From Hymenobacter gelipurpurascens (GTDB lineage Bacteria > Bacteroidota > Bacteroidia > Cytophagales > Hymenobacteraceae): a stretch of 64,000 bases of DNA. This document shows positions 1-64,000 of the stretch, piece by piece. The position numbers were made by a program, and so were the translations under genes. How positions within the stretch are numbered: the first letter of the stretch is position 1; every line of letters begins with the position of its first letter. Location: positions 1,240,001 to 1,304,000 of the forward strand of contig NZ_FYEW01000002.1 in NCBI RefSeq assembly GCF_900187375.1. Reading direction: 5' to 3'. The notes beneath the pieces are model-generated. The model was not told where the DNA came from, made no database searches, and saw only the letters and a program-made list of their open reading frames with translations.

Positions 1-1452
1 GCCGCCCACACTGATTTGAGTGGAGCGGAGGGCTACCGCTTCGTAGAGGTTTTCGCGCAGATTGGGGTTGCGGCTGATACGTTTGGTACCCACCGAGGCC
101 TGTCCGCCCGCCAGCAAACCCCGCCGGGGCAGGTAGGGGTCATCGAGTGTGTTCCAGCTGTAGTCGAGGCCGTAAGAGTTGAACTCGGAGTCGATGTTAT
201 CGGGTAGGCCACTGGTGTACACGGATAGCGCGGCCGAGTCGGCGAGGAGGCGGGAGCTGCGGCGCTCCGTGAAGAAGGCCACGCGGCCGGCCCGTGCCGT
301 GGGGTAAGTCATCTGTAAGCGCGGCCGAATGGTGAGGAACTGGTCGTTTTGCTTGAGCAGGTTGAAGGTGCCACCCAGTTCCAGCGGCGTCCCGAAGAAG
401 TTTGGGTGCACGTACTGCGCATCCAGCAACTGCGAGGAAGCATCGAGCTTGCGCCACTGCAGTCCGATGCCTTTGCCGCCGCCCTTGATGTTGCGCAGGT
501 TGATGGTTACATCGCCGGTAATCTGCACGCGCTTCTGGCCTACCCCGGGGTTCGGGTTGGGCAGCACGCCCACAATGGCATCAAACTGACTGGCGGCGCG
601 GTCTTCGAGCAGTAGATATACGCGGGCTTTTCCGAGCGCAAACCGCACTTCGGGCTCGGCCTTGAGGTGCAGATACGGCAGCTGACGCAGGCGCCGAGCC
701 GCTTCCTGCACTTTTTGCTGACTGTAGGGCTGGCTAGGGAAAATCTGAAGGTAGCGCGTCAGGAAGCCCACGCGGGTTTTGGTTTTACCAACTATCTGGA
801 TGGAATCGAACACGACGGCCGGACCGCGCTGCAACACAATACGGCCTGCCACTTCTGCCCCGCGCAGCTCCAGCGAGTCGAGCGTAACCGTTGCGAAGGG
901 GAAACCCTGGTTCTCGGCTTCGTGCAGAATATTCTCCTGGAGTTGCGCCCACTCTTTGGGCTGGAAGGGCTGCCCCCGAAACAGCTTTTCGCGGTAGCCG
1001 GCCCGCGTCAGCAGCCCGTCGCCAAGGTTGCCGTTGCGCAGCTGTGCCCACTGGAATTTCTCGCCCACGTACAGCCGCACCCGCAAGGAGTCGTGGCCCC
1101 AGCGCATTTCATCGGCCGAGGCCGTGAGGTAGGCATCGGCCTGCAAAGCCAGCAGCAGGTCGCGCAGCTCCCGAACAGCAGCGGCAGAATCGGGCAGCAC
1201 TTTGCGGTAGCGGTAGCGCCGTATGGTCTCCTGGTCAGCTGGTTCCGTCCCCAGCACCAGCGCTACTGGCCTACGCGGTGGCAACGGCACGCGCACCGTA
1301 GAATCGGGCCGCTGGACTGGCCTAGCCGGCGCCGGCAAGGTTTGCAGCGAGGGTTGGGCCAGCGTATTCGGGGTGGTTTGGGCGCGCGCCTGGCCTAGGC
1401 CACTCAGGAGCCAGCAGCTCAGCAGACCAAGAAAGAGGAGGCGGGCGTACAT
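1..1452 (-). CDS. BamA/TamA-like outer-membrane assembly protein, 3' end cut by window edge
   Basis: This reverse-strand frame is open from the ATG at 1450-1452 to the window edge (484 codons, no stop), so the C-terminus is missing. Residues 1-25 are a signal peptide ending ARAQ, followed by a proline-rich linker (about 26-50). The middle reads like POTRA modules: a conserved VGEKFQWAQL stretch and a second unit with the pattern VFDSIQIVGKTKTRVGFLTR near residue 220. The last part has the alternating polar/aromatic pattern of an outer-membrane beta-barrel (NLRNIKGGGKGIGLQWRKL). Proteins of this Omp85 type fold barrels or export proteins at the outer membrane. It diverges from hemW with about 120 bp between starts. 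The Omp85 assignment is fairly secure; whether it is BamA itself is doubtful, because no other bam gene is nearby. Confidence 0.8.
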   Translation of the reverse strand, partial: MYARLLFLGLLSCWLLSGLGQARAQTTPNTLAQPSLQTLPAPARPVQRPDSTVRVPLPPRRPVALVLGTEPADQETIRRYRYRKVLPDSAAAVRELRDLLLALQADAYLTASADEMRWGHDSLRVRLYVGEKFQWAQLRNGNLGDGLLTRAGYREKLFRGQPFQPKEWAQLQENILHEAENQGFPFATVTLDSLELRGAEVAGRIVLQRGPAVVFDSIQIVGKTKTRVGFLTRYLQIFPSQPYSQQKVQEAARRLRQLPYLHLKAEPEVRFALGKARVYLLLEDRAASQFDAIVGVLPNPNPGVGQKRVQITGDVTINLRNIKGGGKGIGLQWRKLDASSQLLDAQYVHPNFFGTPLELGGTFNLLKQNDQFLTIRPRLQMTYPTARAGRVAFFTERRSSRLLADSAALSVYTSGLPDNIDSEFNSYGLDYSWNTLDDPYLPRRGLLAGGQASVGTKRISRNPNLRENLYEAVALRSTQISVGG

Positions 1453-1571
1453 TTGGGAACTGAAACGCAGAATTGCGCTTTTAATTTCCCGAAAGTTACT
1501 TCTTCCAGTTCCATCCCGCTCATTCCCCTGATTCACAGAATCCTTGGGGAATACGGTTGGCCTCGCCCTTC

Positions 1572-2711
1572 ATGTCCGGCCTCTACCTCCACATTCCCTT
1601 CTGCAAACAAGCCTGCCACTACTGCGACTTCCACTTCAGCACCTCTATGGCGCTGAAAGGCCGTTTGGTAGAAGCAATGGTGCGGGAAATTGAGCTGCGC
1701 CGCGACTATCTGGGCCCCGCCGCGCACATCAACACTATCTACTTCGGAGGCGGCACGCCTTCTCTGCTGACGGGGGCGGAACTGGACACCCTTTTCGAGG
1801 CCATACACCGCAACTTCTCGGTTGCCCCCGACGCGGAAATCACGCTGGAGGCTAACCCCGACGACCTCACGGCCCCAAAGCTGCGGGAGCTAGCCGCCTC
1901 GCCCATCAACCGCCTGAGCATAGGCCTACAGACCTTTCATGAGCCGCATCTGCGCCTGATGAACCGCGCCCACTCCGGTGAAGAGTCGCGGGTGTGCGTG
2001 CAGCTGGCGCAGGATGCCGGCTTCGAGAATATCTCGGTAGATCTGATTTACGGCGTACCCGCCGAGGGCCACGGCATCTGGCTCCACGATATGGCCATAG
2101 CGTTTGGGCTGGGCGTACCGCACCTTTCCTGCTACGCCCTCACCATTGAGCCCGACACCGTATTTGGCCGGCAGCTGACGAAAGGCAAGTTTCTGGCGGC
2201 CCCCGAAGAGTTTGTGGCCCAGCAGTTTGAGATGCTGCTGCAGGAAATAGACCGCCACGGCTACCAGCAGTACGAAATCAGCAACTTCTGCCAGCCCGGC
2301 CGTGAGTCGCGCCACAACTCGGCGTATTGGCGCGGCGTGCCGTATTTGGGCCTCGGCCCCAGCGCCCACTCTTTCAATGGGCACAGCCGGCAGTTCAACG
2401 TCGCCAACAACCCACACTATGTGCAGGCCGTGCTGGAGCGCCATGAGGTACCGGCCACCGTGGAGCACCTCTCCCTCACCGACCGCGCCAACGAGTACCT
2501 CATGACCAGCCTGCGCACGGCCCAGGGCTGCGACCTGGGCCACCTTCGGGATGTGCTGGGCGTGGATTTGTTGGGCCCCCGTGCCCAGTATCTGCAGGAG
2601 CTGCAACGCATCGGGTGGGCCACCCTGAGCCCGGCGCATGTACTTACGCTCACCAACCAGGGCAAGCTCCTGGCCGACCAGATTACGCTGGAGCTGTTTC
2701 AGGCCGAGTAG
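1572..2711 (+). CDS. hemW: Radical SAM heme chaperone HemW
   Basis: This 379-residue protein belongs to the HemW family, once annotated as oxygen-independent coproporphyrinogen III oxidase, which inserts heme into membrane proteins such as respiratory enzymes. The start GLYLHIPFCKQACHYCDFHF carries the CxxxCxxC iron-sulfur motif (Cys11, 15, 18 from the ATG at 1572). This is followed by the SAM-binding YFGGGTPSLL motif and the later SVDLIYGVP and SNFCQPGRESRHN blocks typical of the family. The length matches the family. The frame can be read upstream to a TTG at 1557, but ATG 1572 gives the usual N-terminus. The gene stands alone and diverges from the Omp85-like gene. Confidence 0.95.
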   Translation: MSGLYLHIPFCKQACHYCDFHFSTSMALKGRLVEAMVREIELRRDYLGPAAHINTIYFGGGTPSLLTGAELDTLFEAIHRNFSVAPDAEITLEANPDDLTAPKLRELAASPINRLSIGLQTFHEPHLRLMNRAHSGEESRVCVQLAQDAGFENISVDLIYGVPAEGHGIWLHDMAIAFGLGVPHLSCYALTIEPDTVFGRQLTKGKFLAAPEEFVAQQFEMLLQEIDRHGYQQYEISNFCQPGRESRHNSAYWRGVPYLGLGPSAHSFNGHSRQFNVANNPHYVQAVLERHEVPATVEHLSLTDRANEYLMTSLRTAQGCDLGHLRDVLGVDLLGPRAQYLQELQRIGWATLSPAHVLTLTNQGKLLADQITLELFQAE

Positions 2712-2985
2712 TAGCCCGAAGCAGCTGTTTCGTATGTACTGCTGGCATTCCAGACAGCCAGAAATCGGCACGTTGGTTCTTGCGGCTACTAAATAGCAGC
2801 CGCCTACTCAGTCACTTAAGCGAAAGGCCACTCTTTTTTGCCGGAATAACGCCTGGTTGCCGCGCCAAAAGTCCTACTTTCCCTTTCCCATTTCGGGCTA
2901 GCCAAGGAAAGCCACAGGCCTATCAACTGCCGCCTAGGCCACTTCCTGCGCCCTGCCGAGTGTATGCCGCAACCATCCTGCTGTT

Positions 2986-3480
2986 ATGAGAAAATTGATT
3001 GATGCCCTGGCCGACGACACCGATTTCTTCATCGAGCAGGTGCAGCTGACGGCTATTGTGTTCGATACTTCCGATGACGTAACCATCTGGGGCACTACGC
3101 TTTTCGATAATGAGCTCCATTTTTTCCACCTAGGCCTGCCCTTCCAGCAGCTCGATCTACTCCTGCGCCTGGCGGGCCCGCGCGCCGAGGCCTTGCAGGA
3201 AGAAGTAGCCGATGCTCTGGCCACTGTTACGGAGTGGCCCTGCCTGCTGGAGTACAGCTCCGAGGAAAGCACGCCCGTCCCGCTACCGAATGTGGCCCTT
3301 AAGCTCTCCTGCACCTATCCAGCCGACGGCCCCTTCGATGAGGAAGATGAAGGCGAGGAGGAAGACGAGACCTTCGATATCAGCCTGAATGCCGAATCCG
3401 AGGACCCGGAAGAATACGAGTCCGACCAACCCCACAACATCTTTTATCTCGAAGGAGTATTCCTGCGCATCGAACCCTGA
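2986..3480 (+). CDS. Acidic hypothetical protein
   Basis: A 164-residue protein that I do not recognise. It begins MRKLIDALADDTDFF, has no signal peptide or membrane segment, and carries a very acidic stretch around residues 112-140 (EDEGEEEDE and further Glu/Asp). The C-terminus is FYLEGVFLRIEP. The net charge is strongly negative, so a cytoplasmic soluble protein or protein-interaction tail is likely. It lies 274 bp after hemW, in the same direction, with no visible terminator. Codon use looks like its neighbours. It is probably a lineage-restricted protein; no function can be assigned. Confidence 0.75.
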   Translation: MRKLIDALADDTDFFIEQVQLTAIVFDTSDDVTIWGTTLFDNELHFFHLGLPFQQLDLLLRLAGPRAEALQEEVADALATVTEWPCLLEYSSEESTPVPLPNVALKLSCTYPADGPFDEEDEGEEEDETFDISLNAESEDPEEYESDQPHNIFYLEGVFLRIEP

Positions 3481-3482
3481 GG

Positions 3483-3668
3483 GGGCAATGAAGTGACGAG
3501 GTGATGAAGTGACAGGCCAAATGGTACATCGTCTGGAGGGGAATCACAGGCTCTTGTCACGCTGGCGAGACTGGCCTAGAACTATGTTACCTCTCGACCG
3601 TCATGCTTCATCACGGCCTATCATTTCACTACTCACTCCGTCCCCTCATCACTTCCCCTTCATTGCCC
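3483..3668. repeat. Intergenic imperfect inverted repeat with TGGCCTAG at its centre
   Basis: The outer ends are a perfect 11-bp inverted repeat (GGGCAATGAAG at 3483-3493 and its complement at 3658-3668). The arms continue imperfectly through TGA-rich sequence such as GTGATGAAGTGAC. The centre (3571-3580) is CTGGCCTAGA, the motif that also occupies the loops of other intergenic hairpins in this window. It fills almost the whole gap between two co-directional genes. Confidence 0.6.
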
Positions 3669-3669
3669 G

Positions 3670-4347
3670 ATGATGTACCTCATTCCTGGCCTGGGTGCCG
3701 ATGAGCGCGTATTTCAGAACCTGCAGCCGCTGCTGCAGGGAGAAACGCAGGTGTTGCAGTGGCTTACCCCCGAACCCGATGAGACATTGCCGCAGTATGC
3801 GGCGCGTATGGCCGCTCGCATTCCGCTAGGCCAGTCGGGACTGCTGGTGGGCGTGTCGTTTGGTGGGATGGTGGCCCTGGAAATCACGCGGATGCGGCCG
3901 GAAATGCGCACCGTACTTATTTCCAGCATTCCGGATTCCAGCTGCCTACCGCCGCTGCTGCGCCTGATCCGGGCTACCGGCGTGTACCGCTTGGTGCCGC
4001 CCCAGATGCTAAAGCTGTTTCCGCGGGCCGGGCAGTGGTATTTCGGGGTGAAGCAGAAAGAGTATCCGCTGTTCAAGGAGATTCTGCGCGACATGGAGCC
4101 CGTGTATACCAAGTGGGCCATCGACCGGCTTATGCACTGGGACAGCACCATCGCCGGCCGCAGCACCCAGATCCTGGGCACCCACGACCGGGTGTTTCCG
4201 CCCGGCCCTACGCCTGTTGAGCACCTGATCCGAGGCGGCGGCCACTTCATGGTCATCAGCCACGCCCCGGAAATTGCCCAGATTTTGAATAAACTAGCCG
4301 CCGAGCAGACCAATAGGGCGGCAACCTCTCAGCAAAACGCTGTTTAA
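3670..4347 (+). CDS. Alpha/beta-fold hydrolase
   Basis: A 225-residue cytoplasmic alpha/beta hydrolase. The N-terminal IPGLGADERVF block is the usual oxyanion-hole region. The nucleophile elbow GVSFGG places Ser63 as nucleophile, with Asp173 (GTHDRVFPP) and His192 (GGGHFMV) completing a plausible triad. This compact form resembles esterase-like hydrolases without a large cap domain; the substrate is unknown. Two ATG codons lie in tandem at 3670 and 3673. The stop is only 10 bp before the next gene, so the hydrolase and the cyclase-family enzyme are probably co-transcribed. Confidence 0.85.
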   Translation: MMYLIPGLGADERVFQNLQPLLQGETQVLQWLTPEPDETLPQYAARMAARIPLGQSGLLVGVSFGGMVALEITRMRPEMRTVLISSIPDSSCLPPLLRLIRATGVYRLVPPQMLKLFPRAGQWYFGVKQKEYPLFKEILRDMEPVYTKWAIDRLMHWDSTIAGRSTQILGTHDRVFPPGPTPVEHLIRGGGHFMVISHAPEIAQILNKLAAEQTNRAATSQQNAV

Positions 4348-4357
4348 CAGACTATTT

Positions 4358-5131
4358 ATGTTTGCCACCTATCCCTACCAGGGCCGCACTTATTCCTTCA
4401 ACCCACAGGCGCCGCTGGATATTTCCCTGCCCCTGGCGCCCGGCGAGAACCAGGTGAATTGCTTCTGGGCTGAGCCTGTGCAGTTTGATGTGATTCGGGT
4501 GGGTAGCTTTGTGGGCAGCGTGGCGGATGGCGGCAGTACCAACTACAAGCGCGTGCACGTTACGCCCCACGGCAACGGCACCCACACTGAGTGCTTCGGA
4601 CATATCTCGCCGGAGCCCCAGGCCACGCTCAACCGCTGCCTGCGCCGGTTCCTGTTCGTGGCACGGCTGATTTCGGTGCAGCCCCGCCCTCAGCCCAACG
4701 GTGACCTGGTCGTCATGCTGGACGATTTCCGGCGTGAGCTGGAAGGCGGCCCGTATGCGGACATTGCTCCCGAAGCAGTTATTCTGCGCACCCTGCCAAA
4801 CCACAAAGCCAAGCGTGCCCGTCAGTATTCCGGCACCAACCCCACCTATCTGGAGCCCGCCCTAGGCCAGTACCTCGCCGATCAGCACATCGAGCATTTG
4901 TTGCTGGACCTGCCCAGCGTAGATCGGGAGGAGGACGAAGGCGCCCTATTGGCCCACCACGGCTTTTGGCAGTACCCTCACGCCACGCGCCACACTTCCA
5001 CCATCACCGAGCTCATCTTCGTGCCCGATGAGGTAGAGGATGGCTTATTCCTGCTGAATCTGCAAATCACGAGTCTAGAGCTTGATGCCAGCCCTAGCAA
5101 ACCTGTGCTCTACAGTTTAGGTGGCGCGTAG
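4358..5131 (+). CDS. Cyclase-family protein (kynurenine-formamidase-like metal hydrolase)
   Basis: This 257-residue protein contains the signature of the cyclase/KynB-type family: HGNGTHTE at residues 71-78 (His71, His76, Glu78), the expected metal-binding cluster. A later HHGFWQYPHATRHTSTITEL block holds further histidines. Family members hydrolyse formylkynurenine, isatin or related amides. The substrate here cannot be read from sequence, and no tryptophan-degradation genes are nearby. It follows the alpha/beta hydrolase by 10 bp, which implies translational coupling. The stop TAG is part of a TAGGCC motif copy. Confidence 0.85.
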   Translation: MFATYPYQGRTYSFNPQAPLDISLPLAPGENQVNCFWAEPVQFDVIRVGSFVGSVADGGSTNYKRVHVTPHGNGTHTECFGHISPEPQATLNRCLRRFLFVARLISVQPRPQPNGDLVVMLDDFRRELEGGPYADIAPEAVILRTLPNHKAKRARQYSGTNPTYLEPALGQYLADQHIEHLLLDLPSVDREEDEGALLAHHGFWQYPHATRHTSTITELIFVPDEVEDGLFLLNLQITSLELDASPSKPVLYSLGGA

Positions 5132-5170
5132 GCCACTTCTTTTGCGCCTTCGTTATCACCACCCCACCCA

Positions 5171-5203
5171 CACGTCACTCTGAGCAGAGTGAAGGATGAC
5201 GTG
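5171..5203. repeat. Short hairpin related to the GTCATCCTGAGC repeat family
   Basis: CACGTCA at 5171-5177 and TGACGTG at 5197-5203 bracket CTCTGAGCAGAGTGAAGGA. This is a shortened version of the larger hairpins at 8834, 9332, 35521, 40286 and 56628. Confidence 0.55.
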
Positions 5204-5254
5204 CGGGGTGTTGTGAAGATGGGGCAGTGTTAATCTATGGTCCCCAAACGCGAA

Positions 5255-5282
5255 AAGGGACGGCCCTTGCGGACAGTCCCTT
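5255..5282 (-). terminator. Probable terminator of rplU-rpmA
   Basis: AAGGGAC (5255-5261) pairs with GTCCCTT (5276-5282). Read on the minus strand, it ends in a short T run and lies about 30 bp after the rpmA stop. Confidence 0.5.
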
Positions 5283-5310
5283 CTGCTCAAAACTTCGGAG
5301 TTACCGAGAG

Positions 5311-5628
5311 TTATGCGTTGCCGTGTGCTTCAGCCGAAGCCGTAGCCGACGTGTGTACTTCAGCAGCTTCTACAGCACCGGGTACTACCGATACGAACGA
5401 GCGGTCTTTGCGGCCCTTGCGGAACTGCACCGTACCGTCGATCATAGCGAACAGGGTGTGGTCTTTGCCGATGCCTACGTTTTGGCCGGGGTGGTGCTTA
5501 GTGCCACGCTGACGAACGATGATGTTGCCGGCGATGATGCCTTGACCACCGAAAATTTTCACGCCGAGACGCTTGGAATGCGATTCACGACCGTTGTTGG
5601 AGCTACCTACGCCTTTCTTGTGTGCCAT
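5311..5628 (-). CDS. rpmA: 50S ribosomal protein L27
   Basis: The first 85 residues match bacterial L27, with the diagnostic start [20 protein letters not shown] and the block [20 protein letters not shown]27 binds near the peptidyl-transferase centre of the 50S subunit. There is no N-terminal extension of the kind cleaved in Firmicutes. The protein is 105 residues, longer than most L27, with an Ala/Ser/His/Glu-rich tail after about residue 88 that has no core counterpart. It is downstream of rplU with a 110-bp gap and in the standard order. Confidence 0.97.
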
Positions 5629-5738
5629 GGTATTTTAACTTTTACACTACTAGCGGTTCGCTACTAGCTGATGTTCTGAGGAAAACACCGGTTTTGAACA
5701 GCCAGCTAACAGCGAGAAGCCATTAGCTAGTAGCGCAA

Positions 5739-6044
5739 TTAGCCGATGGTGTTGATCATTACTTTGGTGAACTGCTGACGGTGGCCGTTCAGCTTCTTGT
5801 AGCCCTTACGGCGCTTCTTCTTGAACACCAAAACCTTGTCGCCCTTTACGTGAGCGAGGATAGTGCCCGTTACGGTCACGTCCAGTTCGGGGGCTCCGAT
5901 AGAGATGGTTCCTTCGTTTTCGGTCAGCAGGGCTTTGCCCAGCTCCACGGTGTCGCCGACATTGCCAGCCAAACGGTGGGCGTATACAAATTTATTGGCT
6001 TCGACCTTAGTCTGCTTCCCGGCTATGTTGACAATTGCGTACAT
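5739..6044 (-). CDS. rplU: 50S ribosomal protein L21
   Basis: The 101-residue sequence MYAIVNIAGKQTKVEANKF with the C-terminal KKKRRKGYKKLNGHRQQFT block is a standard L21, which binds 23S rRNA in the large subunit. Length is normal. It is the first gene of the rplU-rpmA pair. A well-formed Bacteroidetes promoter lies just upstream (6077-6108). Confidence 0.98.
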   Translation of the reverse strand: MYAIVNIAGKQTKVEANKFVYAHRLAGNVGDTVELGKALLTENEGTISIGAPELDVTVTGTILAHVKGDKVLVFKKKRRKGYKKLNGHRQQFTKVMINTIG

Positions 6045-6076
6045 CGGTGTCTTCGCGGTTTCTGAAAAATGGAAGG

Positions 6077-6108
6077 CAAAAGTAGAAGGATCATTTCACA
6101 ATTCCAAA
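6077..6108 (-). promoter_or_regulatory. Bacteroidetes-type promoter of rplU-rpmA
   Basis: On the minus strand TTTG (6105-6108) is followed after 20 nt by TACTTTTG (6077-6084). This fits the Bacteroidetes primary sigma consensus TTTG-N(17-23)-TAnnTTTG. The L21 start codon lies about 33 nt downstream, giving a short leader. Confidence 0.75.
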
Positions 6109-6199
6109 CCTAACTCACTAAACCTCATTGCTCCCACCACCCACGGCCTCCAGAGGCCTATATGCAGGAACACGCCAGCGCATACGCGAATAGCAAATT

Positions 6200-6239
6200 T
6201 GTGGATAACGAAGATTGTCCACACACAAAATGTGGATAA
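6200..6239. promoter_or_regulatory. Cluster of three DnaA-box-like 9-mers upstream of nrdB
   Basis: Two copies of TGTGGATAA (6200-6208 and 6231-6239) are exact complements of the consensus DnaA box TTATCCACA. Between them TTGTCCACA (6215-6223) differs by one base, in the opposite orientation. The spacing is 15-16 bp centre to centre. The cluster lies about 270 bp before the nrdB start and about 155 bp from the rplU start. DnaA-ATP control of nrd genes is established in E. coli; its use here is inference. Confidence 0.6.
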
Positions 6240-6378
6240 CTTTTATGAAACTGGAATTATCCGGTGTTTAGGCTGCATATTCCAGAGCTATGGTCAATTA
6301 GCAGTAGCCTAGCGGTATACACAAAAATTAACACACAAAAAACGTAAATAGCGCGCCGACCTTCCCACAAGAGGGGTT

Positions 6379-6386
6379 TATCTTTG
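6379..6386 (+). promoter_or_regulatory. Candidate -7 element for nrdB
   Basis: TATCTTTG matches TAnnTTTG and lies about 120 bp before the nrdB ATG. No clear TTTG is found at the -33 distance, so support is weak. Confidence 0.3.
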
Positions 6387-6508
6387 GCTTCCTGACCTGA
6401 GACACTGTTCTGGCAAGCCCCTTCGAACAAACTCCACAGGTTGGGGTTAGAAAGTCGGCCGGATTTCTGGCTGGTTTAGCTACCATACCTTACCTCTACT
6501 TTGCTGCC

Positions 6509-7471
6509 ATGGAACCTCTGCTCACTGAGAACCCCAACCGCTTCGTCCTCTTCCCGATCCAACACAATGATGTGTGGCAGATGTACAAGAAGGCCGAGGC
6601 CTCGTTCTGGACCGCCGAGGAAATTGACCTAGGCCAGGACCAGAAGGACTGGGACAGCCTCAACGACGGCGAGCGGCACTTCATCAGCCACGTGCTGGCG
6701 TTCTTCGCGGCCTCCGATGGCATAGTGAACGAGAACTTGGCTGTGAACTTCATGCAGGAAGTGCAGATGGCCGAGGCCCGCTGCTTCTACGGCTTCCAGG
6801 TGATGATGGAAAACATCCACTCGGAAACCTATTCCCTGCTGATTGATACGTTCATCAAAGACCCCAAGCAGAAGGACCACCTCTTCAATGCGCTGGAAAC
6901 GGTGCCGTGCGTGAAGAAAAAAGGCGACTGGGCTATTAAGTGGATCAACTCGGAGAATTTCACGGAACGCCTGATTGCGTTTGCGGCTGTGGAAGGTATC
7001 TTCTTCTCGGGCTCGTTCTGCTCTATCTTCTGGCTGAAGAAGCGCGGCCTGATGCCCGGCCTGACCTTCTCGAACGAGCTGATTTCGCGCGACGAAGGGC
7101 TGCACTGCGACTTCGCCTGCCTGCTCTACAAAGACCACCTGAACAACAAGCTGCCCGAGAGCCGCGTGCACGAAATCATTCAGGATGCTGTGCAGATCGA
7201 GCAGGAGTTCGTGACGGATGCGCTGCCCGTGAACCTGATTGGGATGAATGCCCAGCTAATGAACCAGTACATTGAGTTTGTGGCCGACCGCCTGCTCGAC
7301 TCGCTGGGCTATACCAAGATCTACGGTGCCACCAACCCCTTCGACTTCATGGAAATGATTTCGCTGCAGGGCAAAACCAACTTCTTCGAGAAGCGCGTGG
7401 GCGAGTACCAGAAGGCCGGCGTGATGAGCGAGCGGACTTCCAATGCCTTCTCCCTCGACGAGGACTTTTAA
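6509..7471 (+). CDS. nrdB: Class Ia ribonucleotide reductase, small (beta) subunit
   Basis: This 320-residue protein makes the diferric-tyrosyl radical used by NrdA to reduce ribonucleoside diphosphates. The sequence is eukaryote-like: [10 protein letters not shown] holds iron ligand Asp70, ENIHSETY holds Glu101, His104 and radical Tyr108, and [12 protein letters not shown] holds further ligands. The C-terminus NAFSLDEDF resembles the tail by which R2 docks to R1. All key residues are intact. The ATG at 6509 gives a family-like start. It is separated from nrdA by 2.4 kb containing a DUF6624 gene, a GIY-YIG gene and hairpin repeats. A DnaA-box cluster lies upstream. Confidence 0.97.
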
Positions 7472-7526
7472 TCGACTGACTGCGAGGCAATACTGGCCTA
7501 GGCCAGTCCTCCATGCAACTTATACC

Positions 7527-7560
7527 AAGGGGGCGCTAATCATACGATTGGCGCCCCCTT
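7527..7560 (+). terminator. Terminator of nrdB
   Basis: A perfect 10-bp stem AAGGGGGCGC / GCGCCCCCTT with a 14-nt loop lies 55 bp after the nrdB stop. This indicates nrdB ends its own transcript. Confidence 0.75.
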
Positions 7561-7654
7561 GTGCGTTTATAGTAACATCGCATTATTGCCGTCCTGACTG
7601 CCCATCATAGGTGCAACTACCCCAAGGCGAGTAGTGCTAAATGAGAAGCTAGAG

Positions 7655-7797
7655 CTAGTTTCCCTCCTCAGATGAGGAGGGGTTAGCGGTGGTTGACAAT
7701 CGTTGAACAGCTACTAGCAACTAGCTTCTGGTTCTAAAACTCGTTCTAGGCCACCTCAACCACCCCTAGCCCCTCCTCATCTGAGGAGGGGAACTAG
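7655..7797. repeat. Large inverted repeat, CCTCCTCAGATGAGGAGG family, copy 1
   Basis: Two 43-bp arms (7655-7697 and 7755-7797) match with about four mismatches. Each arm contains an internal palindrome (CCTCCTCAGATGAGGAGG). The loop holds GTTCTAGGCCAC, a copy of the iterated TAGGCC motif. Related copies are at about 18499-18652 and 41615-41671. It lies between nrdB and the DUF6624 gene. Confidence 0.85.
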
Positions 7798-7872
7798 ATC
7801 TAGTCTGCAATTTGAGTTAGACAAGCTTTTGACAACTGCCATTTATTCCAACGATTTATACTTTCCTTACCT

Positions 7873-8799
7873 ATGAAAAAGGCCACTACCCTTCTGGCGG
7901 TACTCCTGCTGAGCAGCAGCCTCGTCTTCGCCCAGAGCGAGTTCAAAAAGCTAAATCAGCAGGCAGCCGATGCCTATGCGGCGAAAAGCTACAAGAGCTC
8001 CGGGGAACTGTATGACCAGGCCTTTAAGCAGGCCAAAGCAGCCCCTACCAGCACCGACCTTTACAACGCGGCCTGCAGCTGGGCCTTGGCCGGCAATACC
8101 ACCAAGGCCTTCCAATACCTCGACAAAGCCACTGTAGCCGGCTGGGAGAACGTGGCCCATGTGAAGCAGGACACCGACCTGACCACCCTGCACGCCGACA
8201 AGCGCTGGCTGCCCATGCTCACGAAGCTGCAAGCGGCCGTGGCCAAGGTAGAAGCCAACTACAACAAGCCGCTGAAGCAGCAGCTGGATTCTATTATGGC
8301 ATCCGACCAAGGTGGCCGGATGAAAATTCAGGAAGTGGAGAAGAAATACGGCCCAAACTCAACGGAGATGACGGCGCTCTGGAAGGAGATTGAGGTTACC
8401 GATGCCCGCAACCTGCAGCGTATTACCAAGCTGCTGGATACGCATGGGTGGCCCAAGAAATCGGAGGTCGGGAACACGGGCACGCAAACGGTCTTTCTGG
8501 TCATTCAGCACTCCAACCTGCCCACGATGGAGAAATACTTCCCGATGGCCAAGCAGGCCATGGAGCGCGGCGACTTAGCCAAGTCTGCTTTTGCGCTCTT
8601 GCAAGACCGCCTGCTGATGTGGCAGGGCAAGCCCCAGATCTACGGCAGCCAGCTCAAAGGCGACGCCAACGGCAAAATGATGTTTCATACCATTGAAGAC
8701 GAAGCCCACGTAGATGAGCGCCGCGCCGCCATCGGGATGGAGCCCCTAGCCAGCTACGCCAAACGCTTCGGACTGGAGTATAAAGTGCCGGTTAAGTAA
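7873..8799 (+). CDS. Secreted DUF6624-type protein with TPR-like N-terminal half
   Basis: A 308-residue exported protein. Residues 1-21 are a signal peptide (MKKATTLLAVLLLSSSLVFA-Q). Residues 25-100 are alanine-rich helices with a TPR-like rhythm (YAAKSYKSSGELYDQAFKQA). The C-terminal part (about 130-300) fits the uncharacterised DUF6624 pattern: an IQHSN strand, an EKYFPMAKQAMERGD helix, then IEDEAHVDERRAAIGMEPL near the end. No enzyme activity is known for the domain. It is a free-standing gene between two repeat elements, in the space where nrdB and nrdA would often be adjacent. Confidence 0.75.
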   Translation: MKKATTLLAVLLLSSSLVFAQSEFKKLNQQAADAYAAKSYKSSGELYDQAFKQAKAAPTSTDLYNAACSWALAGNTTKAFQYLDKATVAGWENVAHVKQDTDLTTLHADKRWLPMLTKLQAAVAKVEANYNKPLKQQLDSIMASDQGGRMKIQEVEKKYGPNSTEMTALWKEIEVTDARNLQRITKLLDTHGWPKKSEVGNTGTQTVFLVIQHSNLPTMEKYFPMAKQAMERGDLAKSAFALLQDRLLMWQGKPQIYGSQLKGDANGKMMFHTIEDEAHVDERRAAIGMEPLASYAKRFGLEYKVPVK

Positions 8800-8833
8800 G
8801 GCAGGTTGTTGGCTTCTGGCACGTCATTCCTCA

Positions 8834-8940
8834 AGCACGTCATCCTGAGCTTGCGAAGGATCTTGTCACGCGTGAACAACTGGCCTAGAACGGTTTGTGC
8901 TGACGTGACAAGATCCTTCGCAAGCTCAGGATGACGTGCT
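8834..8940. repeat. Perfect 37-bp inverted repeat, GTCATCCTGAGC family (left flank of GIY-YIG gene)
   Basis: Arms at 8834-8870 and 8904-8940 are exact reverse complements over 37 bp, with a 33-nt loop that contains CTGGCCTAGAAC. The arm core is CACGTCATCCTGAGCTTGCG followed by AAGGATCTTGTCACG. A near-identical hairpin lies at 9332-9434, so the GIY-YIG gene is bracketed by two copies. It could also act as a strong terminator for the upstream gene. Confidence 0.9.
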
Positions 8941-8989
8941 TTGTGTGAAATGGCGTGCTATGCAATTCAGTGCCCTATAGTTCTCCTAT

Positions 8990-9274
8990 ATGCTCTACTA
9001 TACCTACATCACTACCAATCCTGCCCGCAACGTCCTTTACATTGGTGTCACCAATAACCTGGCTACGCGGCTAGGCCAGCACTATGCTAATCGTGGTAAC
9101 GCTCAAACCTTTGCGGGCCGCTATTTCTGTTATCACTTGCTCTATTTTGAGGAATACCCCAGCAACGCGGCCGCCATTGCCCGCGAGAAAGAGTTGAAGG
9201 GCTGGACCCGAGCCAAGAAAGAAGCGCTGATAGCCAGCCAGAATCCCAAGTGGGAATTTCTCACAGCTGGCTGA
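8990..9274 (+). CDS. GIY-YIG family endonuclease-like protein
   Basis: A complete 94-residue single-domain GIY-YIG protein of the UPF0213/COG2827 type. The N-terminal pair appears as YYTYIT (the GIY position) and LYIGVT (the YIG position), followed by the conserved arginine in LATRLGQH and the metal-binding glutamate in REKELKGWTRAKKEALI. Such proteins are small nucleases related to the UvrC N-terminal domain; the targets of this subfamily are unknown. It stands alone between two nearly identical hairpin repeats (8834-8940 and 9332-9434), about 50-60 bp from each. Confidence 0.88.
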   Translation: MLYYTYITTNPARNVLYIGVTNNLATRLGQHYANRGNAQTFAGRYFCYHLLYFEEYPSNAAAIAREKELKGWTRAKKEALIASQNPKWEFLTAG

Positions 9275-9331
9275 GGTGGCCTAGAAGGCTATTATCGTGT
9301 GGCGCGCTTCTTTCGCACGTCATACACTCCC

Positions 9332-9434
9332 GCACGTCATCCTGAGCTTGCGAAGGATCTTCTCACGTTAGCACAGGGCGCTAGGCTAGTCGTTCATGCG
9401 TGAGAAGATCCTTCGCAAGCTCAGGATGACGTGC
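9332..9434. repeat. Perfect 36-bp inverted repeat, GTCATCCTGAGC family (right flank of GIY-YIG gene)
   Basis: Arms 9332-9367 and 9399-9434 are exact reverse complements, with a 31-nt loop containing CTAGGCTAGT. The arm differs from the 8834 copy at only one core position (TTCTCACG instead of TTGTCACG), which implies recent duplication or strong conservation. Confidence 0.9.
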
Positions 9435-9840
9435 TAAAGTGGGACGACGTGTTAGAGGGAATGGTGTGCAGGTGGGGATGACGTGCTAGGGTAGCTTGGC
9501 CATTTGTGTTCCGCCTTTTATTTGCCCGATTCTAGGCCACCCCACCTCCACCGACAATACCGATTCTGACGGAAACCAGCAACCTAAAATTTTTAGGAAA
9601 GGCAGAACTATATAGTGGACCTCGCGGATACAAAAAGCCGCTGAACTGCACTGTTTTACGCTTATGTGGAAAACTTCTGAAAAGAAGGTTTGTCCTACAG
9701 CCCAGATAGAAATATCTTCCGCTATCAATGAGTGTCGCTTGGCTGCAAGCAGGCTCTCTTCGCTCTAGCTCTGAACTATTGCCGGCTCTTGACGGAGCAG
9801 GCATCCTCATACTCGAACACCTCAATAACCTGCTACGCTT
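9435..9840. other. Leader region of nrdA without a recognised gene
   Basis: This 400-bp spacer is more AT-rich than its surroundings. It holds a small palindrome CCTAAAATTTTTAGG near 9582, an ACTATATAGT palindrome at 9607-9616, and TGTGGAAAA near 9664 (one base from a DnaA box). I see no TAnnTTTG promoter match and no convincing coding frame. Confidence 0.5.
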
Positions 9841-12222
9841 ATGTTGGTACTCAAACGCGACGGCCGCCGCGAATCCGTGAAATTTGATAAAGTCACGGCG
9901 CGTATTGAAAAGCTCTGCTACGGGCTGAATCAGAACTTCATTTCGCCGATTGAGGTAGCCAAGAAGGTTATCGATGGTATTTATGATGGCGTGACGACGG
10001 TAGAGCTCGACAACCTGGCAGCTGAAACCGCTGCTTCGCTCACCACCAAGCACCCCGACTACGCTATTCTGGCGGCGCGCATTGCCGTAAGCAACCTGCA
10101 CAAGGTGACCAGCAAGTCGTTCAGCAGCACCATGAAGCGGCTGCACACCTATGAGGACCCCAAGACCGGCGAGAATGCTTCGCTGATTGCCCAGGACGTG
10201 TGGGAAATCGTGCACGCCAACGCCGCTACGCTGGACTCGGCTATTATCTATGACCGCGATTATAACTACGATTACTTCGGCTTCAAGACGCTGGAGCGTT
10301 CCTACCTGCTGCGCCTCGATGGCAAAGTAGTAGAGCGGCCCCAGCACATGATTATGCGCGTGGCCGTGGGCATTCACAAAGCCGACATTGCCGCCGCCAT
10401 CGAGACCTACAACCTCATGAGCGAGCGGTGGTTCACGCACGCTACGCCTACGCTGTTCAACGCTGGTACGCCCAAGCCCCAGCTCAGCTCGTGCTTCCTG
10501 CTCACGATGAAGGACGACTCCATTGAGGGCATTTATGACACGCTGAAGAACTGCGCCCTGATTTCGCAGTCTGCCGGTGGTATTGGCCTGGCTGTGCACA
10601 ATGTGCGCGCCACGGGCTCGTACATCAAAGGCACCAACGGCACTTCTAACGGCCTCACGCCGATGCTGAAGGTGTTCAATGACACGGCTCGCTACGTGGA
10701 CCAGGGCGGTGGCAAGCGTAAAGGCGCTTTCGCGATTTATCTGGAGCCCTGGCACGCCGATATCTTCGACTTCCTGGACCTCAAGAAAAACCACGGCAAG
10801 GAGGAGATGCGCGCCCGCGACTTGTTCTTTGCCCTCTGGACGCCCGACTTGTTCATGAAGCGCGTGGAAGCCAACGGCGACTGGACGCTGATGTGCCCCA
10901 ACGAGTGCCCTGGCCTAGACGAGTGCTACGGCGAGGAGTTCGAGAAGCTCTACACCAAGTATGAGCGCGATGGCCGTGGCCGTAAGACCATTAAGGCCCA
11001 GGAGCTGTGGTTTGCCATTCTGGAAAGCCAGACCGAGACCGGCACGCCCTACATGCTGTTCAAGGACGCTGCCAACAACAAGAGCAACCAGAAGAACCTC
11101 GGTACCATTAAGAGCTCCAACCTCTGCACCGAGATTATGGAGTACACCGACGAGAACGAAATTGCCGTGTGCAACCTCGCCTCGCTGGCCCTGCCCCGCT
11201 ACGTACGCCCCGACGAATCGGGCGCGCTCATCTTCGACCACCAGAAGCTCTACGACGTTACGTACCACGCCACGATGAACCTGAACAAGGTCATCGACAT
11301 CAACTACTACCCCGTAATTGAGGCGGAGCGCAGCAACCGTCGCCACCGCCCCATCGGGCTGGGTGTGCAGGGCCTCGCCGATACGTTTATTGCCCTGCGC
11401 ATGCCGTTTGAAAGCGACGAAGCCAGCGGCCTGAACAAGGACATCTTCGAGACCATTTACTTCGCGGCCATGACGGCCTCTAAGGACCTCGCCATGCGCG
11501 ACGACCACTACGAGACGTTCCCTGGCTCGCCGCTAAGCAAGGGCCAGTTCCAGTTCGATATGTGGGGCGTAACGCCTGAGTCGGGCCGCTGGGATTGGGA
11601 AACGCTGCGCGCTCAGGTAATGGAGCACGGCGTACGCAACTCTCTGCTGGTAGCACCTATGCCTACGGCTTCTACGGCCCAGATTCTGGGTAATAACGAG
11701 TCGTTTGAGCCCTACACCTCCAACATTTATGTGCGCCGCGTGCTGAGCGGGGAGTTCATGGTGGTGAACAAGCACCTGCTCAAGGACCTAGTAAAGCTAG
11801 GCCTGTGGAACGACCAGATGAAGAACGCCATCATTGCCGCCAACGGCTCGGTGCAGGACATCCCCAGCATTCCGCAGAACATCAAGGACCTGTACAAGAC
11901 GGTGTGGGAGATTTCGCAGCGCCGCATCATTGATATGTCGGCTGACCGCGGTGCGTACATCTGCCAGAGCCAGAGCCTGAACCTGCACGTGCTGAACGTG
12001 AACTTCGGCAAGCTCACCAGCATGCACTTCCATAGCTGGAAGAAGGGCCTGAAAACCGGCATGTACTACCTGCGCACCAAAGCCGCCGTGGATGCCATCA
12101 AGTTCACGGTGCAGAAACAAGCCGCTGAGACCCTGGAGCCGCTGAACGTATCGGCCCAGAACGCCTCAGACATGGCCTGCTCCCTAGATAACCCAGACGC
12201 CTGCGAGGCCTGCGGTTCGTAA
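9841..12222 (+). CDS. nrdA: Class Ia ribonucleotide reductase, large (alpha) subunit
   Basis: This 793-residue protein is the catalytic subunit that reduces ribonucleoside diphosphates. Residues 1-90 form an ATP-cone, the allosteric activity site. The active site is intact: Cys218 (QLSSCFLL), Asn427, Cys429 and Glu431 (NLCTEI). The numbering is the same as in mammalian R1, which marks it as the eukaryote-like subtype. Loop-2 specificity residues lie in [20 protein letters not shown]. The C-terminal tail DACEACGS supplies the CxxC redox shuttle. A strong terminator follows. nrdB is 2.4 kb upstream, not adjacent. Confidence 0.98.
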
Positions 12223-12244
12223 GAGAAGTATTATACACTAATTG

Positions 12245-12278
12245 AAAAGGGGCGAAGTAAGACTTCGCCCCTTTTTTT
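12245..12278 (+). terminator. Terminator of nrdA
   Basis: GGGGCGAAG / CTTCGCCCC stem with a 5-nt loop, followed by seven T residues, 23 bp after the nrdA stop. Confidence 0.9.
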
Positions 12279-12315
12279 GTGCTTGTTGGAATTCTAATCA
12301 GTCTTTTCGCAGAAC

Positions 12316-13815
12316 ATGGAAAACCTTCTACAAAGATTTTTAACTTCTTCTCCCGAAAAATATTACAACCAGGAAGCGTACAACACCTACTTCGATTTTC
12401 TGAGTGAAAGCTTACGAAAGAATGAAGCAGAACTTCTAAACTTTCTCACCGATAAAGAAGAGGCAATCAATATTTCATATAAACTGCTTGAAACTATCAA
12501 TGACAAGCCAATACATGAATGCCAAGTAAAAGATACCGACGCTACCTTTATAGACGAGTATATAAACTATAATTATCTGCAATTACTTGATGGCGTATTG
12601 CTAATCTATATTCAACTTGCGACCTATATACAATTGGCAAACGAAAACAAACAGACAGAAAATTTAGACCTATATACGTGCATTGGCAAACTGAGTAAGA
12701 CCAGATTTAATTACCTGTTGCCAGTTTATGAACACACAGTCAGAAACGGCATCGGCCATGGAAAAATAATCTACTGGGAGTCTAAAGCTGATTATATCGA
12801 TAAAAAGAACAATAAATCAACTCTGTATTATTATCAGTTCATCAGGAAGTTTGATTTGCTCTTAGATATCGTAAACGGCTTTACGTTGGCCTACTTAGCA
12901 TTTTGGCATAAAAAACTAAGGTTGCGGAAAGTAAATATGCCTCGTCAAATGCTTTTCCAGGAAATAAAGCTGAACAATACATTGCCAACTTGGAAAGTAC
13001 TGAGTGTCATTGATCAGCAGGTTTTAGAAAAAAAGCAACTAGCTATTAATGTCAATTCTTTCTGTTCATCTCAAGTCGAGTTGCGCGATGAAGCTATAAA
13101 AACTGCTGTACATGCATCTCATCTAGCATCTGGGAGATTTGATGAAATTTATTTGCATATCACTCATAATGGATACCATGGGTATGTGAAGTTTGACACT
13201 AAGGCTCTTAACAGTATCGAGGGTGCGATTAGTAGCGACGACTTTATCCCCGCTGTCACTGACAGCCTTGAATGGTTCTTTCATGGCTTTGTGGAAAATA
13301 TGCCAGCAAGTATGGACTCTAATGCATTTGTTTACAATGTCAACCCTGCTAATAGGTTAGATAATGAAGAGTTAATTGATGCATTCTTATACAAAGACAT
13401 ATATCAGTACGTGAACTCATATAATGACTACATGTTGATAAAAGATGCTCGATATGTTTATAGTGGTGTAGAGCGTGATAAAAAACGCATCATAAATTTG
13501 ATAAAAGCCTCTCTACCTAAGCTTTTAGCTCACACCCGCAGAAAGAGCAAAGAGCTAAATATGGTTAATAAGCATCCACAAATACCCATTAAATACATAT
13601 GTATTTCAGTGTATGAAGATAACAAGAGAGGTAGAGCATTAAGAAGCAATGGAATCAAGCCGAATTTGATATGCACTATTCAATATAATGCCACTACAAC
13701 AGGCAGCATAAAGCTGATGGATAGCAAAATCGAGCACTTCCAAGGCGTAGTATTCAACTGGAATCATTACTGGAGAAATGCCGAAGCCTATTACAGAATG
13801 TTTCCGGAGAACTGA
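12316..13815 (+). CDS. AT-rich hypothetical protein with HEPN-like RxxxxH motif, likely transferred
   Basis: A 499-residue protein without a family I recognise. Codon use and base composition are sharply different from every neighbour (AT-rich, many AAA, ATA, TTA codons), which suggests horizontal transfer. The N-terminal third is helical. It contains EHTVRNGIGHGKIIYW, where Arg143-x4-His148 followed by Gly resembles the RxxxxH ribonuclease motif of HEPN domains, often seen in abortive-infection and toxin proteins. The C-terminal half is mixed alpha/beta and ends RNAEAYYRMFPEN. There is no signal peptide. It is a single-gene insertion between nrdA and a lipoprotein gene. A defence role is inference; it could be an unrelated domain. 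Confidence 0.6.
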   Translation: MENLLQRFLTSSPEKYYNQEAYNTYFDFLSESLRKNEAELLNFLTDKEEAINISYKLLETINDKPIHECQVKDTDATFIDEYINYNYLQLLDGVLLIYIQLATYIQLANENKQTENLDLYTCIGKLSKTRFNYLLPVYEHTVRNGIGHGKIIYWESKADYIDKKNNKSTLYYYQFIRKFDLLLDIVNGFTLAYLAFWHKKLRLRKVNMPRQMLFQEIKLNNTLPTWKVLSVIDQQVLEKKQLAINVNSFCSSQVELRDEAIKTAVHASHLASGRFDEIYLHITHNGYHGYVKFDTKALNSIEGAISSDDFIPAVTDSLEWFFHGFVENMPASMDSNAFVYNVNPANRLDNEELIDAFLYKDIYQYVNSYNDYMLIKDARYVYSGVERDKKRIINLIKASLPKLLAHTRRKSKELNMVNKHPQIPIKYICISVYEDNKRGRALRSNGIKPNLICTIQYNATTTGSIKLMDSKIEHFQGVVFNWNHYWRNAEAYYRMFPEN

Positions 13816-13896
13816 TAGAATCCAGTTCCACCAACTCTAAGCTTCCCCTAGTTGGCACAGTTTTCTATATAGTGTTTTTACACTCCTCTATTCTTT

Positions 13897-14499
13897 ATGA
13901 AATACAACGCTACTCTCTCGCTATTGCTGGGCCTAACGCTGACCTTTACCGCTGGCTGCGATAAAGATGATCGGGAAGACACGCCCGAGCCTCTGCCGGA
14001 GGCTTCCGCTACCTATAGCCGGTCTATTGTATATCAAGACAACGGGCAGCGCCGGGATACCACGTTTCAGGCGAAGCAGCTGGAGGAGTTTGTTTCGCAG
14101 ACCACCCAGAGCTTAGTCGTGGGCGTGCAACCCACCACCACTACCGAGGGCATCAACTTCACCTTCGACCGCACTAAGCTGCCCGCGGCTCTCACCGGCA
14201 CCTACACCCTCAAAACCCTCCGCGACCGGGCCCTCGACGCGGACCTGACCTACTATTACGACCTGCCCGAAAGCCGGGGCGGCGGTACCATCCTATATTT
14301 CAGCAGCATACAGCACATCAGCGGCAGCTTCTCCATCAGCAGCTACGATGCGAAGCGGCAGCTCCTAAGCGGCACCTACACCGCCACCCTAACCGGTGCC
14401 AGCGACCCCACAGTGGCCTACAGCACCTTCCCCAAGCGCGCGTGCAACATCACCGTTACGGGCACCTTTGCCAACGTGCCCCTCAAGCAAGTAGACTAG
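13897..14499 (+). CDS. Hypothetical lipoprotein
   Basis: A 200-residue exported lipoprotein. Residues 1-20 are a signal peptide ending FTAG, with lipobox Cys21 (TAGC) followed by DKDD. The aspartates after the cysteine are compatible with Bacteroidetes surface-lipoprotein export, but this is only suggestive. The rest is beta-rich, with threonine-rich strands (TYTLKTLRDRALDADLTYYYD) resembling small beta-sandwich lipoproteins. I do not recognise a named domain. GC content returns to the local norm after the AT-rich gene upstream. Confidence 0.75.
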   Translation: MKYNATLSLLLGLTLTFTAGCDKDDREDTPEPLPEASATYSRSIVYQDNGQRRDTTFQAKQLEEFVSQTTQSLVVGVQPTTTTEGINFTFDRTKLPAALTGTYTLKTLRDRALDADLTYYYDLPESRGGGTILYFSSIQHISGSFSISSYDAKRQLLSGTYTATLTGASDPTVAYSTFPKRACNITVTGTFANVPLKQVD

Positions 14500-14522
14500 C
14501 GCCCCTAGGCCACTCCCGAACG

Positions 14523-14559
14523 CAACAAAGGCTTCCGCTAACCGTGGAAGCCTTTGTTG
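14523..14559 (+). terminator. Terminator of the lipoprotein gene
   Basis: CAACAAAGGCTTCC pairs with GGAAGCCTTTGTTG across a 9-nt loop, 24 bp after the stop. Confidence 0.8.
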
Positions 14560-14747
14560 TGTAAAACAGCCGCTGTTTAGTGGCGCCCGTTGCCTGCAGT
14601 GAAGAGCTTTTCCAGCGTGGCACCGCTTCTCCAACAGCGTAGTGGCCTAGGCAGGCACATGACACCCAGTATCCTGTACGTCGGTGAGGGGCGTTGCTGC
14701 GTACCAGTAGGAGCCCGGTAGGTGCCGGACAATCCTCCTGTTTTCGT

Positions 14748-15449
14748 ATGCCAGCTCCCGCTTCCTCTGTCCTGCCACGCCCCAAGGTGCTGCTCTTCGA
14801 CGTAAATGAAACTTTACTGGACCTGAGCAAGCTCAAACGGGCCGTGCCGAAGGCATTCGGCAACAAGCATGCCTTCAAACAGTGGTTTGGCCTGCTGCTG
14901 CAATACTCCTTGGTAGATACCGTGATGGGCGCCTATCACCCGTTTGGGCAGATTGCAGAAGCAGCCCTGGACATGACCGCCGATATGCTGGAGGAAAAGC
15001 GCCTACCACCCGCCAAAAAGCAGGAGCTGGTAGGCCTGCTGAAGCAGCTGCCCGCGCACAAAGACGTACCACGCGGCCTAGAAATGCTACTGGATGCCGG
15101 TTTCCGGCTAGTGGCCTTCACGAACTCCCCACGCGCTACACTGGATGAGCAGCTCCGCTATGCGGGTATTATTCACTATTTCGAGCAGGGCTTAAGCATT
15201 GATACGGAGCAGCTCTATAAGCCCCACCGCTATGCCTACCAGGCCGCACTACAAGCCCTTGATATAGGTCCTGATGAGGCGCTTCTGATAGCAGCGCATG
15301 GCTGGGACGTAGCCGGGGCCCATCACGCAGGGTTGCGTAGCGGCTTCCTTGCCCGGCCCGGTCAAACTCTCTACCCGCTGGCTCCGCTGCCCACTTATCA
15401 GGGGAAAGACCTGCCTACGTTAGCCCGCCAAATTATAGCAGGCCGCTGA
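14748..15449 (+). CDS. HAD hydrolase, haloacid dehalogenase type II-like
   Basis: A 233-residue cytoplasmic HAD protein. Motif I is LLFDVNETLLD (Asp18 is the nucleophile), motif II FTNSP, motif III lysine in LYKPHRYAY, and motif IV AAHGWDVAGAHHAGL. The AAHxWDxxGA form of motif IV is characteristic of type II L-2-haloacid dehalogenases. An alpha-helical cap lies between motifs I and II. The real substrate may be another small organic acid or phosphate. The frame runs further upstream, but ATG 14748 gives the family start. Terminators stand on both sides, so it is monocistronic. Confidence 0.85.
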   Translation: MPAPASSVLPRPKVLLFDVNETLLDLSKLKRAVPKAFGNKHAFKQWFGLLLQYSLVDTVMGAYHPFGQIAEAALDMTADMLEEKRLPPAKKQELVGLLKQLPAHKDVPRGLEMLLDAGFRLVAFTNSPRATLDEQLRYAGIIHYFEQGLSIDTEQLYKPHRYAYQAALQALDIGPDEALLIAAHGWDVAGAHHAGLRSGFLARPGQTLYPLAPLPTYQGKDLPTLARQIIAGR

Positions 15450-15513
15450 GGCTATCTAGAGGGCTACCCTTGCACAAGCTTCTTTTGTCGGCCTTCTGCT
15501 TTACTCTGAAGCC

Positions 15514-15548
15514 AAAAAAGGCCCCTGCGGTTTGCAGGAGCCTTTTTT
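15514..15548. terminator. Bidirectional terminator between HAD gene and small secreted protein gene
   Basis: AAAAAAGGC.CCTGC and GCAGG.GCCTTTTTT form a stem with A and T runs on either side, between two convergent genes. Confidence 0.8.
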
Positions 15549-15560
15549 AAGTCGCGTTGT

Positions 15561-15836
15561 TTAGTGGCGCCCCTTGCCTTTACCATGCCCATGCCCATGA
15601 CCTGGAGGAGCGTAGTACACGGGGCGAGCAGGCACGAGCATCACCGGGCCAGCGGGGCGGTAGTAATGTTTGGGTCCTTTGTACTTGTATTTCTTCACAG
15701 GATGAGCCTCGCGCACCACCACATATTGGGGAGCGGGCCGGCCGATGTTGATGGTAACCTGGGCGTGCGCCGAGGTGGGGCTCAGGGCCAGAGCAGCTAC
15801 CGTGAGGCCAGCCGCCGCGAGAAAAGATTTAAGCAT
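15561..15836 (-). CDS. Small basic secreted protein, His/Gly-rich tail
   Basis: A 91-residue exported protein. From ATG 15836, residues 1-25 form a signal peptide (MLKSFLAAAGLTVAALALSP, cleaved after AHA-Q). The mature part is rich in Pro, Tyr, Lys and Val (KKYKYKGPKHYYRP) and ends in a GHGHGHGKGKGRH tail that could bind metals. No known domain. Similar small Tyr/Pro/His proteins are common in this bacterial group. It converges on the HAD gene. Confidence 0.65.
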   Translation of the reverse strand: MLKSFLAAAGLTVAALALSPTSAHAQVTINIGRPAPQYVVVREAHPVKKYKYKGPKHYYRPAGPVMLVPARPVYYAPPGHGHGHGKGKGRH

Positions 15837-16216
15837 ATACCAGGGAAGTAGGGAGAGAGAAGCAACCGACACCAAAACCAGCAAACCAATTTCAGTGCAA
15901 CAGCCGGGGCAAATATGAGGCCAAAATAGAGGAAATATCCTAGTTACAGAACAACAGTATTTCCAGATCAGGTTGAGAGACGCCCGACTTATGGAGCTGG
16001 TAGTGCATCAGGCCGCGGATCTAAGCATCTCTGTTACTTCCCTAGGCCAGTTGGCAGTTTGGCTGTGGGATGGGTAGGTTGGCTTCTTTTCGATTAAGGC
16101 GCATCTTGCCGGGCGTATTCGTTCTGCGGGTTGCCGGGCCTTCTGGCAGGTAACCATCTTCCTTTTTATTTCCCTCCTGGCTACCGGCCAAGTTTCGCCG
16201 CCGTGGTCTTCCTGTT
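15837..16216. other. Spacer of 380 bp, no gene seen
   Basis: This divergent intergenic region contains a TAGGCC motif copy at about 16043 and AT-rich stretches (15900-15960). No coding frame, RNA fold or clear promoter could be supported. Confidence 0.5.
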
Positions 16217-17749
16217 ATGCCCGTTTTATACCTAAGCACGCTCAAGGCCCAGTGGGGGCGTACCCTGCTGCTGGTGCTGTTTGCACTGGCCTACGCATCT
16301 ATCTCCTTCGTCAACCACTACAACTTCCGCACCGCCACCCTCGATTTGGGTCTGATTGCCCAGGCCGTGGGAGAGGTTGCGCAGCTGCGGTGGCCCCAGA
16401 CCACGCTGCTGCTCGACTCGCCGCCCACGCCCTTTCTAGGCCAGCATTTCAGCCTCACGCCCCTGCTGGCGGTGCCGTTATACTATGTGGTGGGCGGAGC
16501 GTGGGCCCTGCTGCTGGTGCAAACCGGAGCGCTGCTACTGGGCGCCTTGGGCGTGTGGCGCTACGCTCAGGCCCAGGGCGCAAGCCCCGGCGTATGCAAC
16601 TGGGCCCTGGCATTTTTTGCCAGCCAGTGGGGCATCTACTCAGCGCTGAGCTTCGATTATCATGATAATGTAGTGGGTGCCATGGCGCTGCCGTGGCTGG
16701 CGCTGTGGGTGGGTCAGCGGCGGGTGGGGCCAGCCGTTGCGGCCGCTCTCGTAGTGCTGCTGAGCAAGGAGAACATGGCCCTGTGGTTGGCATTTGTGCT
16801 ATTGGGCCTGGCGTGGCAGCACTGGCGGCAGCGGGCTGTAGTCGCTTGGCTGGCAGCCGGCGCACTGGCATCGCTCGGCTACTTTGTGGTGATAACGCAG
16901 GTGGTGATGCCCGCGCTGGATGTCAACCACCGGGCTTTCACCCAGGTTGTGCGCTACGCGCATCTGGGCCCTACCCTACCGGCTGCCGTAGCCAACGTGC
17001 TGCTGCACCCCCGGCTTTTATGGGACGTACTACTGCACAATACCCTCCCCGATCCGCTCTACGACCACATCAAGCGGGAGCTGTGGGTGGCCATCCTGCT
17101 ATCGGGCGGGTGGGCGCTGGTCTGGCGGCCGTGGTATGCGCTTATGCTCCTGCCCATTCTGGGGCAGAAGCTCCTCTCCAACGACTTTGTACTATGGGGC
17201 ATCAATGGGCACTACTCCATTGAATTGGCGCCCGTGCTGGCGCTGGCCGCCACCGACGCGCTATGCTCATGGCGATGGGGCCGCATCCGGCATCTGGCCT
17301 GGGCGGGCGCCCTGGCCAGTGTGCTCCTCTTTACCCTCGATACCTTTTCCACGCGCTTCAGCCGGTGGTACACGCCCGTCACCAACAACCCGCTGCTACC
17401 GGAGCACTACACCAGCGCGGTTCCCGACCGGGCTGGTCTATGCGCCGCCCTGGCGCAGGTGCCGGCCGATGTGCCGCTGAGTGCCAGCTCCAGTCTGGTG
17501 CCGCATCTGCTCAATCGGCAAGCGGTGTATCTGTTTCCGGTGTTGCGCAACGCCCGCTTGGTGGCCCTGCTACGCGAGCCCGGCGAAGCCGCCGCCTGGC
17601 CCCTCTCGCCGGAGGTGGCCCGGCAGGCTTTGGCTCAGTTTCAGGCCGATGCAAATTACCGCACCGTATATGAGGACGCGCAACTGGTTGTGTTGGCCCG
17701 CCGGTTTGCGCCTACCGATTCGGCAATTACCTGGAAAGCGCAGCCGTAG
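16217..17749 (+). CDS. DUF2079 integral membrane protein
   Basis: A 510-residue polytopic inner-membrane protein. The N-terminal block FVNHYNFRTATLDLGLIAQ, followed by LGQHFSLTPLLAVPLYY and SFDYHDNVVGAMALPW, is the typical pattern of DUF2079, a family related to glycosyltransferase-C membrane enzymes of unknown substrate. About ten hydrophobic segments fill residues 15-390, with a soluble C-terminal part of roughly 120 residues. The GT-C role is inference from family fold. It is 60 bp upstream of a RibD-like reductase gene in the same direction. Confidence 0.8.
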   Translation: MPVLYLSTLKAQWGRTLLLVLFALAYASISFVNHYNFRTATLDLGLIAQAVGEVAQLRWPQTTLLLDSPPTPFLGQHFSLTPLLAVPLYYVVGGAWALLLVQTGALLLGALGVWRYAQAQGASPGVCNWALAFFASQWGIYSALSFDYHDNVVGAMALPWLALWVGQRRVGPAVAAALVVLLSKENMALWLAFVLLGLAWQHWRQRAVVAWLAAGALASLGYFVVITQVVMPALDVNHRAFTQVVRYAHLGPTLPAAVANVLLHPRLLWDVLLHNTLPDPLYDHIKRELWVAILLSGGWALVWRPWYALMLLPILGQKLLSNDFVLWGINGHYSIELAPVLALAATDALCSWRWGRIRHLAWAGALASVLLFTLDTFSTRFSRWYTPVTNNPLLPEHYTSAVPDRAGLCAALAQVPADVPLSASSSLVPHLLNRQAVYLFPVLRNARLVALLREPGEAAAWPLSPEVARQALAQFQADANYRTVYEDAQLVVLARRFAPTDSAITWKAQP

Positions 17750-17809
17750 CCCGCCCTGCCGCTTCCTTGCCCGTATAGCAGCCCTTACCTGCTTCTGAAA
17801 TACCACACT

Positions 17810-18493
17810 ATGAAACCTCGCCTGATTTGCCACATGATGAGTTCCCTGGATGGGCGCATCATTCTGAGCCGCTGGGGCGCTCAGCCCAATACCAAAGAAT
17901 ACGAAACCACCGCCGCCACCTTTGAGGCCGAGGCCTGGCTATGTGGCCGCGTAACCATGGAGAAAGACTTCACGGATGGCCTAGCGCCTGACCTGAAGCC
18001 CGTGACCGAGCCCCTGGACCGCTCCGATTTCGTGGCCGAGCACGGCGCCGAGTCGTTTGCGGTGGCGGTGGATGCGCACGGCAAGCTGGGCTGGGAGTCG
18101 GGGTACATTGATGACGACCACGTTATCAGCGTGCTCACGGAGCAAGTGCCCGATGCGTACCTGGCCTACCTGCGCGAGAAGGGTGTCTCGTACATCTTCG
18201 GGGGCACCACAGAGCTGGACTTTGCAGCGGTGCTGGAGAAGCTAGGCCAGTTGTTCCCCATCCGGACGATTCTGCTGGAAGGCGGCGGCCACCTCAACGG
18301 TTCCTTGTTGCGGGCCGGCTTGGTGGATGAGCTGAGCCTGCTGCACTACCCCGTGGTGGATGGCGCCGCTACCTCCCCCACCATCTTCGAGCAGGGCGAG
18401 CAGCCCGGGCCACCCCGGTCATTTAAGCTCTTGAGCGTAGAGCAGCGCCCCGGAGGCATTCTGTGGCTGCGCTACGAGGCCGGAGTGGCCTAA
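17810..18493 (+). CDS. RibD C-terminal/dihydrofolate reductase-fold protein
   Basis: A 227-residue soluble protein of the RibD_C family. MKPRLICHMMSSLDGRI is the usual start, with the catalytic/substrate aspartate in SSLDG. The nucleotide-binding glycines are in TILLEGGGHLNGSLLRAGLVDEL, the most conserved family motif. Such proteins are NADPH-dependent reductases related to riboflavin synthesis, but stand-alone forms often act on unknown pterin- or flavin-like substrates. No riboflavin gene is adjacent, so ribD is not claimed. Likely co-transcribed with the upstream DUF2079 gene. Confidence 0.85.
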   Translation: MKPRLICHMMSSLDGRIILSRWGAQPNTKEYETTAATFEAEAWLCGRVTMEKDFTDGLAPDLKPVTEPLDRSDFVAEHGAESFAVAVDAHGKLGWESGYIDDDHVISVLTEQVPDAYLAYLREKGVSYIFGGTTELDFAAVLEKLGQLFPIRTILLEGGGHLNGSLLRAGLVDELSLLHYPVVDGAATSPTIFEQGEQPGPPRSFKLLSVEQRPGGILWLRYEAGVA

Positions 18494-18498
18494 GCCAG

Positions 18499-18652
18499 AG
18501 CTAAAGCTCCCCTCCTTGGAAAGGAGGGGCTGGGGGTGGTTGACCATTTACTAGTGGTAATTTTAAAAGCTGTTCTAGGCCACATCAACCACCCCTAACC
18601 CCTCCTTGCTTGATTGCACAACATCATCTGAGGAGGGGAACTAGGTTCTAGC
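18499..18652. repeat. Large inverted repeat, CCTCCTCAGATGAGGAGG family, copy 2
   Basis: The left arm contains AGCTCCCCTCCTTGGAAAGG; the right arm is its complement but carries an extra segment (GCTTGATTGCACAACATC at about 18608-18625). The loop contains GTTCTAGGCCAC exactly as in the copy at 7655. The arms end in GGGTGGTTGAC / ATCAACCACCCC. The insertion sequence is shared with the 41615 copy. Confidence 0.8.
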
Positions 18653-18698
18653 TATCTGATAGGTGTAAATCAGGCTTGCCGAGAGTAGGCCACTTTCC

Positions 18699-19172
18699 TT
18701 AGAGGGCGGCCAGGGCTTCGGTTTTGGGGAGGCGGACTTTTATGGTTCTGATGGCCACGGTGAGCTGATTGTGGGTGGTTTGCACCTGCACCACATAGCG
18801 GTACTGCTGCAGCCCTACCGTAACGAGCAGGACGTAGCGGCCAGCCGACAACTGGCGAAAGTCGAAACGATGGCCGTATTCCGTTGCGGAGTAGGCCTCG
18901 CTGAACAGGCACTGGCCGCTGCCCTGGCGCATTACCTGAACCTGCCCCAGCTGCTGCGCGGGGTTGCTGATGCGCACCCGAATGCTGTGCTGATCGGCGG
19001 CCTGCACCAACACGGGCTGGGGCGTACCCGCTGCAGTACCGGCCAGGGCAGCGCCGGATAGGCCCAGGCCCAACAAGGCGCTCAGTGAGGCGCGCTTTCC
19101 AAACTGAAGAAAGCTGTCGGAGAAGGCAATAACCTGAGTCAGGGGCGAAGCGGAAGACAAAGAGCGTTTCAT
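18699..19172 (-). CDS. Hypothetical secreted protein
   Basis: A 157-residue protein with an N-terminal export signal preceded by an unusually long polar stretch. The hydrophobic segment is at about residues 28-45 (LSALLGLGLSGAALAG), suggesting cleavage after about residue 45. The mature part has a small beta-sandwich pattern: VRISNPAQQLGQVQVMRQG, a FDFRQLSAGRYVLLVTV strand typical of T9SS-type or carbohydrate-surface Ig-like domains, and a C-terminus IRTIKVRLPKTEALAAL. No named family is certain. Confidence 0.65.
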   Translation of the reverse strand: MKRSLSSASPLTQVIAFSDSFLQFGKRASLSALLGLGLSGAALAGTAAGTPQPVLVQAADQHSIRVRISNPAQQLGQVQVMRQGSGQCLFSEAYSATEYGHRFDFRQLSAGRYVLLVTVGLQQYRYVVQVQTTHNQLTVAIRTIKVRLPKTEALAAL

Positions 19173-19534
19173 AGGGGGCGGCTGATAATGTGTGCGATTT
19201 TGAACAAATGAGAACTACTACAGCCTGGTAGTTTCAAAGCGCAGGCCACTTTCATAATCATCTTTACACAAGCACGTTACTGCAAATCCAGCAATCAACC
19301 ACAGTGGTAAATACGTCCGATACCGGACGCACTGTTCAGTTATAGCGAGGCCCGCTTTCTGAGCCGGTGGCTACCCAGTACTGGCCTAGGCCAGTGGCTA
19401 CTGCTACAAGTGGCTTTACCAGGAAACCCAAGAGACTAGGAAGAGAAGCCTAGGGAAGCAACACTGGCCTACAAACCATAGAGTTGCGGGGCTATTTGTG
19501 TATCTTCCGTAGTTGGTCAGCAGCTGCTTCTGCC
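19173..19534. other. Divergent spacer of 360 bp, no gene seen
   Basis: It contains a fully palindromic copy of the iterated motif, CTGGCCTAGGCCAGT, near 19382, and a second GGCCTA at about 19466. A frame reaches upstream to 19484, but the better start for the next gene is 19535. No promoter match is convincing. Confidence 0.5.
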
Positions 19535-20248
19535 ATGGCTATTTCTATTCCTACCGCCACTTCCTCTACCGTTCCGAGGCTACTGGGCCTGAGTATGCCC
19601 GCGCGCATGTTGCGGGTGCTGCTGGCAATGGGAGCGGCAACCCTTTGCTACCAACTCGCCCCTCCCGATTTTCGGCCCCTCACTCGCCTGATGATGGCCT
19701 GGGATGGTTTTGTGCTGAGCGTGCTGGTGCTGAGTTGGCTGACCATATTCCGGGCGAGCCTACCGGATATCCGTCGGGCCTCCCTGCTCCTGCACCCCGA
19801 CCGCACCTGGGGCATTCTGCTGGCGCTGACCTTTATTGGTACTACTGTTAGCTTGCTGGCGGTGGTCCTGATGCTGCGAGGCCTCCACGATATGCCGCTC
19901 GAAGAGCGCCTGGAGCACATTCTGGTATCGTTGGTGGGCGTAATGAGTACGTGGTGCCTACTGCACACCATGTTTGCGCTGCACTACGCGCATATGTACT
20001 TCAGCCAGCAGCAGCTGCCGGGCCCCGACGGCCAGCCCGTGGGAGTAGTTTTTGCCGGCGCTGAGCCGGCTTCGTACTGGGACTTCGCGTATTTCGCCTT
20101 CGTGATTGGCATGACGGGGCAAACCTCCGATGTCGTCATCACCACGCTTTCTATGCGCCGGCTGGTGCTGTTTCATAGCGTACTCTCCTTTGGATTCAAC
20201 ACCGCCATCGTGGCCCTGAGCATCAATGTTCTCTCGGGTCTGCTGTAG
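19535..20248 (+). CDS. DUF1345 family membrane protein
   Basis: A 237-residue inner-membrane protein with about five hydrophobic segments. The C-terminal DFAYFAFVIGMTGQTSDV block followed by LHSVLSF-like helices is the signature of DUF1345. The LLHTMFALHYAHMYF segment is also typical. The family is of unknown function. ATG 19535 was chosen over the frame's first start at 19484 because it gives the usual short N-terminus. The next gene starts 71 bp downstream in the same direction. Confidence 0.8.
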   Translation: MAISIPTATSSTVPRLLGLSMPARMLRVLLAMGAATLCYQLAPPDFRPLTRLMMAWDGFVLSVLVLSWLTIFRASLPDIRRASLLLHPDRTWGILLALTFIGTTVSLLAVVLMLRGLHDMPLEERLEHILVSLVGVMSTWCLLHTMFALHYAHMYFSQQQLPGPDGQPVGVVFAGAEPASYWDFAYFAFVIGMTGQTSDVVITTLSMRRLVLFHSVLSFGFNTAIVALSINVLSGLL

Positions 20249-20318
20249 CCGTGGCCTCGTAGGCCAGCCGGCAAGCCCGACTTTCAGCGTGGCGCGGTGG
20301 CGAGTATCTTGAGCCTCA

Positions 20319-20900
20319 ATGCTGCCCACCGGAAAGAAACCTGCTGTGCCCTCGGCGGCCCTATTGGCCTTTTGCAACGCCGTGCCGAACGTATTCTGGT
20401 CGGGGCTGGGCCTGACGCCCATCAGCATGTTCTGCTACCAGTGCATGGCGCGCCCGTGGCTATATGGGTTGCTGGCCGCCAGCTTACTGGCCTACGCCAT
20501 ACCAAAAGCGTGGTTCGGGCGCTGGCAGCTCAGCCACCGGCTTGCCGCCTACCAGCGGCTGGGAGTACACTTCGTCAACCGCTTTACCCAGCACGGCGAC
20601 ATCGTGCACAGCCTACTCCGGCGCTGGTATCCGCAGTACCGGCATGTGCGGGGCCGCGCCGCCGTGCCGGCGCTTATCAGTGCCACCTACCACCAGGAGC
20701 GGTTTCATCTGGTGGGGCTGGTATTTTTTCTGCTGACTACCCTGTATGCTGCCGCACTGGGCTGCGCAGGCTGGGCTGGGCTGCTGCTCCTCACCAATGT
20801 GGCCTACAACCTGTACCCGATGTGGCTGCAGCAATACATCAGGGTGCGGCTCGGTGCCAGCAGCTGCGCCCCCTCCCCACCTCCGCCCAGACCGGCTTAA
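20319..20900 (+). CDS. Membrane protein resembling glycosyl-diaponeurosporenoate acyltransferase (CrtO type)
   Basis: A 193-residue protein with two to three hydrophobic segments. The pattern LGVHFVNRF, TYHQERFHLVGLVFF with a His-x2-Arg-Phe-His core, and a final NVAYNLYPMWLQQYIRVRL resembles the small CrtO-type acyltransferase family known from staphyloxanthin synthesis. The real acyl acceptor in Bacteroidetes is unknown, and no carotenoid genes are adjacent. The match is by motif memory only, so confidence is moderate. It probably forms a two-gene unit with the DUF1345 gene. Confidence 0.55.
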   Translation: MLPTGKKPAVPSAALLAFCNAVPNVFWSGLGLTPISMFCYQCMARPWLYGLLAASLLAYAIPKAWFGRWQLSHRLAAYQRLGVHFVNRFTQHGDIVHSLLRRWYPQYRHVRGRAAVPALISATYHQERFHLVGLVFFLLTTLYAAALGCAGWAGLLLLTNVAYNLYPMWLQQYIRVRLGASSCAPSPPPPRPA

Positions 20901-21021
20901 CCTATGTGCATTGCAGGCCCCAGCACCGAAGCAGGCCGGAAAGGCGAGGTAGCACAGGCACTGCGTAATGTTAGTATATTAGCTCCCATCTATACACTAA
21001 TGTGTTATTTCTAATCCCACT

Positions 21022-21690
21022 ATGTCTACTATCCCACGCCGCTACCTTGCTGCGGCCATACTACTGACGGGTGCCACCGCAGGATTTGCTCAACAGGCCT
21101 CTTCTCCCTTGCCGCGCTGGTACATAGGCGCAGCACCAGTACTGGAAGAAAGGGTGTTTGCCATTAGGGGAGAAGCCATTGGCGCATATATTATGGGCGG
21201 GATGCTGTACGGCGGCTATGCCCTCGCGCCCGGCCTAACGCTTCAGCTGGGCGTGCTCCACGGCCGGGGCGGCTCTATGGATGATAACTATGCCGACGAC
21301 GGTACGCCCAAATATGTAAACAACTCCTACAAGGAAAGCGTCTGGGGGGTGCCCTCGTCGTTGCGCTGGCGGCTATCTAAGCCCGAGCGACGTTTTCAGG
21401 TAAATGCTTTGACAGGTATTCGGCTATACGCGGTGCGCCAGACCCGCACCTACAACCAGCTACTCGGCAGCACCAGCGCCGATGGCTGGCGACCTGTGCT
21501 TTACCACTCTAAAGGAGTAAATGGCTACCTCGATGGTGGCCTAGGCATCCGCTACGCCTGCACCAGTAGGCTCCAGGCCGTAGCCGAAGTATCATTGAAT
21601 ATAAATATGAAGAAAATTTCCTCAAGTTACTTATTTGGCCTAGGACCCGGTGCCAGCAGCCTGTTGGGGCTGCAGTACGCCTTCCGTTAA
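21022..21690 (+). CDS. Outer-membrane-protein-like beta-rich secreted protein
   Basis: A 222-residue exported protein. A signal peptide occupies about residues 1-24 (ending GFA-QQ). The rest shows alternating hydrophobic/polar strands with aromatic ends (GGYALAPGLTLQLGVLHG, LDGGLGIRYACTSRLQAVAE) and ends in a phenylalanine-containing strand (LLGLQYAFR). This is the layout of a small eight-stranded outer-membrane barrel. It is AT-richer at the 5' leader than its neighbours. No named family is assigned. Confidence 0.65.
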   Translation: MSTIPRRYLAAAILLTGATAGFAQQASSPLPRWYIGAAPVLEERVFAIRGEAIGAYIMGGMLYGGYALAPGLTLQLGVLHGRGGSMDDNYADDGTPKYVNNSYKESVWGVPSSLRWRLSKPERRFQVNALTGIRLYAVRQTRTYNQLLGSTSADGWRPVLYHSKGVNGYLDGGLGIRYACTSRLQAVAEVSLNINMKKISSSYLFGLGPGASSLLGLQYAFR

Positions 21691-21808
21691 GCAATCAGGT
21701 AGCCTAGGCCAGCACTAAAAAAGCACCCCACCGCGCCCTAGCTTCCAGACAATTAACCTGCAAGAAAGCCAGAGCGTGGTAGGATGCTTTGTGGTAGACC
21801 AGTATGAC

Positions 21809-22135
21809 TTAAGGCCGCTTTTTGCGGGCCGGCGCAGGGGTAGCCCGCCGACGATTGGTCGGCTCGGCCTGCACCGAGTCTATGGGGCCGGCTGTCACTT
21901 TGCCGCTGGGCACTTCGGGCAGGGGCAGCGTACCGCTGGGCTTCACGTCCGTTGGCGCGGGCACGGGGTCGGCTTTGCCCTGGCCTACGCCGGCGGGCAG
22001 CGTCACGCCCGGCATGGGGCTGATGCGCTCCGTGGGGTTGCGGCGCGTAGGCTGCACAGGTGCCCGGTTTTGGGCCGGCGCGGCAGAAAGAGTCAGACTA
22101 GATACTAATAAGCCAAGGGCAAGGAAGCGGAGCAT
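21809..22135 (-). CDS. Proline-rich secreted protein
   Basis: From ATG 22135, a 108-residue protein with a signal peptide (MLRFLALGLLVSSLTLSAAP). The low-complexity mature region is rich in Pro, Thr, Arg and Ala (RAPVQPTRRNPTERISPMPG), with a basic C-terminus APARKKRP. No domain is visible. It may be a periplasmic or surface linker-type protein. Convergent with the barrel-like gene at 21022. Confidence 0.55.
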   Translation of the reverse strand: MLRFLALGLLVSSLTLSAAPAQNRAPVQPTRRNPTERISPMPGVTLPAGVGQGKADPVPAPTDVKPSGTLPLPEVPSGKVTAGPIDSVQAEPTNRRRATPAPARKKRP

Positions 22136-22275
22136 ACAACTACAGAAGAAAGCGGGTGGAAGATCAGGCACCGCTGGGCGGCAGGCAAGGCAGCAGATCA
22201 GGGCTGCCAGCAGGCGGCGGAGGCTGCTTCTGAAGTACGGCTACGCTTTGCGCAAGTTGGGGTCAGCCGGAAAGC

Positions 22276-22322
22276 ACACCCGCGGACTTCTTTCCTTGGG
22301 CAGGAAAAAAGTCCGCGGGTGT
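22276..22322 (-). terminator. Strong hairpin terminator after the NTF2-like gene
   Basis: A 20-bp stem with one mismatch (ACACCCGCGGACTT paired with AAGTCCGCGGGTGT) and a 7-nt loop, 32 bp after the minus-strand stop at 22355. Confidence 0.7.
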
Positions 22323-22354
22323 ACACTGGTCACTGAGGCCCAATGGCGGCGGCT

Positions 22355-22756
22355 CTATAGCATATCGTAGCAAGAGTAGCGGCGCATCCGATAGATTTTG
22401 CCTTCCCGCAGTTCAAAAAACAGGCAAACCTGCGCCGATATACGCTGATTGCGCACCAGTGCCCCCACATCATTGATGGCGGTAGCCTGCCACGAACATT
22501 CCAGAATCACGGTGCCATCGGGGCTGATCTGCGTATTCTGCACCTCATAATGAGGGTCGCGCAGGAGCTCTCTGGCAATGCGGGCGTTATCCAGAATCTC
22601 GGAGAAGGACCGGCGCTGAATGGTTCTGTTTAGTAGGTTAGGATACTCGGTTTGCTCGATGGCAGGATGCAGCACCACAGCGTAAGCAGTACTATCCGTG
22701 CTGAACGCTTGCACCAAGTCCAGATACTTATTGATAATAGTAAGCGATTCGTTCAT
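22355..22756 (-). CDS. NTF2/SnoaL-like hypothetical protein
   Basis: From ATG 22756, a 133-residue soluble protein. An N-terminal helix (MNESLTIINKYLDLVQAFST) and a beta-rich half (ILECSWQATA, QVCLFFELREGKIYRMRRYSCYD) fit the NTF2-like cone fold used by SnoaL-type proteins. The closing 'REGKI.R.R.Y..YD' pattern is typical. Such domains serve as small-molecule enzymes or binding modules; the ligand is unknown. The base composition is somewhat lower in GC than its neighbours. Divergent from the Hsp20 gene. Confidence 0.65.
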   Translation of the reverse strand: MNESLTIINKYLDLVQAFSTDSTAYAVVLHPAIEQTEYPNLLNRTIQRRSFSEILDNARIARELLRDPHYEVQNTQISPDGTVILECSWQATAINDVGALVRNQRISAQVCLFFELREGKIYRMRRYSCYDML

Positions 22757-23009
22757 GTTGTTCAGACCTAAATAAGGCGGATGAAAGCCCAATTTAAAAG
22801 ATGCCCGCGACTAGTTGGCCTCGTCTGGGCAGGGGCCCTGAGTTAGAGATCCGCCGTTTGGTTACAGATGGCAGCAAAACCAACTGTTGGGCATTGAACT
22901 TCAATGATTTATATCATGCAAAAATTTACTTCTATACTGAATCCCTCATTTACTGGGCGCGTAGTAATAGGTGGTTTAATTCAGTTGTACCACCTAAAAG
23001 TCCACAGCC

Positions 23010-23633
23010 ATGGCTATTCAGAAGTATCAGGATTCTTTTTCTGACCTGTCCTCTTCGAGCTTCAGCACCATGCTCGACCGCTTTTTCAACGACTCGATAG
23101 CATCCCGCGGACGTGTGAGCACCTTTTCGCCCCACATAGATGCGTACGAAACTGAGAAAGCCTACGAGATTGAAGCTTCGCTGCCGGGCATGAAGCGCGA
23201 GGACATTAAGGTCGATTTCCACCAAGGCCGCCTGACCGTTACCGGGGAGCGACACTTCCGCAATGAAGAGCAAAAGCGCCACTACCATCTGGTTGAAAGC
23301 TCCTACGGCTCCTTCAACCGCTCGCTCCAGCTCCCCGACACAGTAGACGCCAGCCATATCAGTGCGGCCTTTGAAGACGGCGTGCTTCGCATCACGGTGC
23401 CCAAAGACCAGCAAAAAACCATGCGCCACCGGATAGAAGTGCGTGGCACCCAGGGCAGCCCCTCCGGCGGCCAGAGCGGCCAGATGTCGGAGCGGGTAGG
23501 CCAGCAGGCCACCGATGTGCCGGTGCAGTCTGACAGTGGCAGCAACGGCAACGGCAGCCAGAGCGAGCAGAAAACAGCCGGAAACATGCAGGAAATGCAA
23601 GACCGGCCCCAAAGCTCAGGCGTGGGCTCCTGA
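23010..23633 (+). CDS. Hsp20/alpha-crystallin small heat-shock protein with long Gln/Ser/Gly tail
   Basis: A 207-residue ATP-independent holdase chaperone. The alpha-crystallin domain spans roughly residues 40-148, with ASLPGMKREDIKVDF, the GRLTVTGER strand and FEDGVLRITVPK. The usual C-terminal IxI motif is unclear. After about residue 148 the protein continues for 60 residues of Gly, Ser, Gln and Asn-rich sequence, unlike typical family members of about 140-150 residues. This tail is probably disordered. A second, more divergent Hsp20-like gene is at 49225. Confidence 0.93.
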   Translation: MAIQKYQDSFSDLSSSSFSTMLDRFFNDSIASRGRVSTFSPHIDAYETEKAYEIEASLPGMKREDIKVDFHQGRLTVTGERHFRNEEQKRHYHLVESSYGSFNRSLQLPDTVDASHISAAFEDGVLRITVPKDQQKTMRHRIEVRGTQGSPSGGQSGQMSERVGQQATDVPVQSDSGSNGNGSQSEQKTAGNMQEMQDRPQSSGVGS

Positions 23634-23678
23634 ATGCCGTGTAGGAGTGGCCTACACAACCCTTAAGCAACCAGCATG

Positions 23679-23708
23679 AGAAGCCTGCCCGCCTGCGAGC
23701 AGGCTTCT
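23679..23708 (+). terminator. Terminator of the hsp20 gene
   Basis: Perfect 10-bp stem AGAAGCCTGC / GCAGGCTTCT with a 10-nt loop, 45 bp after the stop. Confidence 0.7.
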
Positions 23709-23872
23709 TGCGTGCAGGGGGCTGCTCGTAAAGGTGAGGCGCCCTGCACTTTCTGGTTGCTGCTCCAAAAGCGGCCCATACGGCTCAGCTTGCGCCTTTG
23801 GAGCAGCCTCTTCGCCCTTGGGCCCGTACAAAACGGGTAGAAAACAGTCTCTCTCACTTCAATTCCTGACAC

Positions 23873-25204
23873 ATGTATCGTTTCCTTTTCTTCTTGCTCT
23901 TATGCACGTGGGTGGGGCTAGGCCGACCGGCCGCGGCCTTTGCCGATGAGCTACCGCCTCGCCCTTCGCCGTTTCGCTTTGTAAATGATCAGGCTCAGCT
24001 GATGAGCCCCGCCGACGTCCGGACGCTGGAAGGTGGCCTACGGCGGTACGCCGATAAAACCGGCACTCAACTGGTTGTGGTAACGGTGCCCACCCTTGGC
24101 GGCCGCGAGGTAGCCGACTATGGCCGGGCGCTAGGCCAGGCATGGGCCGTGGGCAAGCGCGACAAGAACAACGGCATTGTGGTGCTGCTCGGGGCTCAGG
24201 AACATAAAGTCACGATTCAGGCCGGCGAGGGGCTGCGTAGCCAGATTACGCCCGAGCTGACCAACCGCGTAATCAACCAGCAGATGACGCCTAGCTTCAA
24301 GGAGGGCCGCTATTTTGCCGGGTTGCGCTCGGGCCTGAATGCCCTGATGGTAGCGGCCGACCCCAGCTCCGCTCCGCAGGGTACCAGCCAGAATCAGTCG
24401 GCCTCTGCGGCGGGTGCTGCCGGCACTACCCCCGATGCAGGCACCAACGCCACCGGCTCCGGCCTTACGGATGAGCTACCACCCCGCGCCACTACCCCCG
24501 ATCCGGCCGCGGCCCCTATTCCAGCATACGAGCCTTCCTCCTTTGGCATAGGCAGCCTGCTGATGGGCGCTGCCCTGATTGGAGGTGTGTTGTGGCTGAT
24601 TTCGCGCTTCTTTAAGCGGAAGCAAGCCCCTGACAATGCGCCCATGGCACAGAGCTACCCTGGCAACAGCCCTGCCCCCGACTTCCTGCCTAACCGCCTA
24701 AACACTCCCAGTCAGCCTAACCCAATGCCTAGCTCCGGGCGTGGCCCCAACAACCCGCAAGCCCAAGGTTCCGGTCCCGATTTCTTCCCGAACCGGGGCA
24801 ACTCGGGCGGGGGCATGGGCATGGGCAGTGGCATGGGGGGCGTACTGATGACGGGGGCCGCCGCCGCCGCTGGTGCCTACCTGGGCAACCGCATGGCTTC
24901 CGGCCACGACACCAACACCCCTGCTCACCTGAACAACGACCCCACCCCGGCCCCCGCAGCACCTGACGCCGCTGCTGGCGCGGGCGCCTACACGGCGGGC
25001 GGTGGCTTCCCGGCCCTGGGCGGCACCAACGAAGACAACAGCGGAAACCAGGAGTCCGCTCCCGACTACTTCTCGGAAGACAACACGGCCGCGGAGCCCG
25101 ATTATTTCTCCGAAGACGAAAGCTCCTCTTACGACGACACATCGTCGGATGATACTGGCGGGGGCGGCTTCAATGACGACAACAGCAACAGCGGCGAATG
25201 GTAG
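23873..25204 (+). CDS. TPM-domain secreted/membrane protein with acidic repeat tail
   Basis: A 443-residue protein with three parts. A signal peptide (residues 1-24) is followed by a TPM domain (about 35-165) with FVNDQAQLMSPADVRTLE, TQLVVVTVP and the NGIVVLLGAQEHKVTIQAGEGL core. Then come a Pro/Ala linker, a transmembrane helix at about 223-243 (IGSLLMGAALIGGVLWLI) and a long low-complexity tail with Pro/Asn, Gly/Met stretches and two copies of PDYFSED. TPM proteins of the YgcG type are linked to membrane protein or phospholipid handling; the exact role is unknown. The extended tail is far longer than in the common form. Confidence 0.85.
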   Translation: MYRFLFFLLLCTWVGLGRPAAAFADELPPRPSPFRFVNDQAQLMSPADVRTLEGGLRRYADKTGTQLVVVTVPTLGGREVADYGRALGQAWAVGKRDKNNGIVVLLGAQEHKVTIQAGEGLRSQITPELTNRVINQQMTPSFKEGRYFAGLRSGLNALMVAADPSSAPQGTSQNQSASAAGAAGTTPDAGTNATGSGLTDELPPRATTPDPAAAPIPAYEPSSFGIGSLLMGAALIGGVLWLISRFFKRKQAPDNAPMAQSYPGNSPAPDFLPNRLNTPSQPNPMPSSGRGPNNPQAQGSGPDFFPNRGNSGGGMGMGSGMGGVLMTGAAAAAGAYLGNRMASGHDTNTPAHLNNDPTPAPAAPDAAAGAGAYTAGGGFPALGGTNEDNSGNQESAPDYFSEDNTAAEPDYFSEDESSSYDDTSSDDTGGGGFNDDNSNSGEW

Positions 25205-25244
25205 GCCATTTGTAGGCCTATAGTCTCCTATACGCTTAAACCAT

Positions 25245-25298
25245 AGAGCCCGCCAGTACCTTTCTCCTTATTAGGGAGCGGAGGTGCTGGCGGGCTCT
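25245..25298. terminator. Bidirectional hairpin between convergent genes
   Basis: AGAGCCCGCCAG (25245) pairs with CTGGCGGGCTCT (ending 25298). It lies between the TPM gene and the convergent gene ending at 25354. T runs are absent. Confidence 0.6.
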
Positions 25299-25353
25299 GT
25301 GCTTAGGAGTGGCCTAGGCCACAATAGTAAAGAGTAAAACAGAAATGCAGCCG

Positions 25354-25758
25354 CTAGTTGGGCTGCTGCAAGAGCCAGGCCTGAGCCTGCGCGTCGGTTT
25401 CGAAGGAGCGATACGTGAGAGGCAGCCCCTGTACATGGGTAGTAACGTAGGCTGTAGCCAAGCGCGTAAGCACATCCTGCGACACGACCACAGCCCCGGT
25501 GCGGTAACCAGCGGTTTGCACGGCACCCGGCAACCACTTTTCCGCTATCCAGAGCTGCTCTTCGCGCGAAAAGGGCAGCATTTGTGTCTGGTTGATCAGC
25601 ATGCGGCTCCATCCGTAGCGCTGCATACCCAGGGCCATATGTGCAAAGAGCGCCTGCAACTCTGAGAAGCTGCGTAGGCCTGGGCTCCAGTTGGCCCGCA
25701 TAAAGCCCGCAGGATCTTCCAGCAGACGTCCGGCAGCGTTTTCAAAGAATAATTTCAT
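25354..25758 (-). CDS. SpoIIAA/STAS-like hypothetical protein, paralogue A
   Basis: From ATG 25758, a 134-residue soluble protein. It shares a layout with the proteins at 32774 and 46350: a strand ending with tryptophan (MRANWSPGLRSFSEL), a helix of about 20 residues, a WSRMLINQTQM strand in the position of WLLDxRRR, a helix ending KWLPGA, a VVVSQDVLTRL segment, then YRSFETDAQAQAWL at the C-terminus. This resembles a SpoIIAA/STAS-like alpha/beta fold. Function unknown. It is the most divergent of the three and lacks the RRR motif. Confidence 0.6.
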   Translation of the reverse strand: MKLFFENAAGRLLEDPAGFMRANWSPGLRSFSELQALFAHMALGMQRYGWSRMLINQTQMLPFSREEQLWIAEKWLPGAVQTAGYRTGAVVVSQDVLTRLATAYVTTHVQGLPLTYRSFETDAQAQAWLLQQPN

Positions 25759-25860
25759 TCCCTGCAAAGGTACTTATCTGCTGACACAGACCGGCACATT
25801 TCTCCGGGCTGCGTGCCTGTAAAAGGCTATACAGAGAAGTACTAGGCCAGTTTGAGCGGC

Positions 25861-27525
25861 TTACTGCGGGCTTTCCATGGCCCCATACGTGGTGGGCACT
25901 TCTATATTGATGCTCTTGGGGAAAGCCAGGAAATGCGTGACCCGCGGAGGCTCGGGGCCGGCATGAAACTGCAGCACCTGGGCTTCTATGGCCAGGTCTT
26001 CCTTCGTGAAGCGGTGGTGCTGGCGCTGATGCTCGCCCCAGGTAGCCACATAGAAAAACTCCGTGATGCGCGTAGCATGCGCTACGTCCGTGAACACACC
26101 GGCCCGCAACGACCCATCGCGCAGGCGCAGGCGGGTGAGCTGCTGCGCCGCCAGATGGAAAGCCGGCTGATCGGGCAGCGCTACCTCATACTCAATCATG
26201 ACCACCACGGGCCCATCATCGGGGTCGATGCTGCCCTCTACGGTCGGCGTAGGCCAGTGGTCGGCGGGCTCCAGGTTGAGATTTTCGCCGGAGCGCATGG
26301 GGAAGGGCACAGCCAGCAGCATGCTCAGCAGCATCCAGGCGGCCGTGGCCAGCAGTGCCACCTGCAGCGTGGTGCGGTCAGCAAGCTCGCCCCACACCAC
26401 GCTCCCAAACGATAGCCCCGCCTGAAACACCAGCATATACACACTCACCACCCGCGCCTGCACCCACTTGGGCACGTTTAGCTGCACGGTGGTACTAAAG
26501 CTGGTCATGGTCATCAGCCAGGCGATACCCGTCAGAAACATCACCGGGTAGAGCCAGTACACCGATGGGGCCAGGGCCAGGGCCACATTGGTACCCACGA
26601 ATACCAAGGAGCCCAGGAGCACCCGCTGGTTGAAATTGAGGCGGTTGCCGGCGCGCCCCATCAGGAACGCCCCCGCAATAGCGCCCGCGCCCAGCCAGGA
26701 GAGCATGACGCCATAGGAGCCGGAGCTCAGGTGCAGCCGCCGCGCAATTACGACTGAAAGCAGGCCCCACATGGCGCTGGCCCCGAAGGAGAAGGCAAAC
26801 GTGCGAAATAGCACCGCATAAATGGCCGGCGAATACTGCACATAGCGCATGCCAGCCCGCAGGGCGCCCGTAAAGTTTTCGGCGGGGCCAGTAGGGGCAT
26901 CGGCCGTGCGTTGCCAGGCATAGATAACGGCAAACGTGCCCAGAAACGACACCGCATTAAGCAGAAATACCCACCCCGGCGAATAGTACGCTATGATGGC
27001 GCCCCCAATAGCCGGCCCGATAGCCCGCGCGATATTATTGCTAACCCCATTCAGGGTAATGGCCGAGCCCAGAATCTGGCGCGGCACCAGCTCCACCGTT
27101 ACAGTTTGCCACACGGGCGCATTGATGGCCGCCCCGATACCCAGCACAAAGGTGAGAGCCAGCACGCCAAACGCTGATATTTCGCCTAGCAGAGTGAGGC
27201 CGCCCAGCAGCAGCGCCACCACCGCCATAAACCCCTGCGTGAATAGCAGCAGCCGGCGCCGGTCAATGAGGTCGGCCATGGCGCCGGCGGGCATGCTCAG
27301 CAGGAAAGCCGGCAGACTGGTGGCCGTTTGCATGAGGGCTACCAGCAAAGCCGAAGTAGTAAGCGTGGTAACGAGCCATACGCCGGCCACATTCTGCATC
27401 CAGGTGCCAATATTCGATACCACGGAGGCAATCCAGATAGCCCGGAAGACAGAATAGGTGAAAGGCGACCACAGCGTAGGGCGGACTTCTGGAGTAGGTA
27501 CAGCAGGTGAAGGGGAGGAAACCAT
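25861..27525 (-). CDS. MFS transporter, enterobactin-exporter-like (MFS_3), with C-terminal ABM-like domain
   Basis: A 554-residue protein. Twelve hydrophobic segments fill about residues 15-410. The start PFTYSVFRAIWIASVVSNIGTW-like block and the PAGAMADLIDRRRLL signature loop fit the EntS-like MFS_3 family of proton-driven drug or siderophore exporters. The last 140 residues are soluble and resemble an antibiotic-biosynthesis-monooxygenase (dimeric alpha-beta barrel) domain, with YEVALPDQPAFHLAAQQL and VTHFLAFPKS. That fusion is regularly seen in this family. Substrate unknown. It stands alone. Confidence 0.88.
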   Translation of the reverse strand: MVSSPSPAVPTPEVRPTLWSPFTYSVFRAIWIASVVSNIGTWMQNVAGVWLVTTLTTSALLVALMQTATSLPAFLLSMPAGAMADLIDRRRLLLFTQGFMAVVALLLGGLTLLGEISAFGVLALTFVLGIGAAINAPVWQTVTVELVPRQILGSAITLNGVSNNIARAIGPAIGGAIIAYYSPGWVFLLNAVSFLGTFAVIYAWQRTADAPTGPAENFTGALRAGMRYVQYSPAIYAVLFRTFAFSFGASAMWGLLSVVIARRLHLSSGSYGVMLSWLGAGAIAGAFLMGRAGNRLNFNQRVLLGSLVFVGTNVALALAPSVYWLYPVMFLTGIAWLMTMTSFSTTVQLNVPKWVQARVVSVYMLVFQAGLSFGSVVWGELADRTTLQVALLATAAWMLLSMLLAVPFPMRSGENLNLEPADHWPTPTVEGSIDPDDGPVVVMIEYEVALPDQPAFHLAAQQLTRLRLRDGSLRAGVFTDVAHATRITEFFYVATWGEHQRQHHRFTKEDLAIEAQVLQFHAGPEPPRVTHFLAFPKSINIEVPTTYGAMESPQ

Positions 27526-27696
27526 AGCAGCGCGGAGAGCAGAAAACGGGGCGTTAGAGCTATAACACCTAAGCCCCCCAGAAAGCTGCGTACGGCGCTT
27601 AATCAGAAATAGGTATGGGCCCTGTCCTACTGAAATTCTGGTAACAGGCCCCGTCAGCTCAGTTGCGCCATATGCTATGAGGTAGCCTCAAACGGA

Positions 27697-27734
27697 CACC
27701 GCCGCACTCTCCGGTTAAGGAAAATGCGGCGGTG
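27697..27734 (-). terminator. Hairpin after the small basic protein gene
   Basis: CACCGCCGCA pairs with TGCGGCGGTG around an 18-nt loop just downstream of the minus-strand stop at 27753. A second stem with GGGCCCTGT / ACAGGCCCC lies at about 27618-27652. Confidence 0.5.
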
Positions 27735-27752
27735 CCGGGGAAGCAGCAACTG

Positions 27753-28061
27753 CTACTTGATGGTGCGTACGGGTTTGCCCACCTTAATGCTGGGGTGGCC
27801 CTGGGTAGCACGAGTAGCGCGCTTGCGCTTGGCTTTGCGATAGAGTTTCCAGCGACGAAAAACACCCAGCTTTTTGGGCTTGTGCCGGCTGTTGCCGCGG
27901 TATTTCTTGTAGTTGGGCCGGTGGCCGATGCGGCTGCTGATGCTGGCAGCCATTTCGGTGGTAGCTGTGGCAGCCGTTTCAGCTGCCGGAGAGGCCAGTG
28001 CTGCGGCAGGCTCTAGCAGCAGCATGAGGGCGCACAAGAACAGAAGTAGTATTTTGGACAT
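27753..28061 (-). CDS. Small basic secreted protein
   Basis: A 102-residue protein. Residues 1-23 form a signal peptide (MSKILLLFLCALMLLLEPAA). An Ala/Thr-rich stretch follows, then a strongly basic C-terminal half (KYRGNSRHKPKKLGVFRRWK). No domain is recognised. The pattern, signal plus Lys/Arg-rich tail, suggests binding to a polyanion such as DNA, LPS or the cell wall, but this is inference. Confidence 0.6.
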   Translation of the reverse strand: MSKILLLFLCALMLLLEPAAALASPAAETAATATTEMAASISSRIGHRPNYKKYRGNSRHKPKKLGVFRRWKLYRKAKRKRATRATQGHPSIKVGKPVRTIK

Positions 28062-28554
28062 AGGAAAGATATAAAAAAGTGAGATTCCTTTCGCTCAGAT
28101 CCTACCCTAGCTTCTCTTCTTCGATATAGGCATCCAGCAAGACGAAAATAAGACTTAAAAATTAGAAACGTTATAATATTGGAAAATAAATATAAAGACG
28201 ATATAGATTAGATAAAATTGTATTTATCATACAAAAAACACTGTAGCTACTGGGTTTTGCAGCAGGTAGATGGTCGTTAGTTTGGTTTGGAATAAGGCCG
28301 CTACCTTGCTGCCGTTGGGGCCAATAGGGCGGGCTGTACCATTGTTCTGCTTAGCACTGGCCTAGCCTCTTGCCATTTGCAGCAGTTTAGCGGTCTTCCC
28401 AGTCAGAGAAGCCCGGCATACGTACTCCTGGCAGGCTTCGCTATCCGGTCCACTCGTTGCCGGCTTCGGGGCAAAGCAGCAAAGTCTGCCTCCGGGAGTT
28501 GCTAGGTCACTCCCGCGCCTTGTTTCCTATCCTTATAACAACGTAGCTTTTTGC
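28062..28554. other. AT-rich spacer of 490 bp, no gene seen
   Basis: A markedly AT-rich block (about 28140-28240, with TATAATATTGGAAAATAAATA) lies between divergent genes. It may contain the promoters of both, but no TAnnTTTG match with a good -33 element was found. A GGCCTAG copy is near 28361. No coding frame is supported. Confidence 0.5.
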
Positions 28555-29190
28555 ATGCAACAGTCTTTCGACAGCGTAATATTCGACCTCGATGGCACCC
28601 TCTGGAATGCCTCCGAAGCCATTACCCAAGCTTTCCAAACCGCCAAAAACAGCGTAGACTACATAGAGCACGACATTACGCTGGAACAGGTGCAGGCCGT
28701 CACGGGCCAGCCCTACGGGGTGGTGTACGAGCGCCTGTTTCCGACTTTGCCCTCGGAGCGCCGCGAGGAGTTCCGGGCCCTGTGCGCCGTGCAGGAACTG
28801 ACGGCCGCCCAGGAAATTGGGGGCACGCTCTACCCTGGCCTGGAGGAAACCCTGCAGTATCTGCAGAAACACTATCGGCTGTTCATCGTTAGCAACTGCC
28901 AGCGTGGCTACGTGGAGGCCTTCTTCGAGAACAGCCAGCTAGGCCACTATTTCGAGGGACACCAGTGCTTTGGCACCAAGGGTTTACCTAAATCGGAGAA
29001 CATTCGGGAGGTGGTAGGCCAGTATGGTCTGCAAGCGCCCGTGTACATAGGTGATACCCGCGGCGACTATGAGGCCAGCCAGCAGAGCAACACGCCCTTC
29101 ATCTTTGCTACTTATGGTTTTGGTCAGGTAAGCCCCCAGGAAGCACCCCTTCGCATCAACCAGCTCGCTGACCTCCGCCAGCTACTGTAG
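28555..29190 (+). CDS. HAD-family hydrolase (phosphoglycolate-phosphatase-like)
   Basis: A 211-residue cytoplasmic HAD phosphatase. Motif I VIFDLDGTLWNAS, motif II FIVSNCQRGY, motif III lysine in TKGLPKSENI and motif IV VYIGDTRGDYEAS are all intact. The cap domain between residues 20 and 85 is of the helical PGP type. The substrate is probably a small phosphate ester. A spacer of about 140 bp separates it from the alpha/beta hydrolase downstream. Confidence 0.88.
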   Translation: MQQSFDSVIFDLDGTLWNASEAITQAFQTAKNSVDYIEHDITLEQVQAVTGQPYGVVYERLFPTLPSERREEFRALCAVQELTAAQEIGGTLYPGLEETLQYLQKHYRLFIVSNCQRGYVEAFFENSQLGHYFEGHQCFGTKGLPKSENIREVVGQYGLQAPVYIGDTRGDYEASQQSNTPFIFATYGFGQVSPQEAPLRINQLADLRQLL

Positions 29191-29328
29191 GCCTGTAAGT
29201 AGCGGCCGTTTTCCTGTGGTCTCAGAAGCCAACCCAGATTCTGTACCTCCTCTTAGGTGTGCAGGCCGTAAGCAGTACTCCATTCCTTGCTCCGGGCTGC
29301 GGCCACGGAGCGTTTTTGTGTAGAGCTT

Positions 29329-30261
29329 ATGAACGATATGCATTTTATCCGGCATGGCAGCGGCAAGCCGCTGCTATTGTTACACGGCATTGGGGGCAGC
29401 TGGCGCTCCTGGCAAACTATCATCGATGATTTGGCCAAAGAGCGTGAGGTTATTGCGGTAGATCTGCCGGGCTTCGGCGACACCCCGCCCCTGCCCGGCG
29501 ACGTTTCCATCAGCACCCTGGCCGATGCCGTAACTGAGTTCCTGCGCCACCACAACCTGCTCGGGATTGATGCTGTGGGTAGCTCCATGGGAGCCCGGCT
29601 GGTGCTGGAGCTGGCCCGGCGAGGCGGCGTGCTGGGGGCCGTAGTTTCCCTGGACCCCGGTGGGTTCTGGCGTGGCTGGGAGATTCCGGCGTTTTATTAC
29701 TCGGTGGCAGGATCCATTCGGCTGATACGGGCCTTGCAACCCCTGATGCCCGCTCTTACCGGCAATGTCATCAGCCGCAGTGTGCTGTTTGCGCAGTTTT
29801 CGGCCAAGCCCTGGCGGCTTTCGCAGAAAGCGACGCTCGATGAGGTGCGGACGTATGCCGCCTCGCCTTCCTTCGACGAACTCCTGTACAACCTGGCCTA
29901 CGGCGAAAAGCAGCAGGGGGCCCCGAAGGGCACTATCCGGGAGCCACTCGTTATCGGCTGGGGCCGCCAAGACCGCGTGTGCTTCCCGTATCAGGCCCAG
30001 CGCGCCCTAAAGCTCTTCCCCGATGCTCAGCTGTATTGGTTTGATGAGTGCGGCCACCTGCCGCAATGGGACCAGCCGCAGGAAACCGTTCAGCTGATTT
30101 TGCGCGCCATCAGCGGCCAGCAGATTCCCGAAAAGTTATCGGCCAGCCGCAGCCCACAACCCGCCCGGAGCCTGAACAAGGCGGCCGTAGTGGGTGGAGT
30201 GCTGGCGCTGCTGGCGGGCGGTGTATGGCTGGCTGCCAGGCAGTCGCGGCAAGTGGCCTAG
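29329..30261 (+). CDS. Alpha/beta hydrolase with C-terminal membrane helix
   Basis: From ATG 29329 (another ATG at 29338), a 310-residue protein. LLLLHGIGGSWRSW is the oxyanion region. GSSMG at 84-88 gives nucleophile Ser86; GWGRQDRVCFP holds the acid and the late DECGHLPQWDQP block holds the histidine. This is a complete triad of the haloalkane dehalogenase/epoxide hydrolase-like type. Unusually, the last 20 residues form a hydrophobic helix (VVGGVLALLAGGVWLAARQ) that could anchor it to the membrane. The substrate is unknown. Confidence 0.85.
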   Translation: MNDMHFIRHGSGKPLLLLHGIGGSWRSWQTIIDDLAKEREVIAVDLPGFGDTPPLPGDVSISTLADAVTEFLRHHNLLGIDAVGSSMGARLVLELARRGGVLGAVVSLDPGGFWRGWEIPAFYYSVAGSIRLIRALQPLMPALTGNVISRSVLFAQFSAKPWRLSQKATLDEVRTYAASPSFDELLYNLAYGEKQQGAPKGTIREPLVIGWGRQDRVCFPYQAQRALKLFPDAQLYWFDECGHLPQWDQPQETVQLILRAISGQQIPEKLSASRSPQPARSLNKAAVVGGVLALLAGGVWLAARQSRQVA

Positions 30262-30382
30262 GTGGCTGGCAGAGCTCGGAGGCCGAAGAAGTAGTGGCAC
30301 CTGCTGCCTTGGCTTTCCTGAGTTGCGGGGCTTCTGATGATCCCTAGGCCACCTCCTGCCCAGATTATGCGTAACTTACAGA

Positions 30383-30727
30383 ATGACTGAAGAATATTTG
30401 CGCGAATTAGGCTTTGAGACGTATGCCGACCCCAACGCTTTTGGCAAAGGAGTGGCCTACGAAACGGCTTGGCGCTACCGCCACACCCACGCCGCCCAGG
30501 ATGGCACCGTGCTCTACGCCGAGCACCCACTGAACATCCCGCGCTGCCGCCTCAGCACGCTGCCCGCTCCCCTCAACCAGGACGATGTGCTAGCCGATGT
30601 AGACCTGCACGACCGCGCCGCCCTCACAGCCGCCATAGACGGCTTCTTTGCCTCTCACCAAGGCATGGGGCCTGCGTTGAAGGCCAACGTTTCTTCCGCC
30701 TTCCGGCCCTTCCGCCGCCAGGAGTAG
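30383..30727 (+). CDS. Hypothetical protein
   Basis: A 114-residue soluble protein: MTEEYLRELGFETYADPNAF, then a strand pair (AWRYRHTHAAQDGTVLYAEHPLN), and a C-terminal helix ending SSAFRPFRRQE. I do not recognise the family. Codon use is normal. A strong terminator follows. It begins 120 bp after the alpha/beta hydrolase. Confidence 0.65.
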   Translation: MTEEYLRELGFETYADPNAFGKGVAYETAWRYRHTHAAQDGTVLYAEHPLNIPRCRLSTLPAPLNQDDVLADVDLHDRAALTAAIDGFFASHQGMGPALKANVSSAFRPFRRQE

Positions 30728-30752
30728 ACCACGAACCACTCTTCGTATGCAT

Positions 30753-30795
30753 AAACGAAAAGAGCGCGAGGATTATCCTCGCGCTCTTTTCGTTT
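30753..30795. terminator. Perfect 19-bp bidirectional terminator
   Basis: AAACGAAAAGAGCGCGAGG and its exact complement are separated by 5 nt, with T and A runs at the ends. It serves the convergent genes ending at 30727 and 30838. Confidence 0.9.
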
Positions 30796-30837
30796 ATTAA
30801 CTACTTGATAAACTACACTATAACTTCATAACGAGCA

Positions 30838-32244
30838 TTATTTGGTTGTAATAAGAACAGCGCCATTTTTACCTTTCTCACCATATTTGGCGGTAGCCTT
30901 TTCGGCATCAAGCACAAACACGCTTCGGACTTGGGCATCCTCTATTTTGGCAGCTTCGGGAGCTACTTCCTGGCCATCAACTATTAGCAATTTGCCTTGC
31001 AGGTTGCTGACTGACATCTTTTTACCCTTGGTTACATCGGACGCAATTTTTACCGCTTCCGGGTCAGCGGCTTTGTATACGATGTTGTATTTCGTGTTAA
31101 ATGCACGCAAGGCCTCCGAATTCTGGCCGGCTTTGGTGATAATGAGCATTACCCCCTTCTCCCCTACTGCGCCAAAGTCTTGCGTGAAAGCGTCCTCGTT
31201 GAAGCCCGGCATGAATTTGCGCCCCTTAATGACGTTCACGCTTTGGATATCGCTGGGGTTCATTTGATTCATGGCCGCGTAGGTACTCGTAACCCCATCT
31301 ATGAAATACAGGGCATTTTCAGCCATAGAAGCCGCCTGATTTTGGTTGGTATTGGCTGAAGCAGGCTCCGGCAGGTAGGCTTTCTCCGCGCAGCTCCAGA
31401 GCGTGAGGCCAGCGGCCAGGGGTAGCAGTAGCAGGTAACGGGCGGCTTGCACGCGGGTAGTACGGGGCTTGTTCATCATGGCGATACGGGTTTTGAGGAG
31501 GTGGAAATTGAAATGGCTGACGATAGAATTAGGCTGGGCCTGCACACTCTGGTGCAACAGGCTGTATTGATAAGACTTGTTGTCGAGCAGGCCCGATTGC
31601 AGCACACGGTAATCGGTATTGAACTCCAGGTTTTCGTGCAGCGCCTGGCGCAGGAGCCATATGCCGGGGTTGAACCAGTAGAATAGCAGGCTAACCTGGG
31701 CCAGGAGCACATCCAGCGTGTGCCACTCTCGCACGTGTACCTGCTCGTGGCACAGGATGGCAGGCAGTTCCCGGGCGGTATGTTGCGCGGGGTTCAGATA
31801 CACCGTCTGCCAGAAGGCAAAGGGCGCCACGGGGCCCGGAACCGCCCGGTAGGCCACCCCCTCAAACTCGGCGGGGCGCGAGGAACGGTGCAGGCGGTAG
31901 AGGGAAAGTAGCTGCAGGCCCAGCCGCACACCCAGGGCTGCTACCCCTATCCAGTAGGCCACTAGCAACCACTGGCCCAAGGCTGGCTCCGTGGTAGTGC
32001 CGGTGGCATTCAGGGCTATCCAGTTGGGCGTGTAGGCCAGTAGCTCGGCGGGTAGCGGGGCAGCCGGCGCAAACCAGCGCGCCACATCAACCAGCGGATA
32101 AAGCGGAGCGAACAGCAATGCAGCCAGTAGCACCACCCGGTTGAGGCCGTAGAACGTGAGGCGACGCAGGGCCAGATAATAGGTGACGCAGAACAGCAGC
32201 AGGGCGCCATTTACCTTCAGCAGATAGATCAGCAGCTCCGACAT
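30838..32244 (-). CDS. M56-family (BlaR1-like) membrane metallopeptidase with TonB-plug-like C-terminus
   Basis: A 468-residue membrane protein. Hydrophobic segments at about 5-25, 35-55, 90-112 and 175-200 surround the zinc motif HEQVH (166-170). A fifth segment is at about 268-283. M56 peptidases cleave their BlaI-type repressor when they sense a stress. The C-terminal 180 residues resemble TonB-receptor plug repeats (LYFIDGV, IQSVNVIKGRKF, VMLIITK), a fusion common in Bacteroidetes. This part of the gene is clearly less GC-rich than the peptidase part. It follows blaI by 2 bp, forming an operon. Confidence 0.9.
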   Translation of the reverse strand: MSELLIYLLKVNGALLLFCVTYYLALRRLTFYGLNRVVLLAALLFAPLYPLVDVARWFAPAAPLPAELLAYTPNWIALNATGTTTEPALGQWLLVAYWIGVAALGVRLGLQLLSLYRLHRSSRPAEFEGVAYRAVPGPVAPFAFWQTVYLNPAQHTARELPAILCHEQVHVREWHTLDVLLAQVSLLFYWFNPGIWLLRQALHENLEFNTDYRVLQSGLLDNKSYQYSLLHQSVQAQPNSIVSHFNFHLLKTRIAMMNKPRTTRVQAARYLLLLPLAAGLTLWSCAEKAYLPEPASANTNQNQAASMAENALYFIDGVTSTYAAMNQMNPSDIQSVNVIKGRKFMPGFNEDAFTQDFGAVGEKGVMLIITKAGQNSEALRAFNTKYNIVYKAADPEAVKIASDVTKGKKMSVSNLQGKLLIVDGQEVAPEAAKIEDAQVRSVFVLDAEKATAKYGEKGKNGAVLITTK

Positions 32245-32246
32245 GG

Positions 32247-32612
32247 CTATTCGGCTTTGCCTTCCTCAATCATGCGTACAATCTCCTTCAGCTCCTCAGC
32301 ACTGATTTTCTGGTCTTTGGCGAAGAAGGAAACCAGCTCTTTGTAGGAGTTGCGGAAGTAGTCGCCCACGAAGGTGCTCATGAAGCGCTTCCGGTATTCC
32401 TCGGCGGCAATCAGGGGCGTGAAGCGGAAGGTATTGCCGAGCTTCTCGCCCTGCAGGTAGCCCTTGCGCTCCAGGTTCCGGACCGTAGAGGCCAAGGTGG
32501 TATACGGTGGCCTAGGCTCGGGCAGCAGTTCCAGTACATCCTTTATAAAGCCACCTTCTAGTTGCCAGAAGGCGCGCATGGCTTCTTCTTCGGGTTGAGT
32601 AAGTCGTTCCAT
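32247..32612 (-). CDS. BlaI/MecI/CopY-family transcriptional repressor
   Basis: A 121-residue winged-helix repressor: MERLTQPEEEAMRAFWQLEG, the recognition region PPYTTLASTVRNLERKGYL, and the C-terminal dimerisation helices (FFAKDQKISAEELKEIVRMI). It would repress its own operon until cleaved by the M56 partner. The next gene (M56 peptidase) begins 2 bp after its stop. Two palindromic candidate operators lie just upstream of the start (32620-32655). What signal or resistance it controls is unknown; no beta-lactamase is in the window. Confidence 0.95.
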   Translation of the reverse strand: MERLTQPEEEAMRAFWQLEGGFIKDVLELLPEPRPPYTTLASTVRNLERKGYLQGEKLGNTFRFTPLIAAEEYRKRFMSTFVGDYFRNSYKELVSFFAKDQKISAEELKEIVRMIEEGKAE

Positions 32613-32619
32613 GTCAGTA

Positions 32620-32655
32620 ATTACGATTGTTTCGTAATACTACGAATATTTCGTA
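32620..32655 (-). promoter_or_regulatory. Two palindromic candidate BlaI operators
   Basis: ATTACGA-TTGTT-TCGTAAT (32620-32638) and TACGAA-TAT-TTCGTA (32641-32655) are adjacent palindromes sharing the half-site TACGA. They lie 8-43 bp upstream of the blaI start. BlaI/MecI sites are short TACA-type palindromes in this position; here the half-site is TACGA. Confidence 0.75.
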
Positions 32656-32698
32656 ATTAAGAAACAGCTTCCCCTAATTAATTTTTTAACAGGCACAA

Positions 32699-32733
32699 AA
32701 AAGGTGGCCTACACCATGCGTAGGCCACCTTTT
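32699..32733 (-). terminator. Terminator built from the GTGGCCTAC motif
   Basis: AAAAGGTGGCCTAC pairs exactly with GTAGGCCACCTTTT across a 7-nt loop. It terminates the gene ending at 32774. Both stem arms contain the window's iterated TAGGCC core. Confidence 0.85.
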
Positions 32734-32773
32734 TACAAGGAGGAGAAGAACATAAAGTTAATGCAGCGTAGCT

Positions 32774-33199
32774 CTACACAGTTGGGTGCAGGTGCTTGGT
32801 AAGCCACTGCACCGCCTCACCCTCATCTGTAAACTGATTAATGGAGCAATAGTCGCCGTGCGTATAGGGCAGGGCGGGCAGCGTTTCGTCGTCGGTGGTG
32901 TCTTCCAGCTGGGTTGGCGAGATGAGGTAAGCCAGATACACGTGCTGGCCCAGCCGGGTCCGGAGCATAGGATAGAAGTCGCGCACTAGCCAGTGCACGT
33001 CGCTGTTGTTGAGGTGTTCCCGGCGGCGCGAGTCAATCAGCCACAGGCACGTGGTGCAGCCCGAGGCAAATTCCAGCAGGCGATGATAGCCCGTGCGCAG
33101 CTCCGGCGACGAGGTAGTCCGCAGCCACCGGGCCGTCAGGATACTCAGGTCGGGCCGGTGCATTAGGTGCAAAAAGTCATTCAACGTAGTCTCTGACAT
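32774..33199 (-). CDS. SpoIIAA/STAS-like hypothetical protein, paralogue B
   Basis: A 141-residue soluble protein. Layout: LSILTARWLRTTSSPELRTG, a helix, CTTCLWLIDSRRREHLNN, a helix ending RDFYPMLRTRLG, QHVYLAYLISP, a polar loop, then NQFTDEGEAVQWLTKHL. The pattern W-x-R, WLxDxRRR, (D/E)F-P, RLG-x-x-YLAYL and the final (D/E)EG/REA-x-(Q/E)WL is shared with the protein at 46350 and, more weakly, 25354. The fold looks like SpoIIAA/STAS. Function unknown; the highly conserved RRR suggests a ligand or partner site. Confidence 0.7.
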   Translation of the reverse strand: MSETTLNDFLHLMHRPDLSILTARWLRTTSSPELRTGYHRLLEFASGCTTCLWLIDSRRREHLNNSDVHWLVRDFYPMLRTRLGQHVYLAYLISPTQLEDTTDDETLPALPYTHGDYCSINQFTDEGEAVQWLTKHLHPTV

Positions 33200-33254
33200 A
33201 GAACGAAGTTAAGCCAGTTTCCTCAGCAGCTCGCTCGCCCAAGAGCAAACGAAA

Positions 33255-33299
33255 ACTAGGCCTGTTACGCCCACCAAACGGGAGCGTTACAGGCCTAGT
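33255..33299 (-). terminator. Terminator of first M13 gene, built from CTAGGCCT
   Basis: ACTAGGCCTGTTACGC and GCGTTACAGGCCTAGT pair over 16 bp with one mismatch, 48 bp after the stop at 33347. A T-rich run follows on the minus strand. Confidence 0.7.
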
Positions 33300-33346
33300 A
33301 TTTCTGGAAATAGTCTACTGATTGCTCACAATTGGTACTGTTGAGC

Positions 33347-35461
33347 TTACCACACGCGGGCCCGCACATTCTGGGCGCGCACCATTTTGGCATCTTCCTT
33401 ACACCCAAAAGCCTCGTAGAACTCGGGCATGTTCATCAGCGGGCCATTGGTCCGGAACTGCGCCGGGGAGTGCGGATCGGTCATGACCTGCTGGCGCAAA
33501 TACTCGGGGCGGGCATTGGTCCGCCAGATTTGGGCCCAGGCCAGGAAGAAGCGCTGCTCCGGCGTGTAGCCATCGTACTTGGGGCGCGGGCCGTTGCCGT
33601 ATTTCTGCTGTAATTCCTTCTGCAGGGCGCTATAGGCCACACTCAGGCCACCAAAGTCGGCGAGGTTTTCGCCCATCGTCAGCTTGCCATTCACATACAC
33701 CGAGTCAACGGGCGAGAAGGCTGAGTACTGATTACCCACCAGCGTAGCGCGCTGCTCAAACTTGGCGGCGTCCTCTTTCGTCCACCAGTCGCGCAGGTTG
33801 CCCTCCGCGTCCGACTGCCGGCCCTGGTCATCAAAGCCGTGCGTGATTTCGTGACCAATTACTGCCCCCATGCCGCCGTAGTTAACCGCGTCGTCGGCGT
33901 TTGGGTCGAAGAACGGCGGCTGCATGATGCCGGCCGGGAACGTGATGTCGTTCATGGAGGAGTTGTACGAGGCATTCACCGTGGGCGGGGTGAAGCGCCA
34001 CTCGTTGCGGTCAATCGGCTTGCCGAACTTGCTCACGTTGTCGTTGTAGGCCCACTGGCGGGCGGCCAGCACGTTCTTCAGGTAGGAGTCGCGCGAGATG
34101 GTCAGGGCCGAATAGTCCTTCCACTTATCGGGGTAGCCGATTTTCACTTTAAAGGCTTCCAGCTTTTTCAGGGCTTCCTGCTTGGTGACGTCGCTCATCC
34201 AATCGAGCTGCTGAATGTGCTCGGCCATGCTGGCCTTGATGTTTGTGACCATCTGCATGGCCTTTTGTTTGGTTTCGGGCGTGAAGGTTTTATCCACGTA
34301 GAGTTGCCCAAAGGCCTGGCCCATGGCCGCATCGGTAGCGCCCAGCATGCGTTTCCAGCGGGGCTGCTGCTGCTTGGCGCCCGTAAGCACCTGCGTAAAG
34401 CGGAAGGCCTCGTCAGAGTACGCCTTGGGCAGGGCCGAGCTCACGGAGCTGACCAGCTGCCAGTCGAGGTAGGTCTTGATGTTAGCCAGCGGTTCCTGCT
34501 TCATCAGGGTATTTACCTCCTTGAAGAAGGCCGGCTGGCCTACAATTACTTCTTTGGCGGCGCCCAGCTTGTTTTGAGCCAGCATGGCAGGCAGGCCCAG
34601 GTTGGGGAACTGCTTGTTGGCCTCAGCTACCGTCATCTTGTTGTAGTTGGCGTAGGGGTCGCGCAGCTCCACGCGGCTCTTACTGGCCTGGGCTAGGCGC
34701 GTCTCGATGCTGAGAACCGCTGCCGCTTTCTTAGCAGCCGTCGCCTCCGCGTCGCCCATGAGCTTGAACGTGTTGGTCATGTAGGCCACATAGGCGTTGC
34801 GGATGCTCTTGGAGCGCGCATCATCCTTGAGGTAGTAGTCGCGGTCGGGCATGCCTAGGCCACCCTGGCCCAGATTCACGGCATACACAGTGCTCTGCTT
34901 GCGGTCGGGGCCCACACCGGCCCGGAAGAAGGCGCCCGTGCCCAGCGCCTGCTGGCGGGCTACCACTGCCTGCAGGCTCTTTAGGTCTTTGGCAGCCGCA
35001 ATGCGCGCCAGCTCCGGCTTCAGGGGCGTAATGCCGGCCTTCTCAATGGCCACGGAGTCCATGGCCGAGCCGTAGTAGTCGCCTACCTTCTGCATGTTGC
35101 TGCCCTTGGCGGCCGAGGTATTGGCGGCAGCTTCCTCCAGAATCTGGCGGCTCACGGCGTTGTTGCGGTCGGCGAGCTGCTGGAAGCTACCCCACCGCAC
35201 CTCACTGCCCGGAATAGGTGTGTTCTTCAGCCAGGTGCCGCTGGCAAAGTGGAAGAAGTCGTCGCAGGGCGCCACGGCCGGGTCGATGTTAGCCACATCC
35301 AGGCCCACACCTTTCACTACGGGTGCCTCAGCCGCCGGAGCAGCCATGGTGGTATCGGGGGCGGTAGTTGCTACGGGCTTTGAGGAGCTGCAGCTACTCA
35401 GAGACAGGCCTAGGCCGGCCATGGAAAAAGCCGCCAGCGTAAGAGTATTCCGGTTTTTCAT
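33347..35461 (-). CDS. M13 family zinc metallopeptidase lipoprotein, copy 1
   Basis: From ATG 35461, a 704-residue lipoprotein (lipobox LSSC at residues 21-24). This M13 (neprilysin/PepO) endopeptidase has the N-terminal domain with FFHFASGTWLKNTPIP, then NASYNSSMNDITFPAGI, the zinc motif VIGHEITHGFDDQGRQ (HEITH), the third ligand glutamate in ENLADFGGL and the C-terminal CKEDAKMVRAQNVRARVW that ends in the family's invariant tryptophan. Probably located at the periplasmic side of the cell envelope. It is one of three tandem copies; copy 2 is the nearest relative. A frame start upstream at 35557 lacks a signal sequence. Confidence 0.95.
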   Translation of the reverse strand: MKNRNTLTLAAFSMAGLGLSLSSCSSSKPVATTAPDTTMAAPAAEAPVVKGVGLDVANIDPAVAPCDDFFHFASGTWLKNTPIPGSEVRWGSFQQLADRNNAVSRQILEEAAANTSAAKGSNMQKVGDYYGSAMDSVAIEKAGITPLKPELARIAAAKDLKSLQAVVARQQALGTGAFFRAGVGPDRKQSTVYAVNLGQGGLGMPDRDYYLKDDARSKSIRNAYVAYMTNTFKLMGDAEATAAKKAAAVLSIETRLAQASKSRVELRDPYANYNKMTVAEANKQFPNLGLPAMLAQNKLGAAKEVIVGQPAFFKEVNTLMKQEPLANIKTYLDWQLVSSVSSALPKAYSDEAFRFTQVLTGAKQQQPRWKRMLGATDAAMGQAFGQLYVDKTFTPETKQKAMQMVTNIKASMAEHIQQLDWMSDVTKQEALKKLEAFKVKIGYPDKWKDYSALTISRDSYLKNVLAARQWAYNDNVSKFGKPIDRNEWRFTPPTVNASYNSSMNDITFPAGIMQPPFFDPNADDAVNYGGMGAVIGHEITHGFDDQGRQSDAEGNLRDWWTKEDAAKFEQRATLVGNQYSAFSPVDSVYVNGKLTMGENLADFGGLSVAYSALQKELQQKYGNGPRPKYDGYTPEQRFFLAWAQIWRTNARPEYLRQQVMTDPHSPAQFRTNGPLMNMPEFYEAFGCKEDAKMVRAQNVRARVW

Positions 35462-35520
35462 AGTGATGGAAAGGAGTGAGAGAATGAGGTATTTACAAGG
35501 ACTAGGCGGAACGTCCTTCA

Positions 35521-35647
35521 GAGCGCAGTCGAACCGAAGGTCGCCGTAGGCAAGCATCTCTATTGCTTCGTTGTAGAGACGCTAGGCCAGTTAGATAGCC
35601 AGCGGTAGAGATGCTTGCCTACGGCGACCTTCGGTTCGACTCCGCTC
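35521..35647. repeat. Inverted repeat, GTCATGCTGAGC family, between M13 copies 1 and 2
   Basis: Arms 35521-35562 and 35606-35647 match over 42 bp with one mismatch (core GAACCGAAGGTCGCCGTAGG). The loop contains GCTAGGCCAGTTAG. It lies upstream of copy 1 and downstream of the copy 2 terminator. Confidence 0.85.
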
Positions 35648-35711
35648 AGCATGACGAGCCGCTTTCTGATGTTCTCATTGAGCTGCGAAAACAGCTTCAA
35701 CTTTAAAAGAA

Positions 35712-35744
35712 GAAAAGCGGGCTACCTAAGGCAACCCGCTTTTC
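35712..35744 (-). terminator. Terminator of M13 copy 2
   Basis: GAAAAGCGGG / CCCGCTTTTC stem with a 13-nt loop, 25 bp after the copy 2 stop. Confidence 0.75.
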
Positions 35745-35768
35745 AATCTATTACTTACTTATACTAGC

Positions 35769-37898
35769 TTACCAAACCCGGGCCCGCACATCCTGGGCGC
35801 GCACCATCTTGGCATCTTCCTTACAGCCAAAGGCCTCATAGAACTCGGGCATGTTCATCAGCGGGCCGTTGGTGCGGTACTGAGCTGGGGAGTGCGGGTC
35901 GGTGAGCACCTGCTGGCGCAGGGCCTCGGGGCGCATGCTGGTGCGCCACACCTGAGCCCAAGCCAGGAAGAAGCGCTGCTCAGGCGTCAGGCCGTCGTAT
36001 TGCGGACGGGGGTCAGAGCCATACTGCTTCTTCAACTGCTTCTGTAGCGCGCTGTAGGCCAGTGCCGTACCACCGAAGTCGGCGAGGTTTTCGCCCATGG
36101 TCAGCTTACCATTCACGTACACCGAGTCGAGCGGCGAGAAAGCTGAATACTGCTTGCCCACTAGGTCGGTGCGCTTCGAGAATTCAGCCGCATCCTCCTT
36201 GGTCCACCAGTCGCGCAGGTTGCCCTCCGCGTCCGACTGCCGGCCTTGGTCATCAAAGCCGTGCGTGATTTCGTGGCCGATTACCGCGCCCATGCCGCCG
36301 TAGTTTACCGCGTCATCGGCTTTCGGGTCGAAGAACGGCGGCTGCATGATGCCGGCCGGGAATACAATCTCGTTCATCGACGAGTTGTAGTAGGCATTCA
36401 CCGTGGGCGGCGTCATGCCCCACTCCGTGCGGTCAATCGGCTTGCCATAATGGCCTACGTTGTCTTTGAACTCCCACTGGCGGGCAGCCAGCACGTTTTT
36501 CAGGTACGACTCGCGCGAGATGGTCAGGGCAGAGTAGTCCTTCCACTTGTCTGGGTAGCCGATTTTCACGGTGAAGCCGTTGAGCTTCTTCATGGCTTCG
36601 GTTTTGGTGGCGGGGCTCATCCATTCCAGGGCCTGAATGTGTTCCCCCATGGCTTCCTTGATGTTGGCCACCATTTCCAGGGCCTTCTTCTTGGTTTCGG
36701 GGGTGAAGGCTTTTTCCACGTAGATCTGACCGAAAGCCTCGCCCAGGGTACCGTCCGTGGCGCGCAACATGCGCTTCCAACGAGGCTGCTGCTGCTTGGC
36801 ACCGCTCATCACTTGGTTGAAACGGAACGACTCGTCCACGTATGCCTTTGGCAGCGCCGACGATACGGAGTTTACCAGGTGAGCACGCAGGTAGGTTTTC
36901 CAGTCGCCGACGGGCTCCTGCTTCAGGGCGGCGCTGGCTTCCTTCATGAACTCGGGCTGGCCTACAATCACCTCTTTGGCAGCGCCTAGGCCTACCTGGG
37001 GCAGCATGGCGGTCAGGCCCAGGTTCGGGAACTGGGCGTTGGCCTCAGCTACCGTCATTTTGTTGTAGTTGGCGTACCGGTCGCGCAGGGCTACACGATC
37101 TTTGCTGGCTTTGGCGAGCCTGGTTTCCAGGCGCAGCACGGTGGCGGCGTTCTTGGACGCGGTGGCCGAGTTGTCACCCAACATCTTGAACATGTTGGTG
37201 AGGTAGGTGGTGTACGCGGTCCGGATGGTTTTGGAGCGCGCATCATCCTTGAGGTAGTAGTCGCGGTCGGGCAGCGTGAGGCCGCCCTGGCCCATGTACA
37301 AGGCATACTCAGTGCTTTTCTTGGAATCCTGGCGCACACCCACGCCAAATACCGAGCGGGTCTGGAGCATCTGCTGGCGCACCAGCGCACTCTGCAGGCT
37401 CTTCAGGTCTTTGATGGCGGCAATGCGGGCCAGCTCGGGCTGCAGGTATTTCAGGCCGGCCTTCTCAATGGCCATTGTGTCCATGGCGGAGGCGTAGAAG
37501 TCGCCGACTTTCTGGGCGTTGGTGCCTTTCGTGGCGGTTTTGTTGGCAGCCGCCGTTTCCAGAATGTTGCGCAGCACCACGTTGTTCTGGTCAATCAGGG
37601 TGTTCCAGGAACCCCACGACGACTCAGCGGCCGGAATGGGCGTGTTCTTCACCCAGGTACCGCTGGCGTACTCGAAAAAGTTGTCGCAGGGCGAAACCGA
37701 CAGGTCGCGGGCCGACAGGTCCAGACCGATGCCCGGCATCACGGGGCCTTTCGGCGCTGCTTCAGCCGTAGTAGCGGCAGTAGCGGTGGTGGCAGTTGTA
37801 GTGGTGGCTGTAGCGGCCGGGGTGCTGGAGGCGCAGCCCGTGAGGGCTAGGCCAGCGGCAGTACCCAGCGTCAGCAATAGGTAGCTCTTTGCGAACAT
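35769..37898 (-). CDS. M13 family zinc metallopeptidase lipoprotein, copy 2
   Basis: A 709-residue lipoprotein (lipobox LTGC, Cys22) followed by an Ala/Thr-rich linker (about 25-48). It has the full M13 domain set: FFEYASGTWVKNTPIP, NAYYNSSMNEIVFPAGI, VIGHEITHGFDDQGRQ with HEITH, ENLADFGGT and the C-terminal VRARVW. By eye it is very close to copy 1 over the catalytic region and to copy 3 elsewhere. Each copy has its own terminator, so the three are probably separate transcription units. Likely substrates are small periplasmic or extracellular peptides. Confidence 0.95.
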   Translation of the reverse strand: MFAKSYLLLTLGTAAGLALTGCASSTPAATATTTTATTATAATTAEAAPKGPVMPGIGLDLSARDLSVSPCDNFFEYASGTWVKNTPIPAAESSWGSWNTLIDQNNVVLRNILETAAANKTATKGTNAQKVGDFYASAMDTMAIEKAGLKYLQPELARIAAIKDLKSLQSALVRQQMLQTRSVFGVGVRQDSKKSTEYALYMGQGGLTLPDRDYYLKDDARSKTIRTAYTTYLTNMFKMLGDNSATASKNAATVLRLETRLAKASKDRVALRDRYANYNKMTVAEANAQFPNLGLTAMLPQVGLGAAKEVIVGQPEFMKEASAALKQEPVGDWKTYLRAHLVNSVSSALPKAYVDESFRFNQVMSGAKQQQPRWKRMLRATDGTLGEAFGQIYVEKAFTPETKKKALEMVANIKEAMGEHIQALEWMSPATKTEAMKKLNGFTVKIGYPDKWKDYSALTISRESYLKNVLAARQWEFKDNVGHYGKPIDRTEWGMTPPTVNAYYNSSMNEIVFPAGIMQPPFFDPKADDAVNYGGMGAVIGHEITHGFDDQGRQSDAEGNLRDWWTKEDAAEFSKRTDLVGKQYSAFSPLDSVYVNGKLTMGENLADFGGTALAYSALQKQLKKQYGSDPRPQYDGLTPEQRFFLAWAQVWRTSMRPEALRQQVLTDPHSPAQYRTNGPLMNMPEFYEAFGCKEDAKMVRAQDVRARVW

Positions 37899-37973
37899 GT
37901 GGAAAGTAGAGGTATGGAAAAAGTGAAGTAATATACAAGAATATCACCTCGTAATTACAAAAAGAGAGGCCTT

Positions 37974-38012
37974 GAGACGGATAAATTGAAAGTCTGTCAA
38001 TTTATCCGTCTC
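37974..38012 (-). terminator. Terminator of M13 copy 3
   Basis: GAGACGGATAAATTGA pairs with TCAATTTATCCGTCTC, just at the 3' end of copy 3 (stop at 38019) and upstream of copy 2. Confidence 0.8.
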
Positions 38013-38018
38013 ATTAGG

Positions 38019-40121
38019 CTACCAAATAACAGCCCGCTCCGCATCGGGCCGTACCATCTTCTGGCCCTGCTGGCACCCGAAGGCCTGATAGAACTGCGGC
38101 ATGTTCATGAGCGGCCCGATGGTGCGGTACTGGCCCGGCGAGTGGGGGTCGGTGAGGATCTGTTGGCGCAGGGCTTCGGGGCGGATGTTGGTGCGCCGCA
38201 GCTGGGCCCAGCTCAGAAAGAAGCGCTGCTCTGGCGTAAAGCCGTCAATGATGGGGCGCGGACCGTTGCCGTACTGCTTCTGCAGCTGCTTCTCGAGGGC
38301 CGCGTGCACAATGGTCAGACCAGCGAAATCGGCGAGGTTTTCGCCCATCGTCAGCTTGCCGTTTACGTGCACAGAGTCCAGCGGCGAGAAGGCATCATAT
38401 TGGCGGCCTACTACGGCGGCGCGTTGCGTGAACTGCTCTCCGTCTTCCTTGGTCCACCAGTCGCGCAGGTTGCCTTCCGAGTCGTACTGCCGGCCCTGGT
38501 CGTCGAAGCCGTGGGTCATTTCGTGGCCCATCACGCCACCAATTGCGCCGTAGTTCACCGCATCATCGGCCTCGGGGTCGAAGAATGGGGGCTGCAGGTA
38601 CCCGGCCGGAAACACGATTTCGTTCATCGGCGGGTTGTAGTAGGCGTTAATAGTAGGCGGCGTCATGCCCCACTCGTTGCGGTCAATGGGCCCACCAAAC
38701 TTCTTCACGTTCTGCTGATAGTTCCACTGGCGGGCGGCCAGCACATTTTTCAGGTACGACTCGCGCGAGATATTCAGGGCCGAGTAGTCCTTCCACTTAT
38801 CGGGGTAGCCGATTTTCACGCGTAGGGCATTCAGCTTTTTCAGGGCTTCCTGCTTGGTGGCGTCGCTCATCCAGGTGTTGGTCTGAATGTGGTCGGCCAT
38901 GCTGGCTTTGATGTTGGCCACCATGTCCAGAGCCTTTTGCTTGGCCGCCGGCGAGAAAGCCTTATCGACATAGAGCTGGCCAAAGGCCTCGCCCAATGTG
39001 GCGTCCGTAGCCGACTGCATGCGCTTCCAGCGTACCGGCTGCTGCTTGGCGCCGCTCTGCACCTGCGCAAACCGGAAGGCCTCGTCGGAGTAGGCCTTGG
39101 GCAGGGCCGAAGGCACGGAGCTGACGAGCTGCCACGTCATGTAGGTTTTCACGTCGGCCAGGGGCTCCTGCTTGAGCATGGTGCTCACTTCCTTAAAGAA
39201 AGCGGGCTGCCCAATAATTACTTCCTTGGCAGTACCTAAGCCGTTTTGCGCCAGCATCCCCGGCAGATTGATGTTGGGGAACTGGGCATTGGCCTCGGCC
39301 ACCGTCATCTTGTTGTAGCTGGCGTAGGGGTCGCGCAGTGCCACCCGGTCTTTGCTGGCCTGGGCCAGGCGGGTTTCGAGGCGCACGACGGTGGCGGCTT
39401 TCTTGCCGGCCGTCGCCTCCGCGTCACCCATGAGCTTGAACGTGTTGGTCAGGTACGTTATGTAAGCGGTGCGCACGGCCTTGGAGCGGGCGTCGTCCTT
39501 GAGGTAGTAATCCCGGTCGGGCATGCCTAAGCCACCCTGGCTGAAGTTCACGGCGTACACCGTGCTCTGCTTGCGGTCAGGACCCACGCCGGCCCGGAAA
39601 AACGCGCCGGTACCCAAGGTCTGCTGGCGGGCCAGCTCGGTTTGCAGCGTTTTGAGGTCCTTGATGGCGGCAATGCGGGCCAGCTCGGGCTGCAGATATT
39701 TCAGCCCGGCCTTTTCCAGGCCTACGGAATCCATGCCGGAAGCGTAGAAGTCGCCGACTTTCTGGGCGTTTGAGCCTTTGGCCGCCGTAGTGTTAGCCGC
39801 AGCTTCTTCCAGAATCCGTTTCAGCGTAGCCTGGGTCCGGTCGCCGAGCAGGTTGCGCGGGCCCCAGCTGGAGGCGTAGCCCGGCACTGGGTTGTTCTTC
39901 AGCCAGTTGCCACCCGAAAACTGAAAGAAATCGTCGCAGGGCGACACAGAGCGGTCGATATCGGCCAGCGCGATACTGCGACCGGGTACAGAGGCTACTG
40001 CTGTCACGGGAGCAGCCACAGTAGGAGTAGTTGTAGCCGAAGGCTGACTAGTGGCGCAACCTGCCAGTGCTAACGCAAATACGGCCGCCGTTGCCCGGCG
40101 TGGTGTAGTGGTTGGGTTCAT
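38019..40121 (-). CDS. M13 family zinc metallopeptidase lipoprotein, copy 3
   Basis: From ATG 40121, a 700-residue lipoprotein with lipobox LAGC. The catalytic region reads VMGHEMTHGFDDQGRQ, so the zinc motif is HEMTH rather than HEITH. NAYYNPPMNEIVFPAGY replaces the NSSMNEI of the others, and the C-terminus is GQKMVRPDAERAVIW. These differences mark it as the most divergent of the three and suggest a different specificity. It is the first of the array in the direction of transcription. The longer frame starting at 40253 lacks a signal peptide. Confidence 0.95.
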   Translation of the reverse strand: MNPTTTPRRATAAVFALALAGCATSQPSATTTPTVAAPVTAVASVPGRSIALADIDRSVSPCDDFFQFSGGNWLKNNPVPGYASSWGPRNLLGDRTQATLKRILEEAAANTTAAKGSNAQKVGDFYASGMDSVGLEKAGLKYLQPELARIAAIKDLKTLQTELARQQTLGTGAFFRAGVGPDRKQSTVYAVNFSQGGLGMPDRDYYLKDDARSKAVRTAYITYLTNTFKLMGDAEATAGKKAATVVRLETRLAQASKDRVALRDPYASYNKMTVAEANAQFPNINLPGMLAQNGLGTAKEVIIGQPAFFKEVSTMLKQEPLADVKTYMTWQLVSSVPSALPKAYSDEAFRFAQVQSGAKQQPVRWKRMQSATDATLGEAFGQLYVDKAFSPAAKQKALDMVANIKASMADHIQTNTWMSDATKQEALKKLNALRVKIGYPDKWKDYSALNISRESYLKNVLAARQWNYQQNVKKFGGPIDRNEWGMTPPTINAYYNPPMNEIVFPAGYLQPPFFDPEADDAVNYGAIGGVMGHEMTHGFDDQGRQYDSEGNLRDWWTKEDGEQFTQRAAVVGRQYDAFSPLDSVHVNGKLTMGENLADFAGLTIVHAALEKQLQKQYGNGPRPIIDGFTPEQRFFLSWAQLRRTNIRPEALRQQILTDPHSPGQYRTIGPLMNMPQFYQAFGCQQGQKMVRPDAERAVIW

Positions 40122-40212
40122 GTAATCGGGAAGAAGCGGAAGAAGTAAAGTGAAGGTCGCGCGCGCGGGCGCAAGGGTTGCGCGAGGGCAGGCCAAGGAC
40201 TGGCCTAGGCAC

Positions 40213-40244
40213 AAAAAAAGCTGCTTCCCAAATGGAAAGCAGCT
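40213..40244 (-). terminator. Terminator of the old yellow enzyme gene
   Basis: On the minus strand AGCTGCTTTCC / GGAAGCAGCT is followed by seven T residues. It lies downstream of the gene ending at 40413, beyond the hairpin repeat. Confidence 0.8.
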
Positions 40245-40285
40245 CCGAACCATAGAAAGACTACCCTAGAATAACTAAACAAATT

Positions 40286-40377
40286 GTCATGCTGGGCTTG
40301 TCGAAGCATCTCGCGTGCTGACGTTGAGTTACTATTCAACAGCAGCACGCGAGATGCTTCGACAAGCTCAGCATGAC
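40286..40377. repeat. Inverted repeat, GTCATGCTGAGC family, upstream of M13 copy 3
   Basis: Arms 40286-40320 and 40343-40377 pair over 35 bp with one mismatch (GTCATGCTGRGCTTGTCGAA core). The 22-nt loop has an inner GTTGA/TCAAC stem and, unlike the other copies, no TAGGCC motif. Confidence 0.85.
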
Positions 40378-40412
40378 GACCTTCTGTACTTGCTAAGGGT
40401 CCCGCTAGGCCA

Positions 40413-41486
40413 CTACCGGCGGCGCGGTTTGGCACGCTCGTATTGCGGCGGCCACGCTACATCAACTCCCAACTCAAAGGCGGCGTGCAACGGAAAATAT
40501 GGGTCGCGGAGCGATTCGCGAGCGAGTAGCACCACATCTGCCTGGCCGGAGGCGATGATGTCTTCGGCTTGCCGGGCATCGGTGATGAGGCCTACGGCGC
40601 CGGTCGGGATGCTGGCTTCGCGCTTCACCTGCTCGGCAAACTGCACTTGGTAGCCGGGGCCGACCGGGATTTGGGCGGCGGGCACGTTACCGCCGGTAGA
40701 GCAGTCGATGAGGTCCACGCCGCGGTCTTTCAGGAGCTTCGCCAGCTGCACCGATTCTGCGGGAGTCCAGCCACCTTCAGTCCAGTCGGTGGCGGAGATG
40801 CGCACGATGAGCGGCAGCTCCGTAGGCCACTCGGCGCGGGTAACTTCGGTTACTTCCAGCAGCAGCCGCACCCGGTTCTCGAAAGAACCGCCGTACTGGT
40901 CGGTGCGTCGGTTGCTCAGGGGCGAGAAGAACTCGTGCAGCAGGTAGCCGTGGGCGCCGTGCAGCTCAATCACCTGGAAACCAGCCTCCAGAGAGAGGCG
41001 CGTGGCCACCCGAAAATCTTCGATTATCTGCTGAATCTCGGCCAGCGTCAGTTCGTGAGGGGCAGGCTCATTTTCGGTGAAGGGCACGGCACTGGGGCTT
41101 ACGGTGGTCCAGCCGCCTTCTGAAGCGGGCACTACGGCGCCACCTTTCCAAGGGCTGGAGTGGCTGGCCTTGCGGCCGGCGTGGGCCAGCTGAATGCCAG
41201 CTACGGCGCCGTGGGCTTTCAGGAAATCAGTAATGCGACGTAGGCCAGGTACGTGCTCGTCTTTCCAGATGCCCAGGTCGTCGGGGGTGATGCGGCCCTC
41301 CGCCGATACGGCCGTGGCTTCCAGGAGGATAAGCGCCGCGCCGCCCACGGCCCGGGAGCCCAGGTGCACCAGGTGCCAGTCGTTGGTAAACCCGTCCTCG
41401 GCGCTGTACTGGCACATGGGCGAAATGACGATGCGGTTCTTAAGCGTGATGCCGCGCAAGGTGAGCGGCGTGAAAAGCTGAGCCAT
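40413..41486 (-). CDS. Old yellow enzyme, YqjM-type NADH:flavin oxidoreductase
   Basis: From ATG 41486, a 357-residue FMN enzyme that reduces activated C=C bonds. MAQLFTPLTLRGITLKNRIV starts the TIM barrel. Cys25 in SPMCQYS is the redox-tuning cysteine of the YqjM group. QLAHAGRKAS and ELHGAHGYLLHEFFSPLSNR carry the substrate and FMN-contacting histidines, and the family pattern DQYGGSFENR follows. Length matches the classical YqjM form. The frame can extend to 41657, but the family start is at 41486. It is divergent from the pirin gene. Confidence 0.93.
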   Translation of the reverse strand: MAQLFTPLTLRGITLKNRIVISPMCQYSAEDGFTNDWHLVHLGSRAVGGAALILLEATAVSAEGRITPDDLGIWKDEHVPGLRRITDFLKAHGAVAGIQLAHAGRKASHSSPWKGGAVVPASEGGWTTVSPSAVPFTENEPAPHELTLAEIQQIIEDFRVATRLSLEAGFQVIELHGAHGYLLHEFFSPLSNRRTDQYGGSFENRVRLLLEVTEVTRAEWPTELPLIVRISATDWTEGGWTPAESVQLAKLLKDRGVDLIDCSTGGNVPAAQIPVGPGYQVQFAEQVKREASIPTGAVGLITDARQAEDIIASGQADVVLLARESLRDPYFPLHAAFELGVDVAWPPQYERAKPRRR

Positions 41487-41614
41487 GTATAAAAGAGGCA
41501 AAAGTGAATCAGAAGCAAAGACCTCTAAACTGCCGGGCAGTGAACAGGGTTTTAGCCGAGCCCCTGAAAAACCATTCCGGGGTACTGGTGGTATGCTAAT
41601 GCTAGTTTCAGAAT

Positions 41615-41671
41615 AGCTACTAGCTCCCCTCCTCAGATGATGTTGCGCATCAAGCAAGGAGGGGTACTAAC
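41615..41671. repeat. CCTCCTCAGATGAGG family element, partial copy 3
   Basis: A single arm: TAGCTCCCCTCCTCAGATGA, then TGTTGCGCATCAAGC, then AAGGAGGGG. The inner segment matches the insertion in the right arm of the copy at 18499, including the small GATG...CATC palindrome. Confidence 0.65.
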
Positions 41672-41702
41672 TTTCTAATCCCCCTCCCTCATAGCCTCAT
41701 TC

Positions 41703-42557
41703 ATGCGCACCATCAAACACCTGCACCGCGCCGTCAGTGCTCCTATTGCTGACCTCGTTACATACCGAGCCTTGCCCACGCAATCGGTGGAGCACCTCGA
41801 TCCGTTTCTGTTCCTGAACCACCACGGCCCGCAGGTGTACCCGGCCAACAACCGCGGCTTGCCGTTCGGCCCCCACCCCCACCGCGGCTTTGAGACGGTG
41901 ACGTTTATCCTGGAGGGCGACATCATGCACCAGGATACCGGCGGCCACCAGAGCATTATCGGGCCGGGCGGTATTCAGTGGATGACGGCGGGCCGCGGCC
42001 TGATTCATGCCGAAATATCCTCTCCGGAATTTAAAAAGACAGGTGGCCCCCTGGAGATTCTGCAGCTCTGGGTAAACCTGCCCGCCAAAGATAAAATGGT
42101 GGAACCGCGCTACATAGGCCTACAGGAGCCCGAAATTCCGAGCGTGGTGCTGCAGGAAGGCCGGGTAGCCATCAAAGCCATATCCGGCAACTGGGCTGGG
42201 GCGGCCGGGGCCGTGCAGCCCCTGGCCGATATCCAGCTGGCCACCATCAACTTCCTGGAAGGCGGCACGCTGGAGCTCAACATCACGGCGGAGCGAACCA
42301 TCTTTTTTTACGTGGTGCGGGGCCGCCTGCGCGTGAATGGCCAGGAGGTAGAAGCCCGCCAGCTCGTAGAGTTTAACTACGATGGCGACTATCTGCACGT
42401 GGAAGGGCTCAGCGACGCGGTGCTGCTACTAGGCCACGCCAAGCCTTTCCAAGAGCCCATAGTGGCCTACGGCCCCTTCGTGATGAACACGGAAAAGGAA
42501 ATTCAGGAGGCCTACCAGGATTATCAGGCCGGCAAGTTTGGCCGCTGGGAAGAATAA
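41703..42557 (+). CDS. Pirin family protein
   Basis: A 284-residue bicupin of the pirin family. The N-terminal cupin has the metal-binding cluster HPHRGFETVTFILEG (His-x-His) and QWMTAGRGLIHAE with a further His and Glu. The C-terminal cupin is NFLEGGTLELNITAERT and FFYVVRGRLRVNG. Some pirins are quercetin dioxygenases or redox-responsive regulators. It diverges from the old yellow enzyme gene, which could reflect shared redox stress, but this is inference. The Rrf2 gene follows about 180 bp later. Confidence 0.93.
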   Translation: MRTIKHLHRAVSAPIADLVTYRALPTQSVEHLDPFLFLNHHGPQVYPANNRGLPFGPHPHRGFETVTFILEGDIMHQDTGGHQSIIGPGGIQWMTAGRGLIHAEISSPEFKKTGGPLEILQLWVNLPAKDKMVEPRYIGLQEPEIPSVVLQEGRVAIKAISGNWAGAAGAVQPLADIQLATINFLEGGTLELNITAERTIFFYVVRGRLRVNGQEVEARQLVEFNYDGDYLHVEGLSDAVLLLGHAKPFQEPIVAYGPFVMNTEKEIQEAYQDYQAGKFGRWEE

Positions 42558-42670
42558 TTTAGGCACCAGGTAAAGTAATTGCTGCGGTAAACCGTCTGTT
42601 GTTGTGTGCTTTCAAGGGGCACAAACCTTCCCAATGACAGACGGTTCTACTTCTTCAGTAGCTTATTACG

Positions 42671-42725
42671 AGAAAAGATTGTGCGCAATCTTTTCTTCTC
42701 GTACATTTGTAACCGATTCTGTTAC
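42671..42725 (+). promoter_or_regulatory. Palindromes upstream of the Rrf2-like gene
   Basis: A hairpin or operator AGAAAAGATTG-TGCG-CAATCTTTTCT occupies 42671-42696 (11-bp arms). Thirteen bases on, GTAAC-N7-GTTAC (42709-42725) ends 10 bp before the ATG at 42736. The second element recurs at 43208-43224 upstream of the next gene. Confidence 0.65.
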
Positions 42726-42735
42726 GTATCCTTTC

Positions 42736-43185
42736 ATGAATACTCGCTTCGCAGTTGCTACGCACATTCTGGCTTACCTGGCGCATTCGCCGGGGCAGCC
42801 GGTGTCGTCGGATGTGCTGGCGAGCAGCGCGGGAACGCACCCCGTGGTGGTGCGTCGCCTGATGGGCAACCTGCGCGAGGCAGGCCTGGTGCAAAGCCAG
42901 CGCGGGGCCGGAGGCGGAACCCTACTCGCACGCCCCGCCTCCGAGATTACGCTGCTTGATGTGTTTCGGGCAGCGCAGGAAAAGGAAACCGACTTATTCT
43001 CGGTGGGCAGCACCAACCCCAACGAGAACTGCGACCTGGGCCGCGTGATGCAGCAAACCTTGGAGGGTGTGCTGGGCAATGCTATTGATGCCATGCGCAC
43101 GGCCCTGGCGGCTGTCACGCTGGATCAGGTGATGCAGGAGCTAGCCACCCGCTTGCCAGAACACTGTCCCAAAGCCACGGGTTAG
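42736..43185 (+). CDS. Rrf2 family transcriptional regulator
   Basis: From ATG 42736, a 149-residue winged-helix protein: MNTRFAVATHILAYLAH, GTHPVVVRRLMGNLREAGLV as the recognition helix, and SQRGAGGGTLLARPASEITL as the wing. It has only two cysteines (Cys99 and Cys144) and no three-cysteine cluster, so it is unlikely to hold an iron-sulfur cluster as IscR or NsrR do. It is closer to the YwnA/CymR kind. Palindromic elements flank it at 42709-42725 and 43208-43224, suggesting autoregulation and control of the gene at 43335. Confidence 0.9.
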   Translation: MNTRFAVATHILAYLAHSPGQPVSSDVLASSAGTHPVVVRRLMGNLREAGLVQSQRGAGGGTLLARPASEITLLDVFRAAQEKETDLFSVGSTNPNENCDLGRVMQQTLEGVLGNAIDAMRTALAAVTLDQVMQELATRLPEHCPKATG

Positions 43186-43207
43186 GCTTTTTTATTTGCC
43201 CCAAAAT

Positions 43208-43224
43208 GTAACCAGAATGGTTAC
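43208..43224 (+). promoter_or_regulatory. GTAAC-N7-GTTAC palindrome upstream of the adaptor-like gene
   Basis: GTAACCAGAATGGTTAC is a near-perfect 17-bp palindrome, 110 bp before the start at 43335. Its reverse complement, GTAACCATTCTGGTTAC, is close to the element GTAACCGATTCTGTTAC at 42709-42725. Two similar sites flanking an Rrf2 gene are good candidates for its operators. Confidence 0.65.
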
Positions 43225-43334
43225 TAACTGATTTTCTGCTATTTCCCTTCTTTACCCCTCCGCCCGGACAGGGCGCCCGCCAGGCCAGTGCTGACCGACG
43301 AGCCACTTTCGGTGAGGCTATTTCCTTTTGTGTC

Positions 43335-43925
43335 ATGAAAAAATTACTTGGCGTGCTGCTCGTTGTGCTGGTAGCGTTGAGTAGCTGGGGGCTGCCGCTG
43401 TTGCTTGCTCCCGCCACCACCCCGGCCACCGCGTCGGAACAAACCCTAACCACCTATTTTGTAGCTGAAGGCAGCGTTATTGCACCTGCTGAGGAGACTC
43501 CTGCCGGCCAGGATATTCGCACGGCGCGGGCAGGCCGCGTGTGGGAAGTGTACTTCAGTGTAGGCCAGCGCGTGCGCAAAGGCCAAGTGCTACTGAAGCT
43601 GGCTCACTCTATTAAAACGGTGGAGCAGCAACATCTGCAAACCCAGATTGCCCAGGAGCAGGCGCGCTATGCCGCTCTTGCCCAGCAGCCTGCCACGGCT
43701 CCCGCCGCCCTAACGGCGGCTCGTGCCCAGCTGGTTACCCTGCAGGAAAAGCTGGCCCGCACCTCTCCTGCTTTGGCATTTGAATTCGTGACGGCGCCCG
43801 AAGACGGCCTCGTGACGGCCCGCAGCGTAGCGCCCGGCGACTACCTCACGCCTGCTCAGGCGGTAGCGGCTTTCGTGCCAGGCATGCCCGCCGATACCAC
43901 TTTGCTTCTTTCTAGCGTTGAGTAA
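43335..43925 (+). CDS. Short HlyD/RND-adaptor-like lipoyl-hairpin protein
   Basis: A 196-residue exported or membrane-anchored protein with an N-terminal hydrophobic segment (residues 3-27). Then come half of a lipoyl-like domain (ARAGRVWEVYFSVGQRVRKGQ), a helical hairpin (TVEQQHLQTQIAQEQARYAA, LTAARAQLVTLQEKL) and the second lipoyl half (APEDGLVTARSVAPGDYLTP). It stops where full adaptors continue into beta-barrel and membrane-proximal domains (typical adaptors are 350-400 residues). So it is a minimal or truncated form, with no RND, MFS or ABC partner nearby. The acyl carrier protein gene follows by 44 bp. Confidence 0.75.
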   Translation: MKKLLGVLLVVLVALSSWGLPLLLAPATTPATASEQTLTTYFVAEGSVIAPAEETPAGQDIRTARAGRVWEVYFSVGQRVRKGQVLLKLAHSIKTVEQQHLQTQIAQEQARYAALAQQPATAPAALTAARAQLVTLQEKLARTSPALAFEFVTAPEDGLVTARSVAPGDYLTPAQAVAAFVPGMPADTTLLLSSVE

Positions 43926-43969
43926 TCCTCACGCGTTTATTTCCCTTTTTCTCTGCTTTCCTACCCGAT

Positions 43970-44221
43970 ATGGAACAGCTTGTTCGCCTGCAGGTGGAGC
44001 GCATGCTCCGCAAAAAGCGCCACATCCCGACGCTCATTTTTACTCCTCGCACCCGTTTGCAGGAAGATATAGGCCTAGACTCCATCGATCTGGTGGAACT
44101 GGTCATCAACCTGGAGCACCGCTTTCACATTGAGATACCCGACCCCGAGATGGAGACCCTGCGCACCGTGCAGGATGTCCTGGACTGCGTCGATGCCCAT
44201 CTCAGCGTCAGCGCCGCTTAG
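43970..44221 (+). CDS. Acyl carrier protein, divergent
   Basis: An 83-residue ACP-like protein. The phosphopantetheine attachment serine is Ser38 in GLDSIDLVEL. A four-helix pattern follows (LVINLEHRFHIEIPD, VQDVLDCVDAHL). The N-terminal helix is strongly basic (RMLRKKRH), unlike housekeeping AcpP. No fatty-acid or polyketide synthase gene is adjacent. It is likely a specialised carrier that works with a partner elsewhere. Co-transcription with the adaptor-like gene is probable (44-bp gap). Confidence 0.88.
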   Translation: MEQLVRLQVERMLRKKRHIPTLIFTPRTRLQEDIGLDSIDLVELVINLEHRFHIEIPDPEMETLRTVQDVLDCVDAHLSVSAA

Positions 44222-44230
44222 TTAAACAAG

Positions 44231-44278
44231 AACGCCACCGGCCCCGATTTCAGCAGTGAAGTCGGGGCCGGTGGCGTT
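44231..44278. terminator. Bidirectional terminator between ACP and ClC genes
   Basis: A 17-bp GC-rich stem (AACGCCACCGGCCCCGA and its complement) with a 14-nt loop lies between convergent genes. Confidence 0.8.
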
Positions 44279-44300
44279 TGTTGGAGTATGCGGGGGTGGC

Positions 44301-46193
44301 CTAGCGGCTCCGGAACTTCTGGACCTGCAGCAGCTTCTGGCCACGCAGCAGAATCCGGACGCCCTGGTTTTTCAGGGAGATGCTGGCTACGCGGGTTTCT
44401 TCCTCGCGCAAGCGGGAGCGGTACGCCGCCAGCACCTCCTGGTAGGAAAGTACGCCCGTTACCAGCAGGCGGTTGCGGGCATCTACCACGGGCAGCACAT
44501 CCACGTTGGCGCGGGCCATCAGGGTAACGGCGGTTCGCAGCGAGTCGGAAACCAGCACGGGCGTGGGGTGCTGCCGGATGATGGTATGCAGCGGCACCAA
44601 TAGGTCGGGGTGGTAGGCATAGATTTCCACGAAGCTCACCAGCCCCTGAAAGCGCCCATCGGCATCTACTACAATAAAGTGAGTGGGAATTTTGCGGGCT
44701 TTCTGCTGAGCCAGCCACTCACGTACTTCGGCCAGCGTATTATCGGCGCTGAGGGTAAGGCCACCGGGCAGCAGCACCTGGCCTACAGAAAGCTTTTCCA
44801 GCGCATCGGGCTCGTAGGAATACGGCGTGTGCACGCCCCGGCGGGCCATATTTTCGGTCATGATGGTATGGTCCATCAGGAAGTACGATACCACATAGGC
44901 TGCCGTGCAGGCACCCAGCAGGGCCACCAGCGCAAACGGCTGGCCGGTCAGCTCAATCCCGAAAATAACCGAGGTCAGCAGCGCTCTGGAAGCTCCCGCA
45001 AACAGCGCCGACATGCCCACCAGCGCCGCCAGGGGCAGTACTACACCTGCCTCCGGCCAAACCTGCATCAGAAGGGCACCCAGCAGCGCGCCGGCCGCCG
45101 CACCCACCGTAAGCAGCGGAGCCAAGGTGCCGCCCGAAGTGCCACTGCCCAAGGACAGTGACCACGCCACCAGCTTCAGTACGCCCAACAGCAGTACTGC
45201 CTGCAGCGGCCAGGAGCCCGATAATAGCCCCGTGATGTTGCTATAGCCCACTCCCAACACGCGCGGCGCAAAGTAAGCGGCCACGCCCACGGCTAGGCCA
45301 CCCAGCGCCGGGTGCAGCACCCACGGCAGCGGCAGGCGCGCAAAGGCCGCCTCCAGCCAGTGCAGTCCCTTTGTGATGCCCACAGCCAACAGGCCTACCA
45401 CCAACCCGATAGCGCTATACCCCGCCAGCGCCATATTACTGGGCATGGCTACGACAGGCATGGCAAACTCGGGGCCGGCCTCGAACAATACGTGGTGCCC
45501 GGCCGCGCCCGTCAGGCAGGCCAGGGCCACCGGAATAATGGAGCGCGGTGAAAACTCGAACAGCAATAGCTCAATAGCCAGGAATATCCCCGCCAGCGGG
45601 GTTCCGAACACAGCCGTCATGCCAGCGGTGGCGCCGGCAGCCAGCAGAATTTTGCGCTCGGTGTGCGTGATGCGCAGCAGCTGGCCTACGTTGGAGGCAA
45701 AGGCGCCGCCAGTGGCAATAACCGGCCCTTCCGCCCCGAATGGCCCGCCCGTCCCGATGGAAATGGCGGCTGACAGGGGCTTCAGAATGGTAATGATGGG
45801 CCGGATGCGGCTCTGGTTGGTGAGCACCTGCTCCATGGCCTCCGGAATGCCGTGCCCTTGTATGCCGCGCACCCCGTAGCGGGCCATCAGGCCCACCAGC
45901 AGGCCACCGATGGCCGGCACCACTATTACCCAAAGACCCAGGTGGTTATCGGCGGGGTTGAGGTTGGCCACCGACAGCTCCCCGAAAAACGAGAGATTGG
46001 TGACCAGATGAATCAGGAGCACGAGCACCTTACCTACGCCACTGATAATGGCGCCCACCAGCACGGCCAGCAGGCTCAGCAGAAACAAGCGTTTTCTATC
46101 GGGGCCGGATTGGGGCCGCATGTGGGCAGCTTCCAGTGTAGGAGTAAGCGAAGGGGAAACCGGGATTCCGGCGTCGGAGGGGGTGGCTATCAT
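44301..46193 (-). CDS. ClC-type chloride channel/antiporter with two CBS domains
   Basis: From ATG 46193, a 630-residue membrane protein. The ClC core (about residues 35-430) has the motifs GHGIPEAME, GTGGPFGAEGPVI with the gating Glu155 (GAEGP in place of GREGP), and GSGTSGGTLAPLL. The C-terminal cytoplasmic part (about 445-570) carries a CBS pair (LSADNTLAEVREWLAQ, HTIIRQHPTPVLVSDSLRTA) that probably binds adenine nucleotides. The usual basic residue in GxEGP is alanine. It works in anion exchange or acid resistance in the inner membrane. Confidence 0.9.
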   Translation of the reverse strand: MIATPSDAGIPVSPSLTPTLEAAHMRPQSGPDRKRLFLLSLLAVLVGAIISGVGKVLVLLIHLVTNLSFFGELSVANLNPADNHLGLWVIVVPAIGGLLVGLMARYGVRGIQGHGIPEAMEQVLTNQSRIRPIITILKPLSAAISIGTGGPFGAEGPVIATGGAFASNVGQLLRITHTERKILLAAGATAGMTAVFGTPLAGIFLAIELLLFEFSPRSIIPVALACLTGAAGHHVLFEAGPEFAMPVVAMPSNMALAGYSAIGLVVGLLAVGITKGLHWLEAAFARLPLPWVLHPALGGLAVGVAAYFAPRVLGVGYSNITGLLSGSWPLQAVLLLGVLKLVAWSLSLGSGTSGGTLAPLLTVGAAAGALLGALLMQVWPEAGVVLPLAALVGMSALFAGASRALLTSVIFGIELTGQPFALVALLGACTAAYVVSYFLMDHTIMTENMARRGVHTPYSYEPDALEKLSVGQVLLPGGLTLSADNTLAEVREWLAQQKARKIPTHFIVVDADGRFQGLVSFVEIYAYHPDLLVPLHTIIRQHPTPVLVSDSLRTAVTLMARANVDVLPVVDARNRLLVTGVLSYQEVLAAYRSRLREEETRVASISLKNQGVRILLRGQKLLQVQKFRSR

Positions 46194-46349
46194 GGGCGAC
46201 GACAAAGCCCCAGGGGCCCGCTCACCGGCACAGCGTCGGAAGAATCATCGGACCGCAAACGGAGCCATTGGGGTCCGTTGGGGGTAAGTATAACGAACTA
46301 CTCGCCGCAAAGGTCCGGCCAGGTTCTGAGTTTTTCGTGAAGTACTGGC

Positions 46350-46784
46350 CTAGGCCACCCCGGCCAGCCTATTCCGGCGCCCCTCCAAAAGCCACTCAAT
46401 GGCTTCCCGCTCATCCGTGAACCGCAGGCCCATGAAAGGCTTATCCGCCATAGATTCAGGAGTAGGAAAGGCAGCATCGGCGCTTTGGTCGCGCAGGAGC
46501 AGCGGAGCCAGCAGGTAGGCCAGGTAGGTACGCCCCCCCAGGCGCACGCCCACCGCTGGTAGAAACTCGGTCATCATCCAGTGGGCCCCTTGGCCGTCGG
46601 TGTTGATGCGCCGACGCACATCCAGCAGCCAGTATTGGCACTTATGCTCTACAGCAGCTTCCAGCATCAGGTCGTAACCCGCCTGCATTTCGGGCAGGGT
46701 TACCGGGCGCATCCAGCGGCCTACCAGCACATCCAAATCGGGGCGATACGTGATGGTCAGGTAATCGGGGGCGGGGTCAGGCAT
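46350..46784 (-). CDS. SpoIIAA/STAS-like hypothetical protein, paralogue C
   Basis: From ATG 46784, a 144-residue protein. The frame extends to a TTG at 46874, but the shorter version matches the length of the 141-residue paralogue at 32774. The shared blocks are YRPDLDVLVGRWMRPVT, CQYWLLDVRRRINTDGQGA, EFLPAVGVRLGGRTYLAYL and RFTDEREAIEWLLEGRR. The Trp-Leu-Leu-Asp-x-Arg-Arg-Arg core is exact apart from one position in paralogue B. It is a plausible alpha/beta SpoIIAA-like fold; function unknown. It is divergent from the GNAT gene. Confidence 0.7.
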   Translation of the reverse strand: MPDPAPDYLTITYRPDLDVLVGRWMRPVTLPEMQAGYDLMLEAAVEHKCQYWLLDVRRRINTDGQGAHWMMTEFLPAVGVRLGGRTYLAYLLAPLLLRDQSADAAFPTPESMADKPFMGLRFTDEREAIEWLLEGRRNRLAGVA

Positions 46785-46894
46785 GAGGTAAGGCAGAGGG
46801 ATTCGCCCTAAAGGTAGAGATTCGTACACCGGAACAGGGCCGTAGGGGCCGTTGTTTACCACTTTCGGGGCCAACTCCCGTATATTCCTGCCGT

Positions 46895-47449
46895 ATGATT
46901 CCGCTGATTGCCTTTACCCCCCGCCTCACGCTGCTGGCCGCCAGCCGCGCCCTACTTATTGCCGAGCTAGACAAGCCGCACTACTTCCCGATGCTGCTAG
47001 GTGCAGCCATGCCCCTCCACTGGCCCCCCGGTGAGTATGATGAAGAGGCAATGCGCTACTTCCTGGAAAAGCTTACGGCCGGTGGCCGCGATGCCGCCGG
47101 CTGGTACGCCTGGTATGCTATTTTGCGCGCCGGCGCCGAGGTAGAGACCAATACGCTCATTGGCACGGGCGGCTTCCATGGCCCACCCAGCCCCGATGGC
47201 ACCGCCGAAATTGGCTTTTCCATTGCCGAAGACTGGCAGGGCCGGGGCCTGGGCAGCGAGCTGGCAGCCGGCCTGGTGGCGCACGCGGCCCAAACCGGTA
47301 TGGTGCACCAGCTGGTGGCCCGCACTACTCCCGAAAACGTAGCCTCTCAGAAAATCTTGGTACAGAATGGCTTCGAAGCCAACGACCTGGATATTGAAGG
47401 GTATCTGCACTTTGGGCGCCCCGTAGAACCGGCTGCGCCCGCTCAGTAG
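46895..47449 (+). CDS. GNAT family N-acetyltransferase (RimJ/RimL-like)
   Basis: A 184-residue acetyltransferase. The N-terminal TPRLTLLAAS strand is common in RimJ/RimL types. The acetyl-CoA loop is EIGFSIAEDWQGRGLGSELA (Q/RxxGxG/A), followed by the ARTTPENVASQKILVQNGFE block typical of the C-terminal half. The target amine is unknown. It converges with the ppk2 gene, leaving 6 bp between stops. Confidence 0.88.
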   Translation: MIPLIAFTPRLTLLAASRALLIAELDKPHYFPMLLGAAMPLHWPPGEYDEEAMRYFLEKLTAGGRDAAGWYAWYAILRAGAEVETNTLIGTGGFHGPPSPDGTAEIGFSIAEDWQGRGLGSELAAGLVAHAAQTGMVHQLVARTTPENVASQKILVQNGFEANDLDIEGYLHFGRPVEPAAPAQ

Positions 47450-47455
47450 GCGGCT

Positions 47456-48232
47456 CTATTTGGGGCGGTCGGCTTTGTGCTCCGGGTATTTGGAGTCGAG
47501 TTTCAGGAGTGCATCGCGCAGGGCTAGCGCTACTACGTAGGCCTTGTACCAGTTCTGGTCGGCCGGCACAATGTGCCACGGGCAGCTGGCAGGGTTGCAG
47601 TGCTCAAATACGTCTTCATACACGGCCTGATATTGCGGCCACTGCTTGGCCTTTTGCTCGTCGCCGGCCTCGTATTTCCAGTGCTTGCTGGGGTCCGTCA
47701 CGCGCTCCGTGAGGCGCTCCAGCTGCTCTTCCTGCGAGACGTGAAGGTAGAACTTCAGCACCGTAGTTCCCGACTGCTGCAGCAGCTTCTCGAAGGCATT
47801 GATGGCCGAAAAGCGACGACGGGCTTCCTCAGCATTTACCAGGCCTAGTACCCGCGTAATCAGCACATCCTCGTAGTGAGAGCGGTTAAAAATCTGGATC
47901 ATGCCACGGCGGGGCGTGTGCTGATGAATGCGCCACAGAAAATCGTGGGCCAGTTCCTCATCGGTAGGCTCCTTGAAGGCATGCACCTGTACACCCTGCG
48001 GATTGATACCACTGAACACCCGCCGAATGAGGCCGTCTTTCCCGCTGGCATCCATGCCTTGCAGAATGATGAGCAGGCTGTGGCGGTTTTCGGCGTAGAA
48101 ACAGTTCTGTAGTTCCGCCAGCTCCTGACGCAGGCGTTTCAGCTCCGCTGCAATGTGCTCTTTCTGCATACCACGTGGAGCCCGCGTAGGAAGCTTGGTC
48201 AGGTTGAGGGAGGAAGACGTGGCAGAAGACAT
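47456..48232 (-). CDS. Polyphosphate kinase 2 family protein
   Basis: A 258-residue PPK2 family protein, which transfers phosphate between polyphosphate and nucleotides. The Walker A motif is LLIILQGMDASGKDG, the lid/Walker B region is IFNRSHYEDVLITRV, and the LERLTERVTDPSKHWKY block completes the family. The one-domain length fits class I or III PPK2. Lys/Arg-rich termini are as usual. It is monocistronic; the next minus gene (48295) lies 60 bp upstream in transcription. Whether it makes NTP or uses it cannot be told. Confidence 0.92.
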   Translation of the reverse strand: MSSATSSSLNLTKLPTRAPRGMQKEHIAAELKRLRQELAELQNCFYAENRHSLLIILQGMDASGKDGLIRRVFSGINPQGVQVHAFKEPTDEELAHDFLWRIHQHTPRRGMIQIFNRSHYEDVLITRVLGLVNAEEARRRFSAINAFEKLLQQSGTTVLKFYLHVSQEEQLERLTERVTDPSKHWKYEAGDEQKAKQWPQYQAVYEDVFEHCNPASCPWHIVPADQNWYKAYVVALALRDALLKLDSKYPEHKADRPK

Positions 48233-48294
48233 AGGTGAAAGATAAAAGGGAACAAACCAGAGCCCACAGCCTTTGCGGGCATATTGTATGTGGC

Positions 48295-48987
48295 TTAGCT
48301 GGTAGCAGGCCGGGCAGCCGATGGCTCGGCCGGTGCTTCCGAGGCAGCCCCTAATGCCGCGAGCGTAAGCCCTCCTTCCGATACGTAGCGCAACTGCGCT
48401 GGCAGACCGGCCGCCTGCAAGTCCTGCACCAGGCCCTCGCCGGCTACTTCCGGCGTGAAGCTGTCAATAGTTGTGGTCACGACCGTGACGGGCTGTTTGG
48501 GCAAGGAGGCCAGCACAGCCTGGCGGTCTATTTCGGCCGGGAAGATGGAGGCGTAGAGAATCAGCCGTTCGTAAGGCGTGCGGCCGTGCGCCAGCCAGCG
48601 GCACGCCGCGGCCGCACCGTGCCCGTAGCCCAGCACCGTAACGGGTGTGTGTGGCGGGCAAGCCGCTAATACCTGGGCCGAGAGGCCATCGAGATACGTG
48701 GTCAGATCGGCCAGATCAACCTGCACCGATTCGGGGGCAAACCAGCTGGCTACGGTGGCAGCGGCTTCCGGCGTGGTTTCGAGGGCCGGCAGGGCGTAGC
48801 GCGAAAGGCCTTCGGGCAGAATAAGCAGGCGTTCGGGCGTGTCGAGGTTAACGAGCTGACTGGCAAAGTCCAGCAGGTTTTGCTCGCGGCCATGCAGGCA
48901 AATCCAGATGTGCTGAATTCCAGGTCCCGGCTCGCCCAGGCTGATGTAGCGGGCGGTGCGGGTAGTAGTAAAGTGCTGCAGTTGCAT
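48295..48987 (-). CDS. Alpha/beta-hydrolase-like protein lacking the nucleophile serine
   Basis: From ATG 48987, a 230-residue protein of the carboxylesterase/phospholipase type: IWICLHGREQNLLDFASQL, then the nucleophile elbow VLGYGHGAAAAC, then ERLILYASIFPAEID and VTVVTTTIDSFTPEVA. In active family members the elbow is GxSxG; here it is Gly-Tyr-Gly-His-Gly, so serine is replaced by glycine. The DNA at about 48622-48636 confirms this. It may be a non-catalytic binding protein. The C-terminus is Ala/Glu/Pro-rich. Confidence 0.7.
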   Translation of the reverse strand: MQLQHFTTTRTARYISLGEPGPGIQHIWICLHGREQNLLDFASQLVNLDTPERLLILPEGLSRYALPALETTPEAAATVASWFAPESVQVDLADLTTYLDGLSAQVLAACPPHTPVTVLGYGHGAAAACRWLAHGRTPYERLILYASIFPAEIDRQAVLASLPKQPVTVVTTTIDSFTPEVAGEGLVQDLQAAGLPAQLRYVSEGGLTLAALGAASEAPAEPSAARPATS

Positions 48988-49224
48988 AGGCAGAAAGGAT
49001 GGTACCCTTTCCCTATACGCAACCTCCCAAAAAGCGGCGCAGCCAGCCAAAGATGGCCCGAAGAGTGGCCTATACGCCCCTTATTTCAGACACAATGTCC
49101 TGAAAACAACCGGAATGGCTATAATAACGGCCATTGTGTCTGCAACTCCCCGCATAGTGGCCTAGAACCAGGTTGGTACAGGGTTTGCATTTAGTCCGGC
49201 ATAACCTTAGAAAGGAACCCAACC

Positions 49225-49605
49225 ATGAATCTTATCAGCAAGGACTTCATTCACAACATTGCTCCGCAGTTAGACTTGCTCAACACGTTGGGCGGCGGTA
49301 TTGCGCAGGCAGTGATGCGCGTGGACCAGCAGGAGAAAGGAATCGTGGTACGTGTGGCGCTGCCTTCGGTCAGCCCCGATAACTTCCACGTGCTTCTCAA
49401 CAACAACCGCCTGACGGTGTACGCCGACTTCCGCCACACGCCCGAAGACGAGTTGTCGGCACCGCTGTTCAGCCACCAGCTGAAGCTCACGGCCAACCTC
49501 GACGCGAGCCGGGTAGATGCGGTGTTTGAAGGCCAGGAGCTGCAGGTGCGCATTCCGTTCCGTGACCCTGCTCAGCAACGCGAAATCACTATTAAGCAGC
49601 GCTAG
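49225..49605 (+). CDS. Divergent Hsp20/CS-fold protein
   Basis: A 126-residue soluble protein. The central IVVRVALPSVSPDNFHVLLN, NRLTVYAD, HQLKLTANLDASRVDAVFEG and QELQVRIPFRDP blocks follow the strand order of an alpha-crystallin domain. Compared with the Hsp20 at 23010 the flanks are short, and the usual GVLxVxxPK is replaced by QELQVRIPF. It may be a co-chaperone or p23/CS-like protein. The gene is isolated. The stop TAG is the TAG of a TAGGCC motif. Confidence 0.75.
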   Translation: MNLISKDFIHNIAPQLDLLNTLGGGIAQAVMRVDQQEKGIVVRVALPSVSPDNFHVLLNNNRLTVYADFRHTPEDELSAPLFSHQLKLTANLDASRVDAVFEGQELQVRIPFRDPAQQREITIKQR

Positions 49606-49698
49606 GCCACTCAGCCGCTGCTCTATAACGTCGGGACCGACCGACCTCATGGTTTCACCAGCCACTGCTAGCCGCAGTGGCTTTTTCATGCGCGGTGG

Positions 49699-50025
49699 TT
49701 ACTGGTTGAACAGCGGCCACAGTAACAGAAACCCCGTTAGCAGGGACAGATAAAACCAGCCCATGAGCTGCCCGCGGTGGCGGCGGGGCATCCGGTTGCT
49801 GAGTACCAGCACGGCCACCACATCCAGGGCCAGGTGCAGCAGCAGAAATACCACCGTTTTCACCCAGTTGCTCACAATCGTATTCTCGGGCTGCATTTGA
49901 TCCTGGATGCCCAGCCCCGAGGTAGCCAGCTTCAGTACCTGGTAGGCCACTATCTCAAACAGCAGAAACAAGCCAAACCCCACCAGCAATGCCAAAGGAC
50001 CCGTTTTCTTGGTGATTTCAGCCAT
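49699..50025 (-). CDS. Small membrane protein
   Basis: From ATG 50025, a 108-residue protein with three hydrophobic segments: LALLVGFGLFLLFEIVAYQV (about 10-30), VFLLLHLALDVVAVLVL (about 60-77) and FYLSLLTGFLLLWPLF (about 92-107). No named domain. A copy of the GTGAAGTTGTGA repeat lies immediately upstream of the start codon (50031-50068). Confidence 0.6.
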   Translation of the reverse strand: MAEITKKTGPLALLVGFGLFLLFEIVAYQVLKLATSGLGIQDQMQPENTIVSNWVKTVVFLLLHLALDVVAVLVLSNRMPRRHRGQLMGWFYLSLLTGFLLLWPLFNQ

Positions 50026-50030
50026 GGAAA

Positions 50031-50068
50031 GTGAAGTTGTGAAAGGTAAAATGTAAGTGGTGAGTTGG
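50031..50068. repeat. Dispersed GTGAAGTTGTGA...GGTGAGTTG repeat, variant copy
   Basis: GTGAAGTTGTGAAAGG, then TAAAATGTAAGTGGTGAGTTGG. It begins 6 bp upstream of a minus-strand ATG, like the copy at 60770, but has an insertion in the middle. Confidence 0.5.
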
Positions 50069-50247
50069 CCATTGGGGAGGCGCGCGTGGCCAACTGATAA
50101 GCCGCCCATATCCATTACAGGAGTAAAGGCTGTTCAGTGAACCACAATTCCGTGCAACGATAAGGAAAGATTGGCTGCGCTATCCTTAGGGTGCTTCGTT
50201 GTTCTTCCTCGCAATGACAAACGGGTGGTCTAGGCCAGTAGAATGGT

Positions 50248-50280
50248 CAACTCACCATTTCACCACCTCACAAATTCACC
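50248..50280. repeat. Dispersed 33-bp repeat, second copy
   Basis: Its reverse complement differs from the 33-bp element at 60770-60802 at only two positions. It overlaps the stop codon of the gene ending at 50276. Confidence 0.75.
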
Positions 50281-50548
50281 TTTTCCCAAGCACCTCGGCC
50301 GTGCGGGTCTGGATGTAGAGCTCCTCCACTTTGGCGCGGGCCCAGGGCGTACGGCGCAGGAAAGTAAGGCTGGATTTGATGCTGGGGTCCACGGCGAAGC
50401 AGTTGATGCGGATGCGGCGGTCCAGTTCCGGCCAGCCGTAGTGGCCTACCAGATACTCCAGAATCTGGGCCAGCTTGATGCCGTGCAGCTCCCGGATCAG
50501 GTGACCAGATTCGTCGCGGGCATCGGCAGAGTTTTGGGCTTCGGGCAT
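50276..50548 (-). CDS. VF530 family (DUF2132) DNA-binding-like protein
   Basis: A 90-residue protein of the VF530 family: [39 protein letters not shown] and [19 protein letters not shown]. The structure known for the family is a compact helical fold, with a suggested DNA-binding role. The length is normal. It is divergent from the GH25 gene, and its stop overlaps the repeat at 50248. Confidence 0.85.
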
Positions 50549-50655
50549 GGCGGCAAGAGAGTGAGTGGCCTACGAAGGTCGGGAAAAGACCGATTCCATC
50601 CGCTTCTTTGGCGGCAGAGGACACGAGAAGAGTGAGCGGGCACGTTACCTTTGGG

Positions 50656-51498
50656 ATGCCGATGCCCACGAAAGTCTCTCGTCCACCTACCCCACGTCGC
50701 CGCGCAACTGCCTGGCGCCGGCCGCTTCTGCTGGCTTTGCTGGCCTTGGTGGTAGGCAGTGCTGTGTTTTATGGGCGCTACTCCCGGCAAGTGAACCGCT
50801 ATGCTCGGCGCGCGTACGCCACTTGGCGCAGCCAACACCTGACTGGCCTGGAGAAGACGCCGCTGCTGGCCGGCTACTCGGTGCACGGCATTGATGTATC
50901 GGCGTATCAGGGCCAAATCAACTGGCCTAGAGTAGCTGAGCATCAGGTGCGGTTTGCGTTCATTAAGGCTTGCGAAGGCGTTACGCTACGCGACCCGCGC
51001 TTCCGCCGCAACTGGGAGCAGGCCCGGGCCGCCGGCGTGTACCGCGGGGCTTATCATTACTTCCAGCCCAACTACGATGGCGCCCAACAGGCCAACCTGT
51101 TTACGCGCACCGTACCGCTGCAGCCCGGCGACCTGCCCCCCGTGCTGGATGTAGAGCACCCCGAGTTTCATGATGTGCTGCAGATGCGCCGCGGCATTGC
51201 TACCTGGCTGCGGCTAGTGGAGCGCCACTATGGCGTGCGGCCCATTTTGTATTCTAACTACAGCTTCTACCGCCGCTATCTGGCCGGCCACTTTGATAAG
51301 TACCCGCTGTGGCTGGCGCACTACGAGGTAGACCAGCCCAAACTGCCCCGCGAAAAATGGATTATCTGGCAACACTCCGATGAGGCCTACATCCCCGGCA
51401 TTCGCGGCACCGTCGATTTCAACGTGTTTCAGGGCAATTTTCAACGACTTTTGGCGCTGCGCATTCCGGAAAAAAGCGCGGTGCCCACTCCTAAATAA
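50656..51498 (+). CDS. GH25 family lysozyme
   Basis: From ATG 50656 (another ATG at 50662), a 280-residue protein. A basic N-terminus is followed by a membrane anchor or uncleaved signal (about 18-36). The GH25 catalytic domain starts with HGIDVSAYQGQINWPRV, where the first Asp is conserved, and continues with FAFIKACEGVTLRDPRF and VLDVEHPEF, which hold the Asp and Glu for hydrolysis of peptidoglycan. The final IWQHSDEAYIPGIRGTVDFN block is also typical. It would cut cell-wall glycan at the periplasmic face. RlpA follows by 11 bp. Confidence 0.9.
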   Translation: MPMPTKVSRPPTPRRRATAWRRPLLLALLALVVGSAVFYGRYSRQVNRYARRAYATWRSQHLTGLEKTPLLAGYSVHGIDVSAYQGQINWPRVAEHQVRFAFIKACEGVTLRDPRFRRNWEQARAAGVYRGAYHYFQPNYDGAQQANLFTRTVPLQPGDLPPVLDVEHPEFHDVLQMRRGIATWLRLVERHYGVRPILYSNYSFYRRYLAGHFDKYPLWLAHYEVDQPKLPREKWIIWQHSDEAYIPGIRGTVDFNVFQGNFQRLLALRIPEKSAVPTPK

Positions 51499-51509
51499 CC
51501 TCTAGGCCT

Positions 51510-51899
51510 ATGCGCGTTTCATTCTGGCTTCGGCTTTCTCACTCGTTTGTGCTGGCAACAGGCCTAGGCCTGTTGGCGGGCTGCGCGAGTAGCTCGGGTA
51601 CCTTCACACAGTCAGGCAAAGCTTCTTTTTACGCCGATAAATTTAACGGCCGCGAAACAGCCAGCGGCACCACCTACCGCCCCAATAAGCTCACCGCAGC
51701 CCACAACACGCTGCCGTTTGGCACGGTAGTACGCGTCACGAATCCGCGCAACAACCGCTCCGTGAAGGTCACCGTTACGGACCGGGGCCCGCACGCCAAA
51801 GGCCGCGTCATTGACCTTTCCAAGAAAGCGGCGCGCAAGATTGGAATTGTAGATGCCGGCGTAGCTCCGGTGGAGCTGAAAGTGGTGGGCCACAAGTAA
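51510..51899 (+). CDS. RlpA-like lytic transglycosylase lipoprotein
   Basis: A 129-residue lipoprotein (lipobox LLAGC, Cys25). The double-psi beta-barrel domain includes GKASFYADKFNGRETASG, LPFGTVVRVTN and VTVTDRGPHAKGRVIDLS, with the conserved catalytic Asp in TDRGP. It lacks a SPOR domain. It acts on peptidoglycan in the envelope. It is 11 bp downstream of the GH25 lysozyme, so the two cell-wall enzymes form an operon. Confidence 0.9.
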   Translation: MRVSFWLRLSHSFVLATGLGLLAGCASSSGTFTQSGKASFYADKFNGRETASGTTYRPNKLTAAHNTLPFGTVVRVTNPRNNRSVKVTVTDRGPHAKGRVIDLSKKAARKIGIVDAGVAPVELKVVGHK

Positions 51900-51944
51900 G
51901 GCTAGGCCACTCTTACTTCGTTTAATTTCCTCATTCTTAGCTAT

Positions 51945-52142
51945 ATGCGCATCCGCAAAAAAATCCAGTGGACCATCCCCGCCAGCTCCGACCGTTTTGT
52001 GCGTCTGGGCGCCTTCGTGAAAGCCGCCGAGGAGCAAGGCTGGTCTGAGGCCGAAGTGCAGTTTGTAATTGATGAGCTGGTAGAGGCCCGCGACGAAGCC
52101 GAGGTGCAGCTTATTCTGGAAGACTACACCCAGCGCCGCTAA
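51945..52142 (+). CDS. Small helical hypothetical protein
   Basis: A 65-residue protein: a basic start (MRIRKKIQWTIPASS) followed by two amphipathic helices (RLGAFVKAAEEQGWSEAEVQ, FVIDELVEARDEAEVQLI). No known domain. It is 45 bp after rlpA in the same direction and probably co-transcribed. Confidence 0.6.
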   Translation: MRIRKKIQWTIPASSDRFVRLGAFVKAAEEQGWSEAEVQFVIDELVEARDEAEVQLILEDYTQRR

Positions 52143-52268
52143 CGCCTAGCAGTGGCCTAGCGGCAGAGTACACAACAAGTCAGCTACCAGTTGCGGGAGT
52201 ATGCCCGCGCTTCTGGCGGTTTGCGTGTAGTATGCTTATCTTGACATACTACTAATCGGCCGGTTATC

Positions 52269-52538
52269 ATGAAAAAGCATCTTTTGTGCCTTATAGCCGC
52301 CGGAGCGCTGGGCGGCCTTTCCCTGGCGGCTCAGGCCCAAACCACTCCTGGTTCTAAGCCGAAAACGCCGCCCACCAAACAAGCCAGCACATCAGCCGGG
52401 AAAGGCACTGTCAGTAAAGCGCCAGCCGCGAAAGGCACCTACGCTATCAAAGACACCACTGCGTTCAACCGGAAATTCCGCCGTTCCAGTCGTCCTTCGT
52501 CGCTTCCGGTTCCGATTCCTGCCAGGCCGGTGCAGTAG
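52269..52538 (+). CDS. Small secreted Thr/Lys/Pro-rich protein
   Basis: An 89-residue protein with a signal peptide (residues 1-24, ending AQA-Q). The low-complexity basic mature part (GSKPKTPPTKQASTSAGK) ends in a Pro/Ser-rich tail. Likely unstructured. A terminator follows at 52592. No homologous family is recognised. Confidence 0.55.
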   Translation: MKKHLLCLIAAGALGGLSLAAQAQTTPGSKPKTPPTKQASTSAGKGTVSKAPAAKGTYAIKDTTAFNRKFRRSSRPSSLPVPIPARPVQ

Positions 52539-52591
52539 CAGCGGAGTACCCAGCATGGTATAGCTTGGTTGCTGGTTTACTTAGAAAGTAA

Positions 52592-52623
52592 AAACCCGTT
52601 TTGGTGAGCACCAAAACGGGTTT
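52592..52623. terminator. Terminator between convergent genes
   Basis: AAACCCGTTTTGGTG and its complement CACCAAAACGGGTTT with a 2-nt formal loop, preceded and followed by A and T runs. Confidence 0.75.
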
Positions 52624-52669
52624 CCTGTTACTGCTACAAGGGAGCACCTTGAGCCTTAAGCAGCTAGGC

Positions 52670-53086
52670 CTACTTCCCTTTTTTCTTCATTTTCATTTTG
52701 CCTTTGCCACCTTCTTTGGCGACCTGCAAGAGACTGTCTTGCTGCGCTTTGTAGGCGGCCGTGGTCATGCGCCCGGTCAGGGACATGTAGTCGCCTTCTT
52801 TCAGCATGGCGGTTGTGCCGTCGGCCATGGTCACGGTGCCATCAGCTTTTACTTTGGTGCCGTTCACGAGAGTGGTTTCCGAAGTCAGGGCATCGGTGTG
52901 CGCATCGCGCGTCATCATTACTTTGCCTTCCTTCATCATGAAACCGTCTTTCATGGTTTCACCTTTGATAACCACTTTTCCGCGGGGCTGCACGGGTTTG
53001 CGCGGTGGTAATTTCGTCTGGGCCTGGGCGCTCAACGCGCTGGCTCCTACTAGCCCGGCCATGGCCAAAATAGCGTACAACTTCAT
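52670..53086 (-). CDS. Secreted DUF6799-type protein
   Basis: From ATG 53086, a 138-residue exported protein (signal peptide 1-22 ending AQA-Q). It contains the repeated pattern 'DGFMMKEGKVMMTRDAHTDA', 'LVNGTKVKADGTVTMADGT' and 'LKEGDYMSLTG' of DUF6799, a small beta-rich domain of unknown function common in Cytophagales. The tail is very lysine/methionine-rich (GKMKMKKKGK). It may bind metal or polyanions; not shown. Confidence 0.7.
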   Translation of the reverse strand: MKLYAILAMAGLVGASALSAQAQTKLPPRKPVQPRGKVVIKGETMKDGFMMKEGKVMMTRDAHTDALTSETTLVNGTKVKADGTVTMADGTTAMLKEGDYMSLTGRMTTAAYKAQQDSLLQVAKEGGKGKMKMKKKGK

Positions 53087-53353
53087 AATCTGGGGGAATT
53101 GGGGGAATGGGTGAGGGAAAACGAGGGGAGCGAAGAGTTCAAGGCACCTAAAGTACAAACCACGGACCAAAATTCCGCCGTCATTTCGGCAAGCAACCCT
53201 AAGTGGCCCGAGTTCGTTTCAAAATGTTGTAGTTGCCCTTTCCTTACCCTGAGTACAGTTTTGGCCAATAGGCTCGCCCAACACGAATTAGGGAGCCAGT
53301 AGGCAGGCCACCGCGGAGGTAACGCCCGTTCATTCTACTTTTTGTTCAACAAC

Positions 53354-54280
53354 GTGGAATACAAAGACTACTATAAGATTCTCGAGCTCGATAAGAACGC
53401 CACGAAGGAGCAAATCCGGAAGCAATACCGAAAGTTGGCTCGCAAATACCACCCCGATGTAAACCCCAACGATGCCGAGTCGGAGCGGAAATTTAAGGAG
53501 GTGAACGAGGCCAATGAGGTACTCAGCGACGAAGAGAAGCGCAAGAAATACGACCAGCTAGGGGCCGATTGGAAGCGCTATGAGCAGGCCGGTGCCGGCC
53601 GCGGTGCCGGAGGCGGCGGTTTCGATTGGTCGCAGTATGCCCAAGGTGGCGGAGCCGGCTTCGGAGGCCAGGGCGGCGACCCATTCGGCGGGGCTGATTT
53701 CTCTGATTTCTTCAGCTCCATGTTTGGCGGCGGTGGTGGGCAGGGTGGCAGCGCCCGGGCCCGCGCCGGCCAGGACTACCAGGCCGAGCTGGAATTGACG
53801 CTGGAAGATGCCTATGAGGGCGGCCCGCGCACCCTCACCGTCAACGACAAAAAGCTGCGCATCAACATTCATCCGGGGGTGGAAGACGGGCAGACCATCC
53901 GGCTCCGCGACCAAGGAGCGCCGGGCCGCAACGGCGGGCCCAGCGGCTCGCTCTACATCACTATCCGCATCCGGCCCGATGCGCGCTACACCCTCAGTGG
54001 CCACGACCTGACGATGGATGTGCCCGTGAGCATTTATAAAGCCTTGCTGGGTGGCGAGCAGATTGTGGAAACACTCTCGGGCCCCGTGAAAATCAACATC
54101 AAGCCCGAAACCCAGAACGGCACCCGTCTGCGCCTGCGGGGTAAGGGCTTCCCGGTGTACCGCCACGCCGGCCAGTTCGGCGACCTGTACCTGCGCCTGA
54201 CCCTGACGCTGCCCCAGCACCTGACAGATCCCGAAAAGGAGCTGTTTCGCCAGCTCGCCGCTCTGCGGCCGGAGTTGTAG
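53354..54280 (+). CDS. cbpA: DnaJ-class co-chaperone CbpA (no zinc-finger domain)
   Basis: From GTG 53354 (giving MEYKDYYKILELDKNAT), a 308-residue J-domain protein. The J domain (residues 1-70) has the HPD motif in KYHPDVNPN. A Gly-rich linker (about 75-135) is followed by the client-binding C-terminal domains (INIHPGVEDGQTIRL, VPVSIYKALLGGEQIVETL). The cysteine-rich zinc centre of DnaJ is absent, so it is the class B CbpA type and stimulates DnaK. A longer frame starts with TTG at 53342, but the GTG is the family-like start. CbpM is 160 bp downstream. Confidence 0.9.
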   Translation: MEYKDYYKILELDKNATKEQIRKQYRKLARKYHPDVNPNDAESERKFKEVNEANEVLSDEEKRKKYDQLGADWKRYEQAGAGRGAGGGGFDWSQYAQGGGAGFGGQGGDPFGGADFSDFFSSMFGGGGGQGGSARARAGQDYQAELELTLEDAYEGGPRTLTVNDKKLRINIHPGVEDGQTIRLRDQGAPGRNGGPSGSLYITIRIRPDARYTLSGHDLTMDVPVSIYKALLGGEQIVETLSGPVKINIKPETQNGTRLRLRGKGFPVYRHAGQFGDLYLRLTLTLPQHLTDPEKELFRQLAALRPEL

Positions 54281-54443
54281 CCCCGTAGGCCAGTCGTTCA
54301 CTAGCCCAGGGTTTAAACTGGGCTACGGAGCCGCTATAGGCCAGTTAGGCAGCTCCCAGAATGGCCATGTGCTCAGAATGACAAGCGCCGCTAGGCCACC
54401 TGCAAACCACTCTCCTGCCCTTCCTTATTCTTGAAAACAGCTT

Positions 54444-54776
54444 ATGGAAACGCATATCATCACCATCACCTTCCACGATTGCGCTACCCGCTATGGCCTG
54501 AGTGAGGCCGATGTGCGGGAGTTTGTGGAGCTAGGCCTGTTGCAGCCCGCCGCCGATACGCCTGATGCCCTGCTGGAAGAGCCCGACCACGTGGCCCGCC
54601 TGGCTCGCCTGCACCACGAGCTGGGCCTGAGCAAAGACAGCCTGGAAGTGGTGCTGGATATGCGCCAGCGCCTCGTGCTGCTCCAGCAGGAACTGCAGCT
54701 GCAACGAGCCCGTGTGCGGCAGCTGGAACTGTTTCTACGCGGCAGCTCGCCCCTGCAGGATATTGACTTGCGCTAG
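54444..54776 (+). CDS. cbpM: Chaperone modulator CbpM (MerR-like)
   Basis: A 110-residue protein with a MerR-type helix-turn-helix fold: METHIITITFHDCATRYGLS, then DVREFVELGLLQPA, and an amphipathic C-terminal helix (VLLQQELQLQRARVRQLELFL). This is the pattern of CbpM, which inhibits CbpA by binding its J domain. Its place downstream of cbpA in the same direction agrees. The last codons use TAG within a TAGGCC motif. Confidence 0.85.
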   Translation: METHIITITFHDCATRYGLSEADVREFVELGLLQPAADTPDALLEEPDHVARLARLHHELGLSKDSLEVVLDMRQRLVLLQQELQLQRARVRQLELFLRGSSPLQDIDLR

Positions 54777-54906
54777 GCCTCTTTTGCTTCAGCCTACGGT
54801 TGAGCTTACAGGAATGAGCCTGATTTTGTAGGGTATAGCAGTATCCGGAGACGGGGTTGGATATGAGAAGTACAACTTTTCTAGACAACGAGGGTATAAA
54901 GGGCCT

Positions 54907-54927
54907 GTCTGCCTTGCAGACTTTTTT
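54907..54927 (+). terminator. Hairpin with T6 tract in the leader of the OmpA gene
   Basis: GTCTGC-CTT-GCAGAC (54907-54921) followed by six T residues ends 23 bp before the OmpA ATG at 54950. It may terminate cbpA-cbpM read-through or act as an attenuator; both are inference. Confidence 0.55.
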
Positions 54928-54949
54928 CTGCCACCTTTTTCCTCATCAT

Positions 54950-56524
54950 ATGCTTCCACGCATTCCCCTCTCCAAAGCGCTAGCGCTGGGGCTAACAGCT
55001 TGGGCTTTGGCTCCGCAGGCTTCTCACGCACAGACCTCGGACCGCAAAACCGCCATTGGCCTGAACGTTAGCGCCATGCAGTACAAAGGCAGTTTCGGTT
55101 CCGACTACTGGGACTGGAGCGAAAACAAGTACGCGCCCGGTATCACCTTCAGCCGCTACCTGACCGATGGTCTGGATCTGCAGCTGAGCGGTAACTACGT
55201 AGAGTTCAAGAAGAACACCCCGAATAGCGCGCCTTATTTCGGCAGCAATTTCGCTACCAACGTGGTGAACGTAAACCTGGGCCTGAAATTCAAGCTGTTT
55301 AAGGAAGAGTCGTTCATTCGGCCATACCTGCTGGCGGCTCCCGGCCTGACCTACATCAGCCGTGAAGGCACCCTGAACCGCAACAACCAGGTTCGCTCTA
55401 CTGACGAAGACAAGAACTACTTCGATCTGTTCGGGGCCGCGGGTCTGAGCTTCCGCCTAGGCGATGCCGCCAGCCTGTTCGTGCAGACTGGCCAGCACTT
55501 CCCGCTGGGCGCCAACATCGACGGCGAGACTAACCGCGACGATAACAAAATCGACGACCGGTTCCTGCAGCACACCGTAGGCTTGAACGTAAACCTGGGT
55601 AAAGCCAAGGACGAAGACAACGACGGCGTTTCGGACCGTAAAGACAAGTGCCCCGGCACGCCTGCTGGCGTAGCTGTTGACATGAACGGTTGCCCACTTG
55701 ACGGCGACAAGGACGGTGTTCCGGATTACCAGGATAAGTGCCCCACCGAGGCTGGCTTGGCTACCCTCGAAGGCTGCCCCGACCGCGACGGTGATGGTGT
55801 GCGCGATGGCGACGACAAGTGCCCCGACACCCCCGGCAAAGCCGAACTCCAAGGCTGCCCCGACGCGGATAATGACGGTGTAATCGACCAGAACGACAAG
55901 TGCCCCGACACCCCCGGCGGAACCAAAGTAGACGCCAACGGCTGCCCCATTGACACCGACGGCGACGGCGTTCCGGATTACCAGGACCGCTGCCCCAACC
56001 GCCCAGGCCCCGCCTCGAACAAAGGCTGCCCAGAAATGAAGGTGGAAGAGAAGAAGCGTCTGCAGGAAGCTACCAAGTACATCCAGTTCGAGTTCAACAA
56101 GGCTACCCTGAAGCCGATTTCGTTCCCGACCCTCGATGCGCTGGTGCAGATCCTGAACGACTACCCAGACTACTTCCTCGGCATCTCGGCCCACGCCGAC
56201 AGCAAGGGTGATGACGCCTACAACCTGCGTCTCTCGGATGAGCGTGCTGCTTCGGCCCGCGCTTACATGCTCCGCAAGGGTATCCCTGAGAACCGCATCG
56301 TGTCACACGGCTACGGCGAGAGCAAGCCCATTGCTACCAACGACACCGATGCTGGCCGCGCCCTCAACCGCCGCGTAGAGTTCGATGTGTACCTGCCCGG
56401 CGACCCGAACCCCGCTGAAACCAAGTACGGTCCCGCTCCGGAAATTCCAGCTGCTCCGGTGAAAGCCGCTCCAGCTCCCGCCAAAAAGGCACCCGTGAAA
56501 AAGGCTGCCCCGCGCCGGAAGTAA
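54950..56524 (+). CDS. OmpA-family outer-membrane protein with thrombospondin type-3 repeats
   Basis: From ATG 54950, a 524-residue protein. The signal peptide ends SHA-Q at about residue 24. An N-terminal eight-stranded barrel (about 25-215) is followed by calcium-binding type-3 repeats (about 220-365) with patterns such as DEDNDGVSDRKDKCPGTP. Then comes an OmpA-like peptidoglycan-binding domain (about 375-485, with AHADSKGDDAYNLRLSDERA). A Pro/Ala/Lys tail (KKAPVKKAAPRRK) ends it. The domain anchors the outer membrane to peptidoglycan. An alternative frame start at 54857 is unlikely. Strong terminator downstream. Confidence 0.93.
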   Translation: MLPRIPLSKALALGLTAWALAPQASHAQTSDRKTAIGLNVSAMQYKGSFGSDYWDWSENKYAPGITFSRYLTDGLDLQLSGNYVEFKKNTPNSAPYFGSNFATNVVNVNLGLKFKLFKEESFIRPYLLAAPGLTYISREGTLNRNNQVRSTDEDKNYFDLFGAAGLSFRLGDAASLFVQTGQHFPLGANIDGETNRDDNKIDDRFLQHTVGLNVNLGKAKDEDNDGVSDRKDKCPGTPAGVAVDMNGCPLDGDKDGVPDYQDKCPTEAGLATLEGCPDRDGDGVRDGDDKCPDTPGKAELQGCPDADNDGVIDQNDKCPDTPGGTKVDANGCPIDTDGDGVPDYQDRCPNRPGPASNKGCPEMKVEEKKRLQEATKYIQFEFNKATLKPISFPTLDALVQILNDYPDYFLGISAHADSKGDDAYNLRLSDERAASARAYMLRKGIPENRIVSHGYGESKPIATNDTDAGRALNRRVEFDVYLPGDPNPAETKYGPAPEIPAAPVKAAPAPAKKAPVKKAAPRRK

Positions 56525-56551
56525 TTCCTGCGACAGGCCTAGGCCACTCCT

Positions 56552-56588
56552 AAAAGCGGCCCGCTCACTTGAGCGGGCCGCTTTTTTT
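56552..56588 (+). terminator. Terminator of the OmpA gene
   Basis: AAAAGCGGCCCGCTC / GAGCGGGCCGCTTTT stem plus T run. The stem is identical to the GH97 terminator at 59119. Confidence 0.9.
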
Positions 56589-56627
56589 GTTTGTGGGTTT
56601 CCGAATAACAAAGAATCAGCCAGCAAA

Positions 56628-56741
56628 AAGACCGTCATGCTGAGCGGAGCCGAAGCATCTCTCCCTCTGGCTAATTATACTGGCCTAGCGGGAATCAACG
56701 AAGCGGTAGAGATGCTTCGGCAAGCTCAGCATGACGGTCTT
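56628..56741. repeat. Inverted repeat, GTCATGCTGAGC family
   Basis: AAGACCGTCATGCTGAGC (left arm from 56628) pairs imperfectly (one length difference) with the right arm ending 56741. The arms include GCCGAAGCATCTCT. The loop has ACTGGCCTAGCGG. It is in the 420-bp spacer between the OmpA and GH97 genes; the rest of that spacer has no other feature. Confidence 0.8.
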
Positions 56742-56866
56742 AAGTGTGCTCTAGGCCACTCTAGACTCTGCATTACCTTGCCGACCCCACCCAAACTGGC
56801 CTAGCTGGTCAATAGCGCACAGGAACCCGGCAACGGCGCGGTAGCAGGTTCCCGGCAAAGAAGTGA

Positions 56867-59095
<2,229 letters not shown>

Positions 59096-59118
59096 GTTTT
59101 ACTGGCCTAGGCCTATAT

Positions 59119-59154
59119 AAAAGCGGCCCGCTCTGGTAGAGCGGGCCGCTTTTT
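59119..59154 (+). terminator. Terminator of the GH97 gene
   Basis: AAAAGCGGCCCGCTC-TGGTA-GAGCGGGCCGCTTTTT, with the same stem as the terminator at 56552. Confidence 0.9.
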
Positions 59155-59190
59155 CGTGATAAGCTTATAAATATCACACCCAAGAAATAG

Positions 59191-59949
59191 TCATAGTGGA
59201 CCGTCTAACTGCTGTTGCATATCCTGACCAAAAGTCCACAGTTCCTGAATTGGCACCGTACCACGTTTATCCTTGCCCACATTCTTCCCTTCTTTCGTGA
59301 ATAGGAAGGGATAACAAGCCAAACCTTGATTGCCAGTTAAGGCGCTAATTTCCTGCTCCCACCCTTTCCAGCGAAGGTTGCGGTAATACGCCTGCAAGTC
59401 GCCTGAAAAGCAAAAAAGCAGGAACTCAGAATACGATTTGTTCGTGGCTTCCCAACGGAGATTATCAGGAGCGAAGTAGAAAACCTTGCCCCATGATTCC
59501 TGACCAAATGCGCCGCCATTAAGGGCATAGAACCCTCCTAATACATCATCGGCAACCAGTAACATGCCCGCGGGCTTGCCTTCGTTCCAGCCCATAAGGG
59601 TGCGGTTCATCTTTGGGCTACCAGAGCCCAGCACCCTTAGCCAGCCACCCTCAATCAGCAGCCCTCCCGTCTCATAAATAACAGCTCCCATGGGCGACCG
59701 AGTTGTGACTTGAGCAGCCAGCAAGGTGCTATCGGCACGAGCGGGTGTTTTTGGTAAGACTTGTACCTTGTTCTTAGCCTCACGAATCCATTGGCTCACG
59801 AGTTCCCACCCTGGCTCTTGTGTATTAACTAATTCAGATAGCGGCCGCGTGGCTGGCACCTGTGCTAGCAAATCATAGTCAGGCAGTAATAGAATTAGTA
59901 GGCTGAGGCAGTAACGAAGGCAATGAACAGAATGCGATTTGCTTGGCAC
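59191..59949 (-). CDS. DUF2625 family secreted protein
   Basis: A 252-residue protein that starts with GTG at 59949. It has an N-terminal hydrophobic segment (about 10-30; LRYCLSLLILLLPDYDLLAQ) like a signal peptide. The mature part has the DUF2625 pattern: SELVNTQEPGWELVSQWIRE, TRSPMGAVIYETGGLLIEGG, LRVLGSGSPKMNRTLMGWNEG. The family is of unknown function, and some members are encoded by toxin-immunity-like loci. The GC content is clearly lower than that of its neighbours, suggesting transfer. Confidence 0.8.
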   Translation of the reverse strand: MPSKSHSVHCLRYCLSLLILLLPDYDLLAQVPATRPLSELVNTQEPGWELVSQWIREAKNKVQVLPKTPARADSTLLAAQVTTRSPMGAVIYETGGLLIEGGWLRVLGSGSPKMNRTLMGWNEGKPAGMLLVADDVLGGFYALNGGAFGQESWGKVFYFAPDNLRWEATNKSYSEFLLFCFSGDLQAYYRNLRWKGWEQEISALTGNQGLACYPFLFTKEGKNVGKDKRGTVPIQELWTFGQDMQQQLDGPL

Positions 59950-60033
59950 GAGAATACGTATTGAGTTTATAGCTAATGATAGTTAAACGTAATATTAAGC
60001 GCGCACATACTCCCCAAACCTCTCTATACTAGC

Positions 60034-60765
60034 CTACACCAAATCCACCAGCAGCGCCAGCGCCAAGCCAGCCACGGTGGCTACTACTTTGCGCAGGTTG
60101 AGGCTGTGGTCGGGGCTGGTTTCGAAGAGAATAGTGGTAGAAACATGCAGGAAGTTGCCGGCTACTAGGCCTAGCAGGCAGGCGTAGAGGCCGTTCTGTA
60201 GCAAATCTTCCAGCACCACGAAGTTGCTCATGATGATACCCGCCGGCCCGGCCAGCGCGAACAGTACCAGATACGGCAGCGCTTTGTTGAAGCTGCCCAG
60301 CCGTAGCAAGAGTGCCGCCATCAGGGCAAACGCCGCCGGAATGTGGTGCAACGCCACACCCGCCAGAATAGCGTAGAAGTTGTTGCTCACATCGCCGGCC
60401 TCCGGGGTTTTCACCAAGATACTGCCTTCCAGAAACGAGTGCAGCACCAGCGAGAACAGCAACAGAAACGGTACCCGGCCAGCGTGCTCCGTGTGGTGGT
60501 GCACATGGCCGTGCTCCACGCCCTGCGAGAACACCTCCAGCACCAGCTGCCCAAAGAAGCCCGCCAGTACAAAGTAGCCAATACGGTGACCGGGCATCAT
60601 CTCCAGTGCCTCAGGCAGCAGGTGCGTAATGGTAAGCGTGAAGAGATAGGCGCCGCTAAAAGCCAGCAGCGGCTTCATCCAGGTGGTGCGGGCTGTGGGC
60701 ATCAGGCGGGTGAGCCAGCCAGCTCCCAGCACCGTGCAGAACAACGCAAAAACGGCAAACCACAT
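60034..60765 (-). CDS. ZIP family metal transporter
   Basis: A 243-residue inner-membrane protein with about eight hydrophobic segments. The metal path includes TITHLLPEALEM and the histidine-containing segments VALHHIPAAFALMA and FLHVSTTILFETSPDH. A His-rich loop (HGHVHHHTEHAG, about residues 83-95) is the variable cytoplasmic histidine region. Zinc or iron uptake is likely. The repeat at 60770-60802 lies immediately upstream of its ATG. Confidence 0.9.
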   Translation of the reverse strand: MWFAVFALFCTVLGAGWLTRLMPTARTTWMKPLLAFSGAYLFTLTITHLLPEALEMMPGHRIGYFVLAGFFGQLVLEVFSQGVEHGHVHHHTEHAGRVPFLLLFSLVLHSFLEGSILVKTPEAGDVSNNFYAILAGVALHHIPAAFALMAALLLRLGSFNKALPYLVLFALAGPAGIIMSNFVVLEDLLQNGLYACLLGLVAGNFLHVSTTILFETSPDHSLNLRKVVATVAGLALALLVDLV

Positions 60766-60769
60766 GAGC

Positions 60770-60802
60770 GGTGAAGTTGTGAGATGGTGAAATGGTGAGT
60801 TG
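60770..60802. repeat. Dispersed 33-bp repeat immediately upstream of the ZIP gene
   Basis: GGTGAAGTTGTGAGATGG then TGAAATGGTGAGTTG. It begins 5 bp upstream of the minus-strand start. The copy at 50248 differs by 2 of 33 positions, and the one at 50031 is a variant in the same relation to a start codon. Confidence 0.75.
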
Positions 60803-60846
60803 CCGTGCCCTAGGCCACTACGACAGGCCTAGCCGAACACTCATTC

Positions 60847-61584
60847 TTATTTTTTGAGGATGAAGATCATTCGTGGACTGGTCGCCTCATCAAAAGGGTT
60901 CAGTTGATAATCGCCGAGCACTTCCACCAGCCGTAAGCCAGCTAGCCGGAAGTACTCCTCGAACCGCTCCCGGTCCAGGGCGCGTACCCACTCCTGGAAG
61001 TGCTGCTCCTGCCCGGCCGGGTTCTGGAAACGGATATCCTTGACGATGAAGTCGTGCTGCAGATGCCGGTGGATCTGAAACGTGGTACCGGCTACTTCCT
61101 TGGTTTCGTGGGCCACCAGCTCCCGAATGGTGCGCTCCGTGTTCAGGAAGTCTATCACCATTTTGCCGCCGGGCTTCAAGGCATCAGCCGCGTGGCGAAG
61201 GGCCACCACATTTTCCGCTTCCTCCTTGAAATAGCCGAAGCTGGTAAACAGGTTGAAAATGAAGTCGAACTCGCCGGGCAGCTCTTCACGCATATCATGC
61301 ACCCGAAAGCGCAGCCGACTATGCTCCGCCTCGCTGGCGTGGGCAATGCTTTCGGGCGATAGATCGATGCCCGTCACGTCATAGCCCTGCTGGCTGAGGT
61401 AGATGGCGTGCCGGCCCTTGCCGCAAGCCAGGTCCAGGAGCCGGGCCTCGGGCTTAGGATGTAGCCGCTGCAGCAGCGCCGCCAGAAACCGCTGTGCTTC
61501 TGCGTAGTTCCGGTCGCGGTACAGCAAGTGGTAGTACGGCGAATCAAACCAGGTACTAAACCATTCGAGAGAAGTGGTGGGCAT
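60847..61584 (-). CDS. Class I SAM-dependent methyltransferase
   Basis: From ATG 61584, a 245-residue methyltransferase. The motif I LLDLACGKGRHAIYLSQQGY is a classical SAM-binding loop, followed by VTGIDLSPESIAHA and the DFIFNLFTSFGYFKEEAEN motif, then LKPGGKMVIDFLNTERT. The target is unknown; the GYF and HLQHDFIV parts suggest a small molecule. The longer start at 61623 adds a hydrophobic leader that looks spurious. Confidence 0.88.
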   Translation of the reverse strand: MPTTSLEWFSTWFDSPYYHLLYRDRNYAEAQRFLAALLQRLHPKPEARLLDLACGKGRHAIYLSQQGYDVTGIDLSPESIAHASEAEHSRLRFRVHDMREELPGEFDFIFNLFTSFGYFKEEAENVVALRHAADALKPGGKMVIDFLNTERTIRELVAHETKEVAGTTFQIHRHLQHDFIVKDIRFQNPAGQEQHFQEWVRALDRERFEEYFRLAGLRLVEVLGDYQLNPFDEATSPRMIFILKK

Positions 61585-61607
61585 AAGCAATAAAACAGAC
61601 ACAACGA

Positions 61608-61631
61608 AAAAGGGCGTTTGCACGCCCTTTT
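61608..61631 (-). terminator. Terminator upstream of the methyltransferase
   Basis: AAAAGGGCGT / ACGCCCTTTT hairpin 74 bp after the minus-strand stop at 61705. It ends the two-gene lipoprotein operon. Confidence 0.7.
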
Positions 61632-61704
61632 CTAAAAAGCCCAGAAACAGACAGACGCCTACTCATGCAACAGGGTTGCAAAAATAGACGTCTGTTTGGT
61701 AAAA

Positions 61705-61974
61705 TCAAAGGGAGTCGGGAGCGGCGGCAGCTTTAGCAGCTGGGTTTGGCTCCAGCTTCATTTGGCAGACTGGGCACGTGCCCGGCTTATCGCTGGCACT
61801 GCCTTCGCAGCCCATAGGACAGATATAGGCCGCAGTTACTGCCGGAGTGGCTGGCGCAGTTTCCGTCGTAACGGGTTGCTGCTCCGTAGCCGTCTTTTGC
61901 TCGCAGCTGGCAAGCGTGGCCGTCACTACCAGGCCTAGGCCAGTAGCCAGAGCTTTCCAGGAAAATCCTTGCAT
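61705..61974 (-). CDS. Heavy-metal-binding-domain lipoprotein
   Basis: An 89-residue lipoprotein (lipobox LASC, Cys24). The mature part is Thr/Pro-rich and ends with the metal-binding motif AAYICPMGCEGSASDKPGTC then PVCQMKLEP (Cys-Pro-Met ... Pro-x-x-Cys-Pro-x-Cys-x-Met). This matches the heavy-metal binding domain of efflux adaptors and P-type ATPases. It may buffer copper or other metals in the envelope. It overlaps nothing but lies 3 bp after the upstream lipoprotein gene. Confidence 0.85.
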   Translation of the reverse strand: MQGFSWKALATGLGLVVTATLASCEQKTATEQQPVTTETAPATPAVTAAYICPMGCEGSASDKPGTCPVCQMKLEPNPAAKAAAAPDSL

Positions 61975-61977
61975 AGC

Positions 61978-62361
61978 TTATTCCTGAGTACCAGCCTTTT
62001 CCTTCGTGGCGTTGGGCTGCTGAGCGGGCGTGGGGTTGCTTTTCTTCACGCTGTTTACGGCCTCCGTGTTCTTGGTTTCGGCAGCATCTTTCGCGTTGGC
62101 CGTTTTCACTTGGTCGGCTTTGGGCTCATTGTGCGACTCCAGGTCAACGCCGGAGCTGATGGGACGCTCAATGGCGGCACCTTTTTCCTGGTGTGCGGCG
62201 GCTTCCGTGTGCTGGTCGAAGTTATCGGAGGAGCGGGAGCCGGGCGCTACCAAATCCACGGATACCTTATTTTCCGGACGCCAGTCCGATGGTTCGCTGC
62301 TGCACGCGTTCAGGGCGAGAGTGGCCAGGGCCAGAGCGGAAAGCGCAAGTTGCTTGGTCAT
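61978..62361 (-). CDS. Hypothetical lipoprotein
   Basis: A 127-residue lipoprotein: signal peptide MTKQLALSALALATLALNAC (Cys20 as lipidation site). The mature region is hydrophilic, with many Glu, Lys, Ala and Asn (DAAETKNTEAVNSVKKSN) and appears unstructured. The stop is 3 bp before the next gene, so the pair of lipoproteins is one operon. Function unknown. Confidence 0.65.
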   Translation of the reverse strand: MTKQLALSALALATLALNACSSEPSDWRPENKVSVDLVAPGSRSSDNFDQHTEAAAHQEKGAAIERPISSGVDLESHNEPKADQVKTANAKDAAETKNTEAVNSVKKSNPTPAQQPNATKEKAGTQE

Positions 62362-62424
62362 GAGAAGAAAAATGAGCTGATACGAAATGAGTTAAATTGA
62401 CGAAAGGCCGGCCTCAGAAGTTGC

Positions 62425-63048
62425 CTAGGCCACCTGGCCAGGCAGCGCGGGCACCAGGTTTTTGCGGCGCATCATGGCCTCAAACAGCTTCTGGTCGTTG
62501 CCGCCTTTAAAAATTTTATCGGGCACCTGCAGGAAGATGGGCGTGTCGAAGGTTTTGGCAGCCCAGCGGCGCCAGCCCGTAATTTCGGCCGGCAGCTCGT
62601 CGGGGCCCTTCAGTGTGAGCAGGTAGCCATCGGCCTCGCGCTTCACATGGCCAATCATGTCCCAGGTCAGGCGCATGCCTTCGCGCTCATTGCGTCGCAG
62701 CACAATCTGCTTGTTATCAAACTCATAGCTGAGCTTTTCAAACAGCGGCTTGCTTTGCTCCATGGTAGTAGCGCCCGTAATCTGAGCGGAGCGGAATAGC
62801 ACGTACAGCAGCGTCAGGACCAGAGCCGAGGCCAGCCACCACCAGGAGGGCCAGATCAGGGCCGGTAACAGGCCTACGGCAAACGGAATGAGGGCATACC
62901 ACCACTCCTTGCGCCACACCCGTCCCATCGCAATGCGGGTGTAAGTGTCGGTGTCGAGTTGGTGCTTCTTGGTGACGATGGCGAGCGGTGAAGCCCCCGA
63001 CTGGGACTGCTGCTGCCGATAGCCGCCGCGTTGGTTAGGGAGTTGCAT
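62425..63048 (-). CDS. YcxB-like membrane-associated hypothetical protein
   Basis: A 207-residue protein. After a Gln/Arg/Gly-rich start (residues 1-18), the sequence SPLAIVTKKHQLDTDTYTRI precedes two hydrophobic segments (about 52-93; YALIPFAVGLLPALIWPSWW). A beta-rich C-terminal domain follows, with FDNKQIVLRRNEREGMRLTW and YLLTLKGPDELPAEITGW. This arrangement resembles the YcxB/PH-like membrane family. Function unknown. It is separated from nadC by a spacer with a degenerate inverted repeat. Confidence 0.65.
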   Translation of the reverse strand: MQLPNQRGGYRQQQSQSGASPLAIVTKKHQLDTDTYTRIAMGRVWRKEWWYALIPFAVGLLPALIWPSWWWLASALVLTLLYVLFRSAQITGATTMEQSKPLFEKLSYEFDNKQIVLRRNEREGMRLTWDMIGHVKREADGYLLTLKGPDELPAEITGWRRWAAKTFDTPIFLQVPDKIFKGGNDQKLFEAMMRRKNLVPALPGQVA

Positions 63049-63070
63049 GATATATCAGTTGTCAGTTGTC

Positions 63071-63140
63071 AGTTACCGGCTGCTGGTTACGAGTTAGTAG
63101 TAGAACGATACTAACAACTGGCAACCGGCACCTGGCAACT
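63071..63140. repeat. Degenerate inverted repeat
   Basis: AGTTACCGGCTGCTGGTTAC pairs with GCAACCGGCACCTGGCAACT (63121-63140), imperfectly. It fills the spacer upstream of the gene at 62425. Confidence 0.45.
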
Positions 63141-63142
63141 CA

Positions 63143-64000
63143 TTAAAAAGCTTTTAAGCTGAGGTCGAGGCTCCGGACAGAATACGTGAGGGCACCCACC
63201 GAGATGAAGTCGACGCCGGTGGCGGCTACTTCGGCAATGGTTTGCTCCGTGATGCCGCCGCTGGCCTCCAGGGGATAGCGCCCAGCTACCAGGGCCACGG
63301 CTTCCCGAAGTTGCGTCGGGCCCATATTGTCGAGCATAATCCGGTCTATACCACCTACTTCCAGTACCTGCTGCACCTCCGAGATAGTGCGGGTTTCTAC
63401 TTCAATAGCCAGCTTCCGACCCGTTTTAGCCAAATACTGGTGCGTAGCTTCGATAGCGGGCCTGATGCCGCCGGCATAGTCCACATGATTATCCTTGAGC
63501 ATAATCATATCAAACAGACCGTAGCGGTGGTTTACGCCGCCGCCAATAAGCACGGCCCACTTCTCGCAGAGCCGAAAGTTGGGGGTGGTTTTGCGCGTGT
63601 CGAGCAGGCGGGCCTTGGTGCCGGCTAGTAGGCCAGTCAGGTGCGCCGTTTGGGTGGCAATGCCGCTCATACGCTGCATGCAGTTGAGCACGAGGCGCTC
63701 CGCTGTCAGGATGCTGCGGGCACAGCCTTCCACCGTGAAGGCTACATCACCGTGCTGCACGCGGGCACCATCGGAGAGCAGCTGCGTTACGTGGAGCTCC
63801 GGATCTACCTCCCGGAAGATGAAATGCGCCAACTCCACCCCGGCCAGCACCCCGGCATCCTTCACCAGCAACTGAGCCCTATTGCGCGCATCGGCAGGAA
63901 TAGAGGCCAGCGTAGAATGGTCGCCATCGCCGATATCTTCGGCCAGGGCAGTACGAATGAAAGCGGAAAGAGCTTCCGGAGTGAGGTAGGGCGGGGTTTG
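63143..64000 (-). CDS. nadC: Nicotinate-nucleotide diphosphorylase (carboxylating), 5' end cut
   Basis: NadC makes nicotinic acid mononucleotide from quinolinate and PRPP. The frame is open to the right edge (285 residues visible). The true start is therefore beyond 64000; a start at 63871 would be an artificial TTG. Visible blocks are ALAEDIGDGDHST, LLVKDAGVLAG, VLNCMQRMSGIATQTAHL, ARLLDTRKTTPNFR, KLAIEVETRTISE, IDRIMLDNM and EASGGI. These are the standard family motifs, including the PRPP- and quinolinate-binding Arg/Lys/Glu residues. No other nad gene is in view. Confidence 0.96.
   Translation of the reverse strand, partial: QTPPYLTPEALSAFIRTALAEDIGDGDHSTLASIPADARNRAQLLVKDAGVLAGVELAHFIFREVDPELHVTQLLSDGARVQHGDVAFTVEGCARSILTAERLVLNCMQRMSGIATQTAHLTGLLAGTKARLLDTRKTTPNFRLCEKWAVLIGGGVNHRYGLFDMIMLKDNHVDYAGGIRPAIEATHQYLAKTGRKLAIEVETRTISEVQQVLEVGGIDRIMLDNMGPTQLREAVALVAGRYPLEASGGITEQTIAEVAATGVDFISVGALTYSVRSLDLSLKAF

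Follow-up and report, generated by a model that had tools for sequence, protein, structure and literature searches.

A clade-specific, genome-wide iterated DNA word in four sister Hymenobacter species

Chi sites are short, over-represented, lineage-specific words with strand-biased orientation. In cyanobacteria, HIP1 and alternative highly iterated palindromes form a shifting repertoire, in which other GC-rich words replace HIP1 in some relatives (Elhai, 2015, PMC4390886), and the DNA uptake sequence (DUS) dialects of the Neisseriaceae are clade-bound and track the tree (Frye et al., 2013, PMC3630211). The Hymenobacter word described here, near (C/G)TAGGCC(A/T)(C/G)T, behaves like HIP1 or the neisserial dialects, a likeness shown for behaviour and not for membership. 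With HIP1 it shares a copy number far above composition throughout the genome, hundreds of copies per Mb over genes and spacers, and replacement by different GC-rich iterated words in some relatives; it differs in its asymmetric unit, its host phylum (Bacteroidota), its core (TAGGCC, often CTAG in other clades, not GATC) and the lack of a carrier-wide enzyme among five DNA-methyltransferase families. The likeness to DUS and to the uptake signal sequences (USS) of Pasteurellaceae lies in an asymmetric word, roughly ten letters long and present thousands of times, strand-neutral and in permissive places, with clade-bound dialects broadly along the tree, whereas several words of other Hymenobacter clades are palindromes and the PilB/PilT/GspE-type ATPase was found in 0 of 12 Hymenobacter genomes. 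Like Chi, the word is short, over-represented and lineage-specific, but in the carriers it lacks strand skew and is in excess outside genes.

The repeating unit and its placement

An earlier note had reported iterated TAGGCC/GGCCTA in the window (the whole stretch of 64,000 nucleotides analysed, from the Hymenobacter genome G000), and the iteration is real: TAGGCC gives 171 matches on both strands against a shuffle mean of 46.8 and a maximum of 61 in 100 shuffles, CTAGGCC/GGCCTAG occupies 89 places, and the palindrome GGCCTAGGCC occurs at 10 places against a shuffle mean of 0.30. All 23 positions listed at the time lie within 5 bases of TAGGCC or GGCCTA, and the 15-letter string quoted as a full palindrome exists, but it starts at 7493 and 19381, not at 7492 and 19382, and is one base short of a 16-letter palindrome. 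The words furthest above an order-3 Markov model (window, both strands) include TGGCCTAG (65 against 3.4), CTAGGCCAGT (22 against 0.18) and CTAGGCCACT (17 against 0.16). The whole G000 genome holds 3,162 copies of CTAGGCCWST, and 608 of GGCCTAGGCC against 12 of a control word (reversed, not complemented).

The palindrome, previously named as a form of the motif, proved to be two units overlapping head to head: what repeats is an asymmetric 9-10-mer, (C/G)TAGGCC(A/T)(C/G)T, and STAGGCCWST is asymmetric in 4 of 4 carrier genomes. Nor does it recur at regular intervals, the spacing of the 10-mer being random. By gene calls made in the present analysis, the 74 exact 10-mers of the window (Table 1) comprise 36 intergenic, 6 gene-edge and 32 genic copies. 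The density is 0.73/kb in genes and 3.05/kb outside them (gene edges included), and because it is four times higher outside genes, an explanation by codon use fails. Copies in genes are divided between 49 sense and 61 antisense; strands are equal in the carriers, and strand skew, looked for in stretches of 140-184 kb of carrier DNA, was not found (93/116, 52/56, 61/52, 61/62). Near-equal sense and antisense numbers, occurrence on both strands and random spacing together indicate that the word is read as DNA. In plasmid-like DNA, sampled as 15 kb of a single 285-kb contig, there were 0 10-mers, against 20 in 15 kb of a 462-kb contig.

Table 1. Positions of the 10-mer unit and of the palindrome in the window
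Feature	Position	Strand	Context
10-mer unit	204..213	+	in gene
10-mer unit	1265..1274	-	in gene
10-mer unit	1316..1325	-	in gene
10-mer unit	1395..1404	+	in gene
10-mer unit	2934..2943	+	intergenic
10-mer unit	3570..3579	-	intergenic
10-mer unit	3826..3835	+	in gene; retained in G141, G018 but not G137
10-mer unit	4862..4871	+	in gene; retained in G141, G018, G137
10-mer unit	5128..5137	+	gene edge
10-mer unit	8879..8888	-	intergenic, within paired repeat
10-mer unit	11797..11806	+	ribonucleotide reductase large-chain gene; retained in G141, G018, G137; also non-carrier G080
10-mer unit	14412..14421	-	in gene; also non-carriers G136, G077
10-mer unit	14505..14514	+	intergenic
10-mer unit	14641..14650	-	intergenic
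10-mer unit	16042..16051	+	intergenic
10-mer unit	16285..16294	-	in gene
10-mer unit	18242..18251	+	in gene
10-mer unit	18685..18694	+	intergenic
10-mer unit	19463..19472	-	intergenic
10-mer unit	20486..20495	-	intergenic
10-mer unit	23646..23655	-	intergenic
10-mer unit	25308..25317	-	intergenic
10-mer unit	25842..25851	+	intergenic
10-mer unit	26249..26258	+	in gene
10-mer unit	28356..28365	-	intergenic
10-mer unit	28939..28948	+	in gene
10-mer unit	29014..29023	+	in gene
10-mer unit	29187..29196	+	gene edge
10-mer unit	30252..30261	-	in gene
10-mer unit	30451..30460	-	in gene
10-mer unit	31954..31963	+	in gene
10-mer unit	32032..32041	+	in gene
10-mer unit	33256..33265	+	intergenic
10-mer unit	33289..33298	-	intergenic
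10-mer unit	35404..35413	-	in gene
10-mer unit	35582..35591	+	intergenic
10-mer unit	36054..36063	+	in gene
10-mer unit	40199..40208	-	intergenic
10-mer unit	40405..40414	+	gene edge
10-mer unit	40822..40831	+	in gene; 4/4 carriers, 0/5 non-carriers inspected there
10-mer unit	42461..42470	-	in gene
10-mer unit	45389..45398	-	in gene
10-mer unit	46344..46353	-	gene edge
10-mer unit	49156..49165	-	intergenic
10-mer unit	49602..49611	+	gene edge
10-mer unit	49942..49951	+	in gene; also non-carriers G136, G116
10-mer unit	50230..50239	+	intergenic
10-mer unit	50440..50449	-	in gene
10-mer unit	50564..50573	-	intergenic; 4/4 carriers, 0/3 non-carriers inspected there
10-mer unit	50921..50930	-	in gene
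10-mer unit	51902..51911	+	intergenic; 4/4 carriers
10-mer unit	52151..52160	-	intergenic
10-mer unit	54285..54294	+	intergenic
10-mer unit	54531..54540	+	in called gene
10-mer unit	54773..54782	+	gene edge
10-mer unit	56679..56688	-	intergenic
10-mer unit	56751..56760	+	intergenic
10-mer unit	56795..56804	-	intergenic
10-mer unit	56964..56973	+	in gene
10-mer unit	57026..57035	-	in gene
10-mer unit	59101..59110	-	intergenic
10-mer unit	60810..60819	+	intergenic
10-mer unit	60823..60832	-	intergenic
10-mer unit	61935..61944	+	intergenic
10-mer unit	62868..62877	-	in gene
10-mer unit	63628..63637	+	in gene
palindrome GGCCTAGGCC	1392..1401	.	window scan
palindrome GGCCTAGGCC	7495..7504	.	two full units 7492-7507: 7492..7501 (-), 7498..7507 (+), both intergenic
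palindrome GGCCTAGGCC	19383..19392	.	two full units 19380-19395: 19380..19389 (-), 19386..19395 (+), both intergenic
palindrome GGCCTAGGCC	25311..25320	.	window scan
palindrome GGCCTAGGCC	35407..35416	.	window scan
palindrome GGCCTAGGCC	46347..46356	.	window scan
palindrome GGCCTAGGCC	51561..51570	.	two full units 51558-51573: 51558..51567 (-), 51564..51573 (+), both in called gene
palindrome GGCCTAGGCC	56536..56545	.	two full units 56533-56548: 56533..56542 (-), 56539..56548 (+), both intergenic
palindrome GGCCTAGGCC	59104..59113	.	window scan
palindrome GGCCTAGGCC	61932..61941	.	window scan

Distribution over the genus and turnover of sites

Copy numbers of CTAGGCCWST in 120 Hymenobacter genomes fall into two groups, 1,872-3,189 in four of them and 3-116 (median 12) in the remaining 116; the four carriers (G000, G141, G018, G137) are sister species forming one clade. 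Relative to five non-carriers, CTAGGCCAGT is enriched 125-fold and CTAGGCCACT 58-fold. Other Hymenobacter clades have their own words (GGGGTAGG, CCCTAGGG, ACCTAGGT, GGCTAGCC, GGGGCCCC), and of the six further words attributed to clades of the genus, four are perfect 8-bp palindromes; these dialects track the tree broadly, with TAG common to many and absent from GGGGCCCC and GGGGCTTT. Since G000 and its three closest relatives in the set carry the word and their cousins lack it, some of them having a different one, the genus resembles a natural experiment on what leads certain bacteria to spread one repeated signal over their genomes. GATC is scarce in parts of the genus.

At aligned sites the word is retained between carriers in 51/107, 49/108 and 47/138 cases (controls 0.19-0.21) and in non-carriers in 3/73, 2/69, 2/77, 0/77 and 0/32 (controls 0.15-0.19). 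Neither a count as expected from composition nor a lack of conservation in relatives, the outcomes named beforehand as fatal to the motif, was found. The proposed resemblance to HIP1 holds for behaviour, that is, thousands of copies on both strands in genes and spacers, clade specificity, other words in related clades, and conservation at aligned sites among carriers with near-absence from non-carriers; it does not establish membership among the HIP words.

Across the four carrier lines, 6, 9, 7 and 8 sites were completed in one step (sum 30, against 6.1 expected), completion being about five times faster than for control words on every line, while three non-carriers gave 0, 0 and 1 against about 1.5 expected. 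The preceding step, from two-off to one-off, occurred 17, 22, 16 and 10 times in carriers (expected 10.1, 13.3, 10.7 and 10.5) and 16, 14 and 7 times in non-carriers (expected 8.9 each); since carriers show no acceleration over non-carriers at this step, it is completion on which the bias acts. Near-miss words form no halo at the TAGGCC positions, where their excess over non-carriers is -4 to +8 per 100 kb and complete words reach 60-114. Site loss is cut by only about half in G141 and G018, and G137 shows little reduction (35/79 lost against 44 expected), a smaller reduction than a simple bias as strong as the gains imply would predict; sampling of one genome per species does not separate weak selection from conversion bias. 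Conservation in the genic flanks of sites found in G000 only is 3-4 points below that of random genic positions; flanks of shared sites are lower too, within 1-4 points, so nothing in particular points to an arrival of new sites on imported divergent segments.

Machinery and competing explanations

None of the five DNA-methyltransferase families searched is common to all four carriers: PF00145 is absent in G000 and G137, PF01555 in G018, G137 and G141, PF02384 in G137, PF02086 in all four and PF07669 in G141. The modification signal considered in the earlier note is therefore unsupported in its simple form, and any putative reader is not an enzyme of these families common to all carriers. Methyltransferases also occur in non-carriers. 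An MmeI-type IIG methyltransferase (PF20473, PF20466), with conserved ends and a variable target domain, is common to G000 and G137; it was rejected as the driver because G141 has no match and G018 merely a 25-codon piece with stops nearby. The PilB/PilT/GspE-type ATPase (PF00437), on which type IV pilus machinery was judged, was above the cut-off in 0 of 12 genomes (controls 13/14; one weak match, in G132, fell below it), and by this marker the established machinery of uptake sequences is lacking.

Sites arose by substitution at scattered places, not by insertion. Copy-paste of a short element, raised earlier as a possibility, has next to no probability, because alignments of eight genomes with G000 show the complete word as a gap in 0/484 coding and 3/164 intergenic comparisons, and flanks are collinear at 45 inspected sites. 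In its favour, intergenic sites are gapped in 9/12 cases in G116 and 10/17 in G107 (0.23 and 0.27, respectively, at random intergenic positions), with a slight excess over random at genic sites as well. Simple mutational or codon bias, or mere chance, would accommodate a number of inspected sites at which carriers differ from cousins by one base (e.g., CTG to CTA), but is very improbable given the enrichment of CTAGGCCAGT and CTAGGCCACT, the greater density outside genes, changes of many kinds including transversions, and the empty plasmid-like sample. A recombination signal of the Chi kind, for a RecBCD/AddAB whose specificity varies by lineage, would suit the lineage-bound distribution and the short G-rich words of sister lines such as GGGGTAGG; the lack of strand bias in 140-184 kb stretches of the carriers, the excess outside genes and the palindromic forms make it quite unlikely.

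The closest behavioural parallel is offered by methylation of the HIP type, in which a methyltransferase would modify the word and methyl-directed repair favour word-creating mutations (the Elhai model); one word gives way to another between relatives, as happens in cyanobacteria (PMC4390886), and the scarcity of GATC fits. We nevertheless regard it as unlikely, given the patchy methyltransferase families, their occurrence in non-carriers, and the variable target domain of the MmeI-like enzyme with no G141 match. It is possible, though doubtful, that the word is a selected binding site, occupied chromosome-wide by a protein that serves the nucleoid, segregation or repair, with weak selection favouring each site. 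Near all-or-none recognition, completion and retention above control, and orientation-free use at the DNA level are consistent with such a protein, and palindromic words of other clades would suit a dimer; however, random spacing without strand skew is ill-suited to a segregation or loading ruler, and a core chromosome protein would not ordinarily change its word from clade to clade within a genus.

The pattern is best described as a self-DNA word maintained by word-specific bias, probably in DNA exchange or repair. More specifically, with a probability of roughly 0.4, the word may be an address mark for a putative sequence-specific reader acting in exchange or repair of chromosomal DNA. Strand exchange would favour segments with a complete word, such biased recombination or uptake would constitute molecular drive, and words would build up wherever protein coding allows; were an ancestor's reader to change specificity, a new word would start and the old one decay. 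Extended to the genus, this suggests, tentatively, a switching self-DNA code in which each of several clades writes its own word thousands of times for a putative reader in DNA exchange, with neither type IV pili nor a conserved methyltransferase, and switches word when the reader changes. If true, such a code would join HIP and DUS/USS as a third type of genome-wide self mark.

Counted against the address-mark proposal are the missing ATPase (0/12), the barely reduced loss in G137, flanks with no special sign of import, and 8-bp palindromes in other clades, which are suited less to a pilin-type receptor than to a dimeric binder or methyltransferase. Counted in its favour are the discrete split of carriers, their single clade, retention at aligned sites, equal use of both strands with random spacing, the excess outside genes, the completion bias, the lack of a halo, the plasmid-like sample devoid of the word, a ComEC-family gene in 20 of 20 genomes, and the contrast in GGGGTAG, a word of sister lines that reaches 79-136 per 100 kb in G136, G077, G116 and G107, against 20-30 in the carriers.

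Structure, placement and species range of the word

The 10-mer (C/G)TAGGCC(A/T)(C/G)T, built on the core TAGGCC, is a real and strong signal, iterated and clade-specific, and dialects exist in other parts of the genus Hymenobacter. In the window (64 kb, 58% G+C; the genome, G000, has 5.06 Mb in 9 contigs), TAGGCC reaches 3.7 times and the palindrome GGCCTAGGCC about 30 times its number in shuffles, and all 23 positions at which the earlier note had placed an iterated TAGGCC/GGCCTA motif lie within 5 bases of a core, so that the motif itself is confirmed. The palindrome (608 in the G000 genome versus 12 for a reversed control) is not the repeating unit: the unit is asymmetric, and palindromes are head-to-head overlaps of two units. 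Only such overlapping pairs exceed background; regular spacing and distant inverted pairs were not seen, and no other close pairing stands out. In stretches of 20-104 kb from each of the four word-rich genomes (the carriers G000, G018, G137 and G141), the flanks favoured around TAGGCC are alike, with C/G before and A/T, C/G, T after, and among arms around GGCC, CTAGGCCAGT is enriched 125-fold and CTAGGCCACT 58-fold in 644 kb from carriers over 780 kb from five non-carriers. The final T is soft, with a near-miss excess of 39-70 per 100 kb at that position, while near-misses at the TAGGCC positions stand at about the non-carrier level. By our own gene calls (82% coding), the density is 0.73/kb in genes and 3.05/kb outside, gene edges counted as outside, and between genes it is 4.0/kb in convergent, 3.3 in tandem and 2.3 in divergent spacers. 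Shuffles, an order-3 Markov model, these gene and spacer densities and the enrichment over non-carriers lead us to reject chance, dinucleotide or codon composition as the source of the word.

The distribution among species is discrete. Across 120 genomes, G000 included, CTAGGCCWST counts were 3,162 in G000, 3,189 in G018, 2,966 in G141 and 1,872 in G137, and 3-116 (median 12) in the remaining 116, of which 96 have at most 30 and 10 at least 60. For the palindrome, counted in 36 other Hymenobacter and 22 genomes of the same order, a set to which G137 and G141 do not belong, G018 has 462 and the next highest 46. The ribonucleotide reductase large chain encoded in the window shares 97% identity with the H. 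rigui protein, the next best named matches being other Hymenobacter. The four carriers form one clade in an 18-genome tree of 5,426 anchored columns (support 84/89) and in reductase-gene trees of 30 (86/98) and 76 genomes (100/98); the branching order within the clade differs between the anchored-column tree and a reductase-gene tree.

A scan of 75 other genomes, mostly at 20-22 kb each, for scattered words far above order-3 expectation assigned a word to 23 by our own grouping (see table) and called none in 52 at that depth, although G008, G016, G115 and G027, four of these 52, hold other words with z of 10-12. Applied to 50 loci from other genera, the scan gave words at z of at least 10 in six (four Pontibacter, one Mucilaginibacter, one Aquirufa). 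Users of ACCTAGGT, of GGGGCTTT and of the present word each form clades; those of GGGGCCCC fall in one three-member clade whose member G113 shows none, those of CCCTAGGG and GGCTAGCC are interleaved within one clade, and GGGGTAGG is seen twice on the tree. The carrier clade is placed among GGGGTAGG users, and this word stands at 1.0-1.5 times expectation in the carrier clade versus 2.9-4.3 times in four non-carrier sister lines. In three carriers CTAGGCC is 3.5 times as dense outside genes as within them; the corresponding ratios are 2.6 for CCCTAGGG, 1.3 for GGGGCCCC, 1.1 for ACCTAGGT, 0.7 for GGCTAGCC and, for GGGGTAG, 2.5 in G014 and G034 and 1.8 and 0.9 in sisters; as these ratios differ, we claim no one common cause for all words.

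Iterated words by genome, and positions of other features (G, genomes; L, single loci)
Feature	Genome(s)	Locus or window positions	Remark
Present word	3 carriers among 75 scanned
CCCTAGGG	G095 (H. polaris), G021
ACCTAGGT	G066, G133, G072
GGCTAGCC	G117, G132
GGGGTAGG	G014, G034; weaker in G107, G116, G080, G136, G120
GGGGCCCC	G091; weaker in G012	L267; L266	44 counts on both strands vs 5.3 expected in G091
GGGGCTTT-type	G010, G119, G102, G101
CTATAGTT / ACTATAGT and TTATACTT	Pontibacter	L024-L027	Other iterated words
MmeI-like type IIG methyltransferase gene	G000	L273:180-3539
MmeI-like type IIG methyltransferase gene	G137	L282
MmeI-like type IIG methyltransferase gene	G080	L283
MmeI-like type IIG methyltransferase gene	G116	L286
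Inverted pair of repeat with TCATCCTGAGCTTGCGAAGGATCTT(G/C)TCACG	G000	~8835-8940	Like a small palindromic mobile element; word copy at 8879-8888 near centre
Inverted pair of the same repeat	G000	~9332-9436	Like a small palindromic mobile element
Three adjacent peptidase family M13 genes	G000	33347-40253, minus strand

Gain and loss at aligned sites

Alignments of 184 kb of G000 to stretches of 140-180 kb from the three other carriers and from five non-carriers covered 55-140 kb at an identity of 0.775-0.811; five shorter loci, also aligned, lie outside the retention counts and are partly among the sites displayed. The 10-mer was retained in carriers at 51/107, 49/108 and 47/138 aligned G000 sites, and in non-carriers at 3/73, 2/69, 2/77, 0/77 and 0/32, with permuted control words retained at 0.15-0.21 throughout both groups. 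Out of 209 sites, the first 45 at which three or more non-carriers align display substitutions of many kinds in collinear flanks, and a few words that non-carriers have as well. These substitutions, together with a gap analysis split by place, reject insertion of an element as the origin: the unsplit count gave an apparent enrichment (up to 17/77), and the intergenic gap rate at motif sites in the three carriers equals that of random intergenic DNA. Among non-carriers, intergenic gaps occur at 3/9 motif sites in G136, 2/8 in G077 and 1/3 in G106, and are raised in G116 (9/12) and G107 (10/17); at in-gene sites the gap rate is slightly up (0-6 sites per genome), an excess that we tentatively ascribe to dense mismatches. 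In-place replacement of the sister word is likewise rejected, GGGGTA occurring in a sister at 0 of 161-174 aligned G000 sites; as only about 0.1 is expected from density alone, the result speaks against a wholesale turnover of old sites into new ones and decides nothing finer.

A drive toward the word exists as a statistical bias. By parsimony, one-step completions on carrier lines number 30 where 6.1 are expected, with a further 5 in two steps and 4 in three versus about 1.1, whereas three non-carrier lines made 1 one-step completion versus about 1.5 expected; the short stem of the carrier clade has 3 versus 0.1, and G141 and G018 share a stem, their completions thus being not fully independent. 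Two-off words become one-off words at no higher rate in carriers than in non-carriers. A count with unanimous outgroups was too sparse for use, with one near-miss in G000, not completed. Losses amount to 18/64 in G141 (37 expected), 18/63 in G018 (39) and 35/79 in G137 (44), the G000 figure (3/97 versus 28) being biased to retention by construction and left out of use; decay of the word may be under way in G137, which retains fewer sites, yet its near-miss excess per perfect site resembles that of the other carriers. For in-gene gains, amino-acid change per changed base was 0.32-0.35 versus 0.23-0.24 in control windows (at least two changes each) when G000 was compared with carriers, and 0.26-0.28 in both when compared with non-carriers.

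Candidate agents and known systems

The agent of the drive we infer, and tentatively prefer a bias in DNA exchange or repair that maintains the word (probability roughly 0.4); such a bias would drive its accumulation. By our own arithmetic, the fivefold gain and the 60-125-fold enrichment each imply a scaled fixation bias of about 4-5, and a simple model of that strength is misfitted by the modest fall in losses. That the word is a selected chromosome-binding site appears somewhat unlikely. Both strands are used equally and spacing is random. By contig, there are 20 copies in 15 kb read of C3 (462 kb), 0 in 15 kb read of C4 (285 kb), and 2, 0 and 0 in the small contigs C6 (5.2 kb), C7 (5.0 kb) and C8 (4.5 kb). 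C4 is probably a plasmid; among plasmid records, only four Hymenobacter plasmids match it, in an integrase region, and one Burkholderia plasmid, over 78 bases.

The reason for the existence of HIP1, the iterated palindrome of cyanobacteria, has been debated since the 1990s. The resemblance to HIP1 drawn in the earlier note holds for behaviour, which also fits the DNA uptake sequences (DUS) of Neisseriaceae, and falls short of establishing membership of either kind. CTAGGCCWST, at about 625 per Mb in G000, lies within the 300-2,700 per Mb stated for HIP1 in most cyanobacteria outside one group (Elhai 2015, PMC4390886). The same source describes genomes with alternative words in HIP1's stead, at least one candidate methyltransferase in every word-bearing genome and four HIP1-rich strains without a recognizable CGATCG methyltransferase, and offers a model for HIP1, not proof. 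A methylation-based, HIP-type origin is improbable here. Protein-family searches yielded no match to PF00145 in G000 and G137, to PF01555 in G018, G137 and G141, or to PF07669 in G141 (20 genomes searched in each case), nor to PF02384 in G137 or PF02086 in any of the four carriers (120 genomes each), absences that depend on model quality, the MmeI-like enzyme itself falling below the PF07669 cut-off. This type IIG methyltransferase of about 1,120 residues, present in G000, G137 and several non-carriers and patchy in the genus, is almost invariant at its ends and highly divergent in the target-recognition region among three aligned orthologues (G000, G137, G116; columns 500-800 37-66% identical, first 400 92-100%). 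Being common to G000 and G137 and variable in its target domain, it was considered as driver and rejected: in a search of 30 genomes, G141 gave no match and G018 one of just 25 codons.

DUS form eight dialects, all with the core CTG, that track the core-genome tree and lie in permissive regions, with ComP as the reported binding protein (Frye 2013, PMC3630211); within Hymenobacter, GGGGCCCC is without TAG, and a TAG core is therefore not common to every word of the genus. DUS are also described as conserved and at permissive sites, many new ones being too diverged from their homologues for point mutation (PMC2397512). The permissive setting is matched here, in-gene flanks being 1-4 points below random conservation; flank conservation of in-gene sites gives no special sign of origin on imported segments. 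T2SSE-family proteins were above cut-off in none of 12 genomes, and ComEC was found in 20 of 20. For this word, neither of the two usual explanations, a methyltransferase common to the carriers or uptake by pili, looks likely, and bias in exchange or repair remains tentatively preferred.

Among the papers listed by literature searches, none was seen to describe an iterated word of this kind in Hymenobacter; those listed under HIP1 dealt with cyanobacteria or with unrelated proteins that share the name. A single genus in which six or more such words can be placed on a tree that is mostly resolved, and in which carriers and non-carriers have about 80% DNA identity in aligned blocks, makes origin, maintenance and replacement traceable site by site and a reader gene searchable as one shared by carriers and missing from near neighbours; should the word be a mark of self DNA, it would further determine between which Hymenobacter species genes can be exchanged.

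As a separate observation, GATC is near or fully absent in nine Hymenobacter loci (L012, L015, L017-L023; 0-1 versus 35-56 expected in stretches of 16-23 kb), and the window has 65 GATC sites versus 148 expected.
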